Shown here: positions 1-64,000 of the stretch, piece after piece
Layout of the letters: the number at the start of each line of letters is the position of its first letter
Position numbering within the stretch: position 1 is the first letter of the stretch
Assembly: GCF_000203915.1 (NCBI RefSeq)
Contig: NC_008390.1
Location: forward strand, 2,046,001-2,110,000
DNA length: 64,000 nucleotides
DNA from: Burkholderia ambifaria AMMD
GTDB taxonomy: Bacteria; Pseudomonadota; Gammaproteobacteria; Burkholderiales; Burkholderiaceae
Direction of reading: 5' to 3'
Program-made: the position numbers and the translations under genes
Notes under the pieces: generated by a model
Seen by the model: the letters and a program-made list of their open reading frames with translations, nothing else
Databases searched by the model: none
What the model was told of the DNA's origin: nothing

Positions 1-364
1 CGTACAGATACCGGCCGTTGCGTTTGACCGAACCGTCACGCCGCTTGACCTGTCGCCCTTCCTGAAGATCGACCTCGCCAAAGCCGAGCCGCCGCACGAT
101 CTCGCGAATCGCCCATGGCGTGCCCTTCTTCTGGTAGATCGCTAGCGACGACTTGATCAGCGCGCGGCGGGCGTCTTCGGACTCCGCCAGCTCCCATCCG
201 TCGACCGCGAGCGACCATGCGAGCCACGGCAAGAACGCTGCCGGGCAGCGATCCGCATCCCACAGCGTGCGGATCACGTCCGGATCGACACTCGGGCGCA
301 GGACCTGCGCAAGCGCCGCCTCGAGACTCGTCTGGTTGGTTGGCAGCAGTGCTTCAGTCGTCAT
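1..364 (-). CDS. Phage tail protein I (P2 gpI-like), partial
   Basis: This is the N-terminal 121 codons of a P2 gpI-type tail protein; the C-terminus lies beyond the left edge. It reads MTTEALLPTNQTSLEAALAQ and continues through a WLAWSLAVDGWELAESED segment typical of gpI. The ATG at 364 overlaps the end of the gpJ-like gene by 11 bases, the translational coupling expected for J-I in P2-like phages. In P2, gpI is a baseplate component next to gpJ. Identification rests on sequence character and on the V-W-J-I order. Confidence 0.85.
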   Translation of the reverse strand, partial: MTTEALLPTNQTSLEAALAQVLRPSVDPDVIRTLWDADRCPAAFLPWLAWSLAVDGWELAESEDARRALIKSSLAIYQKKGTPWAIREIVRRLGFGEVDLQEGRQVKRRDGSVKRNGRYLY

Positions 365-1250
365 CGGCCACCTTTGGATTGAGCACGATCGACGTGCAGC
401 GCGCGAACTGATCAATCGCACACACGACGTCGGCTGCCGGTAACTTCAGGTCGACGCGCACCACACCCGACGCTTTCGGATGCAGCGCTCCGGTCACGGC
501 CGAGCGCGGCATGCCAACGCGTAGCGCCTCCCCTGCCGCCACCGCGATATCGAGATCCTGCCGTCGCGCGGCAAGCACGACGCCCGGATCCGGCCCGCGC
601 CCGATGTACACGTCGGCGACGATCGCGTAATTGACGGGCCGAGCCGCGACCACCAGCAGCGAGTCGTTCAGCGGTCGACGGTCTTCCGGCGAAAGTGCGC
701 GGCGCACTGTGTCGAGCAGTGCCGCGCTCGCCACGCCACCGTTCGAATACGACTTCACGACCACGCGCACCACACCGGCCTCGGGCCGATCGACGCGCAC
801 GTCCGCGACATCCGGCGATGCGTCCATCGCGAGGGACCGGTACGCGCCGAACGGACCTGCCGTCGACGAGCGCTCGATGCCCATCTGTGTACGCAATCGC
901 AAGCGCTCGTCGCGCTCACGTGTTGCAGGAACTGGCGGATGCGCCTCGGGGTCGCCGGGGTCGACCGTCTCGCGCTGCAAATTCCAGAGCACCGCGAGGT
1001 GTTCGAGATCCGCCCCTGTCGAGTAGGCCAGCAACACCGCACGCCCTGCATCGTTCACACGCGCGCGAAACCGAACTTCATCGTATGCCGCCAGCTCAAT
1101 CAATTTCACGACCGGATCGGATTCGAGCGCTGCTGTCCAATCAGGATAGATGCTCTTGAAGTGCTGCAGCTTGTACTGATACGCGGCCTCGAAATCGAGC
1201 GTCTCGACGAGATCCGGCGGATCGAGTGCCGACAGATCGATCACTGTCAT
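354..1250 (-). CDS. Baseplate assembly protein J (P2 gpJ-like)
   Basis: A 298-residue protein beginning MTVIDLSALDPPDLVETLDF, of the P2 gpJ / Mu gp47 baseplate family. These proteins form the wedge at the edge of the contractile-tail baseplate. The ATG at 1250 was chosen because it forms an ATGA overlap with the stop of the upstream W-like gene; an upstream in-frame extension is arginine-rich shadow sequence. Length matches the roughly 300 residues usual for gpJ. Confidence 0.88.
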   Translation of the reverse strand: MTVIDLSALDPPDLVETLDFEAAYQYKLQHFKSIYPDWTAALESDPVVKLIELAAYDEVRFRARVNDAGRAVLLAYSTGADLEHLAVLWNLQRETVDPGDPEAHPPVPATRERDERLRLRTQMGIERSSTAGPFGAYRSLAMDASPDVADVRVDRPEAGVVRVVVKSYSNGGVASAALLDTVRRALSPEDRRPLNDSLLVVAARPVNYAIVADVYIGRGPDPGVVLAARRQDLDIAVAAGEALRVGMPRSAVTGALHPKASGVVRVDLKLPAADVVCAIDQFARCTSIVLNPKVADDD

Positions 1251-1582
1251 ATCGTCACCTCGAATACAACATCGTCGCCGTCGTAACGCCCGGCGATCCG
1301 AAAAGTTACTTTGCCGTCGACGACCGACAGCGCCTGGACACGATCGAGCGCAATGCGCGGCTCCCATCGACCGATCGCACGCGCCGCTTCCGCCTGCGCG
1401 GCCGATATCCAGCCGCGCGTGATCGGCAGGTCGACCATCAGCGGCAGATCGGAACCGTAATCAGGCCGCTCGCGGCGCGTGCCCTTGCGCGTGCTCAGAA
1501 TGTCCCCAATGCTCTGGACGAGATGGTCGACACCACCGATCAGCCGGCCCGTGCGACGGCACATTCCGACCAGCGCGACCAC
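1247..1582 (-). CDS. Baseplate protein W (P2 gpW / T4 gp25-like)
   Basis: A 111-residue gp25-like baseplate protein with the family signature RPDYGSDLPLMVDLPI in its first half. GTG at 1582 is the likely start: its G is the last base of the preceding TAG stop, and GAAGG lies about 7 bases upstream; ATG at 1564 is the alternative (105 residues). In P2 the protein joins the baseplate wedge with gpJ. One copy of the prophage-wide palindrome AAAGTTACTTT lies inside the gene at 1302-1312. Confidence 0.85.
   Translation of the reverse strand: MVALVGMCRRTGRLIGGVDHLVQSIGDILSTRKGTRRERPDYGSDLPLMVDLPITRGWISAAQAEAARAIGRWEPRIALDRVQALSVVDGKVTFRIAGRYDGDDVVFEVTI
1302..1312. repeat. Dispersed palindrome AAAGTTACTTT, copy 1
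   Basis: Perfect AAAGT-N-ACTTT palindrome inside the baseplate W gene, in sequence otherwise near 65% GC. One of eight copies or near-copies across the prophage and absent on inspection from the rest of the window. Candidate binding site for the ParB-like protein at 19165-20763 (inference). Confidence 0.6.
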
Positions 1583-1782
1583 TACTGCACCTTCGTCGGC
1601 ACGCGCTTGAAGCACCCGCGCGATTCGAGATACGCGATGTGCTCCGGCTGCGTGACTTGCGTCTTGCCCGCCAGCACGACGACGTGCGAGCCGTCCGGAA
1701 ACACAATCACGCGACTGCGGAACTCGGTATCGATGAAGGTGACAGTTGCCGTCGCCTGTACTTGCTGTGCGTCTTTCGCCAT
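1582..1782 (-). CDS. Small phage protein between V and W modules
   Basis: A 66-residue protein beginning MAKDAQQVQATATVTFIDTE, with a GSHVVVLAGKTQVTQPEHI middle. I do not recognise a named family. It is predicted soluble, and its stop codon overlaps the start of the W-like gene, so it is translated with the tail operon. It lies just downstream of an intrinsic terminator (1801-1821), so late transcripts must read through that terminator to express it. A minor tail or baseplate role is inferred from position only. Confidence 0.6.
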   Translation of the reverse strand: MAKDAQQVQATATVTFIDTEFRSRVIVFPDGSHVVVLAGKTQVTQPEHIAYLESRGCFKRVPTKVQ

Positions 1783-1793
1783 AAACGCCCCCA

Positions 1794-1821
1794 CAAATGA
1801 AAAACCCCGCACAAGGCGGGG
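1794..1821 (-). terminator. Intrinsic terminator inside the late operon, after V
   Basis: Stem CCCCGC/GCGGGG (1805-1810 with 1816-1821), loop ACAAG; on the minus strand it is followed by TTTTT (1800-1804). It stands between baseplate V and the W-J-I genes in the direction of late transcription. The 27 bases 1794-1820 match the terminator of the chromosomal tRNA-Asp gene (54881-54907) with one difference. Confidence 0.75.
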
Positions 1822-1822
1822 C

Positions 1823-1833
1823 AAAGTTACTTT
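1823..1833. repeat. Dispersed palindrome AAAGTTACTTT, copy 2
   Basis: Perfect copy in the gap between the tail-operon terminator and the moron start at 1873, about 40 bases upstream of that ATG. It could serve as an operator for the moron as well as a dispersed partition-type site (inference). Confidence 0.6.
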
Positions 1834-1872
1834 TGTTTAGAATTGCCATGCACATCCGCACGGAGCCACAGC

Positions 1873-2709
1873 ATGAGTACGCAGCGACGAACGACAATTA
1901 AGCGGCATACGATGAAGCCTTCACCAAGCAACTCAATTTCTCGTAGATTTGGTGCAGTGCTCTCGGCGATTTGGCCGTATATCAACGCATTCCTAAAGCA
2001 TCAATTTGTGCTCGTCGCAGTAGGATTCGTCCTTACCGGTCTACTCGCGACGCACCTGACCGAGAAGATTAATGACGACCGCCGACAGCGAGAAGCGACA
2101 ATCCACGACTACGATCAACTCCGGTCCTCTATCGATGACCTGCTCTCATCGTTCGAACTATATGCAGCAGCGTCCAAACATGCGATGCTCGCACTCCAAT
2201 CTGACCCGGCCGAGCCGATTCGGCTTCAAGCGTACAAGGACTATCTGGCTGCCTATGCCACTTGGGTTCAGCGCCACTCGTTTGACTACGTCTCTATTAA
2301 CCAACGCTTCATACACGGCGACACCGCGAGCACGATCAACAAAATTGGCAGCCTGATGAAGCTTGGGACGGAGCAGTTGGACAACTGCTTCCAGTCGTAC
2401 TTCAACAAGGCGGTAACACCTCGGGATAATGAGCGCATCGACCTTTCCTGCGGGGTTGAACCGCCTCAGTTGCCGTTTACCATCGGATCGAGATTGATAT
2501 CGCTGCGCCAATGCATGGATTCGTTCGCGAGAGACATCAGGCTCCATCCTCTCTTCGATCTGAAAGGCGACGATGCGCGAAATGCCGTAACAGCAATTCG
2601 ACTCGACGGAATCGATGCTGTATGTTCGCCAGAACGATTGGTAGGTCTCAAAATGCCGCTGCGCGACCTACCGCGCAAGGTTCAACCAAGTCCTAAACGG
2701 GAGGGCTAA
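1873..2709 (+). CDS. Membrane-anchored moron protein of unknown function
   Basis: A 278-residue protein encoded against the direction of the tail genes, inserted between V and the 66-residue gene. It begins MSTQRRTTIKRHTMKPSPSN; GGAG 7 bases upstream supports ATG 1873 over ATG 1849. One transmembrane helix (about residues 41-61, FVLVAVGFVLTGLLA) is followed by a charged, probably helical domain facing either cytoplasm or periplasm. Base composition is clearly AT-richer than its neighbours, a sign of separate acquisition. Its last 17 bases overlap the end of the V gene tail to tail. Opposite orientation plus own control region marks it as a lysogenic-conversion gene (moron); superinfection exclusion or phage defence is possible but unproven. 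Confidence 0.7.
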   Translation: MSTQRRTTIKRHTMKPSPSNSISRRFGAVLSAIWPYINAFLKHQFVLVAVGFVLTGLLATHLTEKINDDRRQREATIHDYDQLRSSIDDLLSSFELYAAASKHAMLALQSDPAEPIRLQAYKDYLAAYATWVQRHSFDYVSINQRFIHGDTASTINKIGSLMKLGTEQLDNCFQSYFNKAVTPRDNERIDLSCGVEPPQLPFTIGSRLISLRQCMDSFARDIRLHPLFDLKGDDARNAVTAIRLDGIDAVCSPERLVGLKMPLRDLPRKVQPSPKREG

Positions 2710-3373
2710 CCAGCTCGCCGTCGCCCTGCTCGCGGTGTTTGTGCTTGCTGACCGACTTACCGGCCGCGACAACGTCGTCGGTAAACTCAGCGCCGCCCGC
2801 GACCCTCACCGCAACGCCGCCACCTTCGCCCGACTTGCCCTGCATACCGCCGTTGAACGTCAGCAAGCGCTCGGTCGTCGTATTGCCGGTGAACGTCGAA
2901 TCGGGCACGTCGGCGAGCAGCTTCTCGCTACGCAGCATCGCGCCGTCCGCTTTCAGCTCGAACTCGGTTTCGCCGATGCGAAATACGATCCGACCGCCTA
3001 CCGGCACCGACAGTACGTATTCGTGGCTCGCATGGTTGTACTGTTCGAATGCGCCGTCCGGGTAATCGGTCGCCGTCTCGTCCGGACTCGACCGGCCTGA
3101 CCCGCCGTGCTGCTCCGTGTAGTAACCGGGCGCTACGAACGCGCCCGCGAGATCGCCAGACGGTGCCCACAGCGCGACCTCTTCGTCGACAGACGGCGGA
3201 CGCCACTGCCGGACCTTGCCGGCCGCACCCGCCTGCCATTTGAGCCAATCGCTGACCCAATCGCCGATGCGCACCTTCACGCGCGGCGGATCGTATGTGA
3301 CCGCCTCAACCACCGCCGACTGCGTCAGGCACGCCATGCGGCGATCCATCTCGCCAAGCTCGAAATCGCTCAC
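2693..3373 (-). CDS. Baseplate assembly protein V (tail spike)
   Basis: A 226-residue P2 gpV / Mu gp45-type spike protein, the membrane-piercing tip of a contractile tail. An N-terminal OB-like region (VVEAVTYDPPRVKVRIGDW) is followed by a beta-rich middle, and the C-terminal tip has KHKHREQGDGE, matching the HxH iron-binding apex of these trimeric spikes. The gene is first of the V-W-J-I baseplate series, here interrupted by the moron and a terminator. Confidence 0.85.
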   Translation of the reverse strand: MSDFELGEMDRRMACLTQSAVVEAVTYDPPRVKVRIGDWVSDWLKWQAGAAGKVRQWRPPSVDEEVALWAPSGDLAGAFVAPGYYTEQHGGSGRSSPDETATDYPDGAFEQYNHASHEYVLSVPVGGRIVFRIGETEFELKADGAMLRSEKLLADVPDSTFTGNTTTERLLTFNGGMQGKSGEGGGVAVRVAGGAEFTDDVVAAGKSVSKHKHREQGDGELVSPPV

Positions 3374-3376
3374 ATG

Positions 3377-3901
3377 TCACCCCGCTCCGTGATCCGCCGC
3401 ATTACAGTAACGATCTTCGTGCCCCGGCCCAGTATCGGGATCAACGCCCCACAACACCGTGCGACCCTTCGCCGGCGGCTCGAATTCGTCGCCCAGGTCG
3501 AATTCATGTTCCCATTCGACGAGCCAGACGAGATACGTATCGAGCTCCGGGCGAAACGGATCCTCGCCCGCCGAGCCGACCTGCCTGCCGGGCGTCACGG
3601 GCAAATCCCACGTCGTACCGTGCACCGCCTGCAGCACACGCGCGGACAGCTCGCGCACCAGCAGCTCGGCACCGGGCACGATCGGGTCGACGATCACACG
3701 CGCCTGCAATCGGCCTACCAGCGGCACGCGGCCCGTTCCGTCGTCGTGCCCCGGCTCCAGCTCCGACAGTTCGATTGCGATAAACGGCGTCTCGATCGCC
3801 TTGCCGATCTTCGGATACGCGTGAATGCGCTCGAGATCCGGCAGCTTCGCGCGCAGGCCGAACTCGACGCCGTCGTGCAATTGCTTCAGGTTATCGAGCA
3901 C
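3377..3901 (-). CDS. Probable tail terminator / tail-completion protein
   Basis: A 174-residue protein beginning MLDNLKQLHDGVEFGLRAKL, with a mixed alpha/beta N-terminal half and an acidic C-terminus (LVEWEHEFDLGDEFEPP). Its place between a gp10/Z-like protein and baseplate V is that of tail-terminator or head-completion proteins (lambda U, Mu gp37 types). I infer the role from position and size; no diagnostic motif is visible. Its start overlaps the end of the upstream gene by 11 bases. Confidence 0.5.
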   Translation of the reverse strand: MLDNLKQLHDGVEFGLRAKLPDLERIHAYPKIGKAIETPFIAIELSELEPGHDDGTGRVPLVGRLQARVIVDPIVPGAELLVRELSARVLQAVHGTTWDLPVTPGRQVGSAGEDPFRPELDTYLVWLVEWEHEFDLGDEFEPPAKGRTVLWGVDPDTGPGHEDRYCNAADHGAG

Positions 3902-4421
3902 GGTTTATCGCCTTCTGCAGTTCATAGTTGACCTCCTGCCGTAGCACCGTCATCAGTCGGGCCCCACATGTCTGCGCCGCCCGGCGAAACGCCGGATCGC
4001 CGGTCTGCGACCATTCGACCTTGACGACCTCGAACGGGGTGCGCGCCTTGCCGATGCGCCGATAGATCGGCCCGTCCGGCTGCCGGTTCCTCTTGCGCCA
4101 TGCGCTCTCGAACAGCGTTTTGCCGGCCCGCATCCCCTTCTTCGTGCGCCGGACAGAGCCGAGCCGGTGCGCCTCGATCGGGTTCAACCCAAGCCATACC
4201 TTGCCCGTATCGGCCGATCGCATGAAGAAATACATCCGTTGCCGCAGCAGCTTCTGCTGGATCCCCGTCGCGTTGCCGACCTCCTTCGCGGTCTGGTTTC
4301 GGATCCACGCGCCCGTCTTGCGCAGCGTGCGCCGCCATGCCGCCTGCATCGCTGCAGGCGGTAGACCCGCGAGTGCTTCGAGCGCCCCCTTCACGTCGAT
4401 CTCAACCTTCAGCAGATCCAT
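3891..4421 (-). CDS. Minor tail / head-tail protein (HK97 gp10 or lambda Z-like)
   Basis: A 176-residue basic protein starting MDLLKVEIDVKGALEALAGL; residues 15-60 resemble the amphipathic start of gp10/gpZ-type tail-completion proteins (LPPAAMQAAWRRTLRKTGAW). The C-terminal half is rich in Arg and Lys (TKKGMRAGKTLFESAWRKRN). ATG 4421 lies three bases from the stop of the upstream joining protein. Expected role: completing the neck so tails can attach. Confidence 0.65.
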   Translation of the reverse strand: MDLLKVEIDVKGALEALAGLPPAAMQAAWRRTLRKTGAWIRNQTAKEVGNATGIQQKLLRQRMYFFMRSADTGKVWLGLNPIEAHRLGSVRRTKKGMRAGKTLFESAWRKRNRQPDGPIYRRIGKARTPFEVVKVEWSQTGDPAFRRAAQTCGARLMTVLRQEVNYELQKAINRAR

Positions 4422-4423
4422 CG

Positions 4424-4714
4424 TCACCTCAGAATCAGGATCGTCCAGCCCGTGCCATCGGGATGCAGCTCGAACACGCGGTAACGCCCGCTCGGCGTCA
4501 CGACAATGCTGCCCTCGGTGACGTCGACTGCGTCGGCGTCGGTGATATGCAGGACAGGCGCCACGAGCTGCGTGCGCTGCGTTCCAAGATCCGGACCCAG
4601 CCACGGCGACGTGAACATCCCGTCGACGGGCCGACCGTCGATCGTGATATCCACGTCGCCGAGATCGCGCAGCACTGCAGCGTCGACGTCCGCGATCAGA
4701 TCCCGGAACGCCAT
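4424..4714 (-). CDS. Head-tail joining protein (lambda FII-like)
   Basis: A 96-residue small beta-rich protein with ITIDGRPVDGMFTSPWLGPD near residues 23-42 and ending in GTGWTILILR. Size and position directly after the capsid gene match the lambda FII-type joiner that docks on the portal neck and accepts the tail. Gap to the capsid gene is one base. Confidence 0.7.
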   Translation of the reverse strand: MAFRDLIADVDAAVLRDLGDVDITIDGRPVDGMFTSPWLGPDLGTQRTQLVAPVLHITDADAVDVTEGSIVVTPSGRYRVFELHPDGTGWTILILR

Positions 4715-4715
4715 G

Positions 4716-5711
4716 TCACGCCTTCAGCTTGACGATCGCCTTCGGGCGCGTGCACAGGTGCACCGGGTTCGACTGCGCCTCGATGTCCACACCCTTGCCG
4801 AATTGCGCCAGTTCCTGCTTCGCGTAATACGGCAGACCCGTCGTGTTGACGGCCTCGACATAGTCGGCCGGCGCGAAGCGCGTGACAAACAGCTCCGGCA
4901 CGCCTTCGGGCACCGCATATGCTTCGTCGTCGGCAACATAGCCGATGTCGCCGACGCGACCGCGATAGCGCTCGAACGTGCAACCGCCGAAGTCGAGCGC
5001 CTCGCGCGCATCGCCGCGCAGAGACGCGGCCATCGCGGTCGCGAGATACGTCTCCTTCACCGTCTTCGCGACGATCAGCTTGTTCCAGAACGCCCGGCCG
5101 CAAAGCACGCGCACACCGGTGTATGTCGTCGCACCCAGCGCATCCTCGATCGCGTCCTGCACCTCGAGGCACTTCACGCGGATCTCGGTGTCCGCCTTGC
5201 CCAGCTCGAACGGAATCACCGTCTGCTCGATGCCGAAGTACTGGAGCAGATCGATCAGCACCGTCTTGCCGTCGGCGTCGAGCACCGCACCCTTGATCGC
5301 GCCGATACGGTGGAACTCGTGCGTCGCGTCGAGCTGGCGGCGCAGCTTGGCGAGCCGCCGGTTCACGACCGTCTGCAGCGCCTCCAGCTCCGTTTCGGAA
5401 CCGAACGCGCGGAGATTCTGGATCTCGTCGGCCTTCACGAACGCCCGCTGCGGCAGGTGCACGGTGTTGAACGGGATCATGGTGCGCTTGCTGCCGACCA
5501 CGATCGCCGACGGCGAGCCGCGCTCGCCTGCCGAAACCAGCGACAGCGTGTCACCGTCGCGCTCGATCTGGATCGTCGTCGTGGTGATGCCGTCCTCTTC
5601 GAACAGACCGAGTGCGCCGACGCGGCCGGGTACGTGCGGCTGCTCGTTGATCGCGGCCGTGAGCGACGACAGCGAGAACGCGTCATCTTGAAACAGGGCG
5701 ATGTCCGCCAT
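4716..5711 (-). CDS. Major capsid protein (lambda gpE family)
   Basis: A 331-residue HK97-fold coat protein of the lambda gpE family. Family features seen are the N-terminal FQDDAFSLSSLTAAINEQPH, the EFHRIGAIKGAVLDADGKT stretch in the middle and YVEAVNTTGLPYYAKQELAQ near the C-terminus. It assembles the icosahedral head on the scaffold and is stabilised by the decoration protein encoded upstream. A hairpin terminator separates it from that gene, which may set the ratio of the two. Confidence 0.92.
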   Translation of the reverse strand: MADIALFQDDAFSLSSLTAAINEQPHVPGRVGALGLFEEDGITTTTIQIERDGDTLSLVSAGERGSPSAIVVGSKRTMIPFNTVHLPQRAFVKADEIQNLRAFGSETELEALQTVVNRRLAKLRRQLDATHEFHRIGAIKGAVLDADGKTVLIDLLQYFGIEQTVIPFELGKADTEIRVKCLEVQDAIEDALGATTYTGVRVLCGRAFWNKLIVAKTVKETYLATAMAASLRGDAREALDFGGCTFERYRGRVGDIGYVADDEAYAVPEGVPELFVTRFAPADYVEAVNTTGLPYYAKQELAQFGKGVDIEAQSNPVHLCTRPKAIVKLKA

Positions 5712-5737
5712 ACAACCTCCAACAGGGAAATGGATAC

Positions 5738-5766
5738 AAAAAAGGCCACGCGCGGTGCGTGGCCTT
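5738..5766 (-). terminator. Intrinsic terminator between decoration and capsid genes
   Basis: Perfect stem GGCCACGC/GCGTGGCC (5744-5751 with 5757-5764), loop GCGGT; the minus strand runs into six T. It lies in the gap between two co-directional, normally co-transcribed head genes. It could act as an attenuator overridden by antitermination. Confidence 0.8.
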
Positions 5767-5795
5767 GGATGGGCTTCAGGTAGCGTGCGCTGCGA

Positions 5796-6140
5796 TCAGC
5801 GAACGATCACGTGGCGCTCGGCGAGATCGGTGCGGCCGGCGGCATCCAGACCGGTCAGGCGCGCGGCGGCGATTTCGGCGAGCCGCACGATGCCCGTCGC
5901 CGAACGCGGTGCCTCGGACGCCGGCAACGGCGCGTACAGCACCGCTGCAGCAACCTCCGACCCGTCGTTCGCCGCGTTGTCGTACGGCGCATACTCGCCG
6001 GTGCTCGTCACGCCGAGCACCTGGCCGGACGGCAGCGCCGGTCCCGCCTTAACGATGATGTGTTCGCGCGAAATCTGCCCGTTGCCCTCCGACACCAGAA
6101 ATTCCGCCGTCTGGCTGCCCTGTACCTTCACATTCGACAT
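5796..6140 (-). CDS. Head decoration protein (lambda gpD-like)
   Basis: A 114-residue beta-rich protein, close to lambda gpD in length, starting MSNVKVQGSQTAEFLVSEGN and carrying EHIIVKAGPALPSGQVLGVT, a pattern seen in HDPD-family decoration proteins. Trimers cement the expanded capsid at its threefold axes. It sits in the lambda order C-D-E. Confidence 0.8.
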   Translation of the reverse strand: MSNVKVQGSQTAEFLVSEGNGQISREHIIVKAGPALPSGQVLGVTSTGEYAPYDNAANDGSEVAAAVLYAPLPASEAPRSATGIVRLAEIAAARLTGLDAAGRTDLAERHVIVR

Positions 6141-6166
6141 GAGTGTTCCCCTCCTCGGGTATCGTC

Positions 6167-6177
6167 AAAGTTACTTG
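6167..6177. repeat. Dispersed palindrome copy 3 (one mismatch)
   Basis: AAAGTTACTTG, one base off the perfect palindrome, spanning the stop codon of the prohead protease gene (TAA at 6171-6173 on the minus strand). Between the protease and decoration genes. Confidence 0.45.
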
Positions 6178-7256
6178 CCGCTCTTGCGAGCCGCGTAGAT
6201 GGACGCCGCGCGCGGCGCGTTCGCGACCACGGCCGGCTCGTTTTGCGCCGTCGATTGAGCGCGGGGATTGATGCGCGATTGCGACGCCGTCACGCGCTCG
6301 AACAGTCGCGCGCGTACGTGATCGGGGGTCAGCCCGTCGGCGACGAACTGCGCGGTCAGCTCCGGCACATTCGCCGCAAGGCAGATCCCGGCGATGTCCG
6401 CGGCCTGCTGAAGCGCCGCGTCAACGGTTGCCCGATCCTTCAGGCCGGTCGCCGTCACGATCGCCTCGACGCAATGCGACAGGCGCGCGTCACGGCATGC
6501 CGCGAACACGTGCGATGCGAGCGCCGACACGTCGGGCGCTGGCGGCACCGGCTGCGGATCGGGATTGGGTTCGGGCGGTGTATTGGGTTGCGTGTCAGGC
6601 TGCGGCGGGTCGGTCGGCTCCGTCTCGTCGACCAGCGCCCGCACGACATCGGGCACCGCCGAAAAGCGCGCGAGCAGCGCCGTCGAGCTGGCCGACGCCG
6701 ACAGCTTCACTGCCGCCTCGATCGTGTCGCAGAAACCCTTCTCCTTTGCCTGCGCGGCCGTGAGCCACGTCTCGGCGTCCATCATGCCCCGGATCTCGTC
6801 GATCGACTGACCGCTCTTGGCCGCGTACGCCGCGAGAATCCCGTCGCCTGCGTTATCGAGCAGGTCGGCAATACGTCGCAGGTCTTTCGCCTCGCCCGCC
6901 GTCACCGTGTGCGCGTTGTGGATCATCAGCAGCGCGTTCTCCGGCATCACGATCTCGTCGCCGGCCATCGCAATCAGCGATGCGGCCGATGCCGCGACGC
7001 CGTCGACGCGCACCTTCACCTTGCCAGCGTGCCGGCGCAGTGCGTTGTAGATCGCGAACGCATCGAACACGTCGCCACCCATCGAGTTGATCGCCACCAC
7101 GATCGTGGAAGCGTTGGCCGCTGCCGCATCGAGCTGGGTCACGAAGGTCTGCGCGTCCGTGCCCCAAAAGCCGATCTCGTTATAGATCCGGATCTCGACC
7201 TCGCCGGCCGCGTTCGCCTGCGCCCGGATATCCCACCACTTATGATTGCGTTTCAT
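6171..7256 (-). CDS. Prohead protease, ClpP-like (lambda gpC-type, family S14)
   Basis: A 361-residue head maturation protease. The ClpP-fold domain covers about residues 1-200: nucleophile serine in VVAINSMGGDVFDA and catalytic histidine in LLMIHNAHTV. A Pro-rich linker (about residues 210-240) leads to a C-terminal part that may serve as scaffold, as in lambda C/Nu3. ATG 7256 has GGGGAG close upstream; ATG 7268 is the alternative and would overlap the portal gene. Confidence 0.85.
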   Translation of the reverse strand: MKRNHKWWDIRAQANAAGEVEIRIYNEIGFWGTDAQTFVTQLDAAAANASTIVVAINSMGGDVFDAFAIYNALRRHAGKVKVRVDGVAASAASLIAMAGDEIVMPENALLMIHNAHTVTAGEAKDLRRIADLLDNAGDGILAAYAAKSGQSIDEIRGMMDAETWLTAAQAKEKGFCDTIEAAVKLSASASSTALLARFSAVPDVVRALVDETEPTDPPQPDTQPNTPPEPNPDPQPVPPAPDVSALASHVFAACRDARLSHCVEAIVTATGLKDRATVDAALQQAADIAGICLAANVPELTAQFVADGLTPDHVRARLFERVTASQSRINPRAQSTAQNEPAVVANAPRAASIYAARKSGK

Positions 7257-7257
7257 C

Positions 7258-8745
7258 TCACTCCCCATTCGTATGCGCGAGCGGATCGGCGTCGTCCGTC
7301 GCATGCGTGTCGTACTGCAACCCCAACCGTTGCGCGCGCTGCTGATCAGCGGCGTTCTCGTCGTCGACCTGCTCCGGATCCTCGCCCTTCGCCAGAATCG
7401 CGCCGGTGCGGCTCGTCAGGCCCGCGCGAATCTCCGCGCGCTTGGCCGACACGTCCTGCACCGGGTGGATATACGGCCAGCCCTGCGGCACCCACCGCAC
7501 CCGCACGTATTCGCGCCGGGCGCGGTGATAGTTCGGCATCGACAACGCGCCGGACAGCGCGCACGCGTCTACCCACCAGCGCCAGATTCGCCGGCAGAAC
7601 TGGTGGATGAACACGTTCTGCTGCAGCTGCTCGATCGAGCGTCGGAACTCGTTGAGCAACACGCGCAGCACGCGGTCGCTGACGTCGCGCAGATCACCCG
7701 TCAGCACTTCGTACGGCATGCCGACCGACGCGGCTGCCGCCATCAGCTGCTGGCGCATGAACGGCGCGTAATCGGCCCCGGCACCGGGTGGCGTTGCGAA
7801 CTTCACGTCTTCGCCGGGCGCCAGTTCCTGCATCGCGCCCGGCTCCAGCGACACGACCGGCGAAAAGCCGTCAACGTCGAACTCGATCGGCGCACCGGAA
7901 ACGGGATCGCCGAGCGGGCCGACCTCCGCCTGTGGTTTCACGATGAACCCGGCAAAGAGGTTGCTCACCTCCTGACGGAACAGCACCGCGTCGTCGAAGT
8001 TGTCGAGCGAATGCAGCCGCAGCAGCACCGTCGACAGCTCGGGCACACCGCGCACCTGACCGGGCCGCAGCCCGTGGAAGACGTGCGCGATCTCGTCGGC
8101 CGGTACGCGCACCGTCTGCGTCGCGTCACCGGCAAAGCGGTTGTACTCACCCGGATGGCGGCGCAGCAGGTGATACGCGACGCGCTCGCCGTCTTCGTTG
8201 AACTCGACGCCGTTGATGATCTCCCCGCCTGGAATCGGCTCGTTCTTCGTGACTGGCAACAGGTCGCCTTCGAGCAGCTGGATCTGCATCGGCACTGCCA
8301 GCCCGGCATGCGGCGGACGCAGGCGGCGGCGCACCAGCACCTCGCCGTCGCTGAAGAACGCCCGCGCGGCGAGCGTCTGCAAGCCGTACAGGTCGTGCAC
8401 ACCATCCGCATCCAGCTCGCCCGAGCTGTCGTCCCAAAGTTGCTTTTGTTCGCGGCGCACGTCCGCGTCCGGATGCTGCGGATGCGCCTGAATACCCGTG
8501 CCGATCGTGTTCGACACCAGCCGCGCGATTGCGGTCTTCGCCCATGGGTCATTACGGATCGCGTCACGGGCGCGGTGGCGCATCAGCGGCAGGTTCTGCA
8601 CGACCGATGCGTTCGGTCCCGCGCTCGACGCCTGCCATGACTTCGCCCGCGCCCCGCGCGTGCCAGCCGATTCGTACGCCGCCGCGTTCAGGCGCGTGGG
8701 CACGACAAAGCCGCGCTGCGCGAGAACCGGATATGCGCGGCTCAT
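7258..8745 (-). CDS. Portal protein (lambda gpB family)
   Basis: A 495-residue lambda-family portal. Seen: an N-terminal region typical of the family (SVVQNLPLMRHRARDAIRND), the core FRQEVSNLFAGFIVKP and the C-terminal arm SMPNYHRARREYVRVRWVPQ. It forms the dodecameric DNA channel at one vertex and docks terminase and the neck proteins. It overlaps the end of the gpW-like gene by four bases. A variant of the prophage-wide palindrome lies inside at 8436-8446. Confidence 0.93.
   Translation of the reverse strand: MSRAYPVLAQRGFVVPTRLNAAAYESAGTRGARAKSWQASSAGPNASVVQNLPLMRHRARDAIRNDPWAKTAIARLVSNTIGTGIQAHPQHPDADVRREQKQLWDDSSGELDADGVHDLYGLQTLAARAFFSDGEVLVRRRLRPPHAGLAVPMQIQLLEGDLLPVTKNEPIPGGEIINGVEFNEDGERVAYHLLRRHPGEYNRFAGDATQTVRVPADEIAHVFHGLRPGQVRGVPELSTVLLRLHSLDNFDDAVLFRQEVSNLFAGFIVKPQAEVGPLGDPVSGAPIEFDVDGFSPVVSLEPGAMQELAPGEDVKFATPPGAGADYAPFMRQQLMAAAASVGMPYEVLTGDLRDVSDRVLRVLLNEFRRSIEQLQQNVFIHQFCRRIWRWWVDACALSGALSMPNYHRARREYVRVRWVPQGWPYIHPVQDVSAKRAEIRAGLTSRTGAILAKGEDPEQVDDENAADQQRAQRLGLQYDTHATDDADPLAHTNGE
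8436..8446. repeat. Dispersed palindrome copy 4 (one mismatch)
   Basis: AAAGTTGCTTT within the portal gene; its complement AAAGCAACTTT is exactly the variant found at 18626 and 20070, so the T-to-C change is a shared sub-type and not random decay. Confidence 0.45.
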
Positions 8746-8948
8746 CGCACCCCCTTGCCGGCGTGCCGCAAGCGAATCAGCCGCGAGCGGCCGGTCGCGC
8801 CATCCAGCGCCCGGATGATCTCGGTCTGCGCGTCACGCAGTTCGGCGATCGACCGGTAGCGCACCTTGCGATCCGCGTACTGGACCTCCAGCTCGCCCTT
8901 CGCGATTGCCGACTGGATGCGCTGCAGGTCCGCCATCGTGTATGCCAT
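8742..8948 (-). CDS. Head-tail joining protein (lambda gpW-like)
   Basis: A 68-residue protein with YTMADLQRIQSAIAKGELEV at its start and a basic tail, the length and pattern of lambda gpW, which sits under the portal and stabilises packaged DNA. The order terminase-W-portal is that of lambda. The stop overlaps the portal start (ATGA). Confidence 0.85.
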   Translation of the reverse strand: MAYTMADLQRIQSAIAKGELEVQYADRKVRYRSIAELRDAQTEIIRALDGATGRSRLIRLRHAGKGVR

Positions 8949-8957
8949 GTGTTTCTC

Positions 8958-11072
8958 CTAGCGGCGCTTCAGGTACGTCGAGCGAGCGACACGCCGGCCC
9001 TGAATGCGCGAAACCCCGCTCGGTGGCGGGGTTTCGGGTGGTTTAGCGACCGGCTGAACCGGCTCGATCGGTGGCGGTGGATCGGCATCCGTCTGCACGG
9101 TCGGCAGTGTCTCGACCGGCAATGCAGACGGTAGCGATTCCAATATCGGAACAGCATCGAACAGAGAAACCTGCGAGATGCGCACCTGTTCGACGCGCCA
9201 ATGCGCTTCGGTCATCAGGTGGGTTTTGGCGCTGCGTGCCGCGTGCAGCGCATAGACTTCGCAGTCGAGCGCTTCGTTACGGGCGCTGGCCTTCTTCTGC
9301 CAGACACGCTTGGTGCCGATCCGGCCCGGCACCTTGACCTCGGCTGTCACCTGCGCGAGATAGTCGGAACGCACGCCCACATACCAGTGCATGCGCCCCG
9401 GCCCATCGCCATCGAGCTTCAGCCGGTTGTCGAGGATCAGGTCTTTCGCCTTGCTGACCCCGACCATGTACGGGCGCAGGCCGTATTTCGCGGCCTTGCT
9501 GTTGTTGCGCGTCGAATCGACCGACGCCTTCGGTACGCTGAAAATCTCCGAGTTGGCCTCGGTGCTGCCCTTGATCGCCAGCACGTTCAGCCCTACCCGC
9601 TGCGCAGCACGCACATATTTGTATACCGCGTCCGATGTCGAGCCGTCCGACGAATCGATCGATGTCGCGCGAACACGCAATACGCCGCCGCTTTCGTGCC
9701 GGTAGCCGTGCGTCACCAGCGCGGTCAACGCGCCCCATACGCCGCCCGACAGCGGGTCGGCTTCCTGATGCAGCACGTTGCCGTGAATCTCGTCCCACGC
9801 AACGAGCCAGCTTTCCTCACCACGTCCCCACGCGCGCAGGATGATTGCGAGCCGGTCGTGCTGCACGTCGACACCGAGCGTCAGCAACAGACCGCCGGCC
9901 GGCACCATGAATGCCGCGTACGGCATCGCACGCGCGGCCAGCACGTCCAGCTCCGGCAGGTCGCTCTTGTACTTGTACGGCCGACCCTGCGAGTTGTTCA
10001 CGAACGCACGCATTTTCGTGTCGTCGCCCTCGCGCAGCGCCTTCTCGGCCGTCAGCCACTTCTTGACCAGCTCCGCCATGCGCGAGCCGGGGAACGGCGA
10101 TACCAACTCGTTCAGACGAAAGCCCGCGACGCCGTGAAACGGCGCCGTCGCAACCCATCGCCCATGCCGGACCGCACACACACGCGCCGAGTCGTCCCAC
10201 AACGAGCCGCAGTGCGGGCACGTATAGCGTGCCGAGTCCGGCCGTGCCCGGCCGAACACCTCATGTGCGACTTCGGCGTCCTCGCTCCAGGTCACGTTCT
10301 CCCACGCCAGCTCATGCTCCTCGCCGCAATCGGGGCACGGCACCAGATAGATGCGTTGATCCGAAGTCAGATACGCTTGCTGGATGCGCGAGAAGCCGTC
10401 AACGGTGGGCGTGCCACCGAAAATTACCTTGCGGCGGCTGTCCGAATAGCTCTTGTTGCGTTCCTCCAGCAGCGTGATCGAATCGCCCTGATCGCGCACG
10501 TTCGTGTTCGCATCGTCCGGCTCCTCGACCGCGACGACCGGGGCCGGCGTCGACTTCACATCGTCCGGCGCGTTCGACGTAATGAACTTCAGGAACCCGC
10601 GCGGGAACGTCTTGTGATCCCACAGGTTGTTCTTGTCGCGCGCAGCATGCACCGGCAATTTTGCCGACAGGCGAGGCGTCACCTCGACCATCGGTTCGAA
10701 CTTCTCGAGATTGAACTTCTTCGCCGACTTCTCTTTCGCAAACATGACGATCATCGGACACGGATCGACGTCGATCCGCTTGCCGATGTAGTTCAGCAGC
10801 ACACCATCCGTCCACGCGACCTGCGCCGATTTCATGCACACGATCTTTTGCACGGTCGGATCGTCGAGCGCGTCATGCATGCCGAACACCCACGGCGTGA
10901 TGTTCGGGTTATAGCGGCCCGGCGTCGCCGTCGCTTTCGCGCTCATCCTGCGATGCTTGCGCGCCCACTCCGTCGTCCCGATCCGCTCGGGCGGACGGAG
11001 AAGCTTCGCAATCCGGCGAATCACCGCCCGGACTGTCTGCGTCGTATTCAGAAAGCTGCTGAAGGCATCCAT
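8958..11072 (-). CDS. Terminase large subunit (lambda gpA family)
   Basis: A 704-residue packaging motor and nuclease. The N-terminal ATPase half contains KIVCMKSAQVAWTDGVLLNY (adenine/Walker-A-like region) and VVAVEEPDDANTNV (Walker-B-like acidic pair); CPDCGEEHE and CPHCG form a zinc-binding insert at about residues 245-285. The C-terminal nuclease part begins near LLTLGVDVQHDRLAI. A Pro-rich tail of about 45 residues may be the portal-binding end. The start overlaps the TerS gene by more than 150 bases. Confidence 0.92.
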   Translation of the reverse strand: MDAFSSFLNTTQTVRAVIRRIAKLLRPPERIGTTEWARKHRRMSAKATATPGRYNPNITPWVFGMHDALDDPTVQKIVCMKSAQVAWTDGVLLNYIGKRIDVDPCPMIVMFAKEKSAKKFNLEKFEPMVEVTPRLSAKLPVHAARDKNNLWDHKTFPRGFLKFITSNAPDDVKSTPAPVVAVEEPDDANTNVRDQGDSITLLEERNKSYSDSRRKVIFGGTPTVDGFSRIQQAYLTSDQRIYLVPCPDCGEEHELAWENVTWSEDAEVAHEVFGRARPDSARYTCPHCGSLWDDSARVCAVRHGRWVATAPFHGVAGFRLNELVSPFPGSRMAELVKKWLTAEKALREGDDTKMRAFVNNSQGRPYKYKSDLPELDVLAARAMPYAAFMVPAGGLLLTLGVDVQHDRLAIILRAWGRGEESWLVAWDEIHGNVLHQEADPLSGGVWGALTALVTHGYRHESGGVLRVRATSIDSSDGSTSDAVYKYVRAAQRVGLNVLAIKGSTEANSEIFSVPKASVDSTRNNSKAAKYGLRPYMVGVSKAKDLILDNRLKLDGDGPGRMHWYVGVRSDYLAQVTAEVKVPGRIGTKRVWQKKASARNEALDCEVYALHAARSAKTHLMTEAHWRVEQVRISQVSLFDAVPILESLPSALPVETLPTVQTDADPPPPIEPVQPVAKPPETPPPSGVSRIQGRRVARSTYLKRR

Positions 11073-11478
11073 ACATGTGCTCGTTCAACCATTCGACGTC
11101 GACCTCGACGCCGTACAGGGTGCGTAGCTCCTGCACCAGTTTGTCGGGCAGCGCCAGCAATTCCGTTTGAAATGCGCCGACCATCTGGCCGTACGCCTGT
11201 TCGAGCTGCGCCGCATTGACCAGTTGGCCTTTCTTCTCGGCCAACGTCAGCAGCTTGATTTCGCGATCGACGCGCTCGGTCATCGCGCGTTCGGCGACGA
11301 GATCGATCCCGGTCTCGCTTGCGCGGCCGGCAGCCGATTCTCGCAAGTGGCGAAGATACGCAACGCGGATTTCATCAAGCGACGCCGTCCGATAGTCGAT
11401 ATTGAGACGGTCGACAAGGCGCGATACCGTCGAGCGCTCCAGATCGAGGTGATCAGCGATTTGTTGCTGAGTCAGCAT
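10909..11478 (-). CDS. Terminase small subunit (Nu1-like)
   Basis: A 189-residue protein: an N-terminal helix-turn-helix (LTQQQIADHLDLERSTVSRL, residues 2-21) that would recognise the cos/pac site, a helical middle (about 60-130) for oligomerisation and a Ser/Asp-rich tail. GGGGGG 9 bases upstream supports ATG 11478. It is the first gene of the packaging module and overlaps terL. A terminator stands just upstream (11515-11541). Confidence 0.82.
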   Translation of the reverse strand: MLTQQQIADHLDLERSTVSRLVDRLNIDYRTASLDEIRVAYLRHLRESAAGRASETGIDLVAERAMTERVDREIKLLTLAEKKGQLVNAAQLEQAYGQMVGAFQTELLALPDKLVQELRTLYGVEVDVEWLNEHMYGCLQQLSEYDADSPGGDSPDCEASPSARADRDDGVGAQASQDERESDGDAGPL

Positions 11479-11514
11479 GTGAATGTGCCCCCCTATAGGA
11501 ATTCGACAGTAGAG

Positions 11515-11541
11515 AAAAAACGCGGGTGCGAGCCCCCGCGT
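11515..11541 (-). terminator. Intrinsic terminator just upstream of terS
   Basis: Stem ACGCGGG/CCCGCGT (11520-11526 with 11535-11541); on the minus strand followed by six T. Late transcripts must pass it to reach terS. Third of three terminators in the late leader. Confidence 0.8.
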
Positions 11542-11570
11542 ATGGCGATGCCCGTAGGGTCCCCGCCTGC

Positions 11571-11765
11571 TCAAAAAGTAGGCAGACCCACACCGATCGC
11601 GACATCGACGCTCGCGCCGTCGCCCGCCCGGTCCATCGCCCACACGACACGGTCCATCGCGTCGTCAAACACGAAGCACCGCGCGGTAACGCGCCCCATG
11701 CTTCGATCTTCATCCCACGTCGACCAGACCTCGCTCGGCCCGGCGCTCGTCGACTCGATTCGCAT
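11571..11765 (-). CDS. Small phage protein in the late leader
   Basis: A 64-residue acidic protein, MRIESTSAGPSEVWSTWDED onward, ending AIGVGLPTF. No family recognised. It lies alone between two terminators (11784-11815 upstream, 11515-11541 downstream), so it may be expressed as a separate unit. It might be a lysis, packaging or regulatory accessory; nothing in the sequence decides this. Confidence 0.45.
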   Translation of the reverse strand: MRIESTSAGPSEVWSTWDEDRSMGRVTARCFVFDDAMDRVVWAMDRAGDGASVDVAIGVGLPTF

Positions 11766-11783
11766 TTCAGCGCCCCAATACAA

Positions 11784-11815
11784 AAAGCCCTGAGGGCTTT
11801 CGCACTCAGGGCTTT
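11784..11815 (-). terminator. Intrinsic terminator, copy A of the hairpin repeat
   Basis: Stem AAAGCCCTGAG/CTCAGGGCTTT (11784-11794 with 11805-11815) with T-run on the minus strand; a second hairpin follows at 11827-11848 (TGTCAGGGC/GCCCTGACA). The whole 65-bp module recurs as copy B at 12352-12416. Confidence 0.78.
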
Positions 11816-12081
11816 GGAATTCATTTTGTCAGGGCAACAGCCCTGACACGCGATTATCGTCGCTCCAGTTGTGGCGTTTCAGTAATTCTGTATCACGACA
11901 GTATCGGGCGATTTGGCCGCGTCCACACGTTTCCCCGGAACCCGTGCCATCCGTCACGTTCCGCGCCGCATAACCAACGGCATATTTCCGATTCGCCGTC
12001 ACTCAATTAACTTGCAACTGGTCGCATGTGCATCAACGCGCATTCCGACTTGTCAATATTTGACCAACTTGAGGAACCACC

Positions 12082-12336
12082 ATGCCACGGATCAAACTCG
12101 ATATCACAGACGGCGACGACAAAGAAAACTTCAAAGCAGCGACCATCGCCAATTGCCGATGGGGTGACAACGGTGAAAAGGTCGGCACTGCACTAGACAT
12201 AGCTGTCGGCACATACACCATCACCATCACGAAAGTTAAAGGTGCGACGGCCACCGGGTCCATTGAGATCAGGGAAACCGATTCTCTCATCGAACTGACG
12301 GTGGACAAGACTGGCTGCAACTTCGACATCTCGTGA
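12082..12336 (+). CDS. Small beta-rich moron protein of unknown function
   Basis: An 84-residue protein, MPRIKLDITDGDDKENFKAA onward, with alternating hydrophobic beta pattern (GTYTITITKVKGATATGSIE). GAGG 7 bases before ATG is a clear ribosome site. It faces against all surrounding late genes and is bracketed by two copies of a hairpin module, the layout of a moron cassette. No signal peptide or membrane segment. Function unknown; a small lysogeny-expressed or anti-defence protein is conceivable. Confidence 0.6.
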   Translation: MPRIKLDITDGDDKENFKAATIANCRWGDNGEKVGTALDIAVGTYTITITKVKGATATGSIEIRETDSLIELTVDKTGCNFDIS

Positions 12337-12351
12337 TTTGCACAACAAGCA

Positions 12352-12382
12352 AAAGCCCTGAGGGCTTGCGCACTCAGGGCTT
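12352..12382. terminator. Intrinsic terminator, copy B of the hairpin repeat
   Basis: Stem AAGCCCTGAG/CTCAGGGCTT (12353-12362 with 12373-12382), preceded by AAAA, so it works best for leftward (late) transcription; it also closes the rightward moron at 12336. Near-copy of the hairpin at 11784-11815. Confidence 0.7.
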
Positions 12383-12580
12383 CGATATTCATTTCGTAAG
12401 GGCGAACGCCCTCCCAACAGATCCCGACTGACAGTTATCGTTGTTGGTCGCGGCGCTCCCGCGATTCAGTACGCCTGTCGGGCAATTGTTGCGACACGAG
12501 TGTGCGGTCGCTCACGTATCCAGTGACGCGGTAAAGGATGTGCAAAGTTTACGCGATCCGCTCTTGAAATGGAATACGTT

Positions 12581-13354
12581 TCATCCTCGCAATTGACGAC
12601 GCAATGTGTCGTACACCGATCCATCTACCGTATCCAACAGCGCGAGCATGTCGTGAAAGCGCCACGACCAGTTCCGCCGATACTCGTCGAGCGATACGCC
12701 GAGCGCGTGCGCCCGGCCAGCGTCGTCGACCTGCCGCTTGCCGGTACCGAAACAGTCCGGGCAAATGTGCCGGCCCTTCGCATCCGGAGCGGGCGACGCC
12801 GCGATCCGCCCCATCCCACCGCAGTCCTCGCATGGTTCGTATTCCCGAAAGACGAGCGGCCCGTTACGCCCTTCGAAGAACGGGATACGTTCCTCCGACA
12901 CGCACACCTTCCCACTTCCTCCGCATACATCACACGTGTGCGTTGACGTCGTGACGGCACGCGTGCGGCGCACGACGCCACGCCCCTCGCACTCGACACA
13001 CTGGTCGTTCACCCACTCGTCCAGCAACCGCAGGGCGAACCGCTCGACGATGTCGACCTTCGATCGCTCGACAGCATGCCCCGCACGTTGATCGCGACGC
13101 TCGTCGCGCGAGAGGCCCGTGAACCGTGCACGCTTGAATCGACCCGACGTCCGGATCATCTGCGCCAACAGCAACGTTGCACGTCGAATCATCGCAGGCG
13201 TCGGCAGCGGCCCGGCCTTGATTCGGGCTAGCGCGCTACCGAGATCGTTCGCAAAGGCGAGCGCGCCCAAAGTAACTTTAGGATCGGCAATCGGGTCGGT
13301 GAACTGACCACGAACGCTCATCGCAACGCCCACCCGCTCTTTCAAATCGATCAT
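12581..13354 (-). CDS. Candidate late antiterminator, Q-like, with DnaJ-type zinc motifs
   Basis: A 257-residue protein with four CxxCxGxG-type motifs (CVECEGRG, CDVCGGSG, CEDCGGMG, CPDCFGTG) at about residues 120-210, a DnaJ-like double zinc cluster. The N-terminal part is helical and basic. Q-type antiterminators of lambdoid phages (Antiterm family) carry related cysteine clusters and sit directly before the late operon, as this gene does. AGGAGAG supports ATG 13354. Five terminators downstream in the late operon fit such a function. A zinc-dependent DNA-binding role of another sort is the alternative. Confidence 0.62.
   Translation of the reverse strand: MIDLKERVGVAMSVRGQFTDPIADPKVTLGALAFANDLGSALARIKAGPLPTPAMIRRATLLLAQMIRTSGRFKRARFTGLSRDERRDQRAGHAVERSKVDIVERFALRLLDEWVNDQCVECEGRGVVRRTRAVTTSTHTCDVCGGSGKVCVSEERIPFFEGRNGPLVFREYEPCEDCGGMGRIAASPAPDAKGRHICPDCFGTGKRQVDDAGRAHALGVSLDEYRRNWSWRFHDMLALLDTVDGSVYDTLRRQLRG
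13269..13279. repeat. Dispersed palindrome AAAGTAACTTT, copy 5
   Basis: Perfect AAAGT-N-ACTTT, in the 5' part of the Q-like gene. Confidence 0.6.
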
Positions 13355-13375
13355 CACTCTCTCCTATTCGTCCTA

Positions 13376-13507
13376 ATGTCCCAATGTCCCAAGTGAGAAG
13401 GCTTGCAGGGGTGCGCGCCTGCGACATGCGCGACATGCGCCGCTCACGTCGCGCATGTCGCGCCCCTGCACCCGCGCCCGAGACCGCGCCTTGGGACATT
13501 GGGACAT
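13376..13507. repeat. Nested inverted repeat with short iterons (origin-like)
   Basis: Outer arms of 18 bp match perfectly: ATGTCCCAATGTCCCAAG (13376-13393) against its complement (13490-13507); each arm is two tandem 8-mers. Inside are TGCAGGGG/CCCCTGCA (13404-13411, 13463-13470) and GCGACATGCGC/GCGCATGTCGC (13421-13431, 13451-13461), the latter preceded by a tandem CGACATGCG. It fills the gap between the primase-helicase and Q-like genes. Plausible as phage replication origin or as a regulator array. Confidence 0.65.
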
Positions 13508-13576
13508 GGGACGTCGACAGCGCGCCAAGACGGGGCAAGCGGCGCGCCTACCGTGCAGGCACAGCGCGCCACGTCA

Positions 13577-16084
13577 TCACAGCGGACTGTCGTCATCACC
13601 CGCTGCGACCAGTTCACGTTCCACTTCCGGCTCTTGCTGCTCGCTCACGTAATACCAACCGCGCGACCCTGTCGACTCGCGCTTGCGTACCCACCCGAGC
13701 GACTTCAACGCCTTGCCGATGCGGCGCTGCTCCGCCAGCGTCCACTTCGACGTATCGAGCTTCAGGATGTCCGCGAGGATCTCTTCCATCGTCGTGCGCG
13801 ACACGAATTCCAGGGCCTTTGCGATCTTGTCCTCGTACACGTCGCCTTCGTAGCGCTCCGCCTGCTCGATCTCGAACAGCGGGCGTTCATGCTCTTCCAC
13901 GTGCCACACGACGCCCGTGCGGTACAGGTGCACGGCTTCGGCCCAAAGCTGATCACGCACGGCCACGATGCCGTCGATATCGACCAGACCACCGACACGC
14001 AGCGGCCAGTAGCGTCGGTTGCCCGACTCGTCCTTCAGGTACGTATCGAAGTTGACCGAGCCAGCGAAGACGCACTGACGCGGGACGTCGGTCGCACGCT
14101 TACCGTAGAAGTTGCGGAACCGGTCGACGGCCGTCGCGAAGAAGCTTTTCACTGCCGACGAGTCGGCCTTGTTCAACGAGTCCAGTTCGGCGAGTTCGAT
14201 CACCCACTTACCGGCCAGCACCGCGTACGTGTCTTTGTTGCCAATCTGGATCGGCGTATCGGTGAACCACGGAGCGCCGGCCAGCACCTTCAGCGCTGTC
14301 GATTTGCGATGCCCCTGCTTGCCTTCGAGGATCAAGACGTTGTCCACCTTGCAGCCCGGCTCCATCACGCGAGCGACGGCCGCGATCATCCATTTCATGA
14401 ACGCGAGCTGTACATACTCGCTGTCAGCCACGCGCAGGTATGTCGACGGCATCGAACGGACACGCGGTACGCCGTCCCATTTCAGCCCTTCAAGGTATTC
14501 GCGCACGTCATGGAAGTGTGTAGCGTCCGCCACCAACAGGACCGCGTTCATCACGATATCGGTACGCACCGAGAGGCCGTACCGCTGCGACAACCAGAGC
14601 GCGCAGCGCTGATCGTCCATGTCGGTCCATTCACCTGTCACGCCTTGCGGGAACGGCGGCGCCTTGCGCTTCATCACGCGTCCACCGAAGTCGTCCTGCT
14701 CGATGACGCCCTGCCATGCCTTGTGGTTCGACAGGATCATGTGCACGTTGCCGAGCGTCGGCAGCAGCGTGCCCTTGTCCGAACGCGCCAGATCCTGCTC
14801 CCACGTGTGCGCGCCGTTCTCTGCCTCACGGCCATCCCATTCCGGCTGTTTCGCGGCAGCGGACGTCGCGGCGGGCTTCGTCGGCGTCTCGTCCGCGGTC
14901 GACACTGCAACCGTTGCCGGCCGGATCTCTTCGTTCGCTGGGGCGATGACGCGCAAGATTGCCGCCTGCAGCTGTGCCTCGACAGCCTCGAAGCCCTCTT
15001 CGACGTGCAGGTCGTTGAAATCGGTCAGCTTGCGCTCGCCGCGATTAGCGAATACCGGATAGATAACGCTGACGTCGTCGACTGTCGCTGCCGCCTCATA
15101 CGCGCGCTTCAGGCCCGTGTTCTCGAAGCGCTTGCGACGCAGCGGCATAACGTCGTTGCCATAGCTGACCTCGACATACGGCACGCCGTTGTCGTCACGA
15201 CGGCGTGACACGGCAACCATGTACCACGTGTTCTTCGCTTCTATCCGCACCGGGTCTGCACCAAACACCAGTTCGCCCCGGAAAGCAAACTCATCGGCGA
15301 GCCAGTCGCGCATGCGCTGCTCGATCTTCCAGTCGTCGTCGGCGCAGACCAGCACATGCACATCCGGATACGTCATACGCAGGTAGCGCACGGCCGGAAG
15401 GATGCCACCCGCGTCAAAACAGATATTGACCGCGAACGCGTCGTCGATCGCCATGCGGATCGCACGCGCGGTTGCATAGCCTTCGGCGACCAGCACGACC
15501 TGGTCATCTGGACCGACCTCACCGAGCAGATACGAAGCGCCCTTCTTCTCCATGCCCTTGTTGAAGCGCTTCGCGCCGTCCGGCGTGATCTTTTGCAGGC
15601 CGACGAGACGGGCGCCGTCGCCGTACTGATACATCGGCACGAAGATCGTGCCGTCCGCGTCGAAACGTACGCCTTCTGCCGTGATGTGTTTGCGGTCGAG
15701 ATAGGCGGACTCGCCATGCTCTGCAGCACGGTTCCACTGGTCGCGTGCACGGTTCGCGGCGAGCTTCGCCTGCCGTGCGTCGCGCTCGACCTGTTCGCGG
15801 TCGGCAGCCTCTTGCCGGCGACGCGTTTCCGCGAGCGCTTCTTCGCTCAACGGTGCGCCGCCCCACTCGAATCGCTCGGTGCCCGGATCGTCGCCCGAGA
15901 AGTGGCCGAACGTACCGCCATAGCCGATCACTGAGCCCTTGCTGACGACCTCGCGAAGCTGATACCAGTATTTCTTGCGCGGCCCGTACCGATGATGTTT
16001 CCCGTCCGCGACCGGATGGCCGGCGGGTAGGTCAGGATGCCCCGCCGCACGCAATTGCTGAATGATCTGGTCCAGTGTCGCCAT
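13577..16084 (-). CDS. Phage primase-helicase (TOPRIM plus VirE/D5-like ATPase)
   Basis: An 835-residue replication protein. N-terminal part (about 1-130) resembles phage DNA primases; TOPRIM follows at about 190-270 (VVLVAEGYATARAIRMA, later VLVCADDDW). The C-terminal half is a VirE-type AAA+ helicase with Walker A LEGKQGHRKSTALKVL and an acidic IELAELDSL. It would prime and unwind phage DNA from an origin; the nested palindrome just downstream is a candidate. ATG 16084 is preferred to an upstream in-frame start because it is the family-like beginning MATLDQIIQQLRAAGHPDLP. Confidence 0.85.
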   Translation of the reverse strand: MATLDQIIQQLRAAGHPDLPAGHPVADGKHHRYGPRKKYWYQLREVVSKGSVIGYGGTFGHFSGDDPGTERFEWGGAPLSEEALAETRRRQEAADREQVERDARQAKLAANRARDQWNRAAEHGESAYLDRKHITAEGVRFDADGTIFVPMYQYGDGARLVGLQKITPDGAKRFNKGMEKKGASYLLGEVGPDDQVVLVAEGYATARAIRMAIDDAFAVNICFDAGGILPAVRYLRMTYPDVHVLVCADDDWKIEQRMRDWLADEFAFRGELVFGADPVRIEAKNTWYMVAVSRRRDDNGVPYVEVSYGNDVMPLRRKRFENTGLKRAYEAAATVDDVSVIYPVFANRGERKLTDFNDLHVEEGFEAVEAQLQAAILRVIAPANEEIRPATVAVSTADETPTKPAATSAAAKQPEWDGREAENGAHTWEQDLARSDKGTLLPTLGNVHMILSNHKAWQGVIEQDDFGGRVMKRKAPPFPQGVTGEWTDMDDQRCALWLSQRYGLSVRTDIVMNAVLLVADATHFHDVREYLEGLKWDGVPRVRSMPSTYLRVADSEYVQLAFMKWMIAAVARVMEPGCKVDNVLILEGKQGHRKSTALKVLAGAPWFTDTPIQIGNKDTYAVLAGKWVIELAELDSLNKADSSAVKSFFATAVDRFRNFYGKRATDVPRQCVFAGSVNFDTYLKDESGNRRYWPLRVGGLVDIDGIVAVRDQLWAEAVHLYRTGVVWHVEEHERPLFEIEQAERYEGDVYEDKIAKALEFVSRTTMEEILADILKLDTSKWTLAEQRRIGKALKSLGWVRKRESTGSRGWYYVSEQQEPEVERELVAAGDDDSPL

Positions 16085-16103
16085 ATAGAAAATCCCTCTG
16101 CAA

Positions 16104-16114
16104 AAAGTCACTTT
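16104..16114. repeat. Dispersed palindrome AAAGTCACTTT, copy 6
   Basis: Perfect copy 20 bases upstream of the primase-helicase start, in the short gap after the 57-residue gene. The position would suit transcriptional or translational control of the replication gene as well as partition. Confidence 0.6.
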
Positions 16115-16159
16115 GGCCGCGTGTCGCGGCCAGATCACGATTCGATAAGCGGCGGCCGG

Positions 16160-16333
16160 CTAAATCGCACGACGAGCCGCATCCAGCTCGACGAGCCGGC
16201 GGTCGCGTTCGACCTTGTGCGCAAAGCTGCGCCATACGCCTCGCCCGGCCGCATAGGACTGCCGCCCACTCGGCGAGCGGCTGTACTGCGATGCGCCGCG
16301 TCGCAACGCGCTACTGATTCCGTTCACGTTCAT
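16160..16333 (-). CDS. Small basic phage protein upstream of primase
   Basis: A 57-residue basic protein, MNVNGISSALRRGASQYSRS onward, ending VELDAARRAI. GGAG six bases before ATG 16333 supports expression. It lies in the leftward early operon between the 127-residue gene and the primase-helicase. No family recognised; size and charge suggest a nucleic-acid-binding accessory. Confidence 0.5.
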   Translation of the reverse strand: MNVNGISSALRRGASQYSRSPSGRQSYAAGRGVWRSFAHKVERDRRLVELDAARRAI

Positions 16334-16345
16334 AGGGGTCTCCGG

Positions 16346-16729
16346 TTATTTGCCGCGTAGTCGACGCCATTCCGCCGACATGGAATCGTCGAACGCGGCA
16401 AGGTCCAGCGCGCAGAGACGATCAGTAAGCTGGTCGCGGAACGCGTGGCGTTCCGCCTTGGTTGCGAGCGCGGCGCATGCTCGCGCGGCGCGCTCGACGA
16501 ACAAGCGCACGCTCCCCGCCGCGCTCGCTTCCGCGAGAATCGGAGCGAGACGATCGGGGAACGTGGCAATCAGTTCGGACAGCAGGCGCCCCGCTTCTGC
16601 AGGGGCGCCCTCGAATCGGGCTGCGAGCGTCGTTGCAGCGCACGCCAATTGCTGCTCGGGCGAGCAGCAGAGGCCGATCTGTTCACGCTCGGGCCGGCAG
16701 CACGCCATGCCGTGTTTAAACCGATCCAT
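16346..16729 (-). CDS. Hypothetical helical phage protein
   Basis: A 127-residue Ala-rich helical protein starting MDRFKHGMACCRPEREQIGL, with five cysteines in its first 30 residues (CC at 10-11, CC at 21-22, C at 29), possibly metal-binding. It overlaps the end of the CII-like gene by 14 bases and precedes the 57-residue gene, so it belongs to the leftward early operon. Function unknown. Confidence 0.5.
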   Translation of the reverse strand: MDRFKHGMACCRPEREQIGLCCSPEQQLACAATTLAARFEGAPAEAGRLLSELIATFPDRLAPILAEASAAGSVRLFVERAARACAALATKAERHAFRDQLTDRLCALDLAAFDDSMSAEWRRLRGK

Positions 16730-17288
16730 GACGACGACGACGACGTGCGGCGAGGTTGCGAGCAGCGTGAATCAAACGCTGGAACAGACGCTGGCCCTTG
16801 CGGCCGGTCGCGATGATCCGCTCCGCTTCGTGGTCGTCGATTCGCTGATCTGCCAAAGCACGTGTCACATCGTCAGCGACGAGACCGACGTGTGCCTGCA
16901 GGTGCAGCGCCGTTGAAACGAGACGCAGCGTGCCCGGCTCCCCGGACTCGTCAGCCGTGTGATCGTCAACCTGTTCCGCAACCAATCCGAACCGGGCATT
17001 CAGCGCGTGCAAAGCGTCGAGCGCATGTACCTCAGCCTCAGACTTTTCCTGCATCCACTCAACGAGCAGCTCGAACATCTCCATGGACAATCGGCTGTCA
17101 CCGACGCCTCGCAAACGCAGGCGCAGAGATTCCGGCGTGATGTTCTTGCCGCGTCGGATCGTGAGGTAGTTCGCCGCGTCGGCGACGCCGCCGGGCGTGT
17201 TGCGAACGGACGTATAGAGGACGTCCAGCCATTCAGTGCTGTCGTATCGGCAGGTCATAGGTGGGATTTGGTAGACACTGGCTTTCAT
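16716..17288 (-). CDS. Phage regulatory protein CII family (P2/CP76-like)
   Basis: About 190 residues; the core YDSTEWLDVLYTSVRNTPGG and SRLSMEMFELLVEWMQEK match the Phage_CP76/CII-type regulators of P2-like and Burkholderia phages, which act in the lysis-lysogeny decision. It is the second gene left of the promoter at cro. Start is uncertain: ATG 17288 is given, ATG 17258 would fit the family's usual beginning, and neither has a good ribosome site. Confidence 0.6.
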   Translation of the reverse strand: MKASVYQIPPMTCRYDSTEWLDVLYTSVRNTPGGVADAANYLTIRRGKNITPESLRLRLRGVGDSRLSMEMFELLVEWMQEKSEAEVHALDALHALNARFGLVAEQVDDHTADESGEPGTLRLVSTALHLQAHVGLVADDVTRALADQRIDDHEAERIIATGRKGQRLFQRLIHAARNLAARRRRRHGSV

Positions 17289-17366
17289 CCTGTCGCGCAT
17301 TTGCGCGCGCAACTAAGATTCGGTCCATGAGTTGCGTAACAGCTGGGCAACGCAACTGCGCCGGCT

Positions 17367-17576
17367 TCACCTCGATTCGTCGTGTGAATCCAGAGACGCA
17401 AACAGATCGGGGCGTGCGAGCTTCAGGAACAATAGACGTGCGCGCGGAATGCCATTTCGGCGCCACTCCGATACGGATGGCATGCGAACTTCGCAAAGCT
17501 GAGCGGTGGCCGCCGTACCTCCGAAGGCGTCGATTACGGCACACGCGTACGGGTCTCGGTTCTGTAGCGTATTCAT
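17367..17576 (-). CDS. Cro-like repressor (YdaS/Cro family)
   Basis: A 69-residue HTH protein; the helix-turn-helix spans GGTAATAQLCEVRMPSVSEW and is followed by RRNGIPRARLLFLKL, the pattern of Cro/YdaS-type repressors in Burkholderia prophages. It diverges from cI across 70 bases with three operators. The predicted start of transcription (from -10 at 17583-17588) falls on or within a base or two of the ATG, and no ribosome site is visible, so the message may be leaderless. Confidence 0.75.
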   Translation of the reverse strand: MNTLQNRDPYACAVIDAFGGTAATAQLCEVRMPSVSEWRRNGIPRARLLFLKLARPDLFASLDSHDESR

Positions 17577-17582
17577 GCCGCA

Positions 17583-17611
17583 ATGTTAGGCGCTCCTTAC
17601 ACAAAACGCAA
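17583..17611 (-). promoter_or_regulatory. Promoter for cro and the leftward early operon
   Basis: On the minus strand: -35 TTGCGT (17606-17611), 17-base spacer, -10 TAACAT (17583-17588). Operators O1 and O2 overlap the -10 and -35. The rightward early promoter has the same TTGC..-17-TAACAT form. Confidence 0.65.
17585..17600. promoter_or_regulatory. Operator O1 in the cI-cro gap
   Basis: GTTAGGCGCTCCTTAC, a 16-bp imperfect palindrome of the consensus GTTAGGCATTCCTAAC shared by five sites at this switch. It covers part of the cro -10 box. Confidence 0.65.
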
Positions 17612-17623
17612 GGCATTCCTAAC
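17608..17623. promoter_or_regulatory. Operator O2 in the cI-cro gap
   Basis: GCAAGGCATTCCTAAC: the left arm is degenerate, the right arm perfect. It overlaps the cro -35 box. Confidence 0.65.
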
Positions 17624-17632
17624 GCCCAATCA

Positions 17633-17648
17633 GTTAGGCTTTCCTAAT
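17633..17648. promoter_or_regulatory. Operator O3 overlapping the cI start codon
   Basis: GTTAGGCTTTCCTAAT; its last two bases are the first two of the cI ATG (17647). Repressor bound here would block its own gene, as O_R3 does in lambda (inference). Confidence 0.65.
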
Positions 17649-18078
17649 GACGACACTAGCCGAACGCCTGGAACAGGCAATGAAATTGCCGCCCGAAAAG
17701 AAGGCTGCGGATTTGGCGCGCGCTTGCCGCGTTCGCGCCCCGTCAGTCAGTGACTGGCTGAGTGGCAAAACAAAAAAGATGGAGGGGGCGAACCTGCTGC
17801 TCGCAGCGGAGTTCCTGAACGTCGATCCTTGGTGGCTTGCGACCGGCGAAGGGCAAATGATGCGTCGTGCCAATGCGCCGGCACCCCACAAACAGGAGAC
17901 CTTGGGCGCGCACGCTCAGGCTCTTGTCGACGCGCTCGCCAAAGCGGACAGAGTCGGAATGCCGTCGAGCGCGTTCGTCGCCCTACTCGAGACACTTAAG
18001 GTGTTTGAAGATCTACGCGGCCAGCGACAGTCTGGAGATCTTCTTGATCTGAATGCCCCAGACCCGCAAGTGGAGTAA
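17647..18078 (+). CDS. CI-like prophage repressor without peptidase domain
   Basis: A 143-residue repressor. The HTH-XRE domain covers about residues 1-65 (KKAADLARACRVRAPSVSDW then LAAEFLNVDPWWLATGEG); the rest is a short helical tail. The S24/LexA-like self-cleavage domain of lambda CI is missing, so RecA cannot inactivate it by autoproteolysis; induction must come from elsewhere. It has no visible ribosome site and may be leaderless like lambda cI from P_RM. Its 3' end overlaps a convergent gene headed by a LexA-type box. Confidence 0.82.
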   Translation: MTTLAERLEQAMKLPPEKKAADLARACRVRAPSVSDWLSGKTKKMEGANLLLAAEFLNVDPWWLATGEGQMMRRANAPAPHKQETLGAHAQALVDALAKADRVGMPSSAFVALLETLKVFEDLRGQRQSGDLLDLNAPDPQVE

Positions 18079-18298
18079 GGTTCCAGTCGAAGAGTGCGGC
18101 CCGATGATGCGTTGCGACTCGTCCTGACCGAATGCCGCGGCCTCTAATCGGGCCACCGAGAAGTTCCACATCCCAATCAAAATCTTTGGTGTCGTGCGGA
18201 CCAATCACCCGCACCAGTACACCGATGCGCGACCGGTTCAGGCATCGACTGACAATCGCCACATCGCCCGGTTTGCAGCGCAATTCCCCTGTTGACAT
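17996..18298 (-). CDS. Small gene converging on cI, downstream of a LexA-type box
   Basis: A 100-residue protein, MSTGELRCKPGDVAIVSRCL onward, with a CKPGDVAIV and VLVRVIGPHD pattern seen in small proteins of Burkholderia prophages. It overlaps the last 83 bases of cI in the opposite direction. A LexA-like box lies 43 bases before its ATG. I infer it may help induction, as antirepressor (compare Tum of phage 186) or by transcriptional interference with cI. The start lacks a well-spaced ribosome site, so its N-terminus is not certain. Confidence 0.55.
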   Translation of the reverse strand: MSTGELRCKPGDVAIVSRCLNRSRIGVLVRVIGPHDTKDFDWDVELLGGPIRGRGIRSGRVATHHRAALFDWNLTPLAGLGHSDQEDLQTVAGRVDLQTP

Positions 18299-18340
18299 AG
18301 CCCCGTACCAACCTCCCCTCGGTAATATTTACGCATAGCA

Positions 18341-18356
18341 CTGTATAAACATACAG
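18341..18356. promoter_or_regulatory. LexA (SOS) box
   Basis: CTGTATAAACATACAG has the CTG-N10-CAG form with an AT-rich core, very close to the enterobacterial LexA consensus. On the minus strand it overlaps a possible -10 (TATGTT) set 18 bases from TTGAAT, so it would silence transcription of the gene at 17996-18298 until DNA damage. Confidence 0.7.
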
Positions 18357-18449
18357 TATTTCATCGGACGAATTCAAGACCTTTCAAAGACATTCTCCAT
18401 TCCCGCTTCTACCGGTGAGTAGCGAGTGGGCGAATGTATCGAGCAAAAA

Positions 18450-18465
18450 GTTAGGCATTCCTATT
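18450..18465. promoter_or_regulatory. Operator O4 at the rightward early promoter
   Basis: GTTAGGCATTCCTATT, 14 of 16 bases fitting the shared consensus. It touches the -35 (TTGCAA, 18464-18469). Confidence 0.65.
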
Positions 18466-18492
18466 GCAATACGAGGAAGGAATGCCTAACAT
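18464..18492 (+). promoter_or_regulatory. Rightward early promoter
   Basis: -35 TTGCAA (18464-18469), 17-base spacer, -10 TAACAT (18487-18492). Operators O4 and O5 abut it on both sides, so the cI product should shut it off in the lysogen. It drives the small membrane protein, the 120-residue protein, the ParB-like gene and probably alpA. Confidence 0.65.
18475..18490. promoter_or_regulatory. Operator O5 at the rightward early promoter
   Basis: GGAAGGAATGCCTAAC, the consensus read on the other strand; it overlaps the -10 box. Confidence 0.65.
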
Positions 18493-18534
18493 ACATCTCC
18501 ATTGCTGCCGCCAGCGCAGTTTTCGGAGAAACCT

Positions 18535-18753
18535 ATGAAACTGTTCGACCATCAATCGCATGCCCGCCATGAGTGGCTTCGCGAAGAACAACAGCATCGT
18601 GTCACGCCGTCCGAACCGGCCCGCCAAAGCAACTTTGAGAAGTCTGCGATCTTCCGGTGGACCGTTGTTGCCGCGCTGCTGTTCGTCGCCGTGAACGTGT
18701 TCCAAGACGATCCGGTTGTCGCACCGACGACCGCTTACCACGTCGCCGTCTAA
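18535..18753 (+). CDS. Small membrane protein, first gene of the rightward early operon
   Basis: A 72-residue protein, MKLFDHQSHARHEWLREEQQ onward, with one transmembrane segment (WTVVAALLFVAVNVF, about residues 48-62) near a short C-terminal tail; the charged N-terminus is likely cytoplasmic. GGAG seven bases upstream of ATG 18535. One of the dispersed palindromes lies inside (18626-18636). Function unknown. Confidence 0.55.
   Translation: MKLFDHQSHARHEWLREEQQHRVTPSEPARQSNFEKSAIFRWTVVAALLFVAVNVFQDDPVVAPTTAYHVAV
18626..18636. repeat. Dispersed palindrome AAAGCAACTTT, copy 7 (variant)
   Basis: One base from AAAGTAACTTT; the same variant recurs at 20070-20080 and, on the other strand, at 8436-8446. 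Within the first gene of the operon encoding the ParB-like protein. Confidence 0.5.
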
Positions 18754-18802
18754 TCCGCCCCGACCGTGCCGGGGCATGCGCCCCGGCGTCATGGAGACCA
18801 CC

Positions 18803-19165
18803 ATGCCGCGAATCAAAGCCCGAACCCTTCCCCTCGTCGACGTCGAACGTCGAGACACCCTCTCGCTTCGTACCATTGCGCGTTACGACCGCAACGCGAA
18901 GCGCCCGACAACACCAATCCTCGTCGGCAAATACGTCGTCGGTCGCCGACCGCTGGCCGATAGCCTTCACACGCTTTACATGATCCTCGACGGGACAGAG
19001 ATCGCGGGCACGCAAATCTCCATGCCGAGCGAAGGCGACTGCGCGAGCGCGGTCAAGCGCCTGCGTGACGCGAAGCGCGCAGCGGGCATCGAAGCATCAA
19101 ACGCGATCCACAAAGCGAAGAAGCCTCGCAAGGCTCGCATTGCGGCGACGCGGGAGGTTGCGTAA
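18803..19165 (+). CDS. Hypothetical phage early protein
   Basis: A 120-residue basic protein, MPRIKARTLPLVDVERRDTL onward, with a Lys/Arg-rich C-terminus (IHKAKKPRKARIAATREVA) suited to nucleic acid. GGAG 8 bases before ATG. Its stop TAA shares a base with the ParB-like start (TAATG), so the two are translationally coupled and may work together. No family recognised. Confidence 0.55.
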   Translation: MPRIKARTLPLVDVERRDTLSLRTIARYDRNAKRPTTPILVGKYVVGRRPLADSLHTLYMILDGTEIAGTQISMPSEGDCASAVKRLRDAKRAAGIEASNAIHKAKKPRKARIAATREVA

Positions 19166-20763
19166 TGGACGACCGCACGCAACAGCTCGACCTGACCGCT
19201 CCGATCCCAACCGGAAACATCAAGGCCGCAGCCGCGGCGGCCGGCGCAACGTCGGCGGACCTGTGGATGGTCCCCTACGAACAGCTGCACTACGATCCGG
19301 CTGACAACATCCGGGCGGTTGATACCGAATGGGTTGCACACCTGGCCGCGCTGATGCGCGAGAACGGGTACGACAAGGGCTCGCCCCTCCATTGCTACGC
19401 CCGGAAGGTTGACGGTAAAGATCTGCTCTACGTTTACAAGGGGCAGCACCGCTATCTCGCGGCGGGACACGTGATCGCAACCGGGAAGGATCTGGGGAAG
19501 ATCCCGGTCGTCGTCCGCGACGCCAAAAACGTGAACCGCGCCGAAATGGTGATCGACGGCTATCTCAGCAACGACAGCAAACGGTCGTCGCCGCTCGATT
19601 TGGCAGGCGTTGTCGCCGAGCTGCGCGACATTCACGGCATGACCCTCGCGGCCATCTGCAAGCGCCTGAATGTCACTGATCAAACAATCCGCGACGTCGG
19701 CCTGCTCGAACGGGCACCGGCTGAACTGCATCAGCTCGTACGCGACGGGCAATGCACCGGCACACTGGCGATCGAAGAGATCCGCCGGCATGGGGGTGAA
19801 AAGGCGCTCGAACGCATCGTTGTCGGGATCTCCAAAGCAGCGGAAGCCGGCAAGTCGAAGGTGACGAAGAAGTATCTCGAAGCCGTGCCCCTACTCGATC
19901 CGCTTCAGGACACGGCATCACTGGCAGAGCAGACAACATCCGCAAGCGCCACCGCTAGCCCCGAACCTGTCGCCACGTCGACGGCTGCAGACGTTACTGT
20001 CGAGACGCACGCGGCGGCACAAGCAGCCCCGCGCCACACGTCTCCCGCCAAGTTCAGCGAGAAGCAGTCAAAGCAACTTTTGCTGGCGCTGCAGGCTGTC
20101 TTGCGCGATGAAGGGTTCGGTAAGCTCGCGCCGGACACAATCCACGCTGTTCACACGGCGCTGTTGCCGATCAGCGATCTGCTTGATGCGAAGCCCGCCG
20201 GGAAAGTGTGGCCGGTCACGGAACCGGACGAGAGCGGCGGCTGCCAAGCCGTCGAGACCTTGCGCGGTCCCGAGCGAACCGGTCGGATCAAGGGGCCGCT
20301 CGCGCACATTCGCATCGCACAACCGAGACCGGGGGCATGGATTTACGCGATCGAGTACAACACCGGCACCAGCTTTGCGAGCGACCCTTTGAAGGTATCT
20401 CCGCAGACGCGCGCAGTGTGGACGCGCGTTCAGGCGATTCGTTCGGGCGCCGCGCGGCTCATCGAGACCATCAAGTCACCGATCCACGGGCAGACGAAGG
20501 TAGAGCAGGCGGCGTTTAAGAAGATTCTCGCGTGGGCGCACGAGATCATCGCTATGCCTGATCCCGATATGACTGTCGAATTCTCGGCAGCCACCGCCAA
20601 AGGCGAGCGCCCCGACCTGACGGACGTGTTAACGGCCATCGAGCACAAGCGGCGGATCAAGTCGAACACGGCGCTGCTGGCCGCTGCATTTCCGGCGCAG
20701 AAGGTAACGCCCGGTCTCGACCCTGCGTCGGCATGGGCGCTCCCGACTGGAGGTGCGAAATGA
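19165..20763 (+). CDS. ParB/KorB-like DNA-binding protein (orphan)
   Basis: A 532-residue protein. The ParB/Srx N-terminal domain (about 35-135) has LYVYKGQHRYLAAG, where GQHR replaces the GERR box of classical, CTP-using ParB. An HTH follows (about 150-195: TLAAICKRLNVTDQTIRDVG). The rest is a linker and a C-terminal domain of about 200 residues I do not recognise. No parA is visible. The gene contains one copy of the AAAGCAACTTT variant (20070-20080). Likely roles: plasmid-like partition or replication control of phage DNA, or KorB-like global repression through dispersed operators. Confidence 0.78.
   Translation: MDDRTQQLDLTAPIPTGNIKAAAAAAGATSADLWMVPYEQLHYDPADNIRAVDTEWVAHLAALMRENGYDKGSPLHCYARKVDGKDLLYVYKGQHRYLAAGHVIATGKDLGKIPVVVRDAKNVNRAEMVIDGYLSNDSKRSSPLDLAGVVAELRDIHGMTLAAICKRLNVTDQTIRDVGLLERAPAELHQLVRDGQCTGTLAIEEIRRHGGEKALERIVVGISKAAEAGKSKVTKKYLEAVPLLDPLQDTASLAEQTTSASATASPEPVATSTAADVTVETHAAAQAAPRHTSPAKFSEKQSKQLLLALQAVLRDEGFGKLAPDTIHAVHTALLPISDLLDAKPAGKVWPVTEPDESGGCQAVETLRGPERTGRIKGPLAHIRIAQPRPGAWIYAIEYNTGTSFASDPLKVSPQTRAVWTRVQAIRSGAARLIETIKSPIHGQTKVEQAAFKKILAWAHEIIAMPDPDMTVEFSAATAKGERPDLTDVLTAIEHKRRIKSNTALLAAAFPAQKVTPGLDPASAWALPTGGAK
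20070..20080. repeat. Dispersed palindrome AAAGCAACTTT, copy 8 (variant)
   Basis: Inside the ParB-like gene itself; identical to copy 7. Confidence 0.5.
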
Positions 20764-20939
20764 CCCCGCGCCCGGCCCTTTCTACCCCACGTCCGCTGCC
20801 GCGAAAGCGGGAACACGCGAAGAAGCGCTCGGCCATTGCACTGGCGAGCGTCAACGGCAATTCGATGCAGTCGAACAGCGGCGGGCTGCCGCCCGCAAAA
20901 GCAATCCAGAACGATGAAGCGCCGCTCACGCGGCGCTAA
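20760..20939 (+). CDS. Small basic phage protein
   Basis: A 59-residue protein, MTPRPALSTPRPLPRKREHA onward, very basic and Pro-rich. ATG overlaps the stop of the ParB-like gene (ATGA), so it is coupled to it. A GC-rich hairpin (AGCGCCGC/GCGGCGCT, 20918-20937) covers its last codons. Function unknown. Confidence 0.5.
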   Translation: MTPRPALSTPRPLPRKREHAKKRSAIALASVNGNSMQSNSGGLPPAKAIQNDEAPLTRR

Positions 20940-20960
20940 CCAATCCGGACGAACGAAGCA

Positions 20961-21175
20961 TTGGCGGATGCCGGCCAAGACAGGCTCATACAGATTGACG
21001 ACCTGCGCACCATGATCCGCTCGCTGATCGCCGACATCTCGCACGCGACGAGATCGGATCATTCTCCCGGCACAAGGCGGCGCTGGATGCGCGCATCTGG
21101 GCCGCGACCGCTGCGATTACGCTTGAAACGGGGTTAATGCAACTCACCCGTGCAACTCAGCCCGTTACCGAATAA
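20961..21175 (+). pseudogene. Broken small phage gene
   Basis: One frame reads LADAGQDRLIQIDDLRTMIR and onward up to about 21045; a second frame then reads DEIGSFSRHKAALDARIWAA and on to a stop at 21173-21175. Both halves look like coding sequence of one helical protein joined by a shift of one base near 21045. No good start codon is present (TTG 20961 at best). It is probably a decayed early gene; a sequencing error is the alternative. Confidence 0.45.
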
Positions 21176-21189
21176 CGAGGAATAGTGAA

Positions 21190-21393
21190 TTGAGCACCAC
21201 GACTGAACGACTGTTACGACTTCCGACCGTTCTGGACATGGTCGGCTTGGGCAAGACGACGATATACGACATGATGAAGGAAGGAAGTTTCCCGAGACCA
21301 CGACGAGTTCGCAATCTCTCACTATGGGCAGAGACAGAAGTACAAGCATGGATTCGTTCCATCACATCGCGCGAAACGTCCACCACCCAATAA
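21190..21393 (+). CDS. AlpA-family regulator / excisionase-like protein
   Basis: A 67-residue MerR-like winged HTH, MSTTTERLLRLPTVLDMVGL onward, with TTIYDMMKEGSFPRPRRV and SLWAETEVQAWI, the AlpA signature. AlpA proteins activate integrase genes or act as excision factors and often sit at the edge of a mobile element. Here it is the last recognisable prophage gene; no integrase follows. Confidence 0.8.
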   Translation: MSTTTERLLRLPTVLDMVGLGKTTIYDMMKEGSFPRPRRVRNLSLWAETEVQAWIRSITSRETSTTQ

Positions 21394-21785
21394 CATGTCT
21401 AAGTCTAGACCTGATCCCTCAGTCAGCATCTGATCAGGTCTGAAATTACTTGGATGTGACCTCATCAACGGCCATGATCGACCCATAGCGGATATCGTGT
21501 AACCGACATCTCACGCAGAATAATCCGTACTGCGACTGCCGGAAGCAGCTAACGGCTCGCGGTCCTCAACTTCTTTGGTTTCTGCGTCAATCGAGACACC
21601 CGGATGGTTGTGCCAGTCGCACGCACCGCCCGACAGCTTGCAAGTCCTCGACTTCAATCGCGTGCCCGAAACGTTCGTCCGCTCGATTCCCGTCGGGCGA
21701 TGCAACACACTAGAAGCTGCGAAAGCGGCGAGGAGTGCTGCAAATGAAACAGCGGTGGTATTCTTCCCCGCTTAGAACTCCATCG
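21394..21785. other. Gene-free stretch at the prophage edge
   Basis: 392 bases between alpA and the unknown operon. No gene with convincing codon use, no tRNA and no integrase. Includes a weak half-match to the dispersed palindrome (AAATTACTTG, 21443-21452). The prophage boundary may be here, but no att repeat can be identified without the other end. Confidence 0.4.
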
Positions 21786-22346
21786 CTAATGGACGATTAT
21801 TAATGGCCCCAGAGAGTAAGCATCTAATTCCCTATCTTTGTACGAGGCTTTTATGCGATACACGTCTGGCTTTTGCGCAACAAAAACAATTGAACCACCA
21901 TAGAATCCTTTGGCGACGGACGCGTTAGTAGAAATTGATGTTGGATTTAACATGAAATCCGGAGGCTGCGCGGCGACGGCTTTCCCAAAGGCATTGACCA
22001 GTTCCAAGGTCACTGCCGTATCAGATGCGGGCATGGTTACGTTGTCATAGTAAATCGAACGAACCCAGACAGTTATTGGTTGACCGATTTTTACTTCATA
22101 CGCGGGAGCCTCCCCCGGGAGTGGGCAGGCCGGTTTATCACCATACCCCACAATCACGTATCGTTGGATGGAATTTGAGACGGTTCCATAACGCTTGGCG
22201 CGAAGGCCGCACCGCCATTCCGAGCCCGATGTCGTAATCGCAACAACGGCTACTAACAGCGCGACGAACGCAGTGCACGAGAGTCCGACTACCACCCTAT
22301 GCTCCCAGGCGAGTGCGAGTCGTTCAGACAAGGTTACCTTCGGCAT
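21786..22346 (-). CDS. Membrane-anchored protein with Ig-like outer domain, unknown
   Basis: A 186-residue protein: cytoplasmic N-terminus, one transmembrane helix (about 18-40, VVVGLSCTAFVALLVAVVAI), then a beta-rich domain (YEVKIGQPITVWVRSIYYDN, VTLELVNAFGKAVA) that looks Ig-like and lies outside the inner membrane. It starts two bases after the stop of the 504-residue gene, so the two form an operon. GC content is far below the core genome. Function unknown; a partner of the exported protein is likely. Confidence 0.6.
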   Translation of the reverse strand: MPKVTLSERLALAWEHRVVVGLSCTAFVALLVAVVAITTSGSEWRCGLRAKRYGTVSNSIQRYVIVGYGDKPACPLPGEAPAYEVKIGQPITVWVRSIYYDNVTMPASDTAVTLELVNAFGKAVAAQPPDFMLNPTSISTNASVAKGFYGGSIVFVAQKPDVYRIKASYKDRELDAYSLGPLIIVH

Positions 22347-22348
22347 CT

Positions 22349-23863
22349 TTATTGCACCACGGTTTGCGTCGCGCGTTCAAATGTCTTTTCCGGATTTATC
22401 AGTTTGAAATTCAACAATTCGTCGGAATTAAGCACTCTCACGCCCGACGAAGTCTTCGCAACGCCATAAATCGGGCCTCGCACGGCCCGAGCGGCAAATA
22501 CCGGCTTTGTCGGCAGATTTGGGATTCGCGCGTCGGAGAGTGCGTACATATCGTCTACATAGACCAAATCGTTGATCGCTGCCCTTAAGGTCGCGTACTG
22601 CTCCATGGTGATCGATCCATTGAGCAACTTGTCGTTCAATGCTTTGTAAGCCGAAGCCTTTTCCTTCGCTTCATTTTTTGTTCGCTGCAAGAACGCGTCG
22701 ATCTTTTGCTGGGTTATGCAAGGCTGCGCCGCATCTGTTAAATCGACGAAGTACTTCTGCGTCGCCGCGTTACAGGACACTGCCAAGGCCGTTCCAAGAT
22801 TTACCGTGATCAAGGTGCGCCCCGTATAAGAAACTGTGGTATTCCAACGTATTCCTTGAGAGAAGCTTGCACTGCTATACCCACCATTAACGGACACCGA
22901 AAAACCAAATAGGCTCAATCCTCCACCGCCACCTCCAGCGACCGCTGGGGCTTCTGGATTTGGCTCGAACTTAAAATACTTATCACCAGAAATCGCATAT
23001 TTGTTTATCTCTTCGAACAATGATTTAGTCATTTCCATCACTTGCCGGCCATATTTTTCATTATCGAGCGTCCCTTCTTTCATATTAAAAGTGCACGCAC
23101 CGGATTTCTGCAAGTCTTGGGCGATACGATTGTAGCTTGCTCCACCTATGCGAAACCACCCAAAAGATGCAGACGCCCCCACTGACGTCCGAACCTGACT
23201 CCAAACTTGGCTGAGATCGCAATCAACGATGGCAGTCCACGGGTCACCAACGAACTCCGATTTTCCTGTTATGTTCACGCCGATCGCAGGATTTGCCGGT
23301 ATATCGGTCGGAGACCCACCAATCGACAGATTTGCGACAATCTGCGCAAATCCTGAATTTAAACTTCCAACCGAAAATGCAGAATCACTTCCGATAGAAA
23401 ATGTTGACGCCCATTTTTGCTCGACCGGGTCTCCAAAACCATCAATATTGTTCAGTAAGATCGATTCTATTTTTGAATCGGTTAACCTCAATGGAAGTAA
23501 TTTTGGCGCCACCAAACCGAAATCCTTCGATATTTGCTTGGTCAATTTTTCACGCTGGGATTGTGAAAGATCGATCGAGAATACTCCACTGACAATCGAA
23601 CCGGCTTTGCTTTTGATAGAGCCATCAGCTTGCTTTACCAAAAATGGCTTTCCAATACCAAAGTACTTGACCTCGAAAGATTTGAGACGGTCACCCAAGG
23701 TATCTGTTGTTGACAACGGCAAATACCAAAACTGAGCTGGATCCCCATCATCTTGATATGCGATTGCCCCTGCTATCGATGTCCCCTTGCTCAGCAGCGG
23801 AGCAGCGAAAACCGCACAATTGATTAATGAGAAAGTCACGGCGACCAGGTGAACTATGCGCAT
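22349..23863 (-). CDS. Large exported protein of unknown function
   Basis: A 504-residue protein with a Sec signal peptide (VAVTFSLINCAVFAAP). The mature part has four cysteines (VDCDLS, GACTFN, VSCNAA, QPCITQ), enough for two disulfides, and a Gly6 tract near residue 310 leading to GLSLFGFSVSVNGGYSSASF, a glycine/serine-rich amphipathic stretch that could insert in a membrane or form a beta-hairpin. The C-terminus has a helical region (about 385-430). No family recognised. Low GC and mobile debris downstream of its start side point to horizontal transfer. Confidence 0.6.
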   Translation of the reverse strand: MRIVHLVAVTFSLINCAVFAAPLLSKGTSIAGAIAYQDDGDPAQFWYLPLSTTDTLGDRLKSFEVKYFGIGKPFLVKQADGSIKSKAGSIVSGVFSIDLSQSQREKLTKQISKDFGLVAPKLLPLRLTDSKIESILLNNIDGFGDPVEQKWASTFSIGSDSAFSVGSLNSGFAQIVANLSIGGSPTDIPANPAIGVNITGKSEFVGDPWTAIVDCDLSQVWSQVRTSVGASASFGWFRIGGASYNRIAQDLQKSGACTFNMKEGTLDNEKYGRQVMEMTKSLFEEINKYAISGDKYFKFEPNPEAPAVAGGGGGGLSLFGFSVSVNGGYSSASFSQGIRWNTTVSYTGRTLITVNLGTALAVSCNAATQKYFVDLTDAAQPCITQQKIDAFLQRTKNEAKEKASAYKALNDKLLNGSITMEQYATLRAAINDLVYVDDMYALSDARIPNLPTKPVFAARAVRGPIYGVAKTSSGVRVLNSDELLNFKLINPEKTFERATQTVVQ

Positions 23864-23969
23864 TTTAGTCTCCTCTGTTGTTTTCTTAAGCTCGCGACAT
23901 TGTCTTTAATGTTAGGAAGCTTAGTCTCTAGTTTCAAGTGCCATGCCTAGAATGACGTAGGGTGTTGCG

Positions 23970-24110
23970 ATGAAGGGGAGCTACTGGCATCTGAGCGCCG
24001 AGGAACGCGCGGCGATCGTGATTAACATTCGAAAAGTGCGGCGGCGATCGCGCGGATGCTCGCGTGCGCAACCTCGATGGTGACGCGCGAACTCAAGCGC
24101 TGTCGACCGG
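23970..24110 (+). pseudogene. IS30-family transposase remnant
   Basis: ATG 23970 opens MKGSYWHLSAEERAAIVI, the conserved IS30 N-terminus (HLSAEERAAI), and after a one-base shift near 24030 the reading continues AAIARMLACATSMVTRELKR, the HTH of the same family. Nothing of the DDE catalytic part remains. Confidence 0.65.
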
Positions 24111-24149
24111 CTCAACGTTCGCGGCGACGCTGTGGCAATTCGTTCCAGC

Positions 24150-24230
24150 ACGCGAAAAAGGGGGTATTTGAGGGGGTATCAAACGACAACGTCTTGTAAA
24201 AATCCTTTACTACTCAGCAACTTATGATCA
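24150..24230. other. Possible relic of a P4-type integrase leader
   Basis: GGGGGTATTTGAGGGGGTAT (tandem GGGGGTAT) is followed by TGTAAAAATCCTTTAC. From memory, this pair resembles the stretch between attP and the integrase start in P4-type islands of Proteobacteria. No integrase reading frame follows. If right, it marks the scar of an island that lost its integrase. Confidence 0.35.
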
Positions 24231-24429
24231 CAAATGTCAATGCAACTTCCACATGACGATATGTCTGATCACTTCGTTCGCTCCAGTTCGTGGTAGTTCG
24301 TCACATCATACCCCGCGCTACGCTGTTGTTTTTATACAGTGCTTCGGCCGGACGGTTTCAAAAAGACCACGTAAGGCCGTCAGCTTTCGCGTCGGGTTAT
24401 TCGCCTCAGGCATCGGAACAGTTCCTGAC

Positions 24430-24700
24430 AGCGCGAACGTCAACGACGTCACACAGTTGCTGCCGCGGATCGACGCGATTCCGCCAATTCGCGGATTGCG
24501 CGGCCACCCGCTGCACGGAACCGCGTTTGGCCTATGCCGATCGCGGCCAAGACTTCGAGTGACATCGACGAGCGTCGCTCAATCGTGGTATAGAGCCGGC
24601 GATCGCGAGGTACCGTACCGGCATTCACGGCGCGTTCCTCGACCGCGGCTGCGATCTGATGCTGGAATACGGTTCACCGGGCCGGCCGATCTTTACGAGA
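24430..24700 (+). pseudogene. IS5-family transposase remnant
   Basis: One frame reads DVTQLLPRIDAIPPIRGLRG, another EPRLAYADRGQDFE and further on IARYRTGIHGAFLDRGCDLM. In order these match the C-terminal part of IS5 (IS427-type) transposases: target-binding loop, YADRGYD DDE region and C-terminal tail. At least two frameshifts and internal loss; not functional. Confidence 0.6.
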
Positions 24701-24855
24701 CCGTCTCTAATGACACAAATACTTATCGTGCCCAACTGTCGTAAATGACAGTTACCCATTTTAGTGATTGGGAATAACGTCCGTTCATCCATTAAATGCC
24801 GGCGTATGGATACGACAAACATAAAGAGCCGGTGCTTGGTCGGTGGAGGAGATAG

Positions 24856-25785
24856 ATGAGCAAGATGCTGTATCGGTTTGCGTTCGTCGCGACATTTATC
24901 TGGGCCGCTTCGGTCAACGCAGCCGAGGTGCTAAGCACCGCCACCGCCCACACAGCGCGCGACATGTGGCATCAATACATGGATACGCACGGAGACTGCG
25001 GCAGCAATACCGCTCCCGTATTTTTATGCACCGGCATCATCATTCGCGAAACCGTACCGGGGCCAGGCTATTATTCGTGGCAACCTTCTCCTGAAGACGT
25101 GGCAACCGGTCGCGTCTCGTTTTCCTATCTTCGTAAAGACGCAAAATTCGGCGGATTCAAGAACGGTGGCTCGAACGGCTTCACGCTGTTTCCGGTTCTG
25201 GGACCGTACAAAGGGCCGGCGGACAAAACGAAGCTTGAGGTACTGTGCGCTTTTCCCATGGACGGCTGGACCGACCGCCGATCGACGGACCATGGGTGCG
25301 GACCGACGCAAACGTTCCCTGCGCAGAGCGTCCTTTGTCAGCAGCAAGGGATCGTTACCGCTGAAGCATGGTTGAACCATTGGAACGCGGCGCCTGCTGG
25401 AAGTAATAGAAACCTTTATCAATGCGGTTTCGATGTGCGGCACGGTTCACCCTTTGGTGATACAACCGGTGCATTTAACCAGTTGATCAGGGCAATGCAA
25501 CTACTGGGCGAGACCGAGTTCCACGACCACAATGAGCTCGTGATCGACGCGTGGCCGGCAAACCTCAATCCCGCAGAGCTACCGATTCAATCGTTCTTCT
25601 ATGTGGCGAGCGGTTCGGAGGCCGGTGGCCAAGCGCTCGCGAATGCGCAAAAGGATCAGAAGGATTATTACGACGTCACCAACGGCGACTTCGTCCCGAT
25701 CGTCCGTATCACTCCACCGCAGTCGATGAGTGACGACTACGATTTTCATTTCAGACCGGAAGATCAAGCCGTTCCGATTCCGTAA
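24856..25785 (+). CDS. Halovibrin-like secreted protein (HvnA family)
   Basis: A 309-residue secreted protein with a Sec signal (MSKMLYRFAFVATFIWAASV, cleavage after NAA). The mature part resembles HvnA-type proteins known from Vibrio fischeri and pseudomonads, first described as secreted NAD-consuming enzymes: FLCTGIIIRETVPGPGYYSW, GRVSFSYLRKDAKF, LEVLCAFPMDGWTDRR and GAFNQLIRAMQLLGE follow in family order; several cysteines suggest disulfides. GGAGGA five bases upstream of ATG. It stands alone among mobile-element relics, a cargo gene. Family call is from memory of the sequence pattern. Confidence 0.65.
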   Translation: MSKMLYRFAFVATFIWAASVNAAEVLSTATAHTARDMWHQYMDTHGDCGSNTAPVFLCTGIIIRETVPGPGYYSWQPSPEDVATGRVSFSYLRKDAKFGGFKNGGSNGFTLFPVLGPYKGPADKTKLEVLCAFPMDGWTDRRSTDHGCGPTQTFPAQSVLCQQQGIVTAEAWLNHWNAAPAGSNRNLYQCGFDVRHGSPFGDTTGAFNQLIRAMQLLGETEFHDHNELVIDAWPANLNPAELPIQSFFYVASGSEAGGQALANAQKDQKDYYDVTNGDFVPIVRITPPQSMSDDYDFHFRPEDQAVPIP

Positions 25786-25899
25786 GTCGGCTCACGGGCA
25801 GGTAAGGTAACCACACGTGGGGGCCCGCCCGCCGCAGCGCGATTCGAAACAGGCACGTGGCGCGGGTTCTTCTCGCGCTGCGGCTTGGTGACGGTAGTA

Positions 25900-26126
25900 G
25901 CGACTCGATCAGTGTCGGCAATTCATCGTCGATGACGAGCTTGCCAATCTCCACGATCCCGGTTGCTCACAATTCCGGGGGCGAACCGCTCGCCGCGGCA
26001 CCATCATCGTCAGCACGACCGACGCACCATTCTCGATGAAGAACCCCGAGCACATCGAGACGGCAAACCGAATAGAGATCCGGCTCGTCGAGCAGGATCT
26101 CCTCCCCGCCTTCAAGGATCTGTAAC
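25900..26126 (+). pseudogene. 3' fragment of an unidentified gene
   Basis: An open frame without a start codon reads CRQFIVDDELANLHDPGCSQ and later GTIIVSTTDAPFSMKNPEHI, ending QDLLPAFKDL at TAA 26124-26126. It has coding character and ends just before a strong hairpin (stem ATGCCGGCGCG, 26133-26164), so it looks like the tail of a gene cut off at about 25900. I do not recognise the family. The rest of 25786-25899 shows nothing. Confidence 0.5.
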
Positions 26127-26229
26127 CGACCATGCCGGCGCGATAATCCGCGCGCCGGCATCGTCGGTTAGAACAGCCCCACAGGCTGCGCCGCGTCCTC
26201 CCCGCTACAGATGATCCGGTCGTTGCGCT

Positions 26230-26760
26230 TCACTTGATCAATTGCAGCACCTCGCGAAAGCGCGGATGCCGACTGGATCCGAGCCATTCGAACGCGATCA
26301 TCTCGACGGTCGCGATCTCCACGCCGTTCGCCCTGAGCCTGCCGATTGCCGCTTCCCGATCGACCGTTTTGCGGGAACCCACGGCGTCGCTGACCACCGT
26401 GACTTTACGGCCGCTCCGCAATAAGCCGAAGGCCGTTTGCAACACGCAGACGTGTGCCTCGCAACCGGCAACGATGACGCGGTTGCGTTCGGCCGGAAGC
26501 GCATCGGCCAGACCATCCGTGCACGCGTCGAAATGGTCCTTGGCCACGATGTCCGAGCACAACCCTTTGATCTCCGACACGCTCTCGCCGAGCCGTAGCG
26601 GGCTTTGTTCGGTCCCGACGACCGGCACCTCGAATATCCGTGCAATACGGCCGAGTCGAACGGCCTGCGCCACGACGGACGCGCCGTCGTGGATCGCCGG
26701 CATCAGTCGTGTCTGAAAATCGACCAATACGAGCACTGAATCGTCGGGTACGTGCAGCAC
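26230..26760 (-). CDS. Isochorismatase-family cysteine hydrolase (YcaC-like)
   Basis: A 176-residue isochorismatase-fold enzyme. The triad is visible: Asp in VLVLVDFQTRLMP, Lys in VAKDHFDACTD, Cys in VAGCEAHVCVLQTA. YcaC-like members hydrolyse amide or similar bonds in small molecules; substrate unknown. GTG 26760 with GGAG 8 bases upstream was chosen; the longer reading upstream is low in coding character. It stands alone at the edge of the accessory region. Confidence 0.75.
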   Translation of the reverse strand: MLHVPDDSVLVLVDFQTRLMPAIHDGASVVAQAVRLGRIARIFEVPVVGTEQSPLRLGESVSEIKGLCSDIVAKDHFDACTDGLADALPAERNRVIVAGCEAHVCVLQTAFGLLRSGRKVTVVSDAVGSRKTVDREAAIGRLRANGVEIATVEMIAFEWLGSSRHPRFREVLQLIK

Positions 26761-27522
26761 CGCGCATTCTCCAAAATGATGTAAAGACAACCTCCTCCGT
26801 TCGCCGACCAGATGCAACGCCCCGCTCAGTGAAGGGCCGAAATCGACAGCGGAGGAAGCCTCCAAGCCTACCAAATTTATCGATAACGACGGATGATCTC
26901 GAACGCTGCGGTCCGCGCAGAACTCGGAAGCGGCATAGCGCGACCGCACTCGGCCCCATGCCGGGAACACCGATTGCTGAAGCGGCGGCCGCGCCGAATT
27001 CGCAGAATCCGACGTCGTCGGCTCAACCACCCGTCAAGCACCGGCAAATGACCTATACCGACATCCATTGCCGATCGATTTTCGCCAAATTTCAAATTCG
27101 ATTATCTCAAATTCATCCCGATTCGAACATTTTACCGACCCATCTGGCAATAATTGCATCCAGCTTTGAAGCGATCAGCCAAGAGTATTCAAAATCATTA
27201 TTGACTCCATCTTTATTCGAACTTTAGAATCCCCCACGACAGCTTACGTTTCATCCCCCTGCAGCACGCGCGGCGCTTCCAGCGCCATGCGGGGATGCCT
27301 GCGGAAGAAGTCATTCATGCCTCACAGGGGTGAAGCCTCTTTTCGTTTTTTCAATTCGGGCATTAACCGCCTGCCGGTTATTCCGTCCAATTCACCCGCA
27401 TCACGCCCGGATTAAATCACGCATTCATCCGAATGCCGTCGCACCGGAGGAAAGCAGGCCGAGCGCCCGCTGTTTCAATCATCCTCATAAAAAAAATCAC
27501 CATTCACCAGGAGGGACATCAC
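26761..27522. other. Gene-free stretch before the core genome
   Basis: About 760 bases, AT-rich around 27070-27240, with no frame showing convincing coding. A ribosome site and ATG of the following gene lie at its end. It appears to be the right flank of the accessory region; no repeats or RNA genes seen. Confidence 0.4.
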
Positions 27523-29664
27523 ATGCATCGTTTCGCGAAGTCGCTGTGTATGGGATTCGTCTGCGCCGGCCTGCTCGCGGCCTGTAACGACGACGACGTC
27601 AAGCCGGCCAATCCGCCGTCGAACCAGGCCGCCCTGTCGTTCCGCATGGACGCCGGCGGACAGATCAATGCGTTCTACCGGCAGGACCAGGTCGCCGCGC
27701 ATCTGCTGGTGCGTTCGTCGACGAAACCGCGCCTGCTCGTGGTGTTTCCGGCCGGCAACAGCGGCACCGGGCTGTGGTTCGACGATACCGCGCAGCCGGT
27801 GAACTGGAGCCTCGACACGCCGCCCGCCGCGCTGTCGGCACCCGACACGCACGGTCGTCCGCTGCACGGCATCGGTGCCGACGTGTCGGTCGACACCGAT
27901 ACGCTGACGATCCGCCAAGGCGTGCTCAGCAACGTGCGCTTCCTGCGCGACTTCAACGGCGGTGCGACGATTCCGCCGGAGATCGTCACCGCCCCGACGA
28001 TCCAGGGCAGCGCCGCGCAATGGCAGCGCGACCGGATCGACGGCGCCCCCGGCTACGCGCTGCGCATCACGCTGCGCGACGGCGGCAGCATCGCGCCGGC
28101 CGCGGGCGGCAAGCTCGTGCTGCGCGCGGCGCCCGGCTCCCGCACGCTGAAACTGCACGTCGACGCGCTGTCTGGCGAGACGCCGTTGTCGCCGATCACG
28201 CGCGCCGACCTGCTCGCGCCGTCCGTGAACCCCGACCCGGTCAGCCAGAACGTGCTCGAATTCCTGAGCTTCCACGACAAGCTGCTGGCCGGCTCGTGGC
28301 AGTACGACACCTACTTCGGCCGCGACACGCTGATCTCGGTGCGCATGCTGATGCCGGTGCTGGCGCCGGCGGCGATCGAGGCCGGCCTGACGTCGGTGCT
28401 GAGCCGCCTGTCGAACGACGGCAAGGTCGCGCACGAGGAAGGCATCGGCGAATTCGCGCTGGTCGACAACGCGAAGAAGGGCCGGCCGAACGATGCGACG
28501 CCGGCCTACGACTACAAGATGATCGACAGCGACTACCTGCTCGCGCCGATCGCGGCGGCCTGGCTGATCGACGACACGCGCGGCCAGGCGCGCGCGGCCG
28601 CCTATCTCGCGCAACGCGGCAGCGACGGCCAGACCAACGGCAGCCGGCTCGTCGTCAACCTGCTGCACGTCGCGGCGACCGCGCAGCCATTCGCGCAGCA
28701 GCCGTCGGTCGCGAACCTGATTCGCCTGCGGCCCGGCGAGATCGTCGGCAACTGGCGCGACAGCACCGACGGGCTCGGCGGCGGCGTCTACCCGTATGAC
28801 GTGAATGCCGTGCTCGTGCCGGCCGCGCTGCGCGCGGCGAACGCGTTCCTCGCGCGCGGCTTGCTCGATCCGTACCTGGACGCCGGCCAACGCGCGGCGC
28901 TCGCGAACACGGCGACCGAAGCGGCCACCTGGGAGCAGCAGGCGCCGCCGCTGTTCCAGGTGAGCGTGCCGGCCGCGCAGGCGGCGACCGACGTGTCGAC
29001 CTATGCGCCGTCCGCCGGCGTGCCGGCCGGCACCGCGCCGAGCGCGCCGCTGTCGTTCTACGCGCTGTCGCTCGACCAGCAAGGCGCCCCGATTCCGGTC
29101 ATGAATTCCGACGGCGGCTTCGCGCTGCTGTTCGGCACGCCGCCGGACGACGAACTGCGGCGCATCGTCGCCGACGTGACGCGGCCCTTCCCGACCGGGC
29201 TCGTCACCGATGTCGGGATGCTGATCGCGAACCCCGCGTATGCGAGCCAGACGCTGTGGCCGAAGTTCACGAGTTCCGCGTATCACGGCACGGTGATCTG
29301 GTCCTGGCAGCAGGCGATGTGGGTCGCCGGGCTCGATCGCCAGCTCGCGCGCCAGGACCTGTCGGACACGACGCGCACGCTGCTGACGCAGGCACGGCAG
29401 ACGATCTGGCAGGTGATCTCGAACGGGCGCGACATGCGCACGTCGGAGATGTGGACCTGGTCGTACGTCAACGGCCAGTACCGGCCAGACGCATTCGGCA
29501 CGCGCAGCGCGGATGCGACCGAGGCCAACGCGGCGCAGCTGTGGAGCACGACGTATCTCGCGATCCGTGATCCGCAACTGCGCACGGGCAAGTACTGGTG
29601 GCAGGCATCACAGCGGTTGCAGGACGCGCAGCCGGCGAACACGGCGGCGATTGCGTCGCGATAG
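27523..29664 (+). CDS. Lipoprotein with debranching-enzyme-like glycosidase fold
   Basis: A 713-residue lipoprotein: signal peptide with lipobox LAAC (Cys21). The middle contains WQYDTYFGRDTLISVRMLMP, the signature of amylo-alpha-1,6-glucosidase/GDE_C (alpha/alpha)6-barrel enzymes, and later aromatic-rich blocks (GTVIWSWQQAMWVAG, EMWTWSYVNGQYR) fit a carbohydrate-binding cleft. The N-terminal 250 residues are beta-rich. It is probably periplasmic or envelope-bound and acts on an oligosaccharide or glycan; substrate unknown. GAGG before ATG 27523 decides the start. A terminator follows. Confidence 0.7.
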   Translation: MHRFAKSLCMGFVCAGLLAACNDDDVKPANPPSNQAALSFRMDAGGQINAFYRQDQVAAHLLVRSSTKPRLLVVFPAGNSGTGLWFDDTAQPVNWSLDTPPAALSAPDTHGRPLHGIGADVSVDTDTLTIRQGVLSNVRFLRDFNGGATIPPEIVTAPTIQGSAAQWQRDRIDGAPGYALRITLRDGGSIAPAAGGKLVLRAAPGSRTLKLHVDALSGETPLSPITRADLLAPSVNPDPVSQNVLEFLSFHDKLLAGSWQYDTYFGRDTLISVRMLMPVLAPAAIEAGLTSVLSRLSNDGKVAHEEGIGEFALVDNAKKGRPNDATPAYDYKMIDSDYLLAPIAAAWLIDDTRGQARAAAYLAQRGSDGQTNGSRLVVNLLHVAATAQPFAQQPSVANLIRLRPGEIVGNWRDSTDGLGGGVYPYDVNAVLVPAALRAANAFLARGLLDPYLDAGQRAALANTATEAATWEQQAPPLFQVSVPAAQAATDVSTYAPSAGVPAGTAPSAPLSFYALSLDQQGAPIPVMNSDGGFALLFGTPPDDELRRIVADVTRPFPTGLVTDVGMLIANPAYASQTLWPKFTSSAYHGTVIWSWQQAMWVAGLDRQLARQDLSDTTRTLLTQARQTIWQVISNGRDMRTSEMWTWSYVNGQYRPDAFGTRSADATEANAAQLWSTTYLAIRDPQLRTGKYWWQASQRLQDAQPANTAAIASR

Positions 29665-29682
29665 TCGGGCCGCCGGTTAAAC

Positions 29683-29719
29683 GAAAGCCCCGCGCGCATA
29701 TCCGCGGGCGGGGCTTCGT
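29683..29719 (+). terminator. Bidirectional terminator after the lipoprotein gene
   Basis: Stem GAAAGCCCCGC / GCGGGGCTTCG with a loop of about 14 bases. It ends the lipoprotein transcript and may also serve the convergent diguanylate cyclase gene. Confidence 0.65.
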
Positions 29720-29809
29720 TCGGGTTGCATGCAAAACGGCGGTACGCGGCATCGCGCCACTGCCCCACATCAATGCGCGCCACGTCGCCAGATGTGCGGC
29801 GATCTCTCG

Positions 29810-31336
29810 TCAGTGCGCGACCACGCGATTGCGCCCGTCGCGCTTCGCCTGGTACAGCCGTTCGTCGACCGCGCGCAGCAACGCGTCGACCGTACTCCCG
29901 TCGACCCCGTACTGCGCGACGCCGACGCTGACCGTCACCTGCACGCGCTTGAAATCCAGCCCGAACGGCGAACTCGCGATCGACGAACGCACGCGCTCGG
30001 CCGTCATGCGCGCGCCTTCGAGCGGCATCTCGGGCAACAGCGCCATGAACTCCTCGCCGCCGACCCGCGCGAGCGCACCCGCCGGACGAATCGCCTCGAG
30101 ACACTGGCGCACGACGCCGCGCAGCACCTCGTCGCCGATCTGGTGCCCGTATGCGTCGTTGATGTTCTTGAAGTTGTCGAGATCGAGCGCCAGCAGGCAA
30201 AACGGCGTGCCGTCGCGTTCCGCACGCACGATCTCGCGCTCGACCTGCCCGATGAACTGGCGGCGGTTCGATGCACCCGTCATCGGATCGGTCGCGGCCA
30301 TGTACTCGAGCTTCTGGTTCGTGCGCCGCAACTCCTGCAGCGCGCTATCGGTGCGCGCCATCGATTCCGACAGCCGGCTCATCAGGTCTTCCTGGCGGTA
30401 GATCGCCGAGAACGAGCGCGTCGTCTGCAGCGCCTGCACGACGCCATAGCTGAGCAGGAAGAACCCGCCCGCGAAGATCGCATGCGCGAGCCACCACATG
30501 TGATTCCACGGCTTGCCGAGGATGAACGCGACCGACGATAGCGCGAACGCCATGATCGACATCCCGTAGATCACCATCAGCGGCGAACGGATCCGCCTGG
30601 CGAGCAGCACGCCAACGTTCAGCAGCGAAAAAATCAGCGCGCCGCCTTCCATCGACAGCCGCGTGCCCAGCGCGCCGGCGACCGGCGAATACGCGATATA
30701 GGCGACCGCGACATTGATGATCAGGAAGAACGCGATCCACGGCAGCCACGTTAGCGCACGCGTGCGCTTCTCCGGCCGGTCGGGCGGATTCGAATACGAC
30801 AGCATGCCCGTCAGCAGCAGGATCGACATCACGAGCCGCGACGCGGGCCCGTACAGCAGGAACAGCCAGATATTGTGGTGCGCCATCCCGGTGAACGCCC
30901 CGTGCAGCGCGTAGATCATCGCGAAGCCGAGAAAGCCGAGTGTCAGCCAGCGCAGCAGCGGCTCGCCGGACGACCGGTAGCACACCCACGTCACGTAGGT
31001 GACGAACGCGCCTTCGAGTGTGGCGGCCGCGATCGCGATTTCATGGAATGCGTGGCTCTCGAACACGACGTGGGGGTCGCCGAAAAACCACAAATAGGCA
31101 ATCAGATAGGCCGGCAAGAGCGCGAATCCGACCAGCAGGCATTTCGCGTAGAGCCTCGCGGCCGCGCTGACGACACGCGGCGGTTCCCCGGATGCATAGG
31201 TCGTGCTCAATTTGAACCCCGTTTCGGTCTGCTGCGTGGTTCGAACGTCCACGGTGCCGGAAACGCGTGCTGCATCGTCTTCGCCGGCTACCGGAAACGC
31301 GTCGCGAGCGTCGGTGCAACGCACGCGCTGGCCCAT
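29810..31336 (-). CDS. Membrane diguanylate cyclase (GGDEF)
   Basis: About 508 residues: seven or eight transmembrane helices between about residues 45 and 310 form a membrane sensor, then a short coiled coil (ESMARTDSALQELRRTNQKL) and a GGDEF domain (about 345-508). The active motif is RVGGEEFM, an intact GGEEF, so it should make cyclic-di-GMP. The inhibitory I-site RxxD is RPAG here, so product feedback is probably lost. ATG 31336 is used; TTG 31351 is also possible. No EAL domain. Confidence 0.85.
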   Translation of the reverse strand: MGQRVRCTDARDAFPVAGEDDAARVSGTVDVRTTQQTETGFKLSTTYASGEPPRVVSAAARLYAKCLLVGFALLPAYLIAYLWFFGDPHVVFESHAFHEIAIAAATLEGAFVTYVTWVCYRSSGEPLLRWLTLGFLGFAMIYALHGAFTGMAHHNIWLFLLYGPASRLVMSILLLTGMLSYSNPPDRPEKRTRALTWLPWIAFFLIINVAVAYIAYSPVAGALGTRLSMEGGALIFSLLNVGVLLARRIRSPLMVIYGMSIMAFALSSVAFILGKPWNHMWWLAHAIFAGGFFLLSYGVVQALQTTRSFSAIYRQEDLMSRLSESMARTDSALQELRRTNQKLEYMAATDPMTGASNRRQFIGQVEREIVRAERDGTPFCLLALDLDNFKNINDAYGHQIGDEVLRGVVRQCLEAIRPAGALARVGGEEFMALLPEMPLEGARMTAERVRSSIASSPFGLDFKRVQVTVSVGVAQYGVDGSTVDALLRAVDERLYQAKRDGRNRVVAH

Positions 31337-31507
31337 CCCGCCGAAAGGCAAATGTCAGAGCAAGTATAGATGCGTCAATTCGTTTGACAAGTAAGGGGAA
31401 ACGGCAGCATCGAATGAATGCGTTTTACTTCCGGTTCCTTTCGAATGGCCTGCGAAGGCCGGCGTTCGCGGCTTCCACTCGAGAAGCCGCGAGTCGGTCA
31501 GTCGAAA

Positions 31508-32686
31508 TCAAACGATTTCGAACAGCCCGGCCGCCCCCTGCCCGCCGCCGATGCACATCGTGACGACCACGTATTTCACGCCGCGCCGCTTGCCTTCGAT
31601 CAGCGCATGACCGGTCAGGCGCGCACCCGACACACCGTACGGATGGCCGACCGCGATCGCGCCCCCGTTCACGTTCAGGCGGTCCTCAGGAATCCCGAGC
31701 GTATCGCGACAGTACAGCACCTGCACCGCGAACGCTTCGTTCAGTTCCCACAGGCCGATGTCGTCGACCTTCAGCCCGGCCTGCTTCAGCAGCTTCGGCA
31801 CCGCGAACACCGGCCCGATGCCCATCTCGTCCGGCTCGCAACCGGCCACCGCGAAACCGCGGAACACGCCGAGCGGACGCAGCCCTTCGCGCTGCGCGAC
31901 ATCCGCGTTCATCACCACGCATGCCGACGCGCCGTCCGAGAACTGGCTCGCATTGCCCGCGGTGATCACGCCGCCCGGCACGGCCGAACGGATCTTCGAC
32001 ACGCCTTCGAGCGTCGTGTCGGGCCGGATGCCTTCGTCGGCCGACACCGTCACGTCCTGCGTGAACAGCCGGCCCGTCGCCTTGTCGGCAATGCCCGCGC
32101 GTACGGTGATCGGCACGATCTCGTCGTTGAAGCGCCCGGCTTCCTGCGCGGCCGCGGCCCGCAGTTGCGACTGCACGCCGTACGCGTCCTGCCGCTCCTT
32201 CGAAATCCCGTAGCGCTTCGCGACGTTCTCCGCCGTCTGCAGCATGTTCCAGTAGATCTCCGGCTTGTGCTCGACGAGCCAGCCTTCCTGGACCATGTGC
32301 CGGTTCATCTCGTTCTGCACGCACGAGATCGATTCGACGCCGCCTGCGATGTACACGTCGCCCTCGCCCGCGATGATCCGCTGCGCGGCGAGCGCGATCG
32401 TCTGCAGGCCGGACGAGCAGAAACGGTTCACCGTCATCCCCGGCACGCTCACCGGCAGCCCGGCGCGCAGCGCGATCTGCCGCGCGATGTTGGCGCCGGT
32501 CGCGCCTTCGGGGTTCGCGCAACCCATGATCACGTCCTCGATGCGCGCGGGGTCGAGCTTCGCGCGTTCGAGCGCGGCCGCGACCACGTGGCCGCCGAGC
32601 GTCGCGCCGTGCGTCATGTTGAATGCGCCGCGCCACGATTTCGCGAGCGGCGTGCGTGCGGTCGATACGATTACGGCTTCGGTCAT
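31508..32686 (-). CDS. Acetyl-CoA acyltransferase (thiolase)
   Basis: A 392-residue thiolase. Nucleophilic Cys in [18 protein letters not shown], and the C-terminal HAICIGGGQG-type motif as [33 protein letters not shown] carries the active-site His. It removes acetyl-CoA in beta-oxidation or makes acetoacetyl-CoA; company with a FadB-like enzyme and an acyl-CoA ligase on the same strand argues for fatty-acid oxidation. Confidence 0.9.
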
Positions 32687-32735
32687 GCGAGTCTCCTTCG
32701 GTCCTGCTTCATGTCCTGAATCGGATGGGAATGCG

Positions 32736-33368
32736 CTACGCCGTCGGGCGTGCGCCCGCGGACGTCACATGTGCGACGCCCGCCGCCTGCATCTGTTGCC
32801 ATGCGTGCGCGAGCGACCCGTTCAGGTCGATCGCACGGCACGCATCGTTGATCACCGCGGCCTCGAAGCCCGCCGCGCGCGCATCGAGCGCGGACCATGC
32901 GACGCAATAGTCGGTCGCGAGCCCGCAACACCACACGCGCTTCGCGCCGAGCTCGCGCAGATAGCCGGCGAGCCCCGTGCGCGTCGTGCGGTCGGCTTCG
33001 ACGAACGCGGAATAGCTGTCGAGCTGGGCGTCGCCGCCCTTGCGGATCACGAGCCTCGCGTGCGGAATGTCGAGATCGCGATGCAGCGCCGCGCCTTCGG
33101 TATCCTGCACGCAGTGCACGGGCCATAGCACCTGCTCGCCGTACGGCAGCGCGAGCGGCGAGAACGGTTCGTGCCCCGGGTGGTTCGCGGCGAACGACAC
33201 GTGTTCGCGCGGGTGCCAGTCCTGCGTCAGCACGACCTGGTCGAAGCGCTGCGCGAGCGCGTTGATCACCGGCACGACCGCATCGCCGTCCGGCACCGCG
33301 AGTGCGCCGCCCGGCATGAAGTCGTACTGCACGTCGATCACGAGCAATACGTCGTCGGTGCGTTTCAT
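32736..33368 (-). CDS. pncA: Nicotinamidase
   Basis: A 210-residue PncA. Catalytic Asp in [14 protein letters not shown], Lys in VIRKGGD and Cys in [15 protein letters not shown]; metal ligands in [10 protein letters not shown] (Asp, His, His). It hydrolyses nicotinamide to nicotinate for NAD salvage. It lies between the thiolase and the hydratase/dehydrogenase, but unrelated in pathway; shared transcription is likely from spacing (about 45-50 bases each side). Confidence 0.92.
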
Positions 33369-33413
33369 TGCGTTTCTCCTTGCGGGCTTGGCCGTGCCGT
33401 CACGCGCGGCTCG

Positions 33414-35498
33414 TCAGTCGTTGAATCCGCGTCCGGCCGCCGCCCGCTCGACGATCGACGGCGCGAGCTGCCACGCGTCGCCGTTCGGCGCGGCCGCGTA
33501 GCGGCGAATCGCCCGCTCGACGTTGTAGAGGCCGACCATGTCCGCGTACAGCATCGGGCCGCCGCGCCAGAGCGGGAAGCCGTAGCCGGTCAGGTAGACC
33601 ATGTCGATGTCGGACGCCTTCGACGCGATCTTCTCCTCGAGAATCTTCGCGCCTTCGTTGACGAGCGCGAACACGAGCCGCTCGACGATCTCGTCGTCGC
33701 CAATCTTGCGCCGCTCGACGCCGCGCTCCTTCGAATACGCGACGACCATTTCGTCGACGAGTGCCGACGGCTTCGCCTTGCGATCGCCCGGCACGTAGTC
33801 GTACCAGCCGCCGCCCGTCTTCTGGCCGAAGCGGCCCAGTTCGCACAGGCGGTCGGCGATCTTCGAATACTGCAGATCGGGCTTCTCGACGTAGCGGCGC
33901 TTGCGGATCGCCCAGCCGATGTCGTTGCCGGCAAGATCGCTCATCCGGAACGGGCCCATCGCGAAACCGAACTTCTCGATCGCACGATCGACCTGCGCGG
34001 GCAGCGCGCCCTCCTCGAGCATGAAGAGCGCCTGGCGGATGTACTGCTCGATCATCCGGTTGCCGATGAAGCCGTCGCACACGCCCGACACGACCGCCGT
34101 CTTGCGGATCTTCTTGGCGACCGCCATCACGGTCGCGAGCACGTCCTTCGCGGTCTGCGCGCCGCGCACGACCTCGAGCAGCTTCATCACGTTCGCGGGG
34201 CTGAAGAAGTGCATGCCGACCACGTCCTGCGGACGCTTCGTGAACGCGGCGATCTTGTCGACGTCGAGCGTCGACGTGTTCGACGCGAGGATCGCGCCCG
34301 GCTTCGCCACCGCGTCGAGCTGGCCGAACACCTGCTCCTTCACGCCGAGCTCCTCGAACACGGCCTCGACGATCAGGTCCGCGTCCTTCAGGTCGTCATA
34401 GGACAGCGTCGGCGTGATCAGCGCCATGCGCGCGTCGAGCTTCTGCTGCGTGAGCTTGCCCTTCTTCACCTGCGCGTCGTAGTTCTTGCGGATCGTGGCC
34501 AGCCCGCGCTCGAGTGCGTCCTGCTTCGTCTCGAGCAGCGTGACGGGCAGGCCCGCGTTGATGAAGTTCATCGCGATCCCGCCGCCCATCGTGCCCGCGC
34601 CGATCACGCCGACGCGGCGAATCTCGCGCACCGGCGTATCGGCCGGCACGTCGGGAATCTTGCTCGCCGCGCGCTCGCCGAAGAATGCATGCCGCAGCGC
34701 ACGGCTTTCCGGCGTCATCATCAGCGCGACGAAGCCCTCGCGCTCGGCGACGCTGCCCTTGTCGAAGCCGTTCAGCACGCCGGCTTCGATCGCGTCGATG
34801 CACTTGTGCGGCGCGGGGAAATTCGGCGCGGCGGCCCGCGCCGAATTGCGCGCGAACTGGATGAAACCCGCGGCGTTCTCGTGGACGATCTTGCGATCGC
34901 GCACGCGCGGGTGCGGCCCCTTCTGCGCACCGACCTTGCGCGCGAACGCGACGGCCGCGTCGAGCAGGTCGCCGTCGGCCATCGCGTCGAACAGCCCGCT
35001 GTTCGCGAGTTGCTCCGACGGCACCGGGGCGCCCGACACGATCATGTTCAGCGCGGTTTCGAGGCCCACCGCACGCGGCAGCCGCTGCGTGCCGCCCGCG
35101 CCCGGCAGCAGGCCGAGCTTCACTTCCGGCAGCGCGACCTGCGCGCCGGGCGCCGCGACGCGATAGTGCGCGCCGAGCGCGAGCTCCAGCCCGCCGCCCA
35201 TCACGACGCTGTGCAGCGCCGCGACGACCGGCTTCGCGCTCGCCTCCACCGCGCGAATCACGGTGTGCAGCGTCGGCTCCTGCAGGGCCTTCGGGGTATT
35301 GAATTCGGTGATGTCGGCGCCGCCCGAGAACGCGCGGCCCGCGCCCGTCAGCACGATCGCCGTGACCGACGGATCCTGCAGGGCGCGATCGAGCGCGTCC
35401 ATGACGCCCTGGCGCGTCGACAGGCCGAGCCCGTTGACGGGCGGATTGTTGAGCGTGATGACGGCCACGCCGTCGCGAGTCGAATAGTCCACTGCCAT
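33414..35498 (-). CDS. Enoyl-CoA hydratase / 3-hydroxyacyl-CoA dehydrogenase (FadB/FadJ-type)
   Basis: A 694-residue two-step beta-oxidation enzyme. Hydratase domain residues 1-190: oxyanion-hole segments GAGRAFSGGADITEF and VVMGGGLELALGAHYRV. NAD-binding dehydrogenase from about 295: VGVIGAGTMGGGIAMNFINA, then MHFFSPANVMKLLEVV with the catalytic His. GGAGG before ATG 35498. It works with the thiolase and ligase encoded beside it. Confidence 0.92.
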   Translation of the reverse strand: MAVDYSTRDGVAVITLNNPPVNGLGLSTRQGVMDALDRALQDPSVTAIVLTGAGRAFSGGADITEFNTPKALQEPTLHTVIRAVEASAKPVVAALHSVVMGGGLELALGAHYRVAAPGAQVALPEVKLGLLPGAGGTQRLPRAVGLETALNMIVSGAPVPSEQLANSGLFDAMADGDLLDAAVAFARKVGAQKGPHPRVRDRKIVHENAAGFIQFARNSARAAAPNFPAPHKCIDAIEAGVLNGFDKGSVAEREGFVALMMTPESRALRHAFFGERAASKIPDVPADTPVREIRRVGVIGAGTMGGGIAMNFINAGLPVTLLETKQDALERGLATIRKNYDAQVKKGKLTQQKLDARMALITPTLSYDDLKDADLIVEAVFEELGVKEQVFGQLDAVAKPGAILASNTSTLDVDKIAAFTKRPQDVVGMHFFSPANVMKLLEVVRGAQTAKDVLATVMAVAKKIRKTAVVSGVCDGFIGNRMIEQYIRQALFMLEEGALPAQVDRAIEKFGFAMGPFRMSDLAGNDIGWAIRKRRYVEKPDLQYSKIADRLCELGRFGQKTGGGWYDYVPGDRKAKPSALVDEMVVAYSKERGVERRKIGDDEIVERLVFALVNEGAKILEEKIASKASDIDMVYLTGYGFPLWRGGPMLYADMVGLYNVERAIRRYAAAPNGDAWQLAPSIVERAAAGRGFND

Positions 35499-35680
35499 CT
35501 GCCTGCCTCCATGCATCGCGCGCCGGGGTGGCTGCGCTTCATTGTGCGCGGTCGAACGGCCGCATGTCCGGATCGAACGGAGGCAGCATACAACGAAAAA
35601 GCACGGTCGTTCAATTTGAATTTTTCCCGATCCGGGGGCCGGATCGGGCGACCGCGTGGCGGACCGTGGCCGGCCCTGGC

Positions 35681-37324
35681 TTACGGCTCGCCGACCGCCG
35701 TCGGCAGCACGTAGCCGCGGAACGTCTCGCGCAGCTTCAGCTTCTGCAGCTTGCCGGTCGCGGTGTGCGGCAGCGATTCGACGAACACGACGTCGTCGGG
35801 CACCCACCACTTCGCGACCTTGCCTTCGTAGAACGCGAGCAGCGCGTCGCGGGTCAGGTTCGCCCCCTCGCGCGGCACCACGACGAGCAGCGGACGCTCG
35901 GTCCATTTCGGGTGCGCACAGGCGATGCAGGCGGCTTCGGCGACGCCCGGGTGCGCGATCGCGACGTTCTCGATGTCGATCGAGCTGATCCACTCGCCGC
36001 CGGACTTGATCACGTCCTTGCTGCGGTCGGTGATCTGCAGGAAGCCGTCGGGGTCGATCGTCGCGACGTCGCCGGTGGGGAACCAACCGTCCGACAGCGG
36101 CGACGTGTCGCTCCTGAAGTAGTGATCGATCACCCAGGGCCCGCGCACCTGCAGTTCGCCGAACGCGACGCCATCCCACGGCAGTTCGCGGCCGTCGTCG
36201 CCGACGATCCGCATGTCGACGCCGCAGATCACGCGCCCCTGCTTTTCCAGCAACCGGCGCTGCGTGTCGAGCGGCCGCTGCGACTGCGCCCAGTTCAGCT
36301 TCGCGAGCGTGCCGAGCGGCGACAGCTCGGTCATCCCCCACGCATGGATCACGCGCACGCCGTATTCGTCCTCGAACGTGCGCAGCATCGCGGGCGGGCA
36401 CGCGGAGCCGCCGATCACCGTGCGGTTCAGCGTCGAGAAGCGCACGCCGGCCTCGCGCATGTAGTTCAGCAGCCCGAGCCACACGGTCGGCACGCCCGCG
36501 GAAAACGTCACGCGCTCGGCCTCCATCAGTTCGTACAGCGACTTGCCGTCGAGGTCCTTGCCGGGCAGCACGAGCTTGCCGCCCGTGAGCGGCACCGCGT
36601 ACGGCAGCCCCCACGCGTTCACATGGAACATCGGCACGACGGGCAGCACGGCGTCCAGCGCCGACAGGTTCATCGCGTCGGGCAGTGCGGCGCCGTATGC
36701 GTGCAGCACCGTCGAGCGATGCGAATACAGCACGCCCTTCGGATTGCCGGTCGTGCCCGACGTGTAGCACAGGCCCGACGCCTGCAGCTCGTCGAGGCGC
36801 GGCCAGTCATAGTGGCCGTCTTCGGCGTCGACGAGCGTTTCGTAGCACAGGTACGGCAGCGCGCCGGACGGCACGTGCGCGGCGTCGGTCATCGCGATCC
36901 AGCCCTTCACGTGCGGGCACTGCGGCGCGATCGAATCGACGAGCGGCGCGAAATTGATGTCGAAGAAAACGTAGCGGTCTTCCGCGTGATTGACGATGTA
37001 GGCGATCTGCTCCGGAAAGAGGCGCGGGTTGATCGTGTGGCACACGGCGCCCATTCCGCCGATCCCGTAATACGCCTCCAGGTGCCGGTAGCCGTTCCAG
37101 GCCAGCGTGCCGACGCGGTCGCCCGATTCGACGCCGAGCCGGGCGAGCGCCTGCGCGAGGCGCTTCGCGCGTTGCTCGCAGTCGCGGTACGTGTAGCGAT
37201 GCAGGTCGCCTTCCACGCGCTTCGACACGATCTCCGTGTCGCCCGCATAACGCGCGGCATGCGCGATCAGCGACGACACCAGCAACGGCATGTCCATCAT
37301 CTGGCCCAGCAACGGCTTACCCAT
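35681..37324 (-). CDS. Medium/long-chain acyl-CoA ligase (AlkK-like)
   Basis: A 547-residue ANL-superfamily enzyme. Adenylate motif [20 protein letters not shown], then [20 protein letters not shown] and C-terminal lysine in [14 protein letters not shown]. It activates fatty acids with ATP and CoA, feeding the neighbouring oxidation enzymes. ATG 37324 gives the usual length. It diverges from selO across 163 bases. Confidence 0.9.
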
Positions 37325-37487
37325 CGTCTTGTTCTCCCGGAAGGACGCGAATCGGTGACCAGCCTTGAAGCGGTGCGCCGGCGTGCGGCCCGTCCACGGC
37401 GGGACGGGCGTCGCGCAACGCATGCGGGCCGCCATGCGGGCGGCGCGGCGCCGCCTTACAATATCGGCTTACCCAGAGGCGCTCAAC

Positions 37488-39056
37488 ATGTCGTTTTCCC
37501 GAAGCGCAGCCGATGCGGCTGACACTCTCCCCGACCTCGCCGCCACGCTCGGCGCGCCGGCCCTTGGCGCGTTCGTCACGCTCGGCGACGCGTTTCATAC
37601 GCGGCTGCCGGCCGCGCCGCTGCCCGCGCCGTACGTCGTCGGCTGTTCCGACGAAGTCGCGCAGCTGCTCGGCCTGCCGGCATCGTTCGCCACCCAGCCC
37701 GGCTTCGCCGAGCTGTTCGCCGGCAACCCGACGCGCGACTGGCCCGCGCACGCACTGCCGTACGCGTCGGTGTATTCCGGTCACCAGTTCGGCGTGTGGG
37801 CCGGCCAGCTCGGCGACGGCCGCGCGCTGACGATCGGCGAACTCCCCGGCACCGACGGCCGACGCTACGAGCTGCAGATCAAGGGCGGCGGCCGCACGCC
37901 GTATTCGCGGATGGGCGACGGCCGCGCGGTGCTGCGTTCGTCGATCCGCGAATTCCTGTGTTCCGAAGCGATGCATCACCTCGGCATCCCGACCACGCGC
38001 GCGCTCACAGTGATCGGCTCCGACCAGCCGGTGGTGCGCGAGGAGATCGAGACGTCGGCCGTGGTCACGCGCGTGTCGGAGAGCTTCGTGCGCTTCGGCC
38101 ACTTCGAGCACTTCTTCTCGAACGATCGCCCGGACCTGTTGCGCCAGCTCGCCGATCACGTGATCGACCGCTTCTATCCCGCGTGCCGCGAGGCCGACGA
38201 TCCGTACCTCGCGCTGCTCGAAGCCGCGACGCTGCGCACGGCCGACCTCGTCGCGCAATGGCAGGCCGTCGGCTTCTGCCACGGCGTGATGAACACCGAC
38301 AACATGTCGATCCTCGGCCTGACGATCGACTACGGCCCGTTCGGCTTCGTCGACGCGTTCGACGCGAATCACATCTGCAACCACTCCGACACGAGCGGCC
38401 GCTACGCGTACCGGATGCAGCCGCGCATCGCGCACTGGAACTGCTACTGCCTCGCGCAGGCGCTGCTGCCACTGATCGGGCTGCAGCACGGCATCGCCGA
38501 CGACGATGCGCGCGCCGAGCGCGCGGTCGACGACGCGCAGGCCGTGCTCGCGAAGTTTCCGGAGCGCTTCGGCCCCGCGCTCGAACGCGCGATGCGTGCG
38601 AAGCTCGGCCTCGAGCTCGAACGCGAGAACGACGCCGAACTTGCGAACAAGCTGCTCGAAACGATGCACGCGAGCCATGCGGACTTCACGCTGACGTTCC
38701 GCCGCCTCGCGCAGCTGTCGAAGCACGACGCGAGCCGCGACGCGCCGGTGCGCGACCTGTTCATCGATCGCGACGCGTTCGATGCGTGGGCGAACCTCTA
38801 CCGCGAGCGGCTGTCCGAGGAGACGCGCGACGACGCGGCCCGTGCGGCCGCGATGAACCGCGTGAACCCGAAATACGTGCTGCGCAATCATCTGGCCGAA
38901 GTCGCGATCCGGCGCGCGAAGGAAAAGGACTTTTCCGAAGTCGAGCGACTCGCGCAGGTGCTGCGCCGGCCGTTCGACGAACAACCGGAACATGAAGCGT
39001 ATGCGGCATTGCCGCCCGACTGGGCCGGGTCGCTCGAAGTGAGCTGTTCGTCGTGA
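37488..39056 (+). CDS. selO: Protein adenylyltransferase SelO
   Basis: A 522-residue SelO (YdiU/UPF0061) pseudokinase, which transfers AMP from ATP to protein hydroxyls. Signature blocks are [38 protein letters not shown] and [20 protein letters not shown] with the metal ligands. The C-terminus ends SCSS, with Cys where vertebrate SelO has selenocysteine. Adjacent msrB makes sense, since SelO is linked to the redox-stress response. Confidence 0.9.
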
Positions 39057-39094
39057 CCCGCACGACCCGACCGACCGATCAGGAGAACTCCCAC

Positions 39095-39526
39095 ATGTCA
39101 CACGATACCGACGATAAAACCTACCCGTACCAGAAGGATGACGCCGAGCTGCGCCGCCGGCTCACGCCGATGCAGTACGAGGTCACGCAGCATGCGGCGA
39201 CCGAGCGCGCGTTCACCGGCGAATACACCGACACCGAAGACGCCGGCATCTACAAATGCGTCGTCTGCAGCACGCCGCTGTTCGAATCCGGCGCGAAATT
39301 CCATTCGGGCTGCGGCTGGCCCAGCTATTTCAAGCCGCTGAACGGCGAGGTGATCGACGAGAAGATCGACCGCACGCACGGGATGGTGCGCGTCGAGGTC
39401 CGCTGCAACCATTGCGGCGCGCATCTCGGCCACGTGTTCGAGGACGGCCCGCGCGACAAGACCGGTTTGCGGTACTGCATCAATTCGGCTGCGTTAAACT
39501 TCGAGTCCCGACCCGAAAACGAATGA
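39095..39526 (+). CDS. msrB: Peptide-methionine (R)-S-oxide reductase
   Basis: A 143-residue MsrB. Two zinc CxxC pairs (YKCVVCST and RCNHCGAH), substrate loop [13 protein letters not shown] and catalytic Cys in [13 protein letters not shown]. It reduces methionine-R-sulfoxide in proteins. No signal peptide, so cytoplasmic. It begins 38 bases after selO and is probably in one transcript with it. Confidence 0.93.
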
Positions 39527-39650
39527 GCGGCGCCGGACGGATCGGTCGGACAGCCTTGCCGGCTGCGCCGATCCCGGACGGTGTCGCCTGGCGGGTCCCC
39601 ACAACGGTGAAAGGCCGCGCGATGCGGTCTTTCACGCAGCTGCGAGCGCC

Positions 39651-40181
39651 ATGAAATTCCTGTTCGATCTGTTTCCGATCATCCTGTTTTTCGCCGCCTT
39701 CAAGGTCTGGGGCATCTTTACCGCCACCGCCGTCGCGATCGTCGCGACACTGGCCCAGGTCGCGTGGGTCGCCTTCCGGCACCGGAAGGTCGACACGATG
39801 CTGTGGGTCAGTCTCGGCGTGATCGTCGTCTTCGGCGGCGCCACCCTCGTCCTACATGACGAAAAATTCATTCAATGGAAACCGACAGTGCTGTACTGGT
39901 TGTTTGCGATCGGGCTGCTCGCCGCACGCTATGCGTTCGGCAACAACCTGATCGAGAAGATGATGGGCAAGCAGCTCACGCTGCCGCATCCCGTGTGGGA
40001 CAAGCTGAACGTCGCGTGGGCGCTGTTCTTCGCGGTGCTCGGCGTCGCGAACCTGTACGTGGTGCACAACTACACCGAATCGCAGTGGGTGAACTTCAAG
40101 CTGTTCGGGACGACGGGCGCGATGGTCGTGTTCATCATCCTGCAGAGCCTGTGGCTCACGAAGTACCTGAAGGACGAGTGA
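39651..40181 (+). CDS. yciB: Inner-membrane septation protein YciB (IspZ family)
   Basis: A 176-residue protein with five transmembrane helices, starting [20 protein letters not shown], typical of YciB/IspA. It is needed for normal septation and envelope integrity. bolA starts one base after its stop, so the two are co-translated; this yciB-bolA-ppiC cluster is conserved in Burkholderia. Confidence 0.88.
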
Positions 40182-40182
40182 C

Positions 40183-40491
40183 ATGACCGACGCCTTTCTC
40201 GACGCCTCGCCCGACGAGCGCATCGCGCTGATCGAAGCGCGCCTGACCGCCTCGCTCGCCCCGCTGTCGCTCACGGTGCGCGACGACAGCGCGCAGCATG
40301 CGGGCCACGCCGGCGCGGCCGCCGGCGGCCACTACACGGTCACGATCGTGTCGGCCGCATTCGCGGGCAAGCCACGCGTGGCGCGGCACCGGCTGGTGTA
40401 TGATGCGCTCGCTGATGCGATGCAGCGCGGCATTCACGCGCTCGCGATCGTGGCTTATACGCCCGAAGAATTCAACGAATCTTCAATCTAG
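40183..40491 (+). CDS. bolA: BolA-like protein
   Basis: A 102-residue BolA-fold protein: RIALIEARLTASLAPLSLTV, GGHYTVTIVSAAFAGKPRVA with the invariant His, then RHRLVYDALADAM. BolA proteins act with monothiol glutaredoxins in iron-sulfur trafficking and in morphology control. Embedded between yciB and the foldase gene. Confidence 0.87.
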   Translation: MTDAFLDASPDERIALIEARLTASLAPLSLTVRDDSAQHAGHAGAAAGGHYTVTIVSAAFAGKPRVARHRLVYDALADAMQRGIHALAIVAYTPEEFNESSI

Positions 40492-40509
40492 TCTCAACAG
40501 GAATTCCCG

Positions 40510-41292
40510 ATGATCCTGAAATCCCCCCGCCTGTGGGTCGCGGCGGCTGCTTTTGCAGCGGCACCGGCATTCGCCCAGAACATCGCCGTCGTGAACGGCA
40601 CGCCGATTCCGAAGTCGCGCGCCGACGCGATGGTCGCGCAGCTCGTCCAGCAAGGTCAGACCGACAGCCCGCAACTGCAGCAGGCCGTGCGCCAGGAACT
40701 CGTGAACCGCGAAATCCTGATGCAGGAAGCGATCCGCGAAGGCATCCCGAACCGTCCGGACGTGAAGGCGCAGGTCGCCGTCGCGCAGCAGACGGTCGTG
40801 CTGCGCTCGATGATCGAGAGCTTCCTGAAGAAGAACCAGCCGACCGACGCGGAAGTGAAGGCGCGCTATGACGAGCTCGTGAAGGGTGCCGGCGGCAACC
40901 GCGAGTACCACCTGCATCACATCCTCGTCGAAAGCGAGCAACAAGCGAAGGACCTGATCGCGAAGATCAAGGGCGGCGCGAAGTTCGAGGATCTCGCGAA
41001 GCAGTACTCGAAGGATCCGGGTTCGGGCAAGAATGGCGGCGACCTCGACTGGTCCGATCCGAAGGCGTACGTGCCGGAATTCGCGGCGGCCGCGCAGAAG
41101 CTGCAGAAAGGCCAGATGACCGACACGCCGGTGAAGACGCAGTTCGGCTGGCACATCATCCGTGCCGACGACATCCGCGACGTCGCCCCGCCGCCGTTCG
41201 ACCAGGTGAAGGCGCAGATCGCGCAGCAGATCGTGCAGCAAAAGCTGCAGGCGTTCGAGGAAGGTCTGCGCCAGCAGGCGAAGATCCAGTAA
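40510..41292 (+). CDS. Periplasmic peptidyl-prolyl isomerase, parvulin type
   Basis: A 260-residue PpiC/PrsA-like foldase with a Sec signal peptide (AAAAFAAAPAFAQ), an N-terminal helical chaperone part and a parvulin domain at about residues 133-225 (YHLHHILVESEQQAKDLIAK, then FGWHIIRADDIRDV). It assists folding of outer-membrane and periplasmic proteins. A clear terminator follows. Confidence 0.88.
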   Translation: MILKSPRLWVAAAAFAAAPAFAQNIAVVNGTPIPKSRADAMVAQLVQQGQTDSPQLQQAVRQELVNREILMQEAIREGIPNRPDVKAQVAVAQQTVVLRSMIESFLKKNQPTDAEVKARYDELVKGAGGNREYHLHHILVESEQQAKDLIAKIKGGAKFEDLAKQYSKDPGSGKNGGDLDWSDPKAYVPEFAAAAQKLQKGQMTDTPVKTQFGWHIIRADDIRDVAPPPFDQVKAQIAQQIVQQKLQAFEEGLRQQAKIQ

Positions 41293-41315
41293 CGTCGGCG
41301 ACACTCGCCCACGCC

Positions 41316-41344
41316 AAGGCCGCTCCCTGTGAGCGGCCTTTTTC
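41316..41344 (+). terminator. Terminator of the yciB-bolA-ppiC operon
   Basis: Perfect stem AAGGCCGCTC/GAGCGGCCTT (41316-41325 with 41331-41340), loop CCTGT, then TTTT. Confidence 0.88.
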
Positions 41345-41450
41345 ATGCGTGCGTGCGGCTGCGGCACGCGCCGCGCCGGCTGCGGTCGACCCGCGCGTTG
41401 CGGCCGGGATGCGCATGGATACGGCTCGCGGCCCTGCCCGGCCGCGCAAA

Positions 41451-41479
41451 GAAAAAGCCGCTTCTAAGCGGCTTCTTTT
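41451..41479 (-). terminator. Terminator of the GNAT-purL transcript
   Basis: AAGCCGC/GCGGCTT with A-run on one side and T-run on the other, so it can stop transcription from both directions; mainly it closes the leftward gene ending at 41526. Confidence 0.8.
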
Positions 41480-41525
41480 CGGAACGGCGGGATCCGGTAT
41501 CCTGTACGGCCAGCGCGGCGAACCG

Positions 41526-42068
41526 CTATGCCGGATAGAACGCAGCGTGATAGCGGACCTCACCCGACGGCCGCAGTGCGGCTTCGTCGAACGCCAGCGC
41601 GAGGAAATACTCGCGCGGCGCATCCGCGAACACGAGATCGCCGGACGGCACGAAGCCGAAACGCGCGTAGTACGCGGGATCGCCGAGCACGACGCAGCCG
41701 CGCGCACCGAGCCGGCGCAATGCGTCGAGCCCTGTGCGCACGAGCCCCGCACCGATGCTCCGGCGCCGGCATTCGGGCCGCACCGCGAGCGGTGCGAGCC
41801 CGTACCAAGCGTGGCTGCCGGCCGGCGCGCCGCCGATCGACACCGGCGAGAACGCGACGTGACCGACCACGCGCTCGTCGCGCTCCGCGACGAGCGATAC
41901 GCCAAGCGCACCATCCGCGCGCAGCGCGTCGACAATCTGCCGCTCGAGCTGCCCGTGCTGCGGTTCGTCCGCGAATGCGGCCACGATCACGCGACCGATC
42001 GCATCGACGTCGCTCGCGCGTTCATCGCGCAGCGTGACGATCTCGACCGGTGCGTGCGGATCGAACAT
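41526..42068 (-). CDS. GNAT-family N-acetyltransferase (YhbS-like)
   Basis: A 180-residue GNAT enzyme; the acetyl-CoA site is LAVRPECRRRSIGAGLVRTG, followed by CVVLGDPAYYARFGFVPSGD, the YhbS pattern. Substrate unknown. Its ATG shares a base with the purL stop (TGATG), so it is co-translated with purL; no functional link to purine synthesis is evident. Confidence 0.85.
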   Translation of the reverse strand: MFDPHAPVEIVTLRDERASDVDAIGRVIVAAFADEPQHGQLERQIVDALRADGALGVSLVAERDERVVGHVAFSPVSIGGAPAGSHAWYGLAPLAVRPECRRRSIGAGLVRTGLDALRRLGARGCVVLGDPAYYARFGFVPSGDLVFADAPREYFLALAFDEAALRPSGEVRYHAAFYPA

Positions 42069-45000
42069 CAGCCGATCCAGCGGCGTGCGTTACGGAACAC
42101 GCGCATCCACGGGCTCGCTTCGTCCCAGTCTTCCGGATGCCAGCTCATCGTGACCGTGCGGTGCACGCGCTCCATGTGCGGCATCAGCACCGAGAAGCGG
42201 CCGTCGGCCGTCGTGACCGACGTGATGCCGGCCGGCGACCCGTTCGGGTTGAACGGATAGCGCTCGGTCGCTTCGCCGCGGTGGTCGATGTAGCGCATCG
42301 CGACCGCGACGCGATCGATGTCGCCCTGCTGCGAGAAGTCCGCATAGCCTTCGCCGTGTGCGACCGCCACCGGAATCCGCGAGCCTTCCATCCCCGCGAA
42401 GAAGATCGACGGCGACTTCTCGACTTCGACGAACGAGAAGCGCGCCTCGAACTGCTCCGACTTGTTGCGCGTGAACTTCGGCCACGCCTCGGCGCCCGGA
42501 ATCATCGACGCGAGGCTCGACAGCATCTGGCAACCGTTGCAGATGCCGAGCGCGAACGTGTCGGGGCGCGCGAAGAACGCCGAGAACATGTCGGCGAGGT
42601 TCGCGTTGAAGCGGATCGTCTTCGCCCAGCCTTCGCCGGCGCCCAGCACGTCGCCGTACGAGAAACCGCCGCACGCCACCGCGCCCGCGAAATCGGCGAG
42701 CGTCGCGCGGCCCGCGAGCAGGTCGCTCATGTGCACGTCGTGCGCGTCGAAGCCCGCGCGGTCGAACGCGTACGCCGTTTCGAGGTGCGAGTTCACACCC
42801 TGCTCGCGCAGGATCGCGACGCGCGGGCGTGCGCCCGTCGCGATGAACGGCGCGGCGATGTCGTCGGCCGGATCGAACGTCAGCACCGGCGAGATGCCCG
42901 GGTCCGCCGCATCGAGCAGCGCGTCGTATTCGGCGTCCGCGCAAGCCGGGTTGTCGCGCAGGCGCGCGATGCGCCAGCTCACTTCGCCCCACGCACGATG
43001 AAGCTCGGCGCGCGGCGCGTCGAAGATCTTCTTCGCATCGCGGTACACCTCGATCACGTCGCGGTCGTTGACCGTGCCGATCACGTGCGAGCACGCCGAC
43101 AGGCCGAACTCGCGCAGCGCGCCGAGCACCGCGTCGCGATCGGCCGCGCGCACCTGCACGACGGCGCCGAGTTCTTCCGAGAACAGCGCGCGCAGCGTGC
43201 GATCCTCGCGACGGCCGCTCGTCTGCTTCGCCCAGTCCTTCGCGTCGCCGTAGTCGGATTCGTGATTCGGGTCGAGCGTCAGCATGTCGACGTTCAGCGA
43301 CACGCCCGCGTGACCCGCGAACGCCATTTCGCACACGGTCGCCCACAGGCCGCCGTCCGAGCGGTCGTGGTACGCGAGCAGCTTGTCTTGCGCGTTGAGC
43401 GACTGGATCGCGTTGAAGAAACGCTTCAGGTCTTCCGGATCGTCGACGTCCGGCGTCGCGTCACCGACCTGCTGCGTGACCTGCGCGAAGATGCTGCCGC
43501 CCATCCGGTGCTTGCCGCGGCCGAGATCGATCGCGATCAGCACGCTGTCGCCCGCGTCGGCGATGCGGCGCAGTTGCGGCGTCAGGTGGCGGCGCACGTC
43601 CTCGACCGGTGCGAACGCGGAGATGATCAGCGACACCGGCGACACCACTTCCTTCGCGACGCCCTGCTCGTCCCACTTGGTCTTCATCGACAGCGAGTCC
43701 TTGCCGACCGGAATGCCGATCCCGAGCGCCGGGCACAGCTCCATGCCGATCGCCCGGACCGTATCGAACAGCGCGGCGTCCTCGCCGGCCGTGCCGCACG
43801 CCGCCATCCAGTTCGCCGACAGCTTCAGCTTGTCGAGCGACGCGATCGGCGCGCTCGCGATGTTCGTGATCGCCTCGCCGACGGCCATGCGGCCCGATGC
43901 CGGCGCGTCGATCACCGCGAGCGGCGTGCGCTCGGCCATCGTCATCGCCTCGCCCTTGAAGCCCGCGTAGTCGAGTGCGGTCACCGCGCAGTCGGCCACC
44001 GGCACCTGCCACGGGCCGACCATCTGGTCGCGCACCGACGTGCCGCCGACCGAACGGTCGCCGATCGTGATCAGGAACGACTTGCTGCCGACCGTCGGGT
44101 GCTTCAGCACGTCGACCGCGACTTCCGACAGCGCGATGCCCGTCACGTCGACCGGCGCGCGCTCGGTGGCGACGCGCGTGACGTCGCGATGCATGCGCGG
44201 CGGTTTGCCGAGCAACACTTCCATCGGCATGTCGACCGGGTATTCGTCGGCGCCCGTCGCTTCGTCGTCGACGAGCTTCAGCTGGCGTTCGTCGGTCGCG
44301 ACACCGACCACCGCGAACGGGCAGCGCTCGCGTGCGCAGATCGCCTCGAAGCGCGGCAGGTCGGCCGGCGCGATTGCCAGCACGTAGCGCTCCTGCGCCT
44401 CGTTCGACCAGATTTCGCGCGGCGACAGGCCCGATTCCTCGAGCGCGACCTTGCGCAGTTCGAAGCGCGCACCCTTGCCCGCGCCGTCGACGATCTCGGG
44501 GAACGCGTTCGACAGGCCGCCCGCGCCGACGTCGTGGATGCTCAGGATCGGGTTTTCCGCGCCGAGCTGCCAGCAGCCGTTGATCACTTCCTGCGCGCGC
44601 CGCTCGATTTCCGGGTTGCCGCGCTGCACCGAGTCGAAGTCGAGTTCGGCCGTGTTCGCGCCGGTCGCCATCGAGCTCGCCGCGCCGCCGCCCATGCCGA
44701 TCCGCATGCCGGGGCCGCCGATCTGGATCAGCAGGGAGCCTGCCGGCACGTCGTGCTTGTGCGTATGCTGATCCGCGATGTTGCCGAGGCCGCCCGCGAT
44801 CATGATCGGCTTGTGATAGCCGCGCACCTGACCGTCGACGTTCTGCTCGTACACGCGGAAGTAGCCGCCGAGGTTCGGACGGCCGAATTCGTTGTTGAAC
44901 GCGGCGCCGCCGAGCGGGCCGTCGATCATGATCTGCAGCGGCGACGCGATGCGGTCCGGACGGCCGTACGGGCCGTGCACGTCGTTCGGGTTGCGCTCGC

Positions 45001-46132
45001 CGAGCGGCTGCGCCGCGTCGCGGGCGTTTTCCCACGACTGGCGTGCGCCGGGCAGGTCGAGGTTCGACACGGTGAAACCGGTGAGGCCGGCCTTCGGACG
45101 CGCACCACGGCCCGTCGCGCCTTCGTCGCGGATCTCGCCGCCCGCGCCGGTCGCCGCGCCCGGGAACGGCGAGATCGCCGTCGGGTGATTGTGCGTCTCG
45201 ACCTTCATCAGCGTGTGCGTGAGCTCGGTGTGGCGCCCATAGCGCTCACCCGGCTCGCCGGCCGCGCCCGCGTTGCGCGGGAACCAGCGCTCGGCTTCGG
45301 CGCCGACCATGATCGACGAGTTGTCCGAATACGCGACGATCGTGCCCTGCGGGCTCAGCTTCTCGGTGTTGCGGATCATCGCGAACAGCGACATGTCCTG
45401 CGGCTCGCCGTCGATCGTCCACTGCGCGTTGAAGATCTTGTGGCGGCAGTGCTCGCTGTTCGCCTGCGCGAACATCATCAGCTCGACGTCGGTCGGGTTG
45501 CGTTCGAGCTTGCGGAACGCGTCGACCAGGTAGTCGATTTCGTCATCGGCGAGCGCGAGGCCCAGCTCGACGTTCGCGCGCTCGAGCGCGGCGCGGCCGA
45601 CGCCCAGCACGTCGACGGTCGCGAGCGGCTTGGCCGGCAGTTCGTCGAACAGGTGCTTCGCGTCGTCGCGCGCGGCGACCACGCTTTCGGTCATCCGGTC
45701 ATGCAGCGCGGCCGCGACCGCCGCGCGCGCGTCGTCGGACAGCGCCTTCTTGCCGCCGAGCAGGCCCGACTTCAGCGTGACCGTGAATTCGACGCCGCGC
45801 TCGATGCGACGCACCTGCGTGAGGCCGCAGTGCTGCGCGATGTCGGTCGCCTTGCTGGCCCACGGCGAAACCGTGCCGAAGCGCGGCAGCACGACGAAGG
45901 TCTCGGTCGCGCCCTTCTCGGCCGCCGGCTCGAACGGCGCGCCGTAGTGCATCAGCGCGTCGATGCGGGCGCTGTCGTCGGCCGACAGCGGCTCGGCCGC
46001 ATTGACGAAGTGCAGGAACTGGCCGCGCACCGCGACGATGTTGGCGTCGATTTGCCTGAGCGTGTCGAGCAGACGGGTTTGACGGAAATCGGAGAGGGCC
46101 GAAGCGCCGGGAAAACACGAGAAGTGAGCCAT
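42068..46132 (-). CDS. purL: Phosphoribosylformylglycinamidine synthase
   Basis: A 1354-residue large-type PurL, the usual length in proteobacteria. It converts FGAR, glutamine and ATP to FGAM in purine synthesis. Order of domains: N-terminal PurS-like, linker, two AIRS-like ATP-binding halves ([20 protein letters not shown] in the first) and a C-terminal glutaminase with Cys in [18 protein letters not shown] 46132 begins [20 protein letters not shown], the family start. Confidence 0.96.
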
Positions 46133-46483
46133 GGGCTGGACTGACGTCGATGAGTCGCGCGAGGTGGCGACGTGGGGCGAAAGGAAGGCCGTAATTATAC
46201 CCGGAAGTCGGTCGTCCCAGACCGGCCGATCGGGACCGGTCGCGCACCGCGACGGTGCACCGCAATCCGCCGCACCCGCCTCGCCGAGCCGCCCGCCCAT
46301 CCGCCCGCCGGCCCGGCGTGCCCGGCCGCGGCAGCCGGCGGCCGCACGATGGCGGAATCGGATGGACTCGCGTGGCGCCGGTTCGCGCGCTTTTGGCGCT
46401 ATCATTCCCGGTTCACCGGGCCGGGGGCCCGTCAGCGAATTCTCACCGGGCGGCGTGCGCGCCGCCCGTCATCGAAGCAATCC
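46133..46483. other. Divergent promoter region between purL and the oxidase gene
   Basis: 351 bases, GC-rich. An inverted repeat GACCGGCCGATCGGGACCGGTC-like element (about 46219-46240) lies in it; PurR-type or other operators cannot be assigned by eye. No gene. Confidence 0.35.
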
Positions 46484-47788
46484 ATGGATGTCATCGTCAT
46501 CGGCGGCGGACTCAGCGGCGTCGCCACCGCCTACCAATTGCGTGCGGCCGGCCATCGCGTGTGCGTGGTCGAGCGCCACGCGACCGTCGCGCAGGGTGCG
46601 ACCTACGGCGACGGCGGCGCACTGCTGCCGAGCCCGCTCGACGTCTGGTTCGGCCCCACCTTCATGCACCAGCGCCAGCCGCGCGACACCGGCATCGTGT
46701 ACAAGCCGGGCTTGAACGGCGGCGTGCGCCGCTTCGTCAAGCAGCTCGCGGCGCTGCGCGAGCCCGACGCATTCGTCGCGCAGTACGCACGGCTGCGCCC
46801 GCTGATCGACGCGTCGCGCGAGTCGCTCGCCGACATCGAGGCGCGCTTCCAGCTCGAATTCGAGCAGAAACCGGGGATCCTCCACGTCGTGCGCGACACG
46901 CGCGACTGGGACGCGCTGCAGCCGGCGCTCGACCTGCTGCGCACGCTCGACCAGCCGTACCGGGTGCTCACCGCCGACGAATGCGCGGCACTCGAGCCGT
47001 CGGTGCCGGCCGAGCCCGGCTTCGCCGGCGGCGTGCTGCTCGAGGCCGAGCGCACCGGCAACTGCCCGCTGTTCGCGAAGCTGGTCAAGCAGACGCTCGA
47101 CGAGCACGGCGTGCAGTTTCGCTTCGGCGCGGACGTCGCCGCGATCCGCGTCGACACCGGCCGCGCCGCGGTCGAGCTCGCGCCGCCGGCCGGCGGGCGG
47201 CATGCGACGAAGGCACACGAGGTCGACGTGATTTCGGCCGACGCGATCGTGGTCGCCGCCGGCGCCGGCAGCCTGCCGCTGCTGGAGCGGCTCGGCTGGC
47301 GGCTGCCGCTGCATCCGGTGCGCGCCCACACGCTGACCGCGCCGGTCGCGTACGAAGAACATGCGCCGCACCTGAGCGTCGTCGATTCGATCAAGCGGAT
47401 CTCGATCACGCGCACCCACCAGCGGTTGCGCGTCGGCGGCGGCGGCGTGCTGCAGAGCCTCGCCGACACCGCGAAGCCGCTTCCCGAGCCGTTGTCCGAG
47501 GCCGCGCTCGCGCTGCTCGGGCAGGCCGTCCACGACTGGGTGCCCGGCGCCGCAAAGATTTCCGCCGCGCTGTCGTGGCAAGGCACGCAGCTGCTGTCGC
47601 CGGACGGCCTGCCGGTCGTCGGTCCGACCCCGCATCCGCGCGTGTTCGTCAATTTCGGCCACGGCCCGGCCGGCTGGGGCCTCGCGTGCGGGTCTGCTAA
47701 AGTGGTGACCGACTGCGTGGGCGGCGCCGCGCAGCAGTGGCCGGCCGACACGCTCGCCGCGCTGAGCGCCGCGCGCTTCACGACCTGA
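46484..47788 (+). CDS. FAD-dependent D-amino-acid dehydrogenase-like oxidase (DadA family)
   Basis: A 434-residue DAO-family flavoenzyme. FAD-binding motif at the N-terminus, MDVIVIGGGLSGVATAYQLR, and the C-terminal FAD loop VFVNFGHGPAGWGLACGSAK. Resembles DadA, which oxidises D-amino acids, but other DAO-family substrates are possible. GC-rich leader with no good ribosome site; ATG 46484 is set by the Rossmann motif. Confidence 0.8.
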   Translation: MDVIVIGGGLSGVATAYQLRAAGHRVCVVERHATVAQGATYGDGGALLPSPLDVWFGPTFMHQRQPRDTGIVYKPGLNGGVRRFVKQLAALREPDAFVAQYARLRPLIDASRESLADIEARFQLEFEQKPGILHVVRDTRDWDALQPALDLLRTLDQPYRVLTADECAALEPSVPAEPGFAGGVLLEAERTGNCPLFAKLVKQTLDEHGVQFRFGADVAAIRVDTGRAAVELAPPAGGRHATKAHEVDVISADAIVVAAGAGSLPLLERLGWRLPLHPVRAHTLTAPVAYEEHAPHLSVVDSIKRISITRTHQRLRVGGGGVLQSLADTAKPLPEPLSEAALALLGQAVHDWVPGAAKISAALSWQGTQLLSPDGLPVVGPTPHPRVFVNFGHGPAGWGLACGSAKVVTDCVGGAAQQWPADTLAALSAARFTT

Positions 47789-47841
47789 CCGCCGCGGGCT
47801 CGCCCCCGGGGCGGCTTCCTCTTCGCCGCCATGACTCCGCG

Positions 47842-49386
47842 ATGACGAACACCCGCCCGCTTCCCGACTCCGCCCCGCTCGCGCTGCTGCGCGTCGCCGA
47901 CCTGCGCGCGGCCGAGGCCGCCGCAACCGCCGAACTGCCGCCGCACACGCTGATGGGCCGCGCGGGCACGGCCGCCGCGCGCTGGCTGTCCGAACGGGTC
48001 GCTGGCAACGAACGCCCGGTCTGGTTCGCGGTCGGCCCCGGCAACAACGGTGGCGACGCGCTGGTGGCCGCCGCGCAGCTGCAGCAGCTTGGCGTCGCCA
48101 CGCAGGCGTGGATGCCGCTGGCGGTCAAGCCGGACGATGCGCAATGGGCGCTCGGCCTCGCGCGCGCGGCCGGCGTGCCGCTGTCGACCGAACCACCCGC
48201 GTCGCTGGACGATTACGCGTGGGTCGTCGACGGATTGTTCGGCATCGGCCTCGGCCGCGCGCTCGACGGCCCGTTCGCCGCCCAGGCCGCGCGCATCGCC
48301 GCGCACACACGAAACGGCGGCCGCGTGCTCGCGCTCGACGTGCCGAGCGGACTGGACAGCGACACAGGCCGGATCGTCGGCGCGGGCGTCGCCGTCGCCG
48401 CGACCCATACGCTCACCTTCATCGGCGCGAAGCCGGGCCTTTACACGGGCGACGGCCGCGATCTCGCCGGCGAGATTCACATCGCGTCGCTCGACGTCGC
48501 ACCGCCCGCCACGCCGGCCGTCGTGCTGAATGCGCCGGCCCGGTTCGCCGCCGCGCTGCCCGCCCGCGCGTTCGCATCGCACAAGGGCACGTTCGGCAGC
48601 CTGGCGGTGCTCGGCGGCGACACCGGCATGTGCGGCGCGCCGATCCTCGCCGCGCGCGCCGCGCTGTTCGCGGGGGCCGGCAAGGTGCATGTCGGCTTCC
48701 TCGGCGCCGGCGCGCCGCCGTACGACCCGCCTTTTCCGGAGCTGATGCTGCATCCGGCGGACGGCCTCGATCTCGATGCGATGTCCGCGATCGCGGCAGG
48801 CTGCGGCCTCGGCCCGCGCGAGGCCGCGGCAACCCTCGTGCGTGACGTGCTCGCGCACGACGCCGTGACGCTGCTCGACGCCGACGCGCTGAACCTCGTC
48901 GCGACCCACGCCGAGCTCGCGACCGCCGTTGCCGCCCGCGGCGCGCGCGGCCTCGCGTGCGTGCTGACGCCGCATCCGCTCGAGGCGGCACGGCTGCTCG
49001 GCAGCGATACCGCGACGGTGCAGCAGGATCGGCTGGCCGCGGCCCAGGCGCTGGCCGCGCGCTACGCGAGCATCGTCGTGCTGAAGGGCTCGGGCACGGT
49101 GATTGCCGCGCCCGACGGCCGCCTGACGGTGAACCCGACCGGCAATGCCGCGCTCGCGACCGGCGGCACCGGCGACGTGCTCGGCGGCCTGATCGGCGCG
49201 CTGCTCGCGCAGCGCGTCGCGCCGTACGAAGCCGCGCTCGCGGGCGTGTATCTGCACGGCCTCGCGGCCGACACATTGACCGCGAACGGCAACGGCCCGG
49301 CCGGCCTCGTCGCGGGCGAACTCGCGCCGATGGTGCGCACGCTGATCAATCGCCTTTTTTACCCGTCGCCGCGCGCCGACATATAA
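47842..49386 (+). CDS. nnr: Bifunctional NAD(P)H-hydrate repair enzyme
   Basis: A 514-residue fusion: N-terminal YjeF epimerase (about 1-215; GPGNNGGDALVAAAQLQQLG) and C-terminal ADP/ATP-dependent dehydratase (about 230-514; TVNPTGNAALATGGTGDVLG). Together they restore NAD(P)H damaged by hydration. A short gap separates it from the oxidase gene; pgi follows. Confidence 0.93.
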   Translation: MTNTRPLPDSAPLALLRVADLRAAEAAATAELPPHTLMGRAGTAAARWLSERVAGNERPVWFAVGPGNNGGDALVAAAQLQQLGVATQAWMPLAVKPDDAQWALGLARAAGVPLSTEPPASLDDYAWVVDGLFGIGLGRALDGPFAAQAARIAAHTRNGGRVLALDVPSGLDSDTGRIVGAGVAVAATHTLTFIGAKPGLYTGDGRDLAGEIHIASLDVAPPATPAVVLNAPARFAAALPARAFASHKGTFGSLAVLGGDTGMCGAPILAARAALFAGAGKVHVGFLGAGAPPYDPPFPELMLHPADGLDLDAMSAIAAGCGLGPREAAATLVRDVLAHDAVTLLDADALNLVATHAELATAVAARGARGLACVLTPHPLEAARLLGSDTATVQQDRLAAAQALAARYASIVVLKGSGTVIAAPDGRLTVNPTGNAALATGGTGDVLGGLIGALLAQRVAPYEAALAGVYLHGLAADTLTANGNGPAGLVAGELAPMVRTLINRLFYPSPRADI

Positions 49387-49497
49387 CGCCGCTATACTGA
49401 GTGCCCCGCCGCACGGCGGGCCCTCTCGTCCGCCGGCCTTCCGATCCCGATGAGCCGGCGCGGCATTCCTCCCGATTCACGCTTCACTCGAACCGCC

Positions 49498-51120
49498 ATG
49501 ACGCTGAATTCGCTCCCCGCCTGGACTGCCCTTCAATCCCACTTCGAACAAATCCGCCATGCGCGGCTGCGCGACTGGTTCGCGCCGGAAAACGACCGCG
49601 CGCCGACCCGTGCCGAACGCTTCACGATTCCCGGCGGCGGCCTTGCGGCCGACTTGTCGAAGAACCGCATCAACGACGACACGCTGCGCCTGCTCGTGCA
49701 ACTGGCCCGCGAAGCGGGCGTCGAAGCGCGCCGCGACGCGATGTTCGCCGGCGAGATCGTCAACCCGACCGAAGGCCGCGCCGCGTTGCATACGGCATTG
49801 CGCGCGACCGACCCGCACGCGCCGTTCCATGCGCAGATCAGCGCCGAGCGCGCGAAGATGGCGACCTTCGCGCGCGCCGTGCGCAGCGGCGCGTGGACCG
49901 GCTACACCGGCAAGCGCATCCGCCACGTGATCAACATCGGCATCGGCGGTTCGGATCTCGGCCCGAAGATGGTCACGCATGCGCTGCATCACGTCGCGAG
50001 CCCGGACATCTCGACTCACTTCGTGTCGAACGTCGACGGCGCCGATCTCGCGCGCGTGCTCGAACAGGTCGATCCGGAGGAAACGCTCGCGATCATCGTG
50101 TCGAAGACTTTCACGACGCTCGAGACGATGACGAACGCACGCTCGCTGCGCGATTGGTTCGTCGCGCGCGGCTGCCCCGAGGCCGCCCTCGCGAAGCACT
50201 TCGTCGGCGTGTCGGCGAACCCGGCCGAAGTCGTGAAGTTCGGCATCGACGCGGACAACGTGTTCGAAATGTGGGACTGGGTCGGCGGCCGCTATTCGCT
50301 GTGGTCGGCGGTCGGCCTGTCGATCATGATCGCGATCGGGCCCGAGCAGTTCGACGAACTGCTCGCCGGCGCGAACGACATGGACCGCCATTTCCGCCAG
50401 GCGCCGCTCGAACGCAACCTGCCGGTGCTGCTCGGCCTGATCGGCATCTGGTACCGCAACTTCTTCGGCTCGCAGAGCTATCTCGTCGCGCCGTATTCGG
50501 AAGCGCTGCACTACCTGCCGTCGTACCTGCAGCAGCTCGAGATGGAAAGCAACGGCAAGTCCGCACGCCTGGACGGCACGTTCGTCGACTACCCGACGTC
50601 GGCCGTCACGTGGGGCGAGCCGGGCACCAACGGCCAGCACGCGTTCTTCCAGATGCTGCACCAGGGCCCGACGATCGTGCCGATCGACTTCATCGCGGTG
50701 CTGACGCCCGAGCATCCGCTCGCGAGCCATCATCCGAAGCTGCTCGCGAACTGCTTCGCGCAGAGCGAAGCGCTGATGCTCGGCCGCACGCTCGACGAAG
50801 CGCGCAAGGTCGCCGGCCCCGGCAAGGAAGCGCTCGCGCCGCACCTGACGTTCCCCGGCAACCGGCCGACGACGACGCTGCTGGTGGATGCGCTGACGCC
50901 GCGCACGCTCGGCGCGCTGATCGCGCTCTACGAGCACAAGGTGCTGGTGCAGGCGACGGTGTGGGACATCAATCCGTTCGACCAGTGGGGCGTCGAGCTC
51001 GGCAAGATTCTCGGCAAGGTCGTCGAAGCCGACCTGTCGGCCGAGTCGGTCGATCCCGCGAAGCACGATTCGTCGACGACCGCGCTGATCGAGCGCGCGC
51101 GTGCGGCGCTCAAGCGCTGA
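49498..51120 (+). CDS. pgi: Glucose-6-phosphate isomerase
   Basis: A 540-residue PGI. Phosphate-binding [19 protein letters not shown], the sugar-binding [19 protein letters not shown] and the C-terminal [19 protein letters not shown] are all present. It interconverts glucose-6-phosphate and fructose-6-phosphate. It ends convergently with the ABC ATPase gene; an 11-bp inverted repeat (51141-51151, 51166-51176) lies between. Confidence 0.96.
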
Positions 51121-51195
51121 CGCGACAGCGTCTTGCGCATGCCGGTCGCACCGGCAATTGACCGTGTGCGACCGGCGCAAGCATTCAGCGCCGTG

Positions 51196-51897
51196 CTACG
51201 CGGCCTGCGGCGCGACGATGCGTCCGGCGTCGATCGTGACCGTCGTCGCGCAGCGGCGCGCGAGTTCGGCATCGTGCGTGACGAGCACGAGCGTCGCGCC
51301 GTGCGCGCGATTCAGTTCGAACATCAGGTCGATGACCGCGTGGCCCGTGGCCGCATCGAGGCTGCCGGTGGGTTCGTCGGCGAACAGGATCGCCGGGTGC
51401 GTGACGAACGCGCGCGCGAGCGCGACGCGCTGCTGTTCGCCACCGGACAGCAGCTTCGGATAATGCGCGGTGCGCTCGCCGAGACCGACCTGCACGAGCA
51501 GCGCGCGGGCCCGCTCGGCCGCTTCGCGCGCACCGATGCCGCCCCGCAGCTCGAGCGGCAGCATCACGTTCTCGAGCGCCGTGAGGTGCGGCATCAACTG
51601 GAATGACTGGAACACGAATCCGACGGCGCCGTTGCGCAGCGCGGCGCGCTCGTCCTCGTCGAGCTGGTCGAGCGCGCGCCCGAGCAGGCGAACCGTGCCG
51701 CTCGTCGCGCTGTCCAACCCCGCAAGCAGGCCGAGCAGCGTCGATTTGCCGGACCCCGACGCACCGACGATCGCGAGGCTGCTGCCGGATCGCACACTGA
51801 GCGTGATGCCGTCGAGGATCGTCAGCTCGCCCGTTGCATCGGCGACCCGCTTGCATACGTCTTGGACTTCGATGATCGGATCGGTAATCTTGAACAT
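51196..51897 (-). CDS. ABC transporter ATPase (YbbA/LolD type)
   Basis: A 233-residue ATPase: Walker A GASGSGKSTLLGLLAGLD, signature LLSGGEQQRVALARAF, Walker B ILFADEPTGSLD. In E. coli ybbA is likewise divergent from tesA and has the permease ybbP beside it; here no permease follows, pgi does. Its start codon overlaps that of tesA (CATG). Confidence 0.88.
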   Translation of the reverse strand: MFKITDPIIEVQDVCKRVADATGELTILDGITLSVRSGSSLAIVGASGSGKSTLLGLLAGLDSATSGTVRLLGRALDQLDEDERAALRNGAVGFVFQSFQLMPHLTALENVMLPLELRGGIGAREAAERARALLVQVGLGERTAHYPKLLSGGEQQRVALARAFVTHPAILFADEPTGSLDAATGHAVIDLMFELNRAHGATLVLVTHDAELARRCATTVTIDAGRIVAPQAA

Positions 51898-52573
51898 GGA
51901 CACGACATTCCACTGGAAGAGACGCGCGGCGCTCGCCGCGCTGCTGGGTACGTTGCTCGCAGCAACCGTGCCCGCACGCGCCGCAACGGCGGCCCCGACA
52001 TCGGGCCAGGGCCGGCCCGCGCTCGTCGTGCTGGGCGACAGCCTGTCGGCCGAATACGGGCTGCCGCGCGACACCGGCTGGGTTGCGCTGCTGCGGCAAC
52101 GGCTCGCGACCGAGCGAATCGATTATAGCGTCGCGAACGCAAGCATCAGCGGCGACACCACGAGCGGCGGCCGCGCACGGCTGCCCGCGGTGCTGCAACG
52201 GCTCAAGCCGTCGATCGTCGTCGTCGAGCTCGGGTCGAACGACGCGCTGCGCGGCGTGCCGCTCGCGACGACCGAGCAGAACCTGCGTGACATCATCGCC
52301 GATGCGCGGCAAGCGCGTGCGAAGGTCGTGCTGGTCGGCATGTACGTGCCGCCCAACTACGGGCCCGATTACACGCAGAAATTCCATGCGCTCTATACGC
52401 GGCTGTCGAAGGAGCTCGGCGTCCCGCTCGTGCCGTTCCTGCTGGCCGGCATCGAAAACAAGCCGGAGATGTTCCAGTCGGACCAGATGCATCCCACGCA
52501 GCAGGCGCAGGGCGTCCTGCTCGACAACGTCTGGCCCGCGCTGAAACCGCTGCTCGGTAAACCGCGCGGCTGA
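51896..52573 (+). CDS. tesA: Periplasmic GDSL esterase / thioesterase I
   Basis: A 225-residue SGNH hydrolase with Sec signal peptide (ALLGTLLAATVPARAATA). Blocks: I LGDSLSAEYGLP (nucleophile Ser), II NASISGDTTSGG, III VELGSNDALRG, V QSDQMHPTQQ (Asp-His). Hydrolyses acyl-CoA and various esters in the periplasm. Start codon is shared in part with the ABC gene. Confidence 0.9.
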   Translation: MDTTFHWKRRAALAALLGTLLAATVPARAATAAPTSGQGRPALVVLGDSLSAEYGLPRDTGWVALLRQRLATERIDYSVANASISGDTTSGGRARLPAVLQRLKPSIVVVELGSNDALRGVPLATTEQNLRDIIADARQARAKVVLVGMYVPPNYGPDYTQKFHALYTRLSKELGVPLVPFLLAGIENKPEMFQSDQMHPTQQAQGVLLDNVWPALKPLLGKPRG

Positions 52574-52599
52574 CCCGACTATTCACCGTCGCCGGAAAG

Positions 52600-52627
52600 C
52601 AAAAAGCCCCGCTCGCAGCGGGGCTTT
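52600..52627. terminator. Bidirectional terminator between tesA and ppiD
   Basis: Stem AAAGCCCCGCT/AGCGGGGCTTT (52603-52613 with 52617-52627), flanked by A- and T-runs. Serves both convergent genes. Confidence 0.88.
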
Positions 52628-52663
52628 CTGTTGTTGCGTGCGAAACCGTGAACGGCGCTACGC

Positions 52664-54598
52664 TCAGTTGCCGCTGTCCTGCGACTGGCTCGGCGTGGTG
52701 CCGTACAGCTTCACCTTCGAGCGGTCGCGCAGCGCGGCGAGATACGCTTCGCCTTCGCTTTGCGCTTCGACCTGCGCCATCTGCTGCTGCGCGGCCGCGA
52801 GTTGCTGCGGATCGACGGCCGTGCCCGGGATCACCGCGTTCACGCGATAGATCGCGTAGCCGTCCGCACCGAGATCGACACCGACGTAGGCCGGCAGCGT
52901 CTTCGCATCGACCTTGTAGACGGCGCTCAGCGCGGCCGGCGTCAGGCCTTGCGATTGCATGCGCGACACCTTCTGGACGGGCGTGAAGCCATCGGCCGAT
53001 TTCGACTTCTGCAGCTCGGCCAGCTTCGCCGCGCCGTCCTTCTTCGCGAGTTCCGTGGCTTGCTCGGCGACGACCTTCTGACGCACCGCGTCCTTGATCG
53101 TGTCGAGCGCCGGCACGGCAGCCGGCTTGTAGTCGGTCACGCGCGCCGAGATCAGCGTGTTGTTGCCCACGTCGATCGCCTGCGTGTTGTTCTGGCTCTT
53201 CACCGAGTCGCTCGCGAACACGGCAGCGAGGAACTTCGGATTGTTCAGCGGGCTCGTCGGCGGCAGCTGCGGATTCGGCGTCGGCATGACCGTGGCCGTC
53301 TGGATCGTCAGCTTGTACTTGTCGGCGGCCGGCTGCAGCGTCTTCGCCTTTTCATACACGGTCGACGTGAAGCCTTCCGCGTTGTCCGTGAACGCCTTCG
53401 CTGCATACTGCTGCTTCAGCTGCACCGCGATCTGATCCTTCACGTCGGCGAACGGCTTGACCACCGACGGCTTCACTTCCGTCGCCTTCAGGATGTGGAA
53501 GCCAAGATCCGACTGCACGACACCGCTGACGTCGCCCTGCTTCAGCGCGAACGCGGCATCGTCGAACGCCTTGCCACCCGCGGTCGAGCCGCGCGTGATG
53601 AAGCCGAGATCGCCGCCCTTCGCTGCCGACGGTGCATCCTGCGAGTTCTTCTGCGCGATCTGCGCGAACTGGTCCGGATGCGCCTTCACGTCGGCCAGCA
53701 GCTGCTCGGCCTTCGCCTTCGCGGCTGCCTTGTCGGCGGCGCTCGCGTCGCTCGCTGCGGCGATGAAGATGTGGCTCACGCGTACCTGCGCTTCCGAGCG
53801 GAAGTGCGTCGGGTTGTCGTCGTAGAACTTCTTGATGTCCGCATCGTTCGGCTGTGCGCTCGCGGCGGCCGCGGCCGGCGAATAGACGAGATACTGGATC
53901 GTCGCGGTTTCCGGCGTCGCGAAGCTCTGCTTGTGCGCGTCATAGTACGCGGTGAGCTGCGCGTCGGTCGGCTGCACCTTCGCCGCGTAGTCGCTCGTCT
54001 TCTGCACGAGCGCCTGCACTTCGCGCTGCTGCGCGGCCAGCTCCGACAGGCGTTGCGCCGGGCCCTTCGGCGTGAATGCGCTCGCCACGATGCTGGCCGG
54101 AATCTGCTGCAGCGCGAGGCTGTAGCGCACGCGCTCCTGGTACTGCTCGGGCGTCATTCCCTGGAACGACAGCAGCTGGGCATAGCGCTCGACGTCGATC
54201 GAACCGTCGGGTTTCTTCAGCGACGCGATCATCGGGTCGCTCATCAGCGCGTCGCGCACGGCGTTGTCGGATGCGGTCAGGTGCAGGCGTTGCGTCTCAT
54301 CGGCCAGCACGCGTTGCTGGATCAGGCCGTCGAGGACCTGCTTGCGATGTTCCGGCGTGTCGAATGCCTTGATGTCGAACTGCCCACCGAGCGCCTGGCG
54401 CGCCTGGTCGATCTGCTGACGGAACGCGCCGTCGAATTCGACCCGCGTGATCTTGTGCCCGTTGATCGCAGCGACGTTCGCGCTGTCGTCGAAGAAGCCG
54501 CGGAAACCTTGGATCCCGACGAAACCCAGCCCCGGCAACACGATAAGGAGCAGGAGCGCCATCATCAGGCGCTGGTGATTACGGAAGAAATCGAGCAT
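52664..54598 (-). CDS. ppiD: Periplasmic folding chaperone PpiD
   Basis: A 644-residue PpiD/SurA-type chaperone: N-terminal membrane anchor (about 11-30, LMMALLLLIVLPGLGFVGI), SurA_N-like chaperone region, parvulin domain at about 270-380 (SEAQVRVSHIFIAAASDASA, then LGFHILKATEVKPS), and a second half ending in periplasm. It sits at the Sec exit and assists exported proteins. The tRNA genes and lon follow upstream, as in other Burkholderia. Confidence 0.9.
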   Translation of the reverse strand: MLDFFRNHQRLMMALLLLIVLPGLGFVGIQGFRGFFDDSANVAAINGHKITRVEFDGAFRQQIDQARQALGGQFDIKAFDTPEHRKQVLDGLIQQRVLADETQRLHLTASDNAVRDALMSDPMIASLKKPDGSIDVERYAQLLSFQGMTPEQYQERVRYSLALQQIPASIVASAFTPKGPAQRLSELAAQQREVQALVQKTSDYAAKVQPTDAQLTAYYDAHKQSFATPETATIQYLVYSPAAAAASAQPNDADIKKFYDDNPTHFRSEAQVRVSHIFIAAASDASAADKAAAKAKAEQLLADVKAHPDQFAQIAQKNSQDAPSAAKGGDLGFITRGSTAGGKAFDDAAFALKQGDVSGVVQSDLGFHILKATEVKPSVVKPFADVKDQIAVQLKQQYAAKAFTDNAEGFTSTVYEKAKTLQPAADKYKLTIQTATVMPTPNPQLPPTSPLNNPKFLAAVFASDSVKSQNNTQAIDVGNNTLISARVTDYKPAAVPALDTIKDAVRQKVVAEQATELAKKDGAAKLAELQKSKSADGFTPVQKVSRMQSQGLTPAALSAVYKVDAKTLPAYVGVDLGADGYAIYRVNAVIPGTAVDPQQLAAAQQQMAQVEAQSEGEAYLAALRDRSKVKLYGTTPSQSQDSGN

Positions 54599-54696
54599 GC
54601 GTGACGGGAAAATTGGACAAAACGTCCGATATTACAACATACGGGGTGGCACGGGAGAAAAGCAGGTGCGTAACGAACGGGGCGCGGCCGGCGATG

Positions 54697-54757
54697 CAAA
54701 TGAAAAAGCCCGCACGAGGCGGGCTTCTTCATTTTCTGGCGGAGCGGACGGGACTCG
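54697..54757 (-). repeat. Copy of the tRNA-Asp 3' end and terminator
   Basis: 61 bases repeating 54881-54941 with few changes: tRNA terminator, CCA and the last 18 bases of tRNA-Asp. Beyond 54757 the likeness to tRNA-Asp stops abruptly. The result of a partial tRNA duplication or an integration-excision scar. Confidence 0.7.
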
Positions 54758-54844
54758 CCTACATCCCGCAGGCCGCGGCTGCGCGTGCACGCGCAGCCCT
54801 TCGAGTCCCGCCGGAAGCCGCGCAGGCGGCTTCCTCCACTCCGC
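54739..54844 (-). ncRNA. tRNA-like three-way-junction RNA element
   Basis: Four helices account for nearly all bases. Outer stem 54739-54748 with 54835-54844 (9 of 10 pairs); stem CGGGACTCG/CGAGTCCCG 54749-54757 with 54802-54810 (perfect); inside it a 9-bp hairpin 54777-54798 with loop TGCA; beside it a 9-bp hairpin GGAAGCCGC/GCGGCTTCC 54813-54821 with 54826-54834, loop GCAG. Its minus-strand 3' end is the tRNA-Asp acceptor sequence plus CA, followed by a terminator (54703-54728). Read-through from the tRNA operon could transcribe it. It is either a structured RNA or a hairpin-forming DNA element. Confidence 0.45.
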
Positions 54845-54885
54845 TAGTCACGCGCCCGCAAGCGGGCACGAACGGAAATACAAAT

Positions 54886-54912
54886 GAAAAAGCCCGCACA
54901 AGGCGGGCTTTC
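54886..54912 (-). terminator. Terminator of the tRNA-Val-tRNA-Asp operon
   Basis: Stem AGCCCGC/GCGGGCT around ACAAG, with T-run on the minus strand. Nearly identical to 54703-54728 and to the prophage terminator at 1794-1821. Confidence 0.85.
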
Positions 54913-54920
54913 TCATTTTC

Positions 54921-54997
54921 TGGCGGAGCGGACGGGACTCGAACCCGCGACCCCCGGCGTGACAGGCCGGTATTCTAACCAACTGAACTACCGCTCC
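54921..54997 (-). tRNA. tRNA-Asp (anticodon GTC)
   Basis: 77 bases with encoded CCA. Cloverleaf: acceptor GGAGCGG/CCGCTCC, anticodon loop CTGTCAC (GTC), T-loop GGTTCGAGTCC. It follows tRNA-Val in one transcript. Confidence 0.97.
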
Positions 54998-55020
54998 TTG
55001 GTCTGGCTGAATCGGGAAAC

Positions 55021-55096
55021 TGGTGGGTGCTGAGGGGTTCGAACCCCCGACCTACGCCTTGTAAGGGCGCCGCTCTACCAGCTGAGCTAAGCACCC
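55021..55096 (-). tRNA. tRNA-Val (anticodon TAC)
   Basis: 76 bases with encoded CCA. Acceptor GGGTGCT/AGCACCC, anticodon loop CTTACAA (TAC), T-loop GGTTCGAACCC. First gene of the tRNA pair, 23 bases ahead of tRNA-Asp. Confidence 0.97.
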
Positions 55097-55254
55097 GTTT
55101 CCGATTCGTTCTGGCCGCGATCTGCATTTCGGCATCAACAACCAGCGAGCCCGCAAGTTTAATTCATCTCCAATCATTTTGCCAAGCCCGCACGTGAATT
55201 TTTTTCAACGCGCATCGTTCAACACTCACGCACGCGATGCCGATGCGCATAAAA

Positions 55255-55279
55255 AAACCCGCGGACACGCCGCGGGTTT
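55255..55279 (-). terminator. Terminator of lon
   Basis: Perfect stem AAACCCGCGG/CCGCGGGTTT (55255-55264 with 55270-55279), loop ACACG, T-run on the minus strand, 34 bases after the lon stop. Confidence 0.88.
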
Positions 55280-55312
55280 CGTGAACAACCGTCAGTGACG
55301 GTATTCAGCTTC

Positions 55313-57736
55313 TCAGTGCTTGACGACTTCCGTCGAGCCGGCATCCTTCGCCGCGTCGCCAACCGGTGCCGCAGCCTTCGCCTCTTCTTCCGGCGGCAGC
55401 GGGGTCGGCGTACGTTCGAGCGCGAGCTCGAGCACCTTGTCGATCCAGCGGACCGGCACGATCTCGATCGCGTTCTTCACGTTGTCCGGAATGTCCGCGA
55501 GATCCTTCACGTTCTCTTCCGGAATCAGCACGAGCTTGATGCCGCCGCGATGCGCAGCCAGCAGCTTTTCCTTCAGCCCGCCGATCGGCAGCACTTCGCC
55601 ACGCAGCGTGATCTCGCCCGTCATCGCGACATCGGCACGCACGGGAATGCCCGTCAGCACCGACACCAGCGCGGTCGTCATCGCACCGCCCGCCGACGGA
55701 CCGTCCTTCGGCGTCGCGCCTTCCGGCACGTGGATGTGGATGTCCTGCTTCTCGAACGCTTCGTCCTTGATGCCCAGACGCCGCGAACGCGAGCGCACGA
55801 CCGAACGCGCAGCCTCGACCGACTCCTTCATCACGTCGCCGAGCGAACCCGTGCGAATCACGTTGCCCTTGCCCGGCATCACCGCGGCTTCGATCGTCAG
55901 CAGATCGCCGCCGACTTCAGTCCACGCGAGGCCCGTCACCTGACCGACCTGGTTTTCCTTCGCCGCGAGGCCGAAGTCGTACTTGCGCACGCCGAGGAAC
56001 GTATCGAGGTTCTCGCCATCGACCTTGATCGCGCCCGATGCCTTCTTCAGCAGCAGCATCTTCACGACCTTGCGGCAGATCTTCGACACTTCCCGCTCGA
56101 GCGAACGCACACCGGCTTCGCGCGTGTAGTAGCGGATGATGTCGCGGATCGCCTGTTCGGTGACGTCGACCTCGCCGTCCTTCAGCCCGTTGTTCTTCTT
56201 CTGCTTCGGCAGCAGGTAACGCTGCGCGATGCTGACCTTCTCGTCTTCCGTGTAGCCCGACAGACGGATCACTTCCATCCGGTCGAGCAGCGGCGGCGGG
56301 ATGTTCAGCGAGTTCGACGTCGCGACGAACATCACGTCCGACAGGTCGAAGTCGACTTCGATGTAGTGATCGGCGAACGTGTGGTTCTGTTCCGGATCGA
56401 GCACTTCGAGCAGCGCCGACGACGGATCGCCGCGGAAATCCATGCCCATCTTGTCGACTTCGTCGAGCAGGAAAAGCGGATTGCGCACGCCGACCTTCGC
56501 GAGGCTTTGCAGGATCTTGCCCGGCATCGAGCCGATGTACGTCCGGCGGTGACCGCGGATCTCGGCTTCGTCACGCACGCCGCCGAGCGCCATCCGGACG
56601 AACTTGCGGTTCGTCGCACGCGCGATCGACTGGCCGAGCGAGGTCTTGCCGACGCCCGGGGGCCCGACGAGGCACAGGATCGGCGCCTTGACCTTGTCCA
56701 CGCGCTGTTGCACCGCGAGGTACTCGAGAATGCGTTCCTTCACCTTCTCGAGGCCGAAGTGATCCTCGTCGAGCACCTGCTCGGCGTTCGACAGATCGTT
56801 GTTGACCTTGCTCTTCTTGCGCCACGGCAGGCCGATCAGCGTGTCGATGTAGTTGCGCACGACGGTCGCTTCCGCCGACATCGGCGACATCAGCTTCAGC
56901 TTCTTGAGCTCGGCGTCGGCCTTCTTCTTCGCTTCCTTCGGCATGCGCGCGGCGTTGATGCGCTTCTCGAGTTCCTCGAGATCCGCACCCTCCTCGCCTT
57001 CGCCCAGTTCCTTCTGGATCGCCTTGACCTGTTCGTTCAGGTAGTACTCGCGCTGGCTCTTTTCCATCTGGCGCTTCACGCGCCCGCGGATGCGCTTTTC
57101 GACCTGCAGGATGTCGATCTCGGCTTCGAGCTGCGCGAGCAGGTGCTCGAGGCGCTCGATGACCGGGAACATCTCGAGGATGTGCTGCTTCTGGTCGAGC
57201 TTCAGCGGCAGACGCTCGGCGATCATGTCCGCGAGGCGACCGGCTTCATCGATGCCCGACAGCGACGTGAGAATCTCCGGCGGGATCTTCTTGTTCAGCT
57301 TCACGTACTGGTCGAACTGCGACACGATCGCGCGGCGCAGCGCTTCCGTTTCCGCGCTGTCGGCGTGATCGGGCTCGAGCGGCATCACGTCGCAGGAGAA
57401 CTGCGTCTCCTGCTCTTCGATCGACAACGCCTTCGCGCGCTGCAGGCCCTCGACGAGCACCTTCACGGTGCCGTCCGGCAGCTTCAGCATCTGCAGGATG
57501 TTGGCGATACAACCGACCTCGTACATGTCCTTTTCGGTCGGTTCGTCCTTGGCCGCGGTTTTCTGGGCGACGAGCATGATGTGCTTGCCGCCTTCCATCG
57601 CTGCTTCGAGGGCCTTGATCGATTTCGGCCGGCCCACGAAGAGCGGAATCACCATGTGCGGGAAAACGACGACGTCCCGCAGCGGCAGCAGCGGGAGCGT
57701 GATGCGTTCCGGCGGAAGAAGTTGGGTGCCTGACAT
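55313..57736 (-). CDS. lon: ATP-dependent protease Lon
   Basis: An 807-residue LonA: substrate-binding N-domain, coiled linker, AAA+ module (Walker [21 protein letters not shown]; Walker [12 protein letters not shown]) and serine protease domain with the Ser-Lys dyad ([16 protein letters not shown]). It degrades misfolded and regulatory proteins. Ends in an Ala/Thr-rich tail. It is the last gene of the tig-clpP-clpX-lon block on one strand. Upstream gap of about 197 bases allows its own heat-shock promoter; none could be fixed by eye. Confidence 0.97.
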
Positions 57737-57865
57737 TTCATTTCCCCATGAGTGGAATCAATTGTTCGGTAATTGAGGCCGCCACAACGAATTGCAAGCC
57801 TTCAAGTGCGGGAAATATTCGGTAAGAAAGTAACCACCGCGTGTCGAGTCAGAGTTACCCACAAG

Positions 57866-57912
57866 ATAAACGAAAAAAAGCCGCCCACGGACTCATGAAC
57901 GGCCTTTTTCGC
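57866..57912 (-). terminator. Probable terminator of clpX
   Basis: GGCCG and CGGC arms around a 16-base loop, flanked by A- and T-runs on both sides (57871-57877 and 57904-57908). Stem is imperfect. Confidence 0.5.
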
Positions 57913-57933
57913 AGAACATCGTCGGCAAGCCGG

Positions 57934-59205
<1,272 letters not shown>

Positions 59206-59370
59206 GAATGTAGAGCCTCCGGACAGGTAAATGACATGATACGCCGAATGCTCCGGACGCCGCGCCTAGGGCGCGACCGGAGCCGGCTGGATGCGCTTGC
59301 CGCAGATGCTCAAGGCACTCGGGACGTTGCAGCGGGCGCCGCCCGAATCGGGGCGGCACCCCACTTAAAT

Positions 59371-60024
59371 TCACGGGCGCTTCAGCAGCACCTGGTCGAT
59401 CAGCCCGTACGCCTTCGCGTCCTCGCTCGACATGAAGTTATCACGGTCGGTGTCGCGCGCGATGCGCTCGACGTCCTGGCCCGTATGTTGCGCGAGCAGG
59501 TTGTTCAGCCGTTCCTTCAGGTAGAGGATTTCGCGTGCCTGGATCTCGATGTCGGACGCCTGGCCGCGTGCGCCGCCGAGCGGCTGGTGAATCATCACGC
59601 GCGAGTTCGGCAGCGCGAAACGCTTGCCCTTCGCGCCCGATGCGAGCAGGAATGCGCCCATGCTGGCCGCGAGGCCCATGCAGAGGGTCGACACGTCCGG
59701 CTTGATGAACTGCATCGTGTCGTAGATCGCCATGCCGGCCGACACCGAGCCGCCCGGGCTGTTGATGTAGAGGCTGATGTCCTTGTCGGGATTCTCGCTC
59801 TCGAGGAACAGCAATTGCGCGACCACGAGGTTGGCGGTCTGGTCGTTCACTTCGCCGACCATGAACACCAGGCGCTCCTTCAGGAGACGCGAATAAATAT
59901 CGTACGAACGCTCGCCGCGGCCGCTCGTTTCGACGACGATCGGCACCAGCCCCAGCGCTTGCGCCTCGAAACCCTGCGGCGCGTTCGAAGCAAGCATGTC
60001 CAGCAATTCAGCGCGAGTGATCAT
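59371..60024 (-). CDS. clpP: ClpP protease proteolytic subunit
   Basis: A 217-residue ClpP with the full triad: Ser in [17 protein letters not shown], His in [15 protein letters not shown], Asp in [31 protein letters not shown] is the oxyanion strand. Forms the tetradecamer with ClpX. Confidence 0.97.
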
Positions 60025-60110
60025 TCAATGAACCTTGTTCGAATGGAAAATTGAACGGAAGGAAGCCGCCCGCTCAATCGCCATATTAATGGCAACCGTG
60101 CGCTTGACGT

Positions 60111-60152
60111 AAAAACGGCGTGCAGGCCGTCGCTCCGACAGCCGGCACGCCG
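60111..60152 (-). terminator. Terminator of tig
   Basis: Stem CGGCGTGC/GCACGCCG (60116-60123 with 60145-60152), loop of 21 bases, five T on the minus strand. clpP follows it, so read-through or a separate clpP promoter is needed. Confidence 0.7.
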
Positions 60153-60164
60153 CTAGAGCGACAC

Positions 60165-61511
60165 TTACGCTTGCGACGATGCGCTCGCGAGTGCCTCGAA
60201 GCTCACTTCCTTGTCCGTCACCTTTGCCTTGCCCAGCACGAAGTCGACGACGTTGCTTTCAACGACGAACGCTTCCATCTCGGCGAGGCGCTGCTGGTTG
60301 GAATAATACCAGCGGACCACTTCCTTCGGGTCTTCGTAGCTCTTCGCGAACTCGTCGACTTCCGCGCGGATCTGTTCCGGCTTCGCTTCGAGGCCGTTCG
60401 CCTTCACGAGTTCAGCCAGCACGAGGCCCAGTTTCACGCGACGCTCTGCCTGCTCGGCGAACATCTCGGCCGGGATCGGTGCGTCCTTCGCGTTCGGCAC
60501 GCCGCGCTGCGCCAGGTCCTGGCGAGCCATTTCGACGAGGCGTTGCTGATCCTGCTCGATCAGCGCCTTCGGCACGTCGAGTTCGGAAATCTTCAGCAGC
60601 GCGTCCATCACCTGGTTCTTGACGATCGACTGCGTGCGGCGCTTCGCTTCGCGCTCGAGATTTTCCTTGATCTCGGCGCGCATCTTCGTCAGGTCGCCGT
60701 CTTCGATGCCGAGCGACTTCGCGAATTCGGCGTCGATTTCCGGCAGGTGCGGCCACTCGATCTTCTTCATCGTGACCGTGAATTGCGCCGTCTTGCCGGC
60801 CACGTCCTTGCCGTGGTAGTCGTCCGGGAACTTCAGATCGAACGTACGTTGTTCGCCGACCTTCAGGCCGAGCGCCGCCGTTTCGAATTCCGGCAGCATG
60901 CGGCCTTCGCCGAGCACGAACGGGAAGTCTTCGGCCGTGCCGCCCTGGAACGCGACGTCGTCGATCTTGCCGACGAAGTCGACCGTCACGCGGTCGCCGT
61001 CCTTCGCCGCGGTGTCCGCGCCGCCGTCGCCGTGCTCGCCGGCTTCGCCGCGAGCGTGGTAGTGCACGCGCTGCTTGCGCAGGATGTCCAGCGTGCGGTC
61101 GATTTCGGCGTCGCCGATCGACGTGGTCGAGCGCTCGACTTCAGCCGTCGCCAGGTCGCCGATCTTCACTTCCGGGTAGACCTCGAACGTCGCGTCGAAC
61201 GCGTAGGCGTCCTCGGCCTGCTCCTGCTTCGGCTCGAAGCTCGGCTGGCCGGCCACGCGCAGGTTTTCCGCGCGGCTGATCGTGAAGAATTCCTGGCCGA
61301 TCTTGTCGCTCAGCACTTCCGCTTCGACCTGACCCGAGTACTGCTGGGCGACCATCTTCAGCGGCACCTTGCCCGGGCGGAAACCCGGCATGCGAACGTT
61401 CTTCGCGAGTTTCTGGATACGGGCGTCGATTTCCTTCTGCACGGTGTCTTTCGGCAGGGAAATCGTCACGCGGCGTTCAAGCTTGCCGAGGTTCTCAACA
61501 ACGTTAGCCAT
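60165..61511 (-). CDS. tig: Trigger factor
   Basis: A 448-residue trigger factor: ribosome-binding N-domain ([20 protein letters not shown], then [11 protein letters not shown]), FKBP-type isomerase domain (about 150-245, [20 protein letters not shown]) and helical C-domain. It binds nascent chains at the ribosome exit. First gene of the tig-clpP-clpX-lon block. Confidence 0.97.
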
Positions 61512-61895
61512 GGCTTCAATCGTCCTAAAATTATTCGAGCGAATCGGGTTTTCCTTGCCGTGCCTGCCTGCGGCGAGATGTGCATCACATCCACATGCCG
61601 CGCCGGAGCGCCACGCCATCCCTGCACGCGCCGAATGGCTAGCGCAAGCGGCTCGGAGCACGGCTTTGGCCGGAAGAATCGACTATTCTAGCAAACAATT
61701 TTCCTCGTACCGCCAGATCCGCATGACAGGGTGCGCTCCCGCGTGCCGCCCGCGCCCGTGCACGGCAATGCGCGCGGATTGTCGCTATGCCGAACGACGT
61801 ATCCACCGCGCGCCCACCATCCTGTAAGCTCCGAATGAGGGTGCGCCGCCGTCGCGCCCCCATTTTTCACACCAATTACGCTTCCCGGAGACACC
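61512..61895. other. Divergent control region between tig and glycerate kinase
   Basis: 384 bases with promoters for both sides expected. No small gene, RNA or operator can be supported by eye. Confidence 0.4.
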
Positions 61896-63041
61896 ATGCC
61901 GCACCACCCGTCCGCGCCTGTCGTCGTCATCGCGCCCGATTCGTTCAAAGGCTCGCTTTCCGCCGAGCAGGTCGCGGACGCGATCGCCACCGGCATCCGC
62001 CGCGCCCGGCCCGACGCGGTCGTGCGCTGCTGCCCGATGGCCGACGGCGGCGAAGGCACGCTCGACGCGATGCTGGCAGGCGGCGGCACGCGGCGTGCGC
62101 TGCGGGTGGCCGGCGCGTCGCTCGCGGCACGCGATGCGGCGGTGGGCGTGATCGATGCGCGCACCGCGATCGTCGAGACGGCCGAGATCGTCGGCATCAC
62201 CGATGCGGTCGGCATGAGCGTGCCGGTCGACGCGCGCAGCACGCGCGGGATGGGCGAAGCGATCCGCACGCTGCTCGACGAAGGCGTGCGCCGCTTCTTC
62301 GTCGCGCTCGGCGGCAGCAGCACCAACGACGCGGGCGCAGGGTTGCTCGCGGGCCTCGGCCTGCAATGCTTCGACGCGGCCGGCCAGCCGGTCGAGCCCG
62401 TCCCCGCGCGGCTCGCAAACATTGCGCGGATCGACGCGTCGGCGCTCGATCCGCGCCTGAAGGAAGCGGAATTCATCGGCATGTCCGACGTCGACAATCC
62501 GCTGACGGGCGCGCACGGCGCGACCGCGGTGTTCGGTCCGCAAAAGGGCGTGGTGCCCGAGCAAGTCGCGACCCTCGATGCCGCGCTCGGCCACTTCGCC
62601 GACCTGCTCGAGGCGGCGCTCGACCGGCGCGGCCGCGACCTGGCCGGTGCCGGCGCCGCGGGCGGCCTGGGTTTTGCGCTGCACATGCTGGGCGCGCGGT
62701 TCGAAGCCGGCGCGGAAGTCGTCGCGCGGCAGGTCGGGCTCGACGCGGCGCTCGCCGGCGCCGACTGGCTGATCACCGGCGAAGGCCGCTCCGACGTGCA
62801 GACGCTGCACGGCAAGGCGCCGTTCATCGCGTGCCGTCACGCGCAGGCCGCCGGCGTGCCCGCGTCGCTGTTGTCCGGCGCCGTCGACCCGGCCGCGCTG
62901 CCGCGCCTGTCCGAACACTTCGCCGGCTGCTTCTCGCCCGCACCGGGGCCGATCACGCTCGACGTCGCGATCCGCGACGCGGCGAATCTGCTCGCGAACG
63001 AAGCGGAGCAGTTGACACGGCTGAAGTACGGCGCACACTGA
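61896..63041 (+). CDS. Glycerate kinase (GlxK/GarK family)
   Basis: A 381-residue class II glycerate 2-kinase: VVVIAPDSFKGSLSAEQVAD at the N-terminus, CCPMADGGEGTLDAML with catalytic residues, and FVALGGSSTNDAGAGLLAGL. It phosphorylates glycerate for entry into lower glycolysis, at the end of glyoxylate or glucarate use. Confidence 0.92.
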   Translation: MPHHPSAPVVVIAPDSFKGSLSAEQVADAIATGIRRARPDAVVRCCPMADGGEGTLDAMLAGGGTRRALRVAGASLAARDAAVGVIDARTAIVETAEIVGITDAVGMSVPVDARSTRGMGEAIRTLLDEGVRRFFVALGGSSTNDAGAGLLAGLGLQCFDAAGQPVEPVPARLANIARIDASALDPRLKEAEFIGMSDVDNPLTGAHGATAVFGPQKGVVPEQVATLDAALGHFADLLEAALDRRGRDLAGAGAAGGLGFALHMLGARFEAGAEVVARQVGLDAALAGADWLITGEGRSDVQTLHGKAPFIACRHAQAAGVPASLLSGAVDPAALPRLSEHFAGCFSPAPGPITLDVAIRDAANLLANEAEQLTRLKYGAH

Positions 63042-63103
63042 CCGTTGACCCGAGCGCGCGATACAGGAACAATCGGGCCCGCCCTTTTTCTTCAGGATTC
63101 GAC

Positions 63104-63553
63104 ATGAAAGGCCGTCAAGCCGGGCTCGATCAGTTTCTGACCTATCGCCTCCATGCGCTCACGAAGCGATCCGACCGCGGGATCGCCGACGTGTACCGGC
63201 ACAAGCTGGACATCTCGCTGCCCGAGGCGCGCGTGATCGCCGCCGTCGGCGCGTTCGGTCCGTTCTCGATCATGGATCTCGCACGTCATACCAATCTCGA
63301 CAAGAGCCAGGCGAGCCGCGCGGCGGAAGCGCTGCTGCGCCAGGGGCTGCTCGAGCGCAGCGCGAGCGAGGACGACGGCCGGATCGTGCTGATCGCGCTG
63401 ACGGCCGACGGCCGCGCGCTGCATCGCCGGATCATGCCGATCGTGCGCAAGTGGAATGAAGGCTTGCTCGCATGCCTGTCCGACAGCGAGCGCCAGACGT
63501 TCGAGCGGCTGCTCGACAAGGTGGTCGCGCACGCGGTCGACGGCGACGAGTGA
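63104..63553 (+). CDS. MarR-family transcriptional regulator
   Basis: A 149-residue winged-helix regulator. The HTH (MDLARHTNLDKSQASRAAEA) and wing (RSASEDDGRIVLIALT) are typical. It may control the neighbouring glycerate kinase or the divergent genes; the ligand is unknown. Confidence 0.85.
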   Translation: MKGRQAGLDQFLTYRLHALTKRSDRGIADVYRHKLDISLPEARVIAAVGAFGPFSIMDLARHTNLDKSQASRAAEALLRQGLLERSASEDDGRIVLIALTADGRALHRRIMPIVRKWNEGLLACLSDSERQTFERLLDKVVAHAVDGDE

Positions 63554-63825
63554 GTGTCGCGGGCGGGGCGATCCGTGCGCGTTGCGACGTGCGACACATG
63601 TACCGGAATCGGCGCGCTGTACGCTGGCCCCGCGCAGATGGGACACGAGCGATTCAGCGCGCGCCGCTTTATTCAGATGGATCCTTCAGATCACCCGAAT
63701 CGCTCCCGTCGGGTGAATCGCGCAAGCGCACGGGCGGCGGCCCGGTTTTCCCCGCCGTGCACGTATCGAACGACTGCTCGTCATTCTTCATCAAACCTGG
63801 CCATCTCCGCAGCGATCCCCTTGCG

Positions 63826-64000
63826 CTATAGCCCGCTGTTCGCCGCGCGCTGACGCAGCAGCCCCAGCACCGCATCGCAATACGGCGTCGGCACGTCGAG
63901 CTTGCGCCCCAGTTCAGGAAACACGCCGAGGATCGGCCCGGTCTCGAGCGGTCGCCCTGCCTCGAAATCCTGCAGCATCGACGTCTTGAACGCGCCCAGC
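63826..64000 (-). CDS. panE: 2-dehydropantoate 2-reductase, C-terminal part
   Basis: The window ends inside this gene; only the last 57 codons are present. It reads LGAFKTSMLQDFEAGRPLET and PILGVFPELGRKLDVPTPYC, the end of the ApbA/PanE C-terminal domain. Full-length it reduces ketopantoate for pantothenate synthesis. The 272 bases before it (63554-63825) show nothing. Confidence 0.8.
   Translation of the reverse strand, partial: LGAFKTSMLQDFEAGRPLETGPILGVFPELGRKLDVPTPYCDAVLGLLRQRAANSGL

Follow-up and report, generated by a model that had tools for sequence, protein, structure and literature searches.

Dispersed palindromes in a Burkholderia ambifaria prophage as probable sites of its own orphan ParB-like protein

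A prophage of Burkholderia ambifaria AMMD carries an array of 11-bp palindromes, each with one central base, which probably serve as scattered nucleation sites for the orphan ParB that the prophage itself encodes and would thereby give the DNA a phage-specific coat or mark. That the sites belong to the ParB-like protein is very likely, while coating as the purpose is a serious possibility that we hold with reserve. The sites within the window (the whole stretch of 64,000 nucleotides that was analysed, whose numbering is used throughout) are as follows.

1302..1312, no strand: perfect site AAAGTTACTTT; present in 4 of 11 records, with homologous DNA lacking the site in 6
1823..1833, no strand: perfect site AAAGTTACTTT, a hairpin immediately before it; among 11 records, only that of Burkholderia ambifaria AMMD has the site
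6167..6177, no strand: possible degenerate site AAAGTTACTTG with one mismatch, not of the AAAGYNRCTTT form
8436..8446, no strand: one-mismatch site AAAGTTGCTTT within the portal gene; retained in 10 of 11 records
13269..13279, no strand: perfect site AAAGTAACTTT within a Q-like gene; retained in 10 of 11 records, with 1 loss
16104..16114, no strand: perfect site AAAGTCACTTT, where the primase-helicase ORF begins; retained in 7 of 11 records
18626..18636, no strand: one-mismatch site AAAGCAACTTT, lying before phrog_9889 and parB; retained in 8 of 11 records, with 1 loss
20070..20080, no strand: one-mismatch site AAAGCAACTTT within parB; retained in 9 of 11 records

The window holds four perfect copies of AAAGTNACTTT where 0.01 are expected (mean of 100 dinucleotide shuffles, largest 1), which bears out the rarity claimed in a preliminary description of this DNA. 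All eight coordinates given there are right and, as it had said, the remaining 42 kb of the window contain neither a perfect nor a one-mismatch copy. Its statement that the variants share one change holds for 8436 (on the other strand), 18626 and 20070, which all read AAAGCAACTTT, but not for 6167, which differs at the last base. Similarly, the extent of about 19 kb is correct within the window, but the array continues to the left with three more sites at -3188 (perfect), -4992 and -11864, so that 10 prophage sites of the AAAGYNRCTTT form, 3 of them left of the window, span 32 kb. The irregular strand of the copies has no meaning for a palindrome. The codons under the parB-internal site (20070) show synonymous conservation. 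In 55 loci, AAAGTNACTTT ranked first of 1,024 palindromes of the same shape, with 111 copies against a mean of 1.3. Chance or base composition as the origin of the array was ruled out by the shuffles, the ranking of the 1,024 palindromes and simulated sequences.

The perfect form is concentrated in the prophage. The whole genome of 7,528,567 bases contains 7 perfect copies (reversed control 2), of which 5 lie in the prophage; the other two, at C2 2672551 and 2677436, fall in a stretch at 2.67 Mb made of DNA common to the accessory ends of the prophage's relatives (L047, L059, L061 and others). A host-genome word was ruled out for the perfect form by this confinement. The broader form AAAGYNRCTTT is not rare genome-wide, with 19 copies against 25 for the reversed control, and its enrichment is local (10 of the 19 in the prophage). 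Seven other Burkholderia genomes gave 13-30 copies of it (reversed control 32-41); a single contig held 12 of 24 in G040 and 13 of 21 in G045, among the copies listed. A search for arrays in host DNA and in simulated sequences found none.

The sites are also conserved among relatives. All 36 records with a ParB more than 50% identical bear 4-13 sites, compared with 0-1 for the reversed-pattern control, and among 26 further records chosen by their portal gene, the 20 with ParB bear 6-13. Neither an equal density in the host genome nor an absence from related phages, both named beforehand as observations that would count against the motif, was thus seen.

The protein proposed to bind these sites is the only ParB found in the 7.5 Mb genome and is encoded inside the window, next to a small gene on its 5' side.

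18716..19165, forward strand: small protein, phrog_9889, adjoining parB; its true start may lie further right
19165..20763, forward strand: ParB-like protein of 532 aa, proposed site binder (phrog_1033, E 3.8e-66)

Searched alone, the ParB-like protein found no match in Pfam or NCBIfam, whereas the ParB profile A1 matches Spo0J (1.7e-16), Noc and KorB. Foldseek of a structural model, itself of modest quality, gave E 3e-8 with Noc as the top match and KorB among the closest solved structures. The protein combines an N-terminal nucleotide-binding fold with a helix-turn-helix, as expected of the ParB/Noc/KorB family, and its Box I GxxR motif reads GQHR (G[HQ]xR in the 11 sequences of A3). The five ORFs to the right of parB had no match in Pfam; no tRNA was found at 19000-30000, and a search for an integrase and for the exact prophage ends found neither.

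Dispersed sites of a ParB-type protein are known from phage N15, where SopB binds across the phage genome, and the palindromes could by analogy be partition centromeres of a phage kept as a plasmid. We consider this highly improbable, because no ParA was found with the protein: a ParA-type ATPase (PF13614) was found in 0 of 18 records and in 14 of 14 control genomes. Furthermore, the prophage lies inside a 3.56 Mb contig, and none of the ParBs checked has the ParA-binding motif given in PMC12704722. Of the preliminary reading, then, the dispersed KorB-like sites of a ParB-like protein remain, strengthened by the ParB fold and by analogous arrays of other words in phage lineages with divergent ParBs, while the partition role finds no support.

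These other lineages carry dispersed palindromes of their own, again with one central base, and the word changes by lineage. BcepNazgul has 18 copies of GAAGTNACTTC and Erythrobacter phage R16L has 25 of the same word; Sphingomonas phage Carli has about 38-39 sites of GAAAYNRTTTC, evenly spaced at ~1.5 kb, and KA2-1, Arya and ep3 have palindromes of the ACAATNATTGT type. Spacing is even in Carli, R16L, KA2-1 and Arya; no significant evenness was found in Nazgul, ep3 and several relatives. Altogether, 22 ParB-positive sequences of other lineages comprised 7 with a strong array, 4 with a weak one, 3 with a different palindrome and 8 with none, where KA2-1, Arya and ep3 are alike and the array-positive lineages are few as independent cases. 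In AH2, GACAC-N9-GTGTC (6 copies) outweighs the AACTNAGTT sites. Five terminase-related phages without a ParB of the prophage's family were searched for an array, and none was found. Single-protein scans of viral contigs for more relatives returned none for Carli and R16L, and only themselves for Nazgul, AH2 and G038.

The eight ParB-positive sequences lacking an array could indicate that a different protein, of phage or host origin, binds the palindromes and simply accompanies parB. In the same direction, two mosaic records with no detectable ParB keep a few sites (5 in G066, 4 in G068). However, G068 contains 26 kb and G066 12 kb without any site, a different early module lying within, and host DNA shows no enrichment. 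Across lineages, moreover, the shared gene examined is that for ParB and the arrays are of one geometry, which makes a co-travelling protein an improbable explanation.

A further candidate is the phage repressor, whose gene lies just upstream of the parB cluster together with operator-like palindromes.

17585..17648, no strand: three operator-like palindromes of the TTAGGNNNNCCTAA type, at the repressor gene
17647..18078, forward strand: CI-type phage repressor (phrog_4, E 6.4e-12)
18450..18490, no strand: two operator-like palindromes TTAGGNNNNCCTAA of the repressor type, upstream of the parB cluster

Their position suggests that the repressor binds these palindromes. Dispersed repressor sites (stoperators) occur in mycobacteriophage L5, and the array could represent sites of the CI-type protein. 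Yet the repressor region bears the different, clustered palindrome TTAGGNNNNCCTAA and not AAAGTNACTTT; the TTAGGNNNNCCTAA operator occurs in 3 of 11 relatives checked, and the array word is unchanged in those without it. It is hardly credible, then, that the array consists of stoperators. A scan of 16000-19300 showed no sigma-70-like promoter. A test for an operator shared upstream of parB by heteroimmune relatives gave some matches at -712 to -715, but 15 of 27 background regions gave matches too, and the result is given no weight here.

Under the mechanism that we propose for the orphan ParB, a dimer would read the 11-bp palindrome via its helix-turn-helix domain, bound ParB would shut as a nucleotide-dependent clamp, and the closed clamp would slide outward into flanking DNA. 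As sites recur every 1.5-5 kb, ParB would extend over the entire phage genome and leave other DNA in the cell largely bare. The coat would probably be produced once repressor control is lifted, and it may serve replicating phage DNA by organising it, protecting it or setting it apart, with plasmid segregation not the purpose. Genome marking, which had also been suggested, or coating by the ParB-like protein fits what the sequences contain.

The same sites could instead serve a long-range regulator, with the lone ParB repressing or activating phage promoters from afar in the manner of KorB. KorB reaches promoters by sliding over as much as 1.5 kb according to excerpts of PMC11790492, it is structurally close to the ParB as noted above, and dispersed palindromic operators such as it uses are present. 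Sites also fall between or across gene ends somewhat more frequently than expected from coding density (P 0.0015 and 0.003). Against this, the majority of sites are gene-internal (26 of 32 in Carli, 10 of 14 in Nazgul), late structural genes included, and the spread in Carli is even. We therefore regard long-range regulation as rather unlikely.

Several phage orphan ParBs now have a predicted DNA target. With this target spread across the whole phage genome, partition gives way as the question to coating of the genome at large or control over long range, and in Carli and in R16L, which has 25 sites, the prediction is precise enough for direct testing. We found no description of a phage-wide ParB-site array in open PMC text. 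More speculatively, a lone ParB clamp on evenly dispersed palindromes might constitute a sequence-addressed viral chromatin, widespread in phages, that coats the entire genome during infection as a mark of self, for example as a shield against nucleases or silencers or as an organiser, with an address word that diverges by lineage.

Among known systems, N15 shares the dispersal of a ParB-type protein's sites over a phage genome but is a plasmid prophage with SopA, whereas no ParA-type gene was found in the prophage studied here. The OB operators of plasmid RK2 likewise have one central base. KorB, close in profile and fold, is a ParB-family protein at several dispersed short palindromes; it differs in being a plasmid regulator acting with KorA at promoters (PMC11790492, excerpts), whereas the prophage sites span the phage genome, are mostly gene-internal and use another word. 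Noc, the top Foldseek match, is a ParB paralogue without ParA that has chromosomal sites, yet these are 16-bp NBS on the host chromosome and are coupled to membrane binding (PMC8429893), as opposed to 11-bp sites on a phage. Finally, mobile elements commonly carry orphan ParBs, with roles that are largely open, as set out in parts of PMC12704722; the phage proteins discussed here fit its description of ParBs that lie outside parAB operons, often on mobile elements. The main text of that article contains neither 'palindrom' nor 'dispersed' (0 occurrences), and where the parts concerned assign the phage orphans no DNA target, targets are proposed here.

The prophage carries its late genes on the minus strand. 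Its early region encodes a VapE-type primase-helicase, a CII-like protein and a repressor, followed to the right by phrog_9889 and then by a 532-aa ParB-like protein (hereafter ParB). The relevant features are as follows (window coordinates; negative values lie left of the window).

6171-7304, minus strand, ClpP-type protease (lambda-like head)
7258-8745, minus strand, portal (lambda-like head)
8958-11072, minus strand, gpA terminase (lambda-like head)
minus strand, contractile-tail baseplate genes J and V
17585-17648, three operator-like palindromes TTAGGNNNNCCTAA
18450-18490, two operator-like palindromes TTAGGNNNNCCTAA, before the parB cluster
19165-20763, plus strand, ParB
-11864, -4992, -3188, 1302, 1823, 8436, 13269, 16104, 18626 and 20070, ten AAAGYNRCTTT sites

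ParB matched phrog_1033 (E 3.8e-66) and, searched alone, had no match in Pfam or NCBIfam; a profile of nine family members matched Spo0J (1.7e-16), Noc and KorB. The top fold matches of its predicted structure, a model of moderate confidence (pLDDT 69.5, pTM 0.36), were Noc, ParB and KorB. Many ParB relatives in Burkholderia (e.g., P0005, P0010, P0011) are labelled 'pyridoxal phosphate biosynthetic protein PdxJ' in the source records, evidently through an annotation error that was passed on. Right of parB, low-GC DNA holds a 504-aa ORF (22349-23863) without PHROG or Pfam match. Amid the minus-strand tail genes lies a moron-like plus-strand ORF (1843-2709, 288 aa, without Pfam match); a hairpin and the 1823 site lie at the left edge of this ORF.

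The preliminary description had located four perfect and four one-mismatch copies of the palindrome AAAGTNACTTT in the window, and all eight coordinates were correct. That the variants share one change holds for three of them, which are the single sequence AAAGCAACTTT, whereas the copy at 6167 differs otherwise. Among relatives, AAAGCAACTTT is the most frequent site form (83 of 181 distinct occurrences). Shuffled sequence would yield 0.01 perfect copies, compared to four in the window. The source genome (7,528,567 bases, 4 contigs; window at G000:C2:2046001-2110000) contains seven (reversed pattern, 2): the four in the window, one at -3188 and two at C2 2672551 and 2677436. The latter two lie in a stretch without ParB (L002) that aligns with accessory ends of same-kind prophages (L047, L059, L061 and others). 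The form AAAGYNRCTTT occurs 19 times genome-wide, ten of them in the prophage, and the array extends over ~32 kb.

The array word could be ruled out as the repressor's operator, since the repressor region has separate operator-like palindromes of its own; these were found in 3 of the 11 relatives checked, whereas the array word occurs in all of them. The parB gene is probably under repressor control, which would suggest expression upon induction; no consensus promoter was found.

Relatives of ParB were located at 51 viral and 7 genome loci, and sites were counted over whole records for 38 of the viral loci. The sites are conserved in related phages: 36 records with a ParB >50% identical have 4-13 AAAGYNRCTTT each (reversed control 0-1), and the two with a ParB 33-34% identical have none. 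A second set, chosen by the portal gene and covering 26 of 80 loci, had 4-13 sites in every record (reversed control 0-2), with 6-13 in each of the 20 that have ParB. Four of the six others (G055, G063, G069, G071) stop short of the parB position, while in G066 and G068 the early module differs and no ParB could be detected. G066 has five sites, none across 12 kb from 279 to 12270, and G068 has four, none in its last 26 kb. The foreign early module falls within these empty stretches, as do the genes for capsid, portal and terminase in the case of G068. The persistence of sites in both phages argues against strict dependence on ParB, whereas their site-free early modules argue for dependence. 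Across 55 related loci, AAAGT-N-ACTTT ranks first of 1,024 same-shape palindromes (111 copies; mean 1.3, next 50).

In the prophage and 10 relatives (up to 40 kb each), 97 sites fell into 28 groups. Seven groups recurred across 7-10 records, each with at most one loss; another was present in six records with two losses, and three in 3-4 records, including the 1302 site, which is missing from six records with homologous DNA. The remaining 17 occurred in a single record, 14 of them in DNA without a homologue elsewhere in the set. At the site inside parB, codons were retained in 50/50 (AAG), 48/50 (CAA) and 49/51 (CTT) cases, against a mean of 0.75 for 163 conserved parB codons; CAA and CTT take the top two places for conservation among the 26 codons ending in A or T. 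This codon pattern indicates that constraint here acts on the DNA word and not on the protein alone.

We also scanned 22 other-lineage sequences with a phrog_1033-type ParB (several being the first 40-60 kb only) for palindromes, with no motif named beforehand. Their ParBs are 29-34% identical to that of the window where measured (Carli and ep3 were outside that measurement). Strong arrays with one central base were found in 7/22, partly non-independent as three phages have one word in common: GAAGTNACTTC in BcepNazgul (18 copies, over-representation log10p -34) and Erythrobacter phage R16L (25, -53); GAAA-N3-TTTC in Sphingomonas phage Carli (39, -69), where 38 sites are GAAAYNRTTTC, with the Y-N-R centre of the window's phage; ACAA-N3-TTGT with centre ACAATNATTGT in KA2-1 (13), Arya (12) and ep3 (11; best log10p -18, -14 and -12.5); and AAGTNACTT in IMG record G038 (13 versus 3 in the control, -10.8). 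Weak arrays of the same shape occurred in 4/22 (log10p -3 to -7): AACTNAGTT in AH2 (5), AAATNATTT in PPpW-3 and Persinger (5), and Mica (3). AH2 has a stronger rival palindrome, GACAC-N9-GTGTC (6 copies, log10p -11), five of whose copies lie at 5.9-13 kb (L085, L113).

A different palindrome was found in 3/22. Pseudomonas phage 8P (L171-L173) has five GTGTCGCGACAC across 27 kb (log10p -13), to which its own ParB-like protein may bind; in Xylophilus phage Lumi (L163-L166), almost all of the 15 operator-like TTACT-N5-AGTAA fall within the first 2 kb or at 58-80 kb; and in Agrobacterium phage Milano (L110-L112), TACAAATNATTTGTA-type palindromes cluster at 42-54 kb. The other eight (PBb001, PY223, seszw, RG-2014, Riah, FoX2, Mano, 20-kb locus L055) had no palindrome above noise. 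Counts of AAGTNACTT only were 4 in OLIVR4, 5 in 7-7-1, and 3 and 0 in two plasmids (controls 2, 2, 4 and 1). The best log10p was -6.9 in terminase-sharing phages without this ParB (PS3, KT1, LPPA56, phiNP, Pyei1; 40 kb each), -6.0 in three host stretches and -6.5 in 42 simulated sequences. Overall, the results show a conserved, phage-wide palindrome array tied to an orphan ParB family; the array word varies by lineage and its shape is constant.

Phage ParBs have been read as signs of plasmid-like lysogeny (passages of PMC7326821 and PMC4490671), and a partition role had been proposed for the array. No partition partner was found: the ParA-type ATPase PF13614 was absent from all 18 records tested, some fragmentary (but present in 14/14 control genomes), and the ParA-binding motif described in PMC12704722 was absent from the ParBs of sets A2 and A3.

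ParB probably binds the palindrome, and would then load as a clamp and slide. A serious rival is KorB-like regulation from the sites; KorB sliding reaches promoters up to 1.5 kb off (excerpt of PMC11790492), a range near Carli's spacing. In Carli, neighbouring sites (39 in all) lie 1,501 bases apart on average, with a CV of 0.38 versus 0.96 at random (0/5,000 as even). Spacing was also even in R16L (P 0.005) and in KA2-1 and Arya (P 0.01-0.03), with P 0.12 in Nazgul, 0.21 in ep3 and 0.015-0.41 in eight relatives of the window's phage. Within the first 50 kb, 26/32 sites in Carli and 10/14 in Nazgul are intragenic, although sites outside genes or across gene ends exceed the coding-density prediction (P 0.0015 and 0.003, respectively). 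An even, mostly intragenic array is easier to reconcile with genome-wide coverage than with the control of individual promoters.

The array is a real, strong feature and probably previously undescribed. The available text of PMC12185513 mentions that other Erythrobacter phages encode a protein with a ParB/sulfiredoxin domain; 'palindrom' is absent from it. Plasmids and chromosomes already offer examples of ParB-family proteins that work from dispersed sites. What appears to be new here is a genome-wide ParB-type array in ordinary tailed phages, of which searches of the open PMC literature (preprints and most subscription papers being outside this scope) showed no description.
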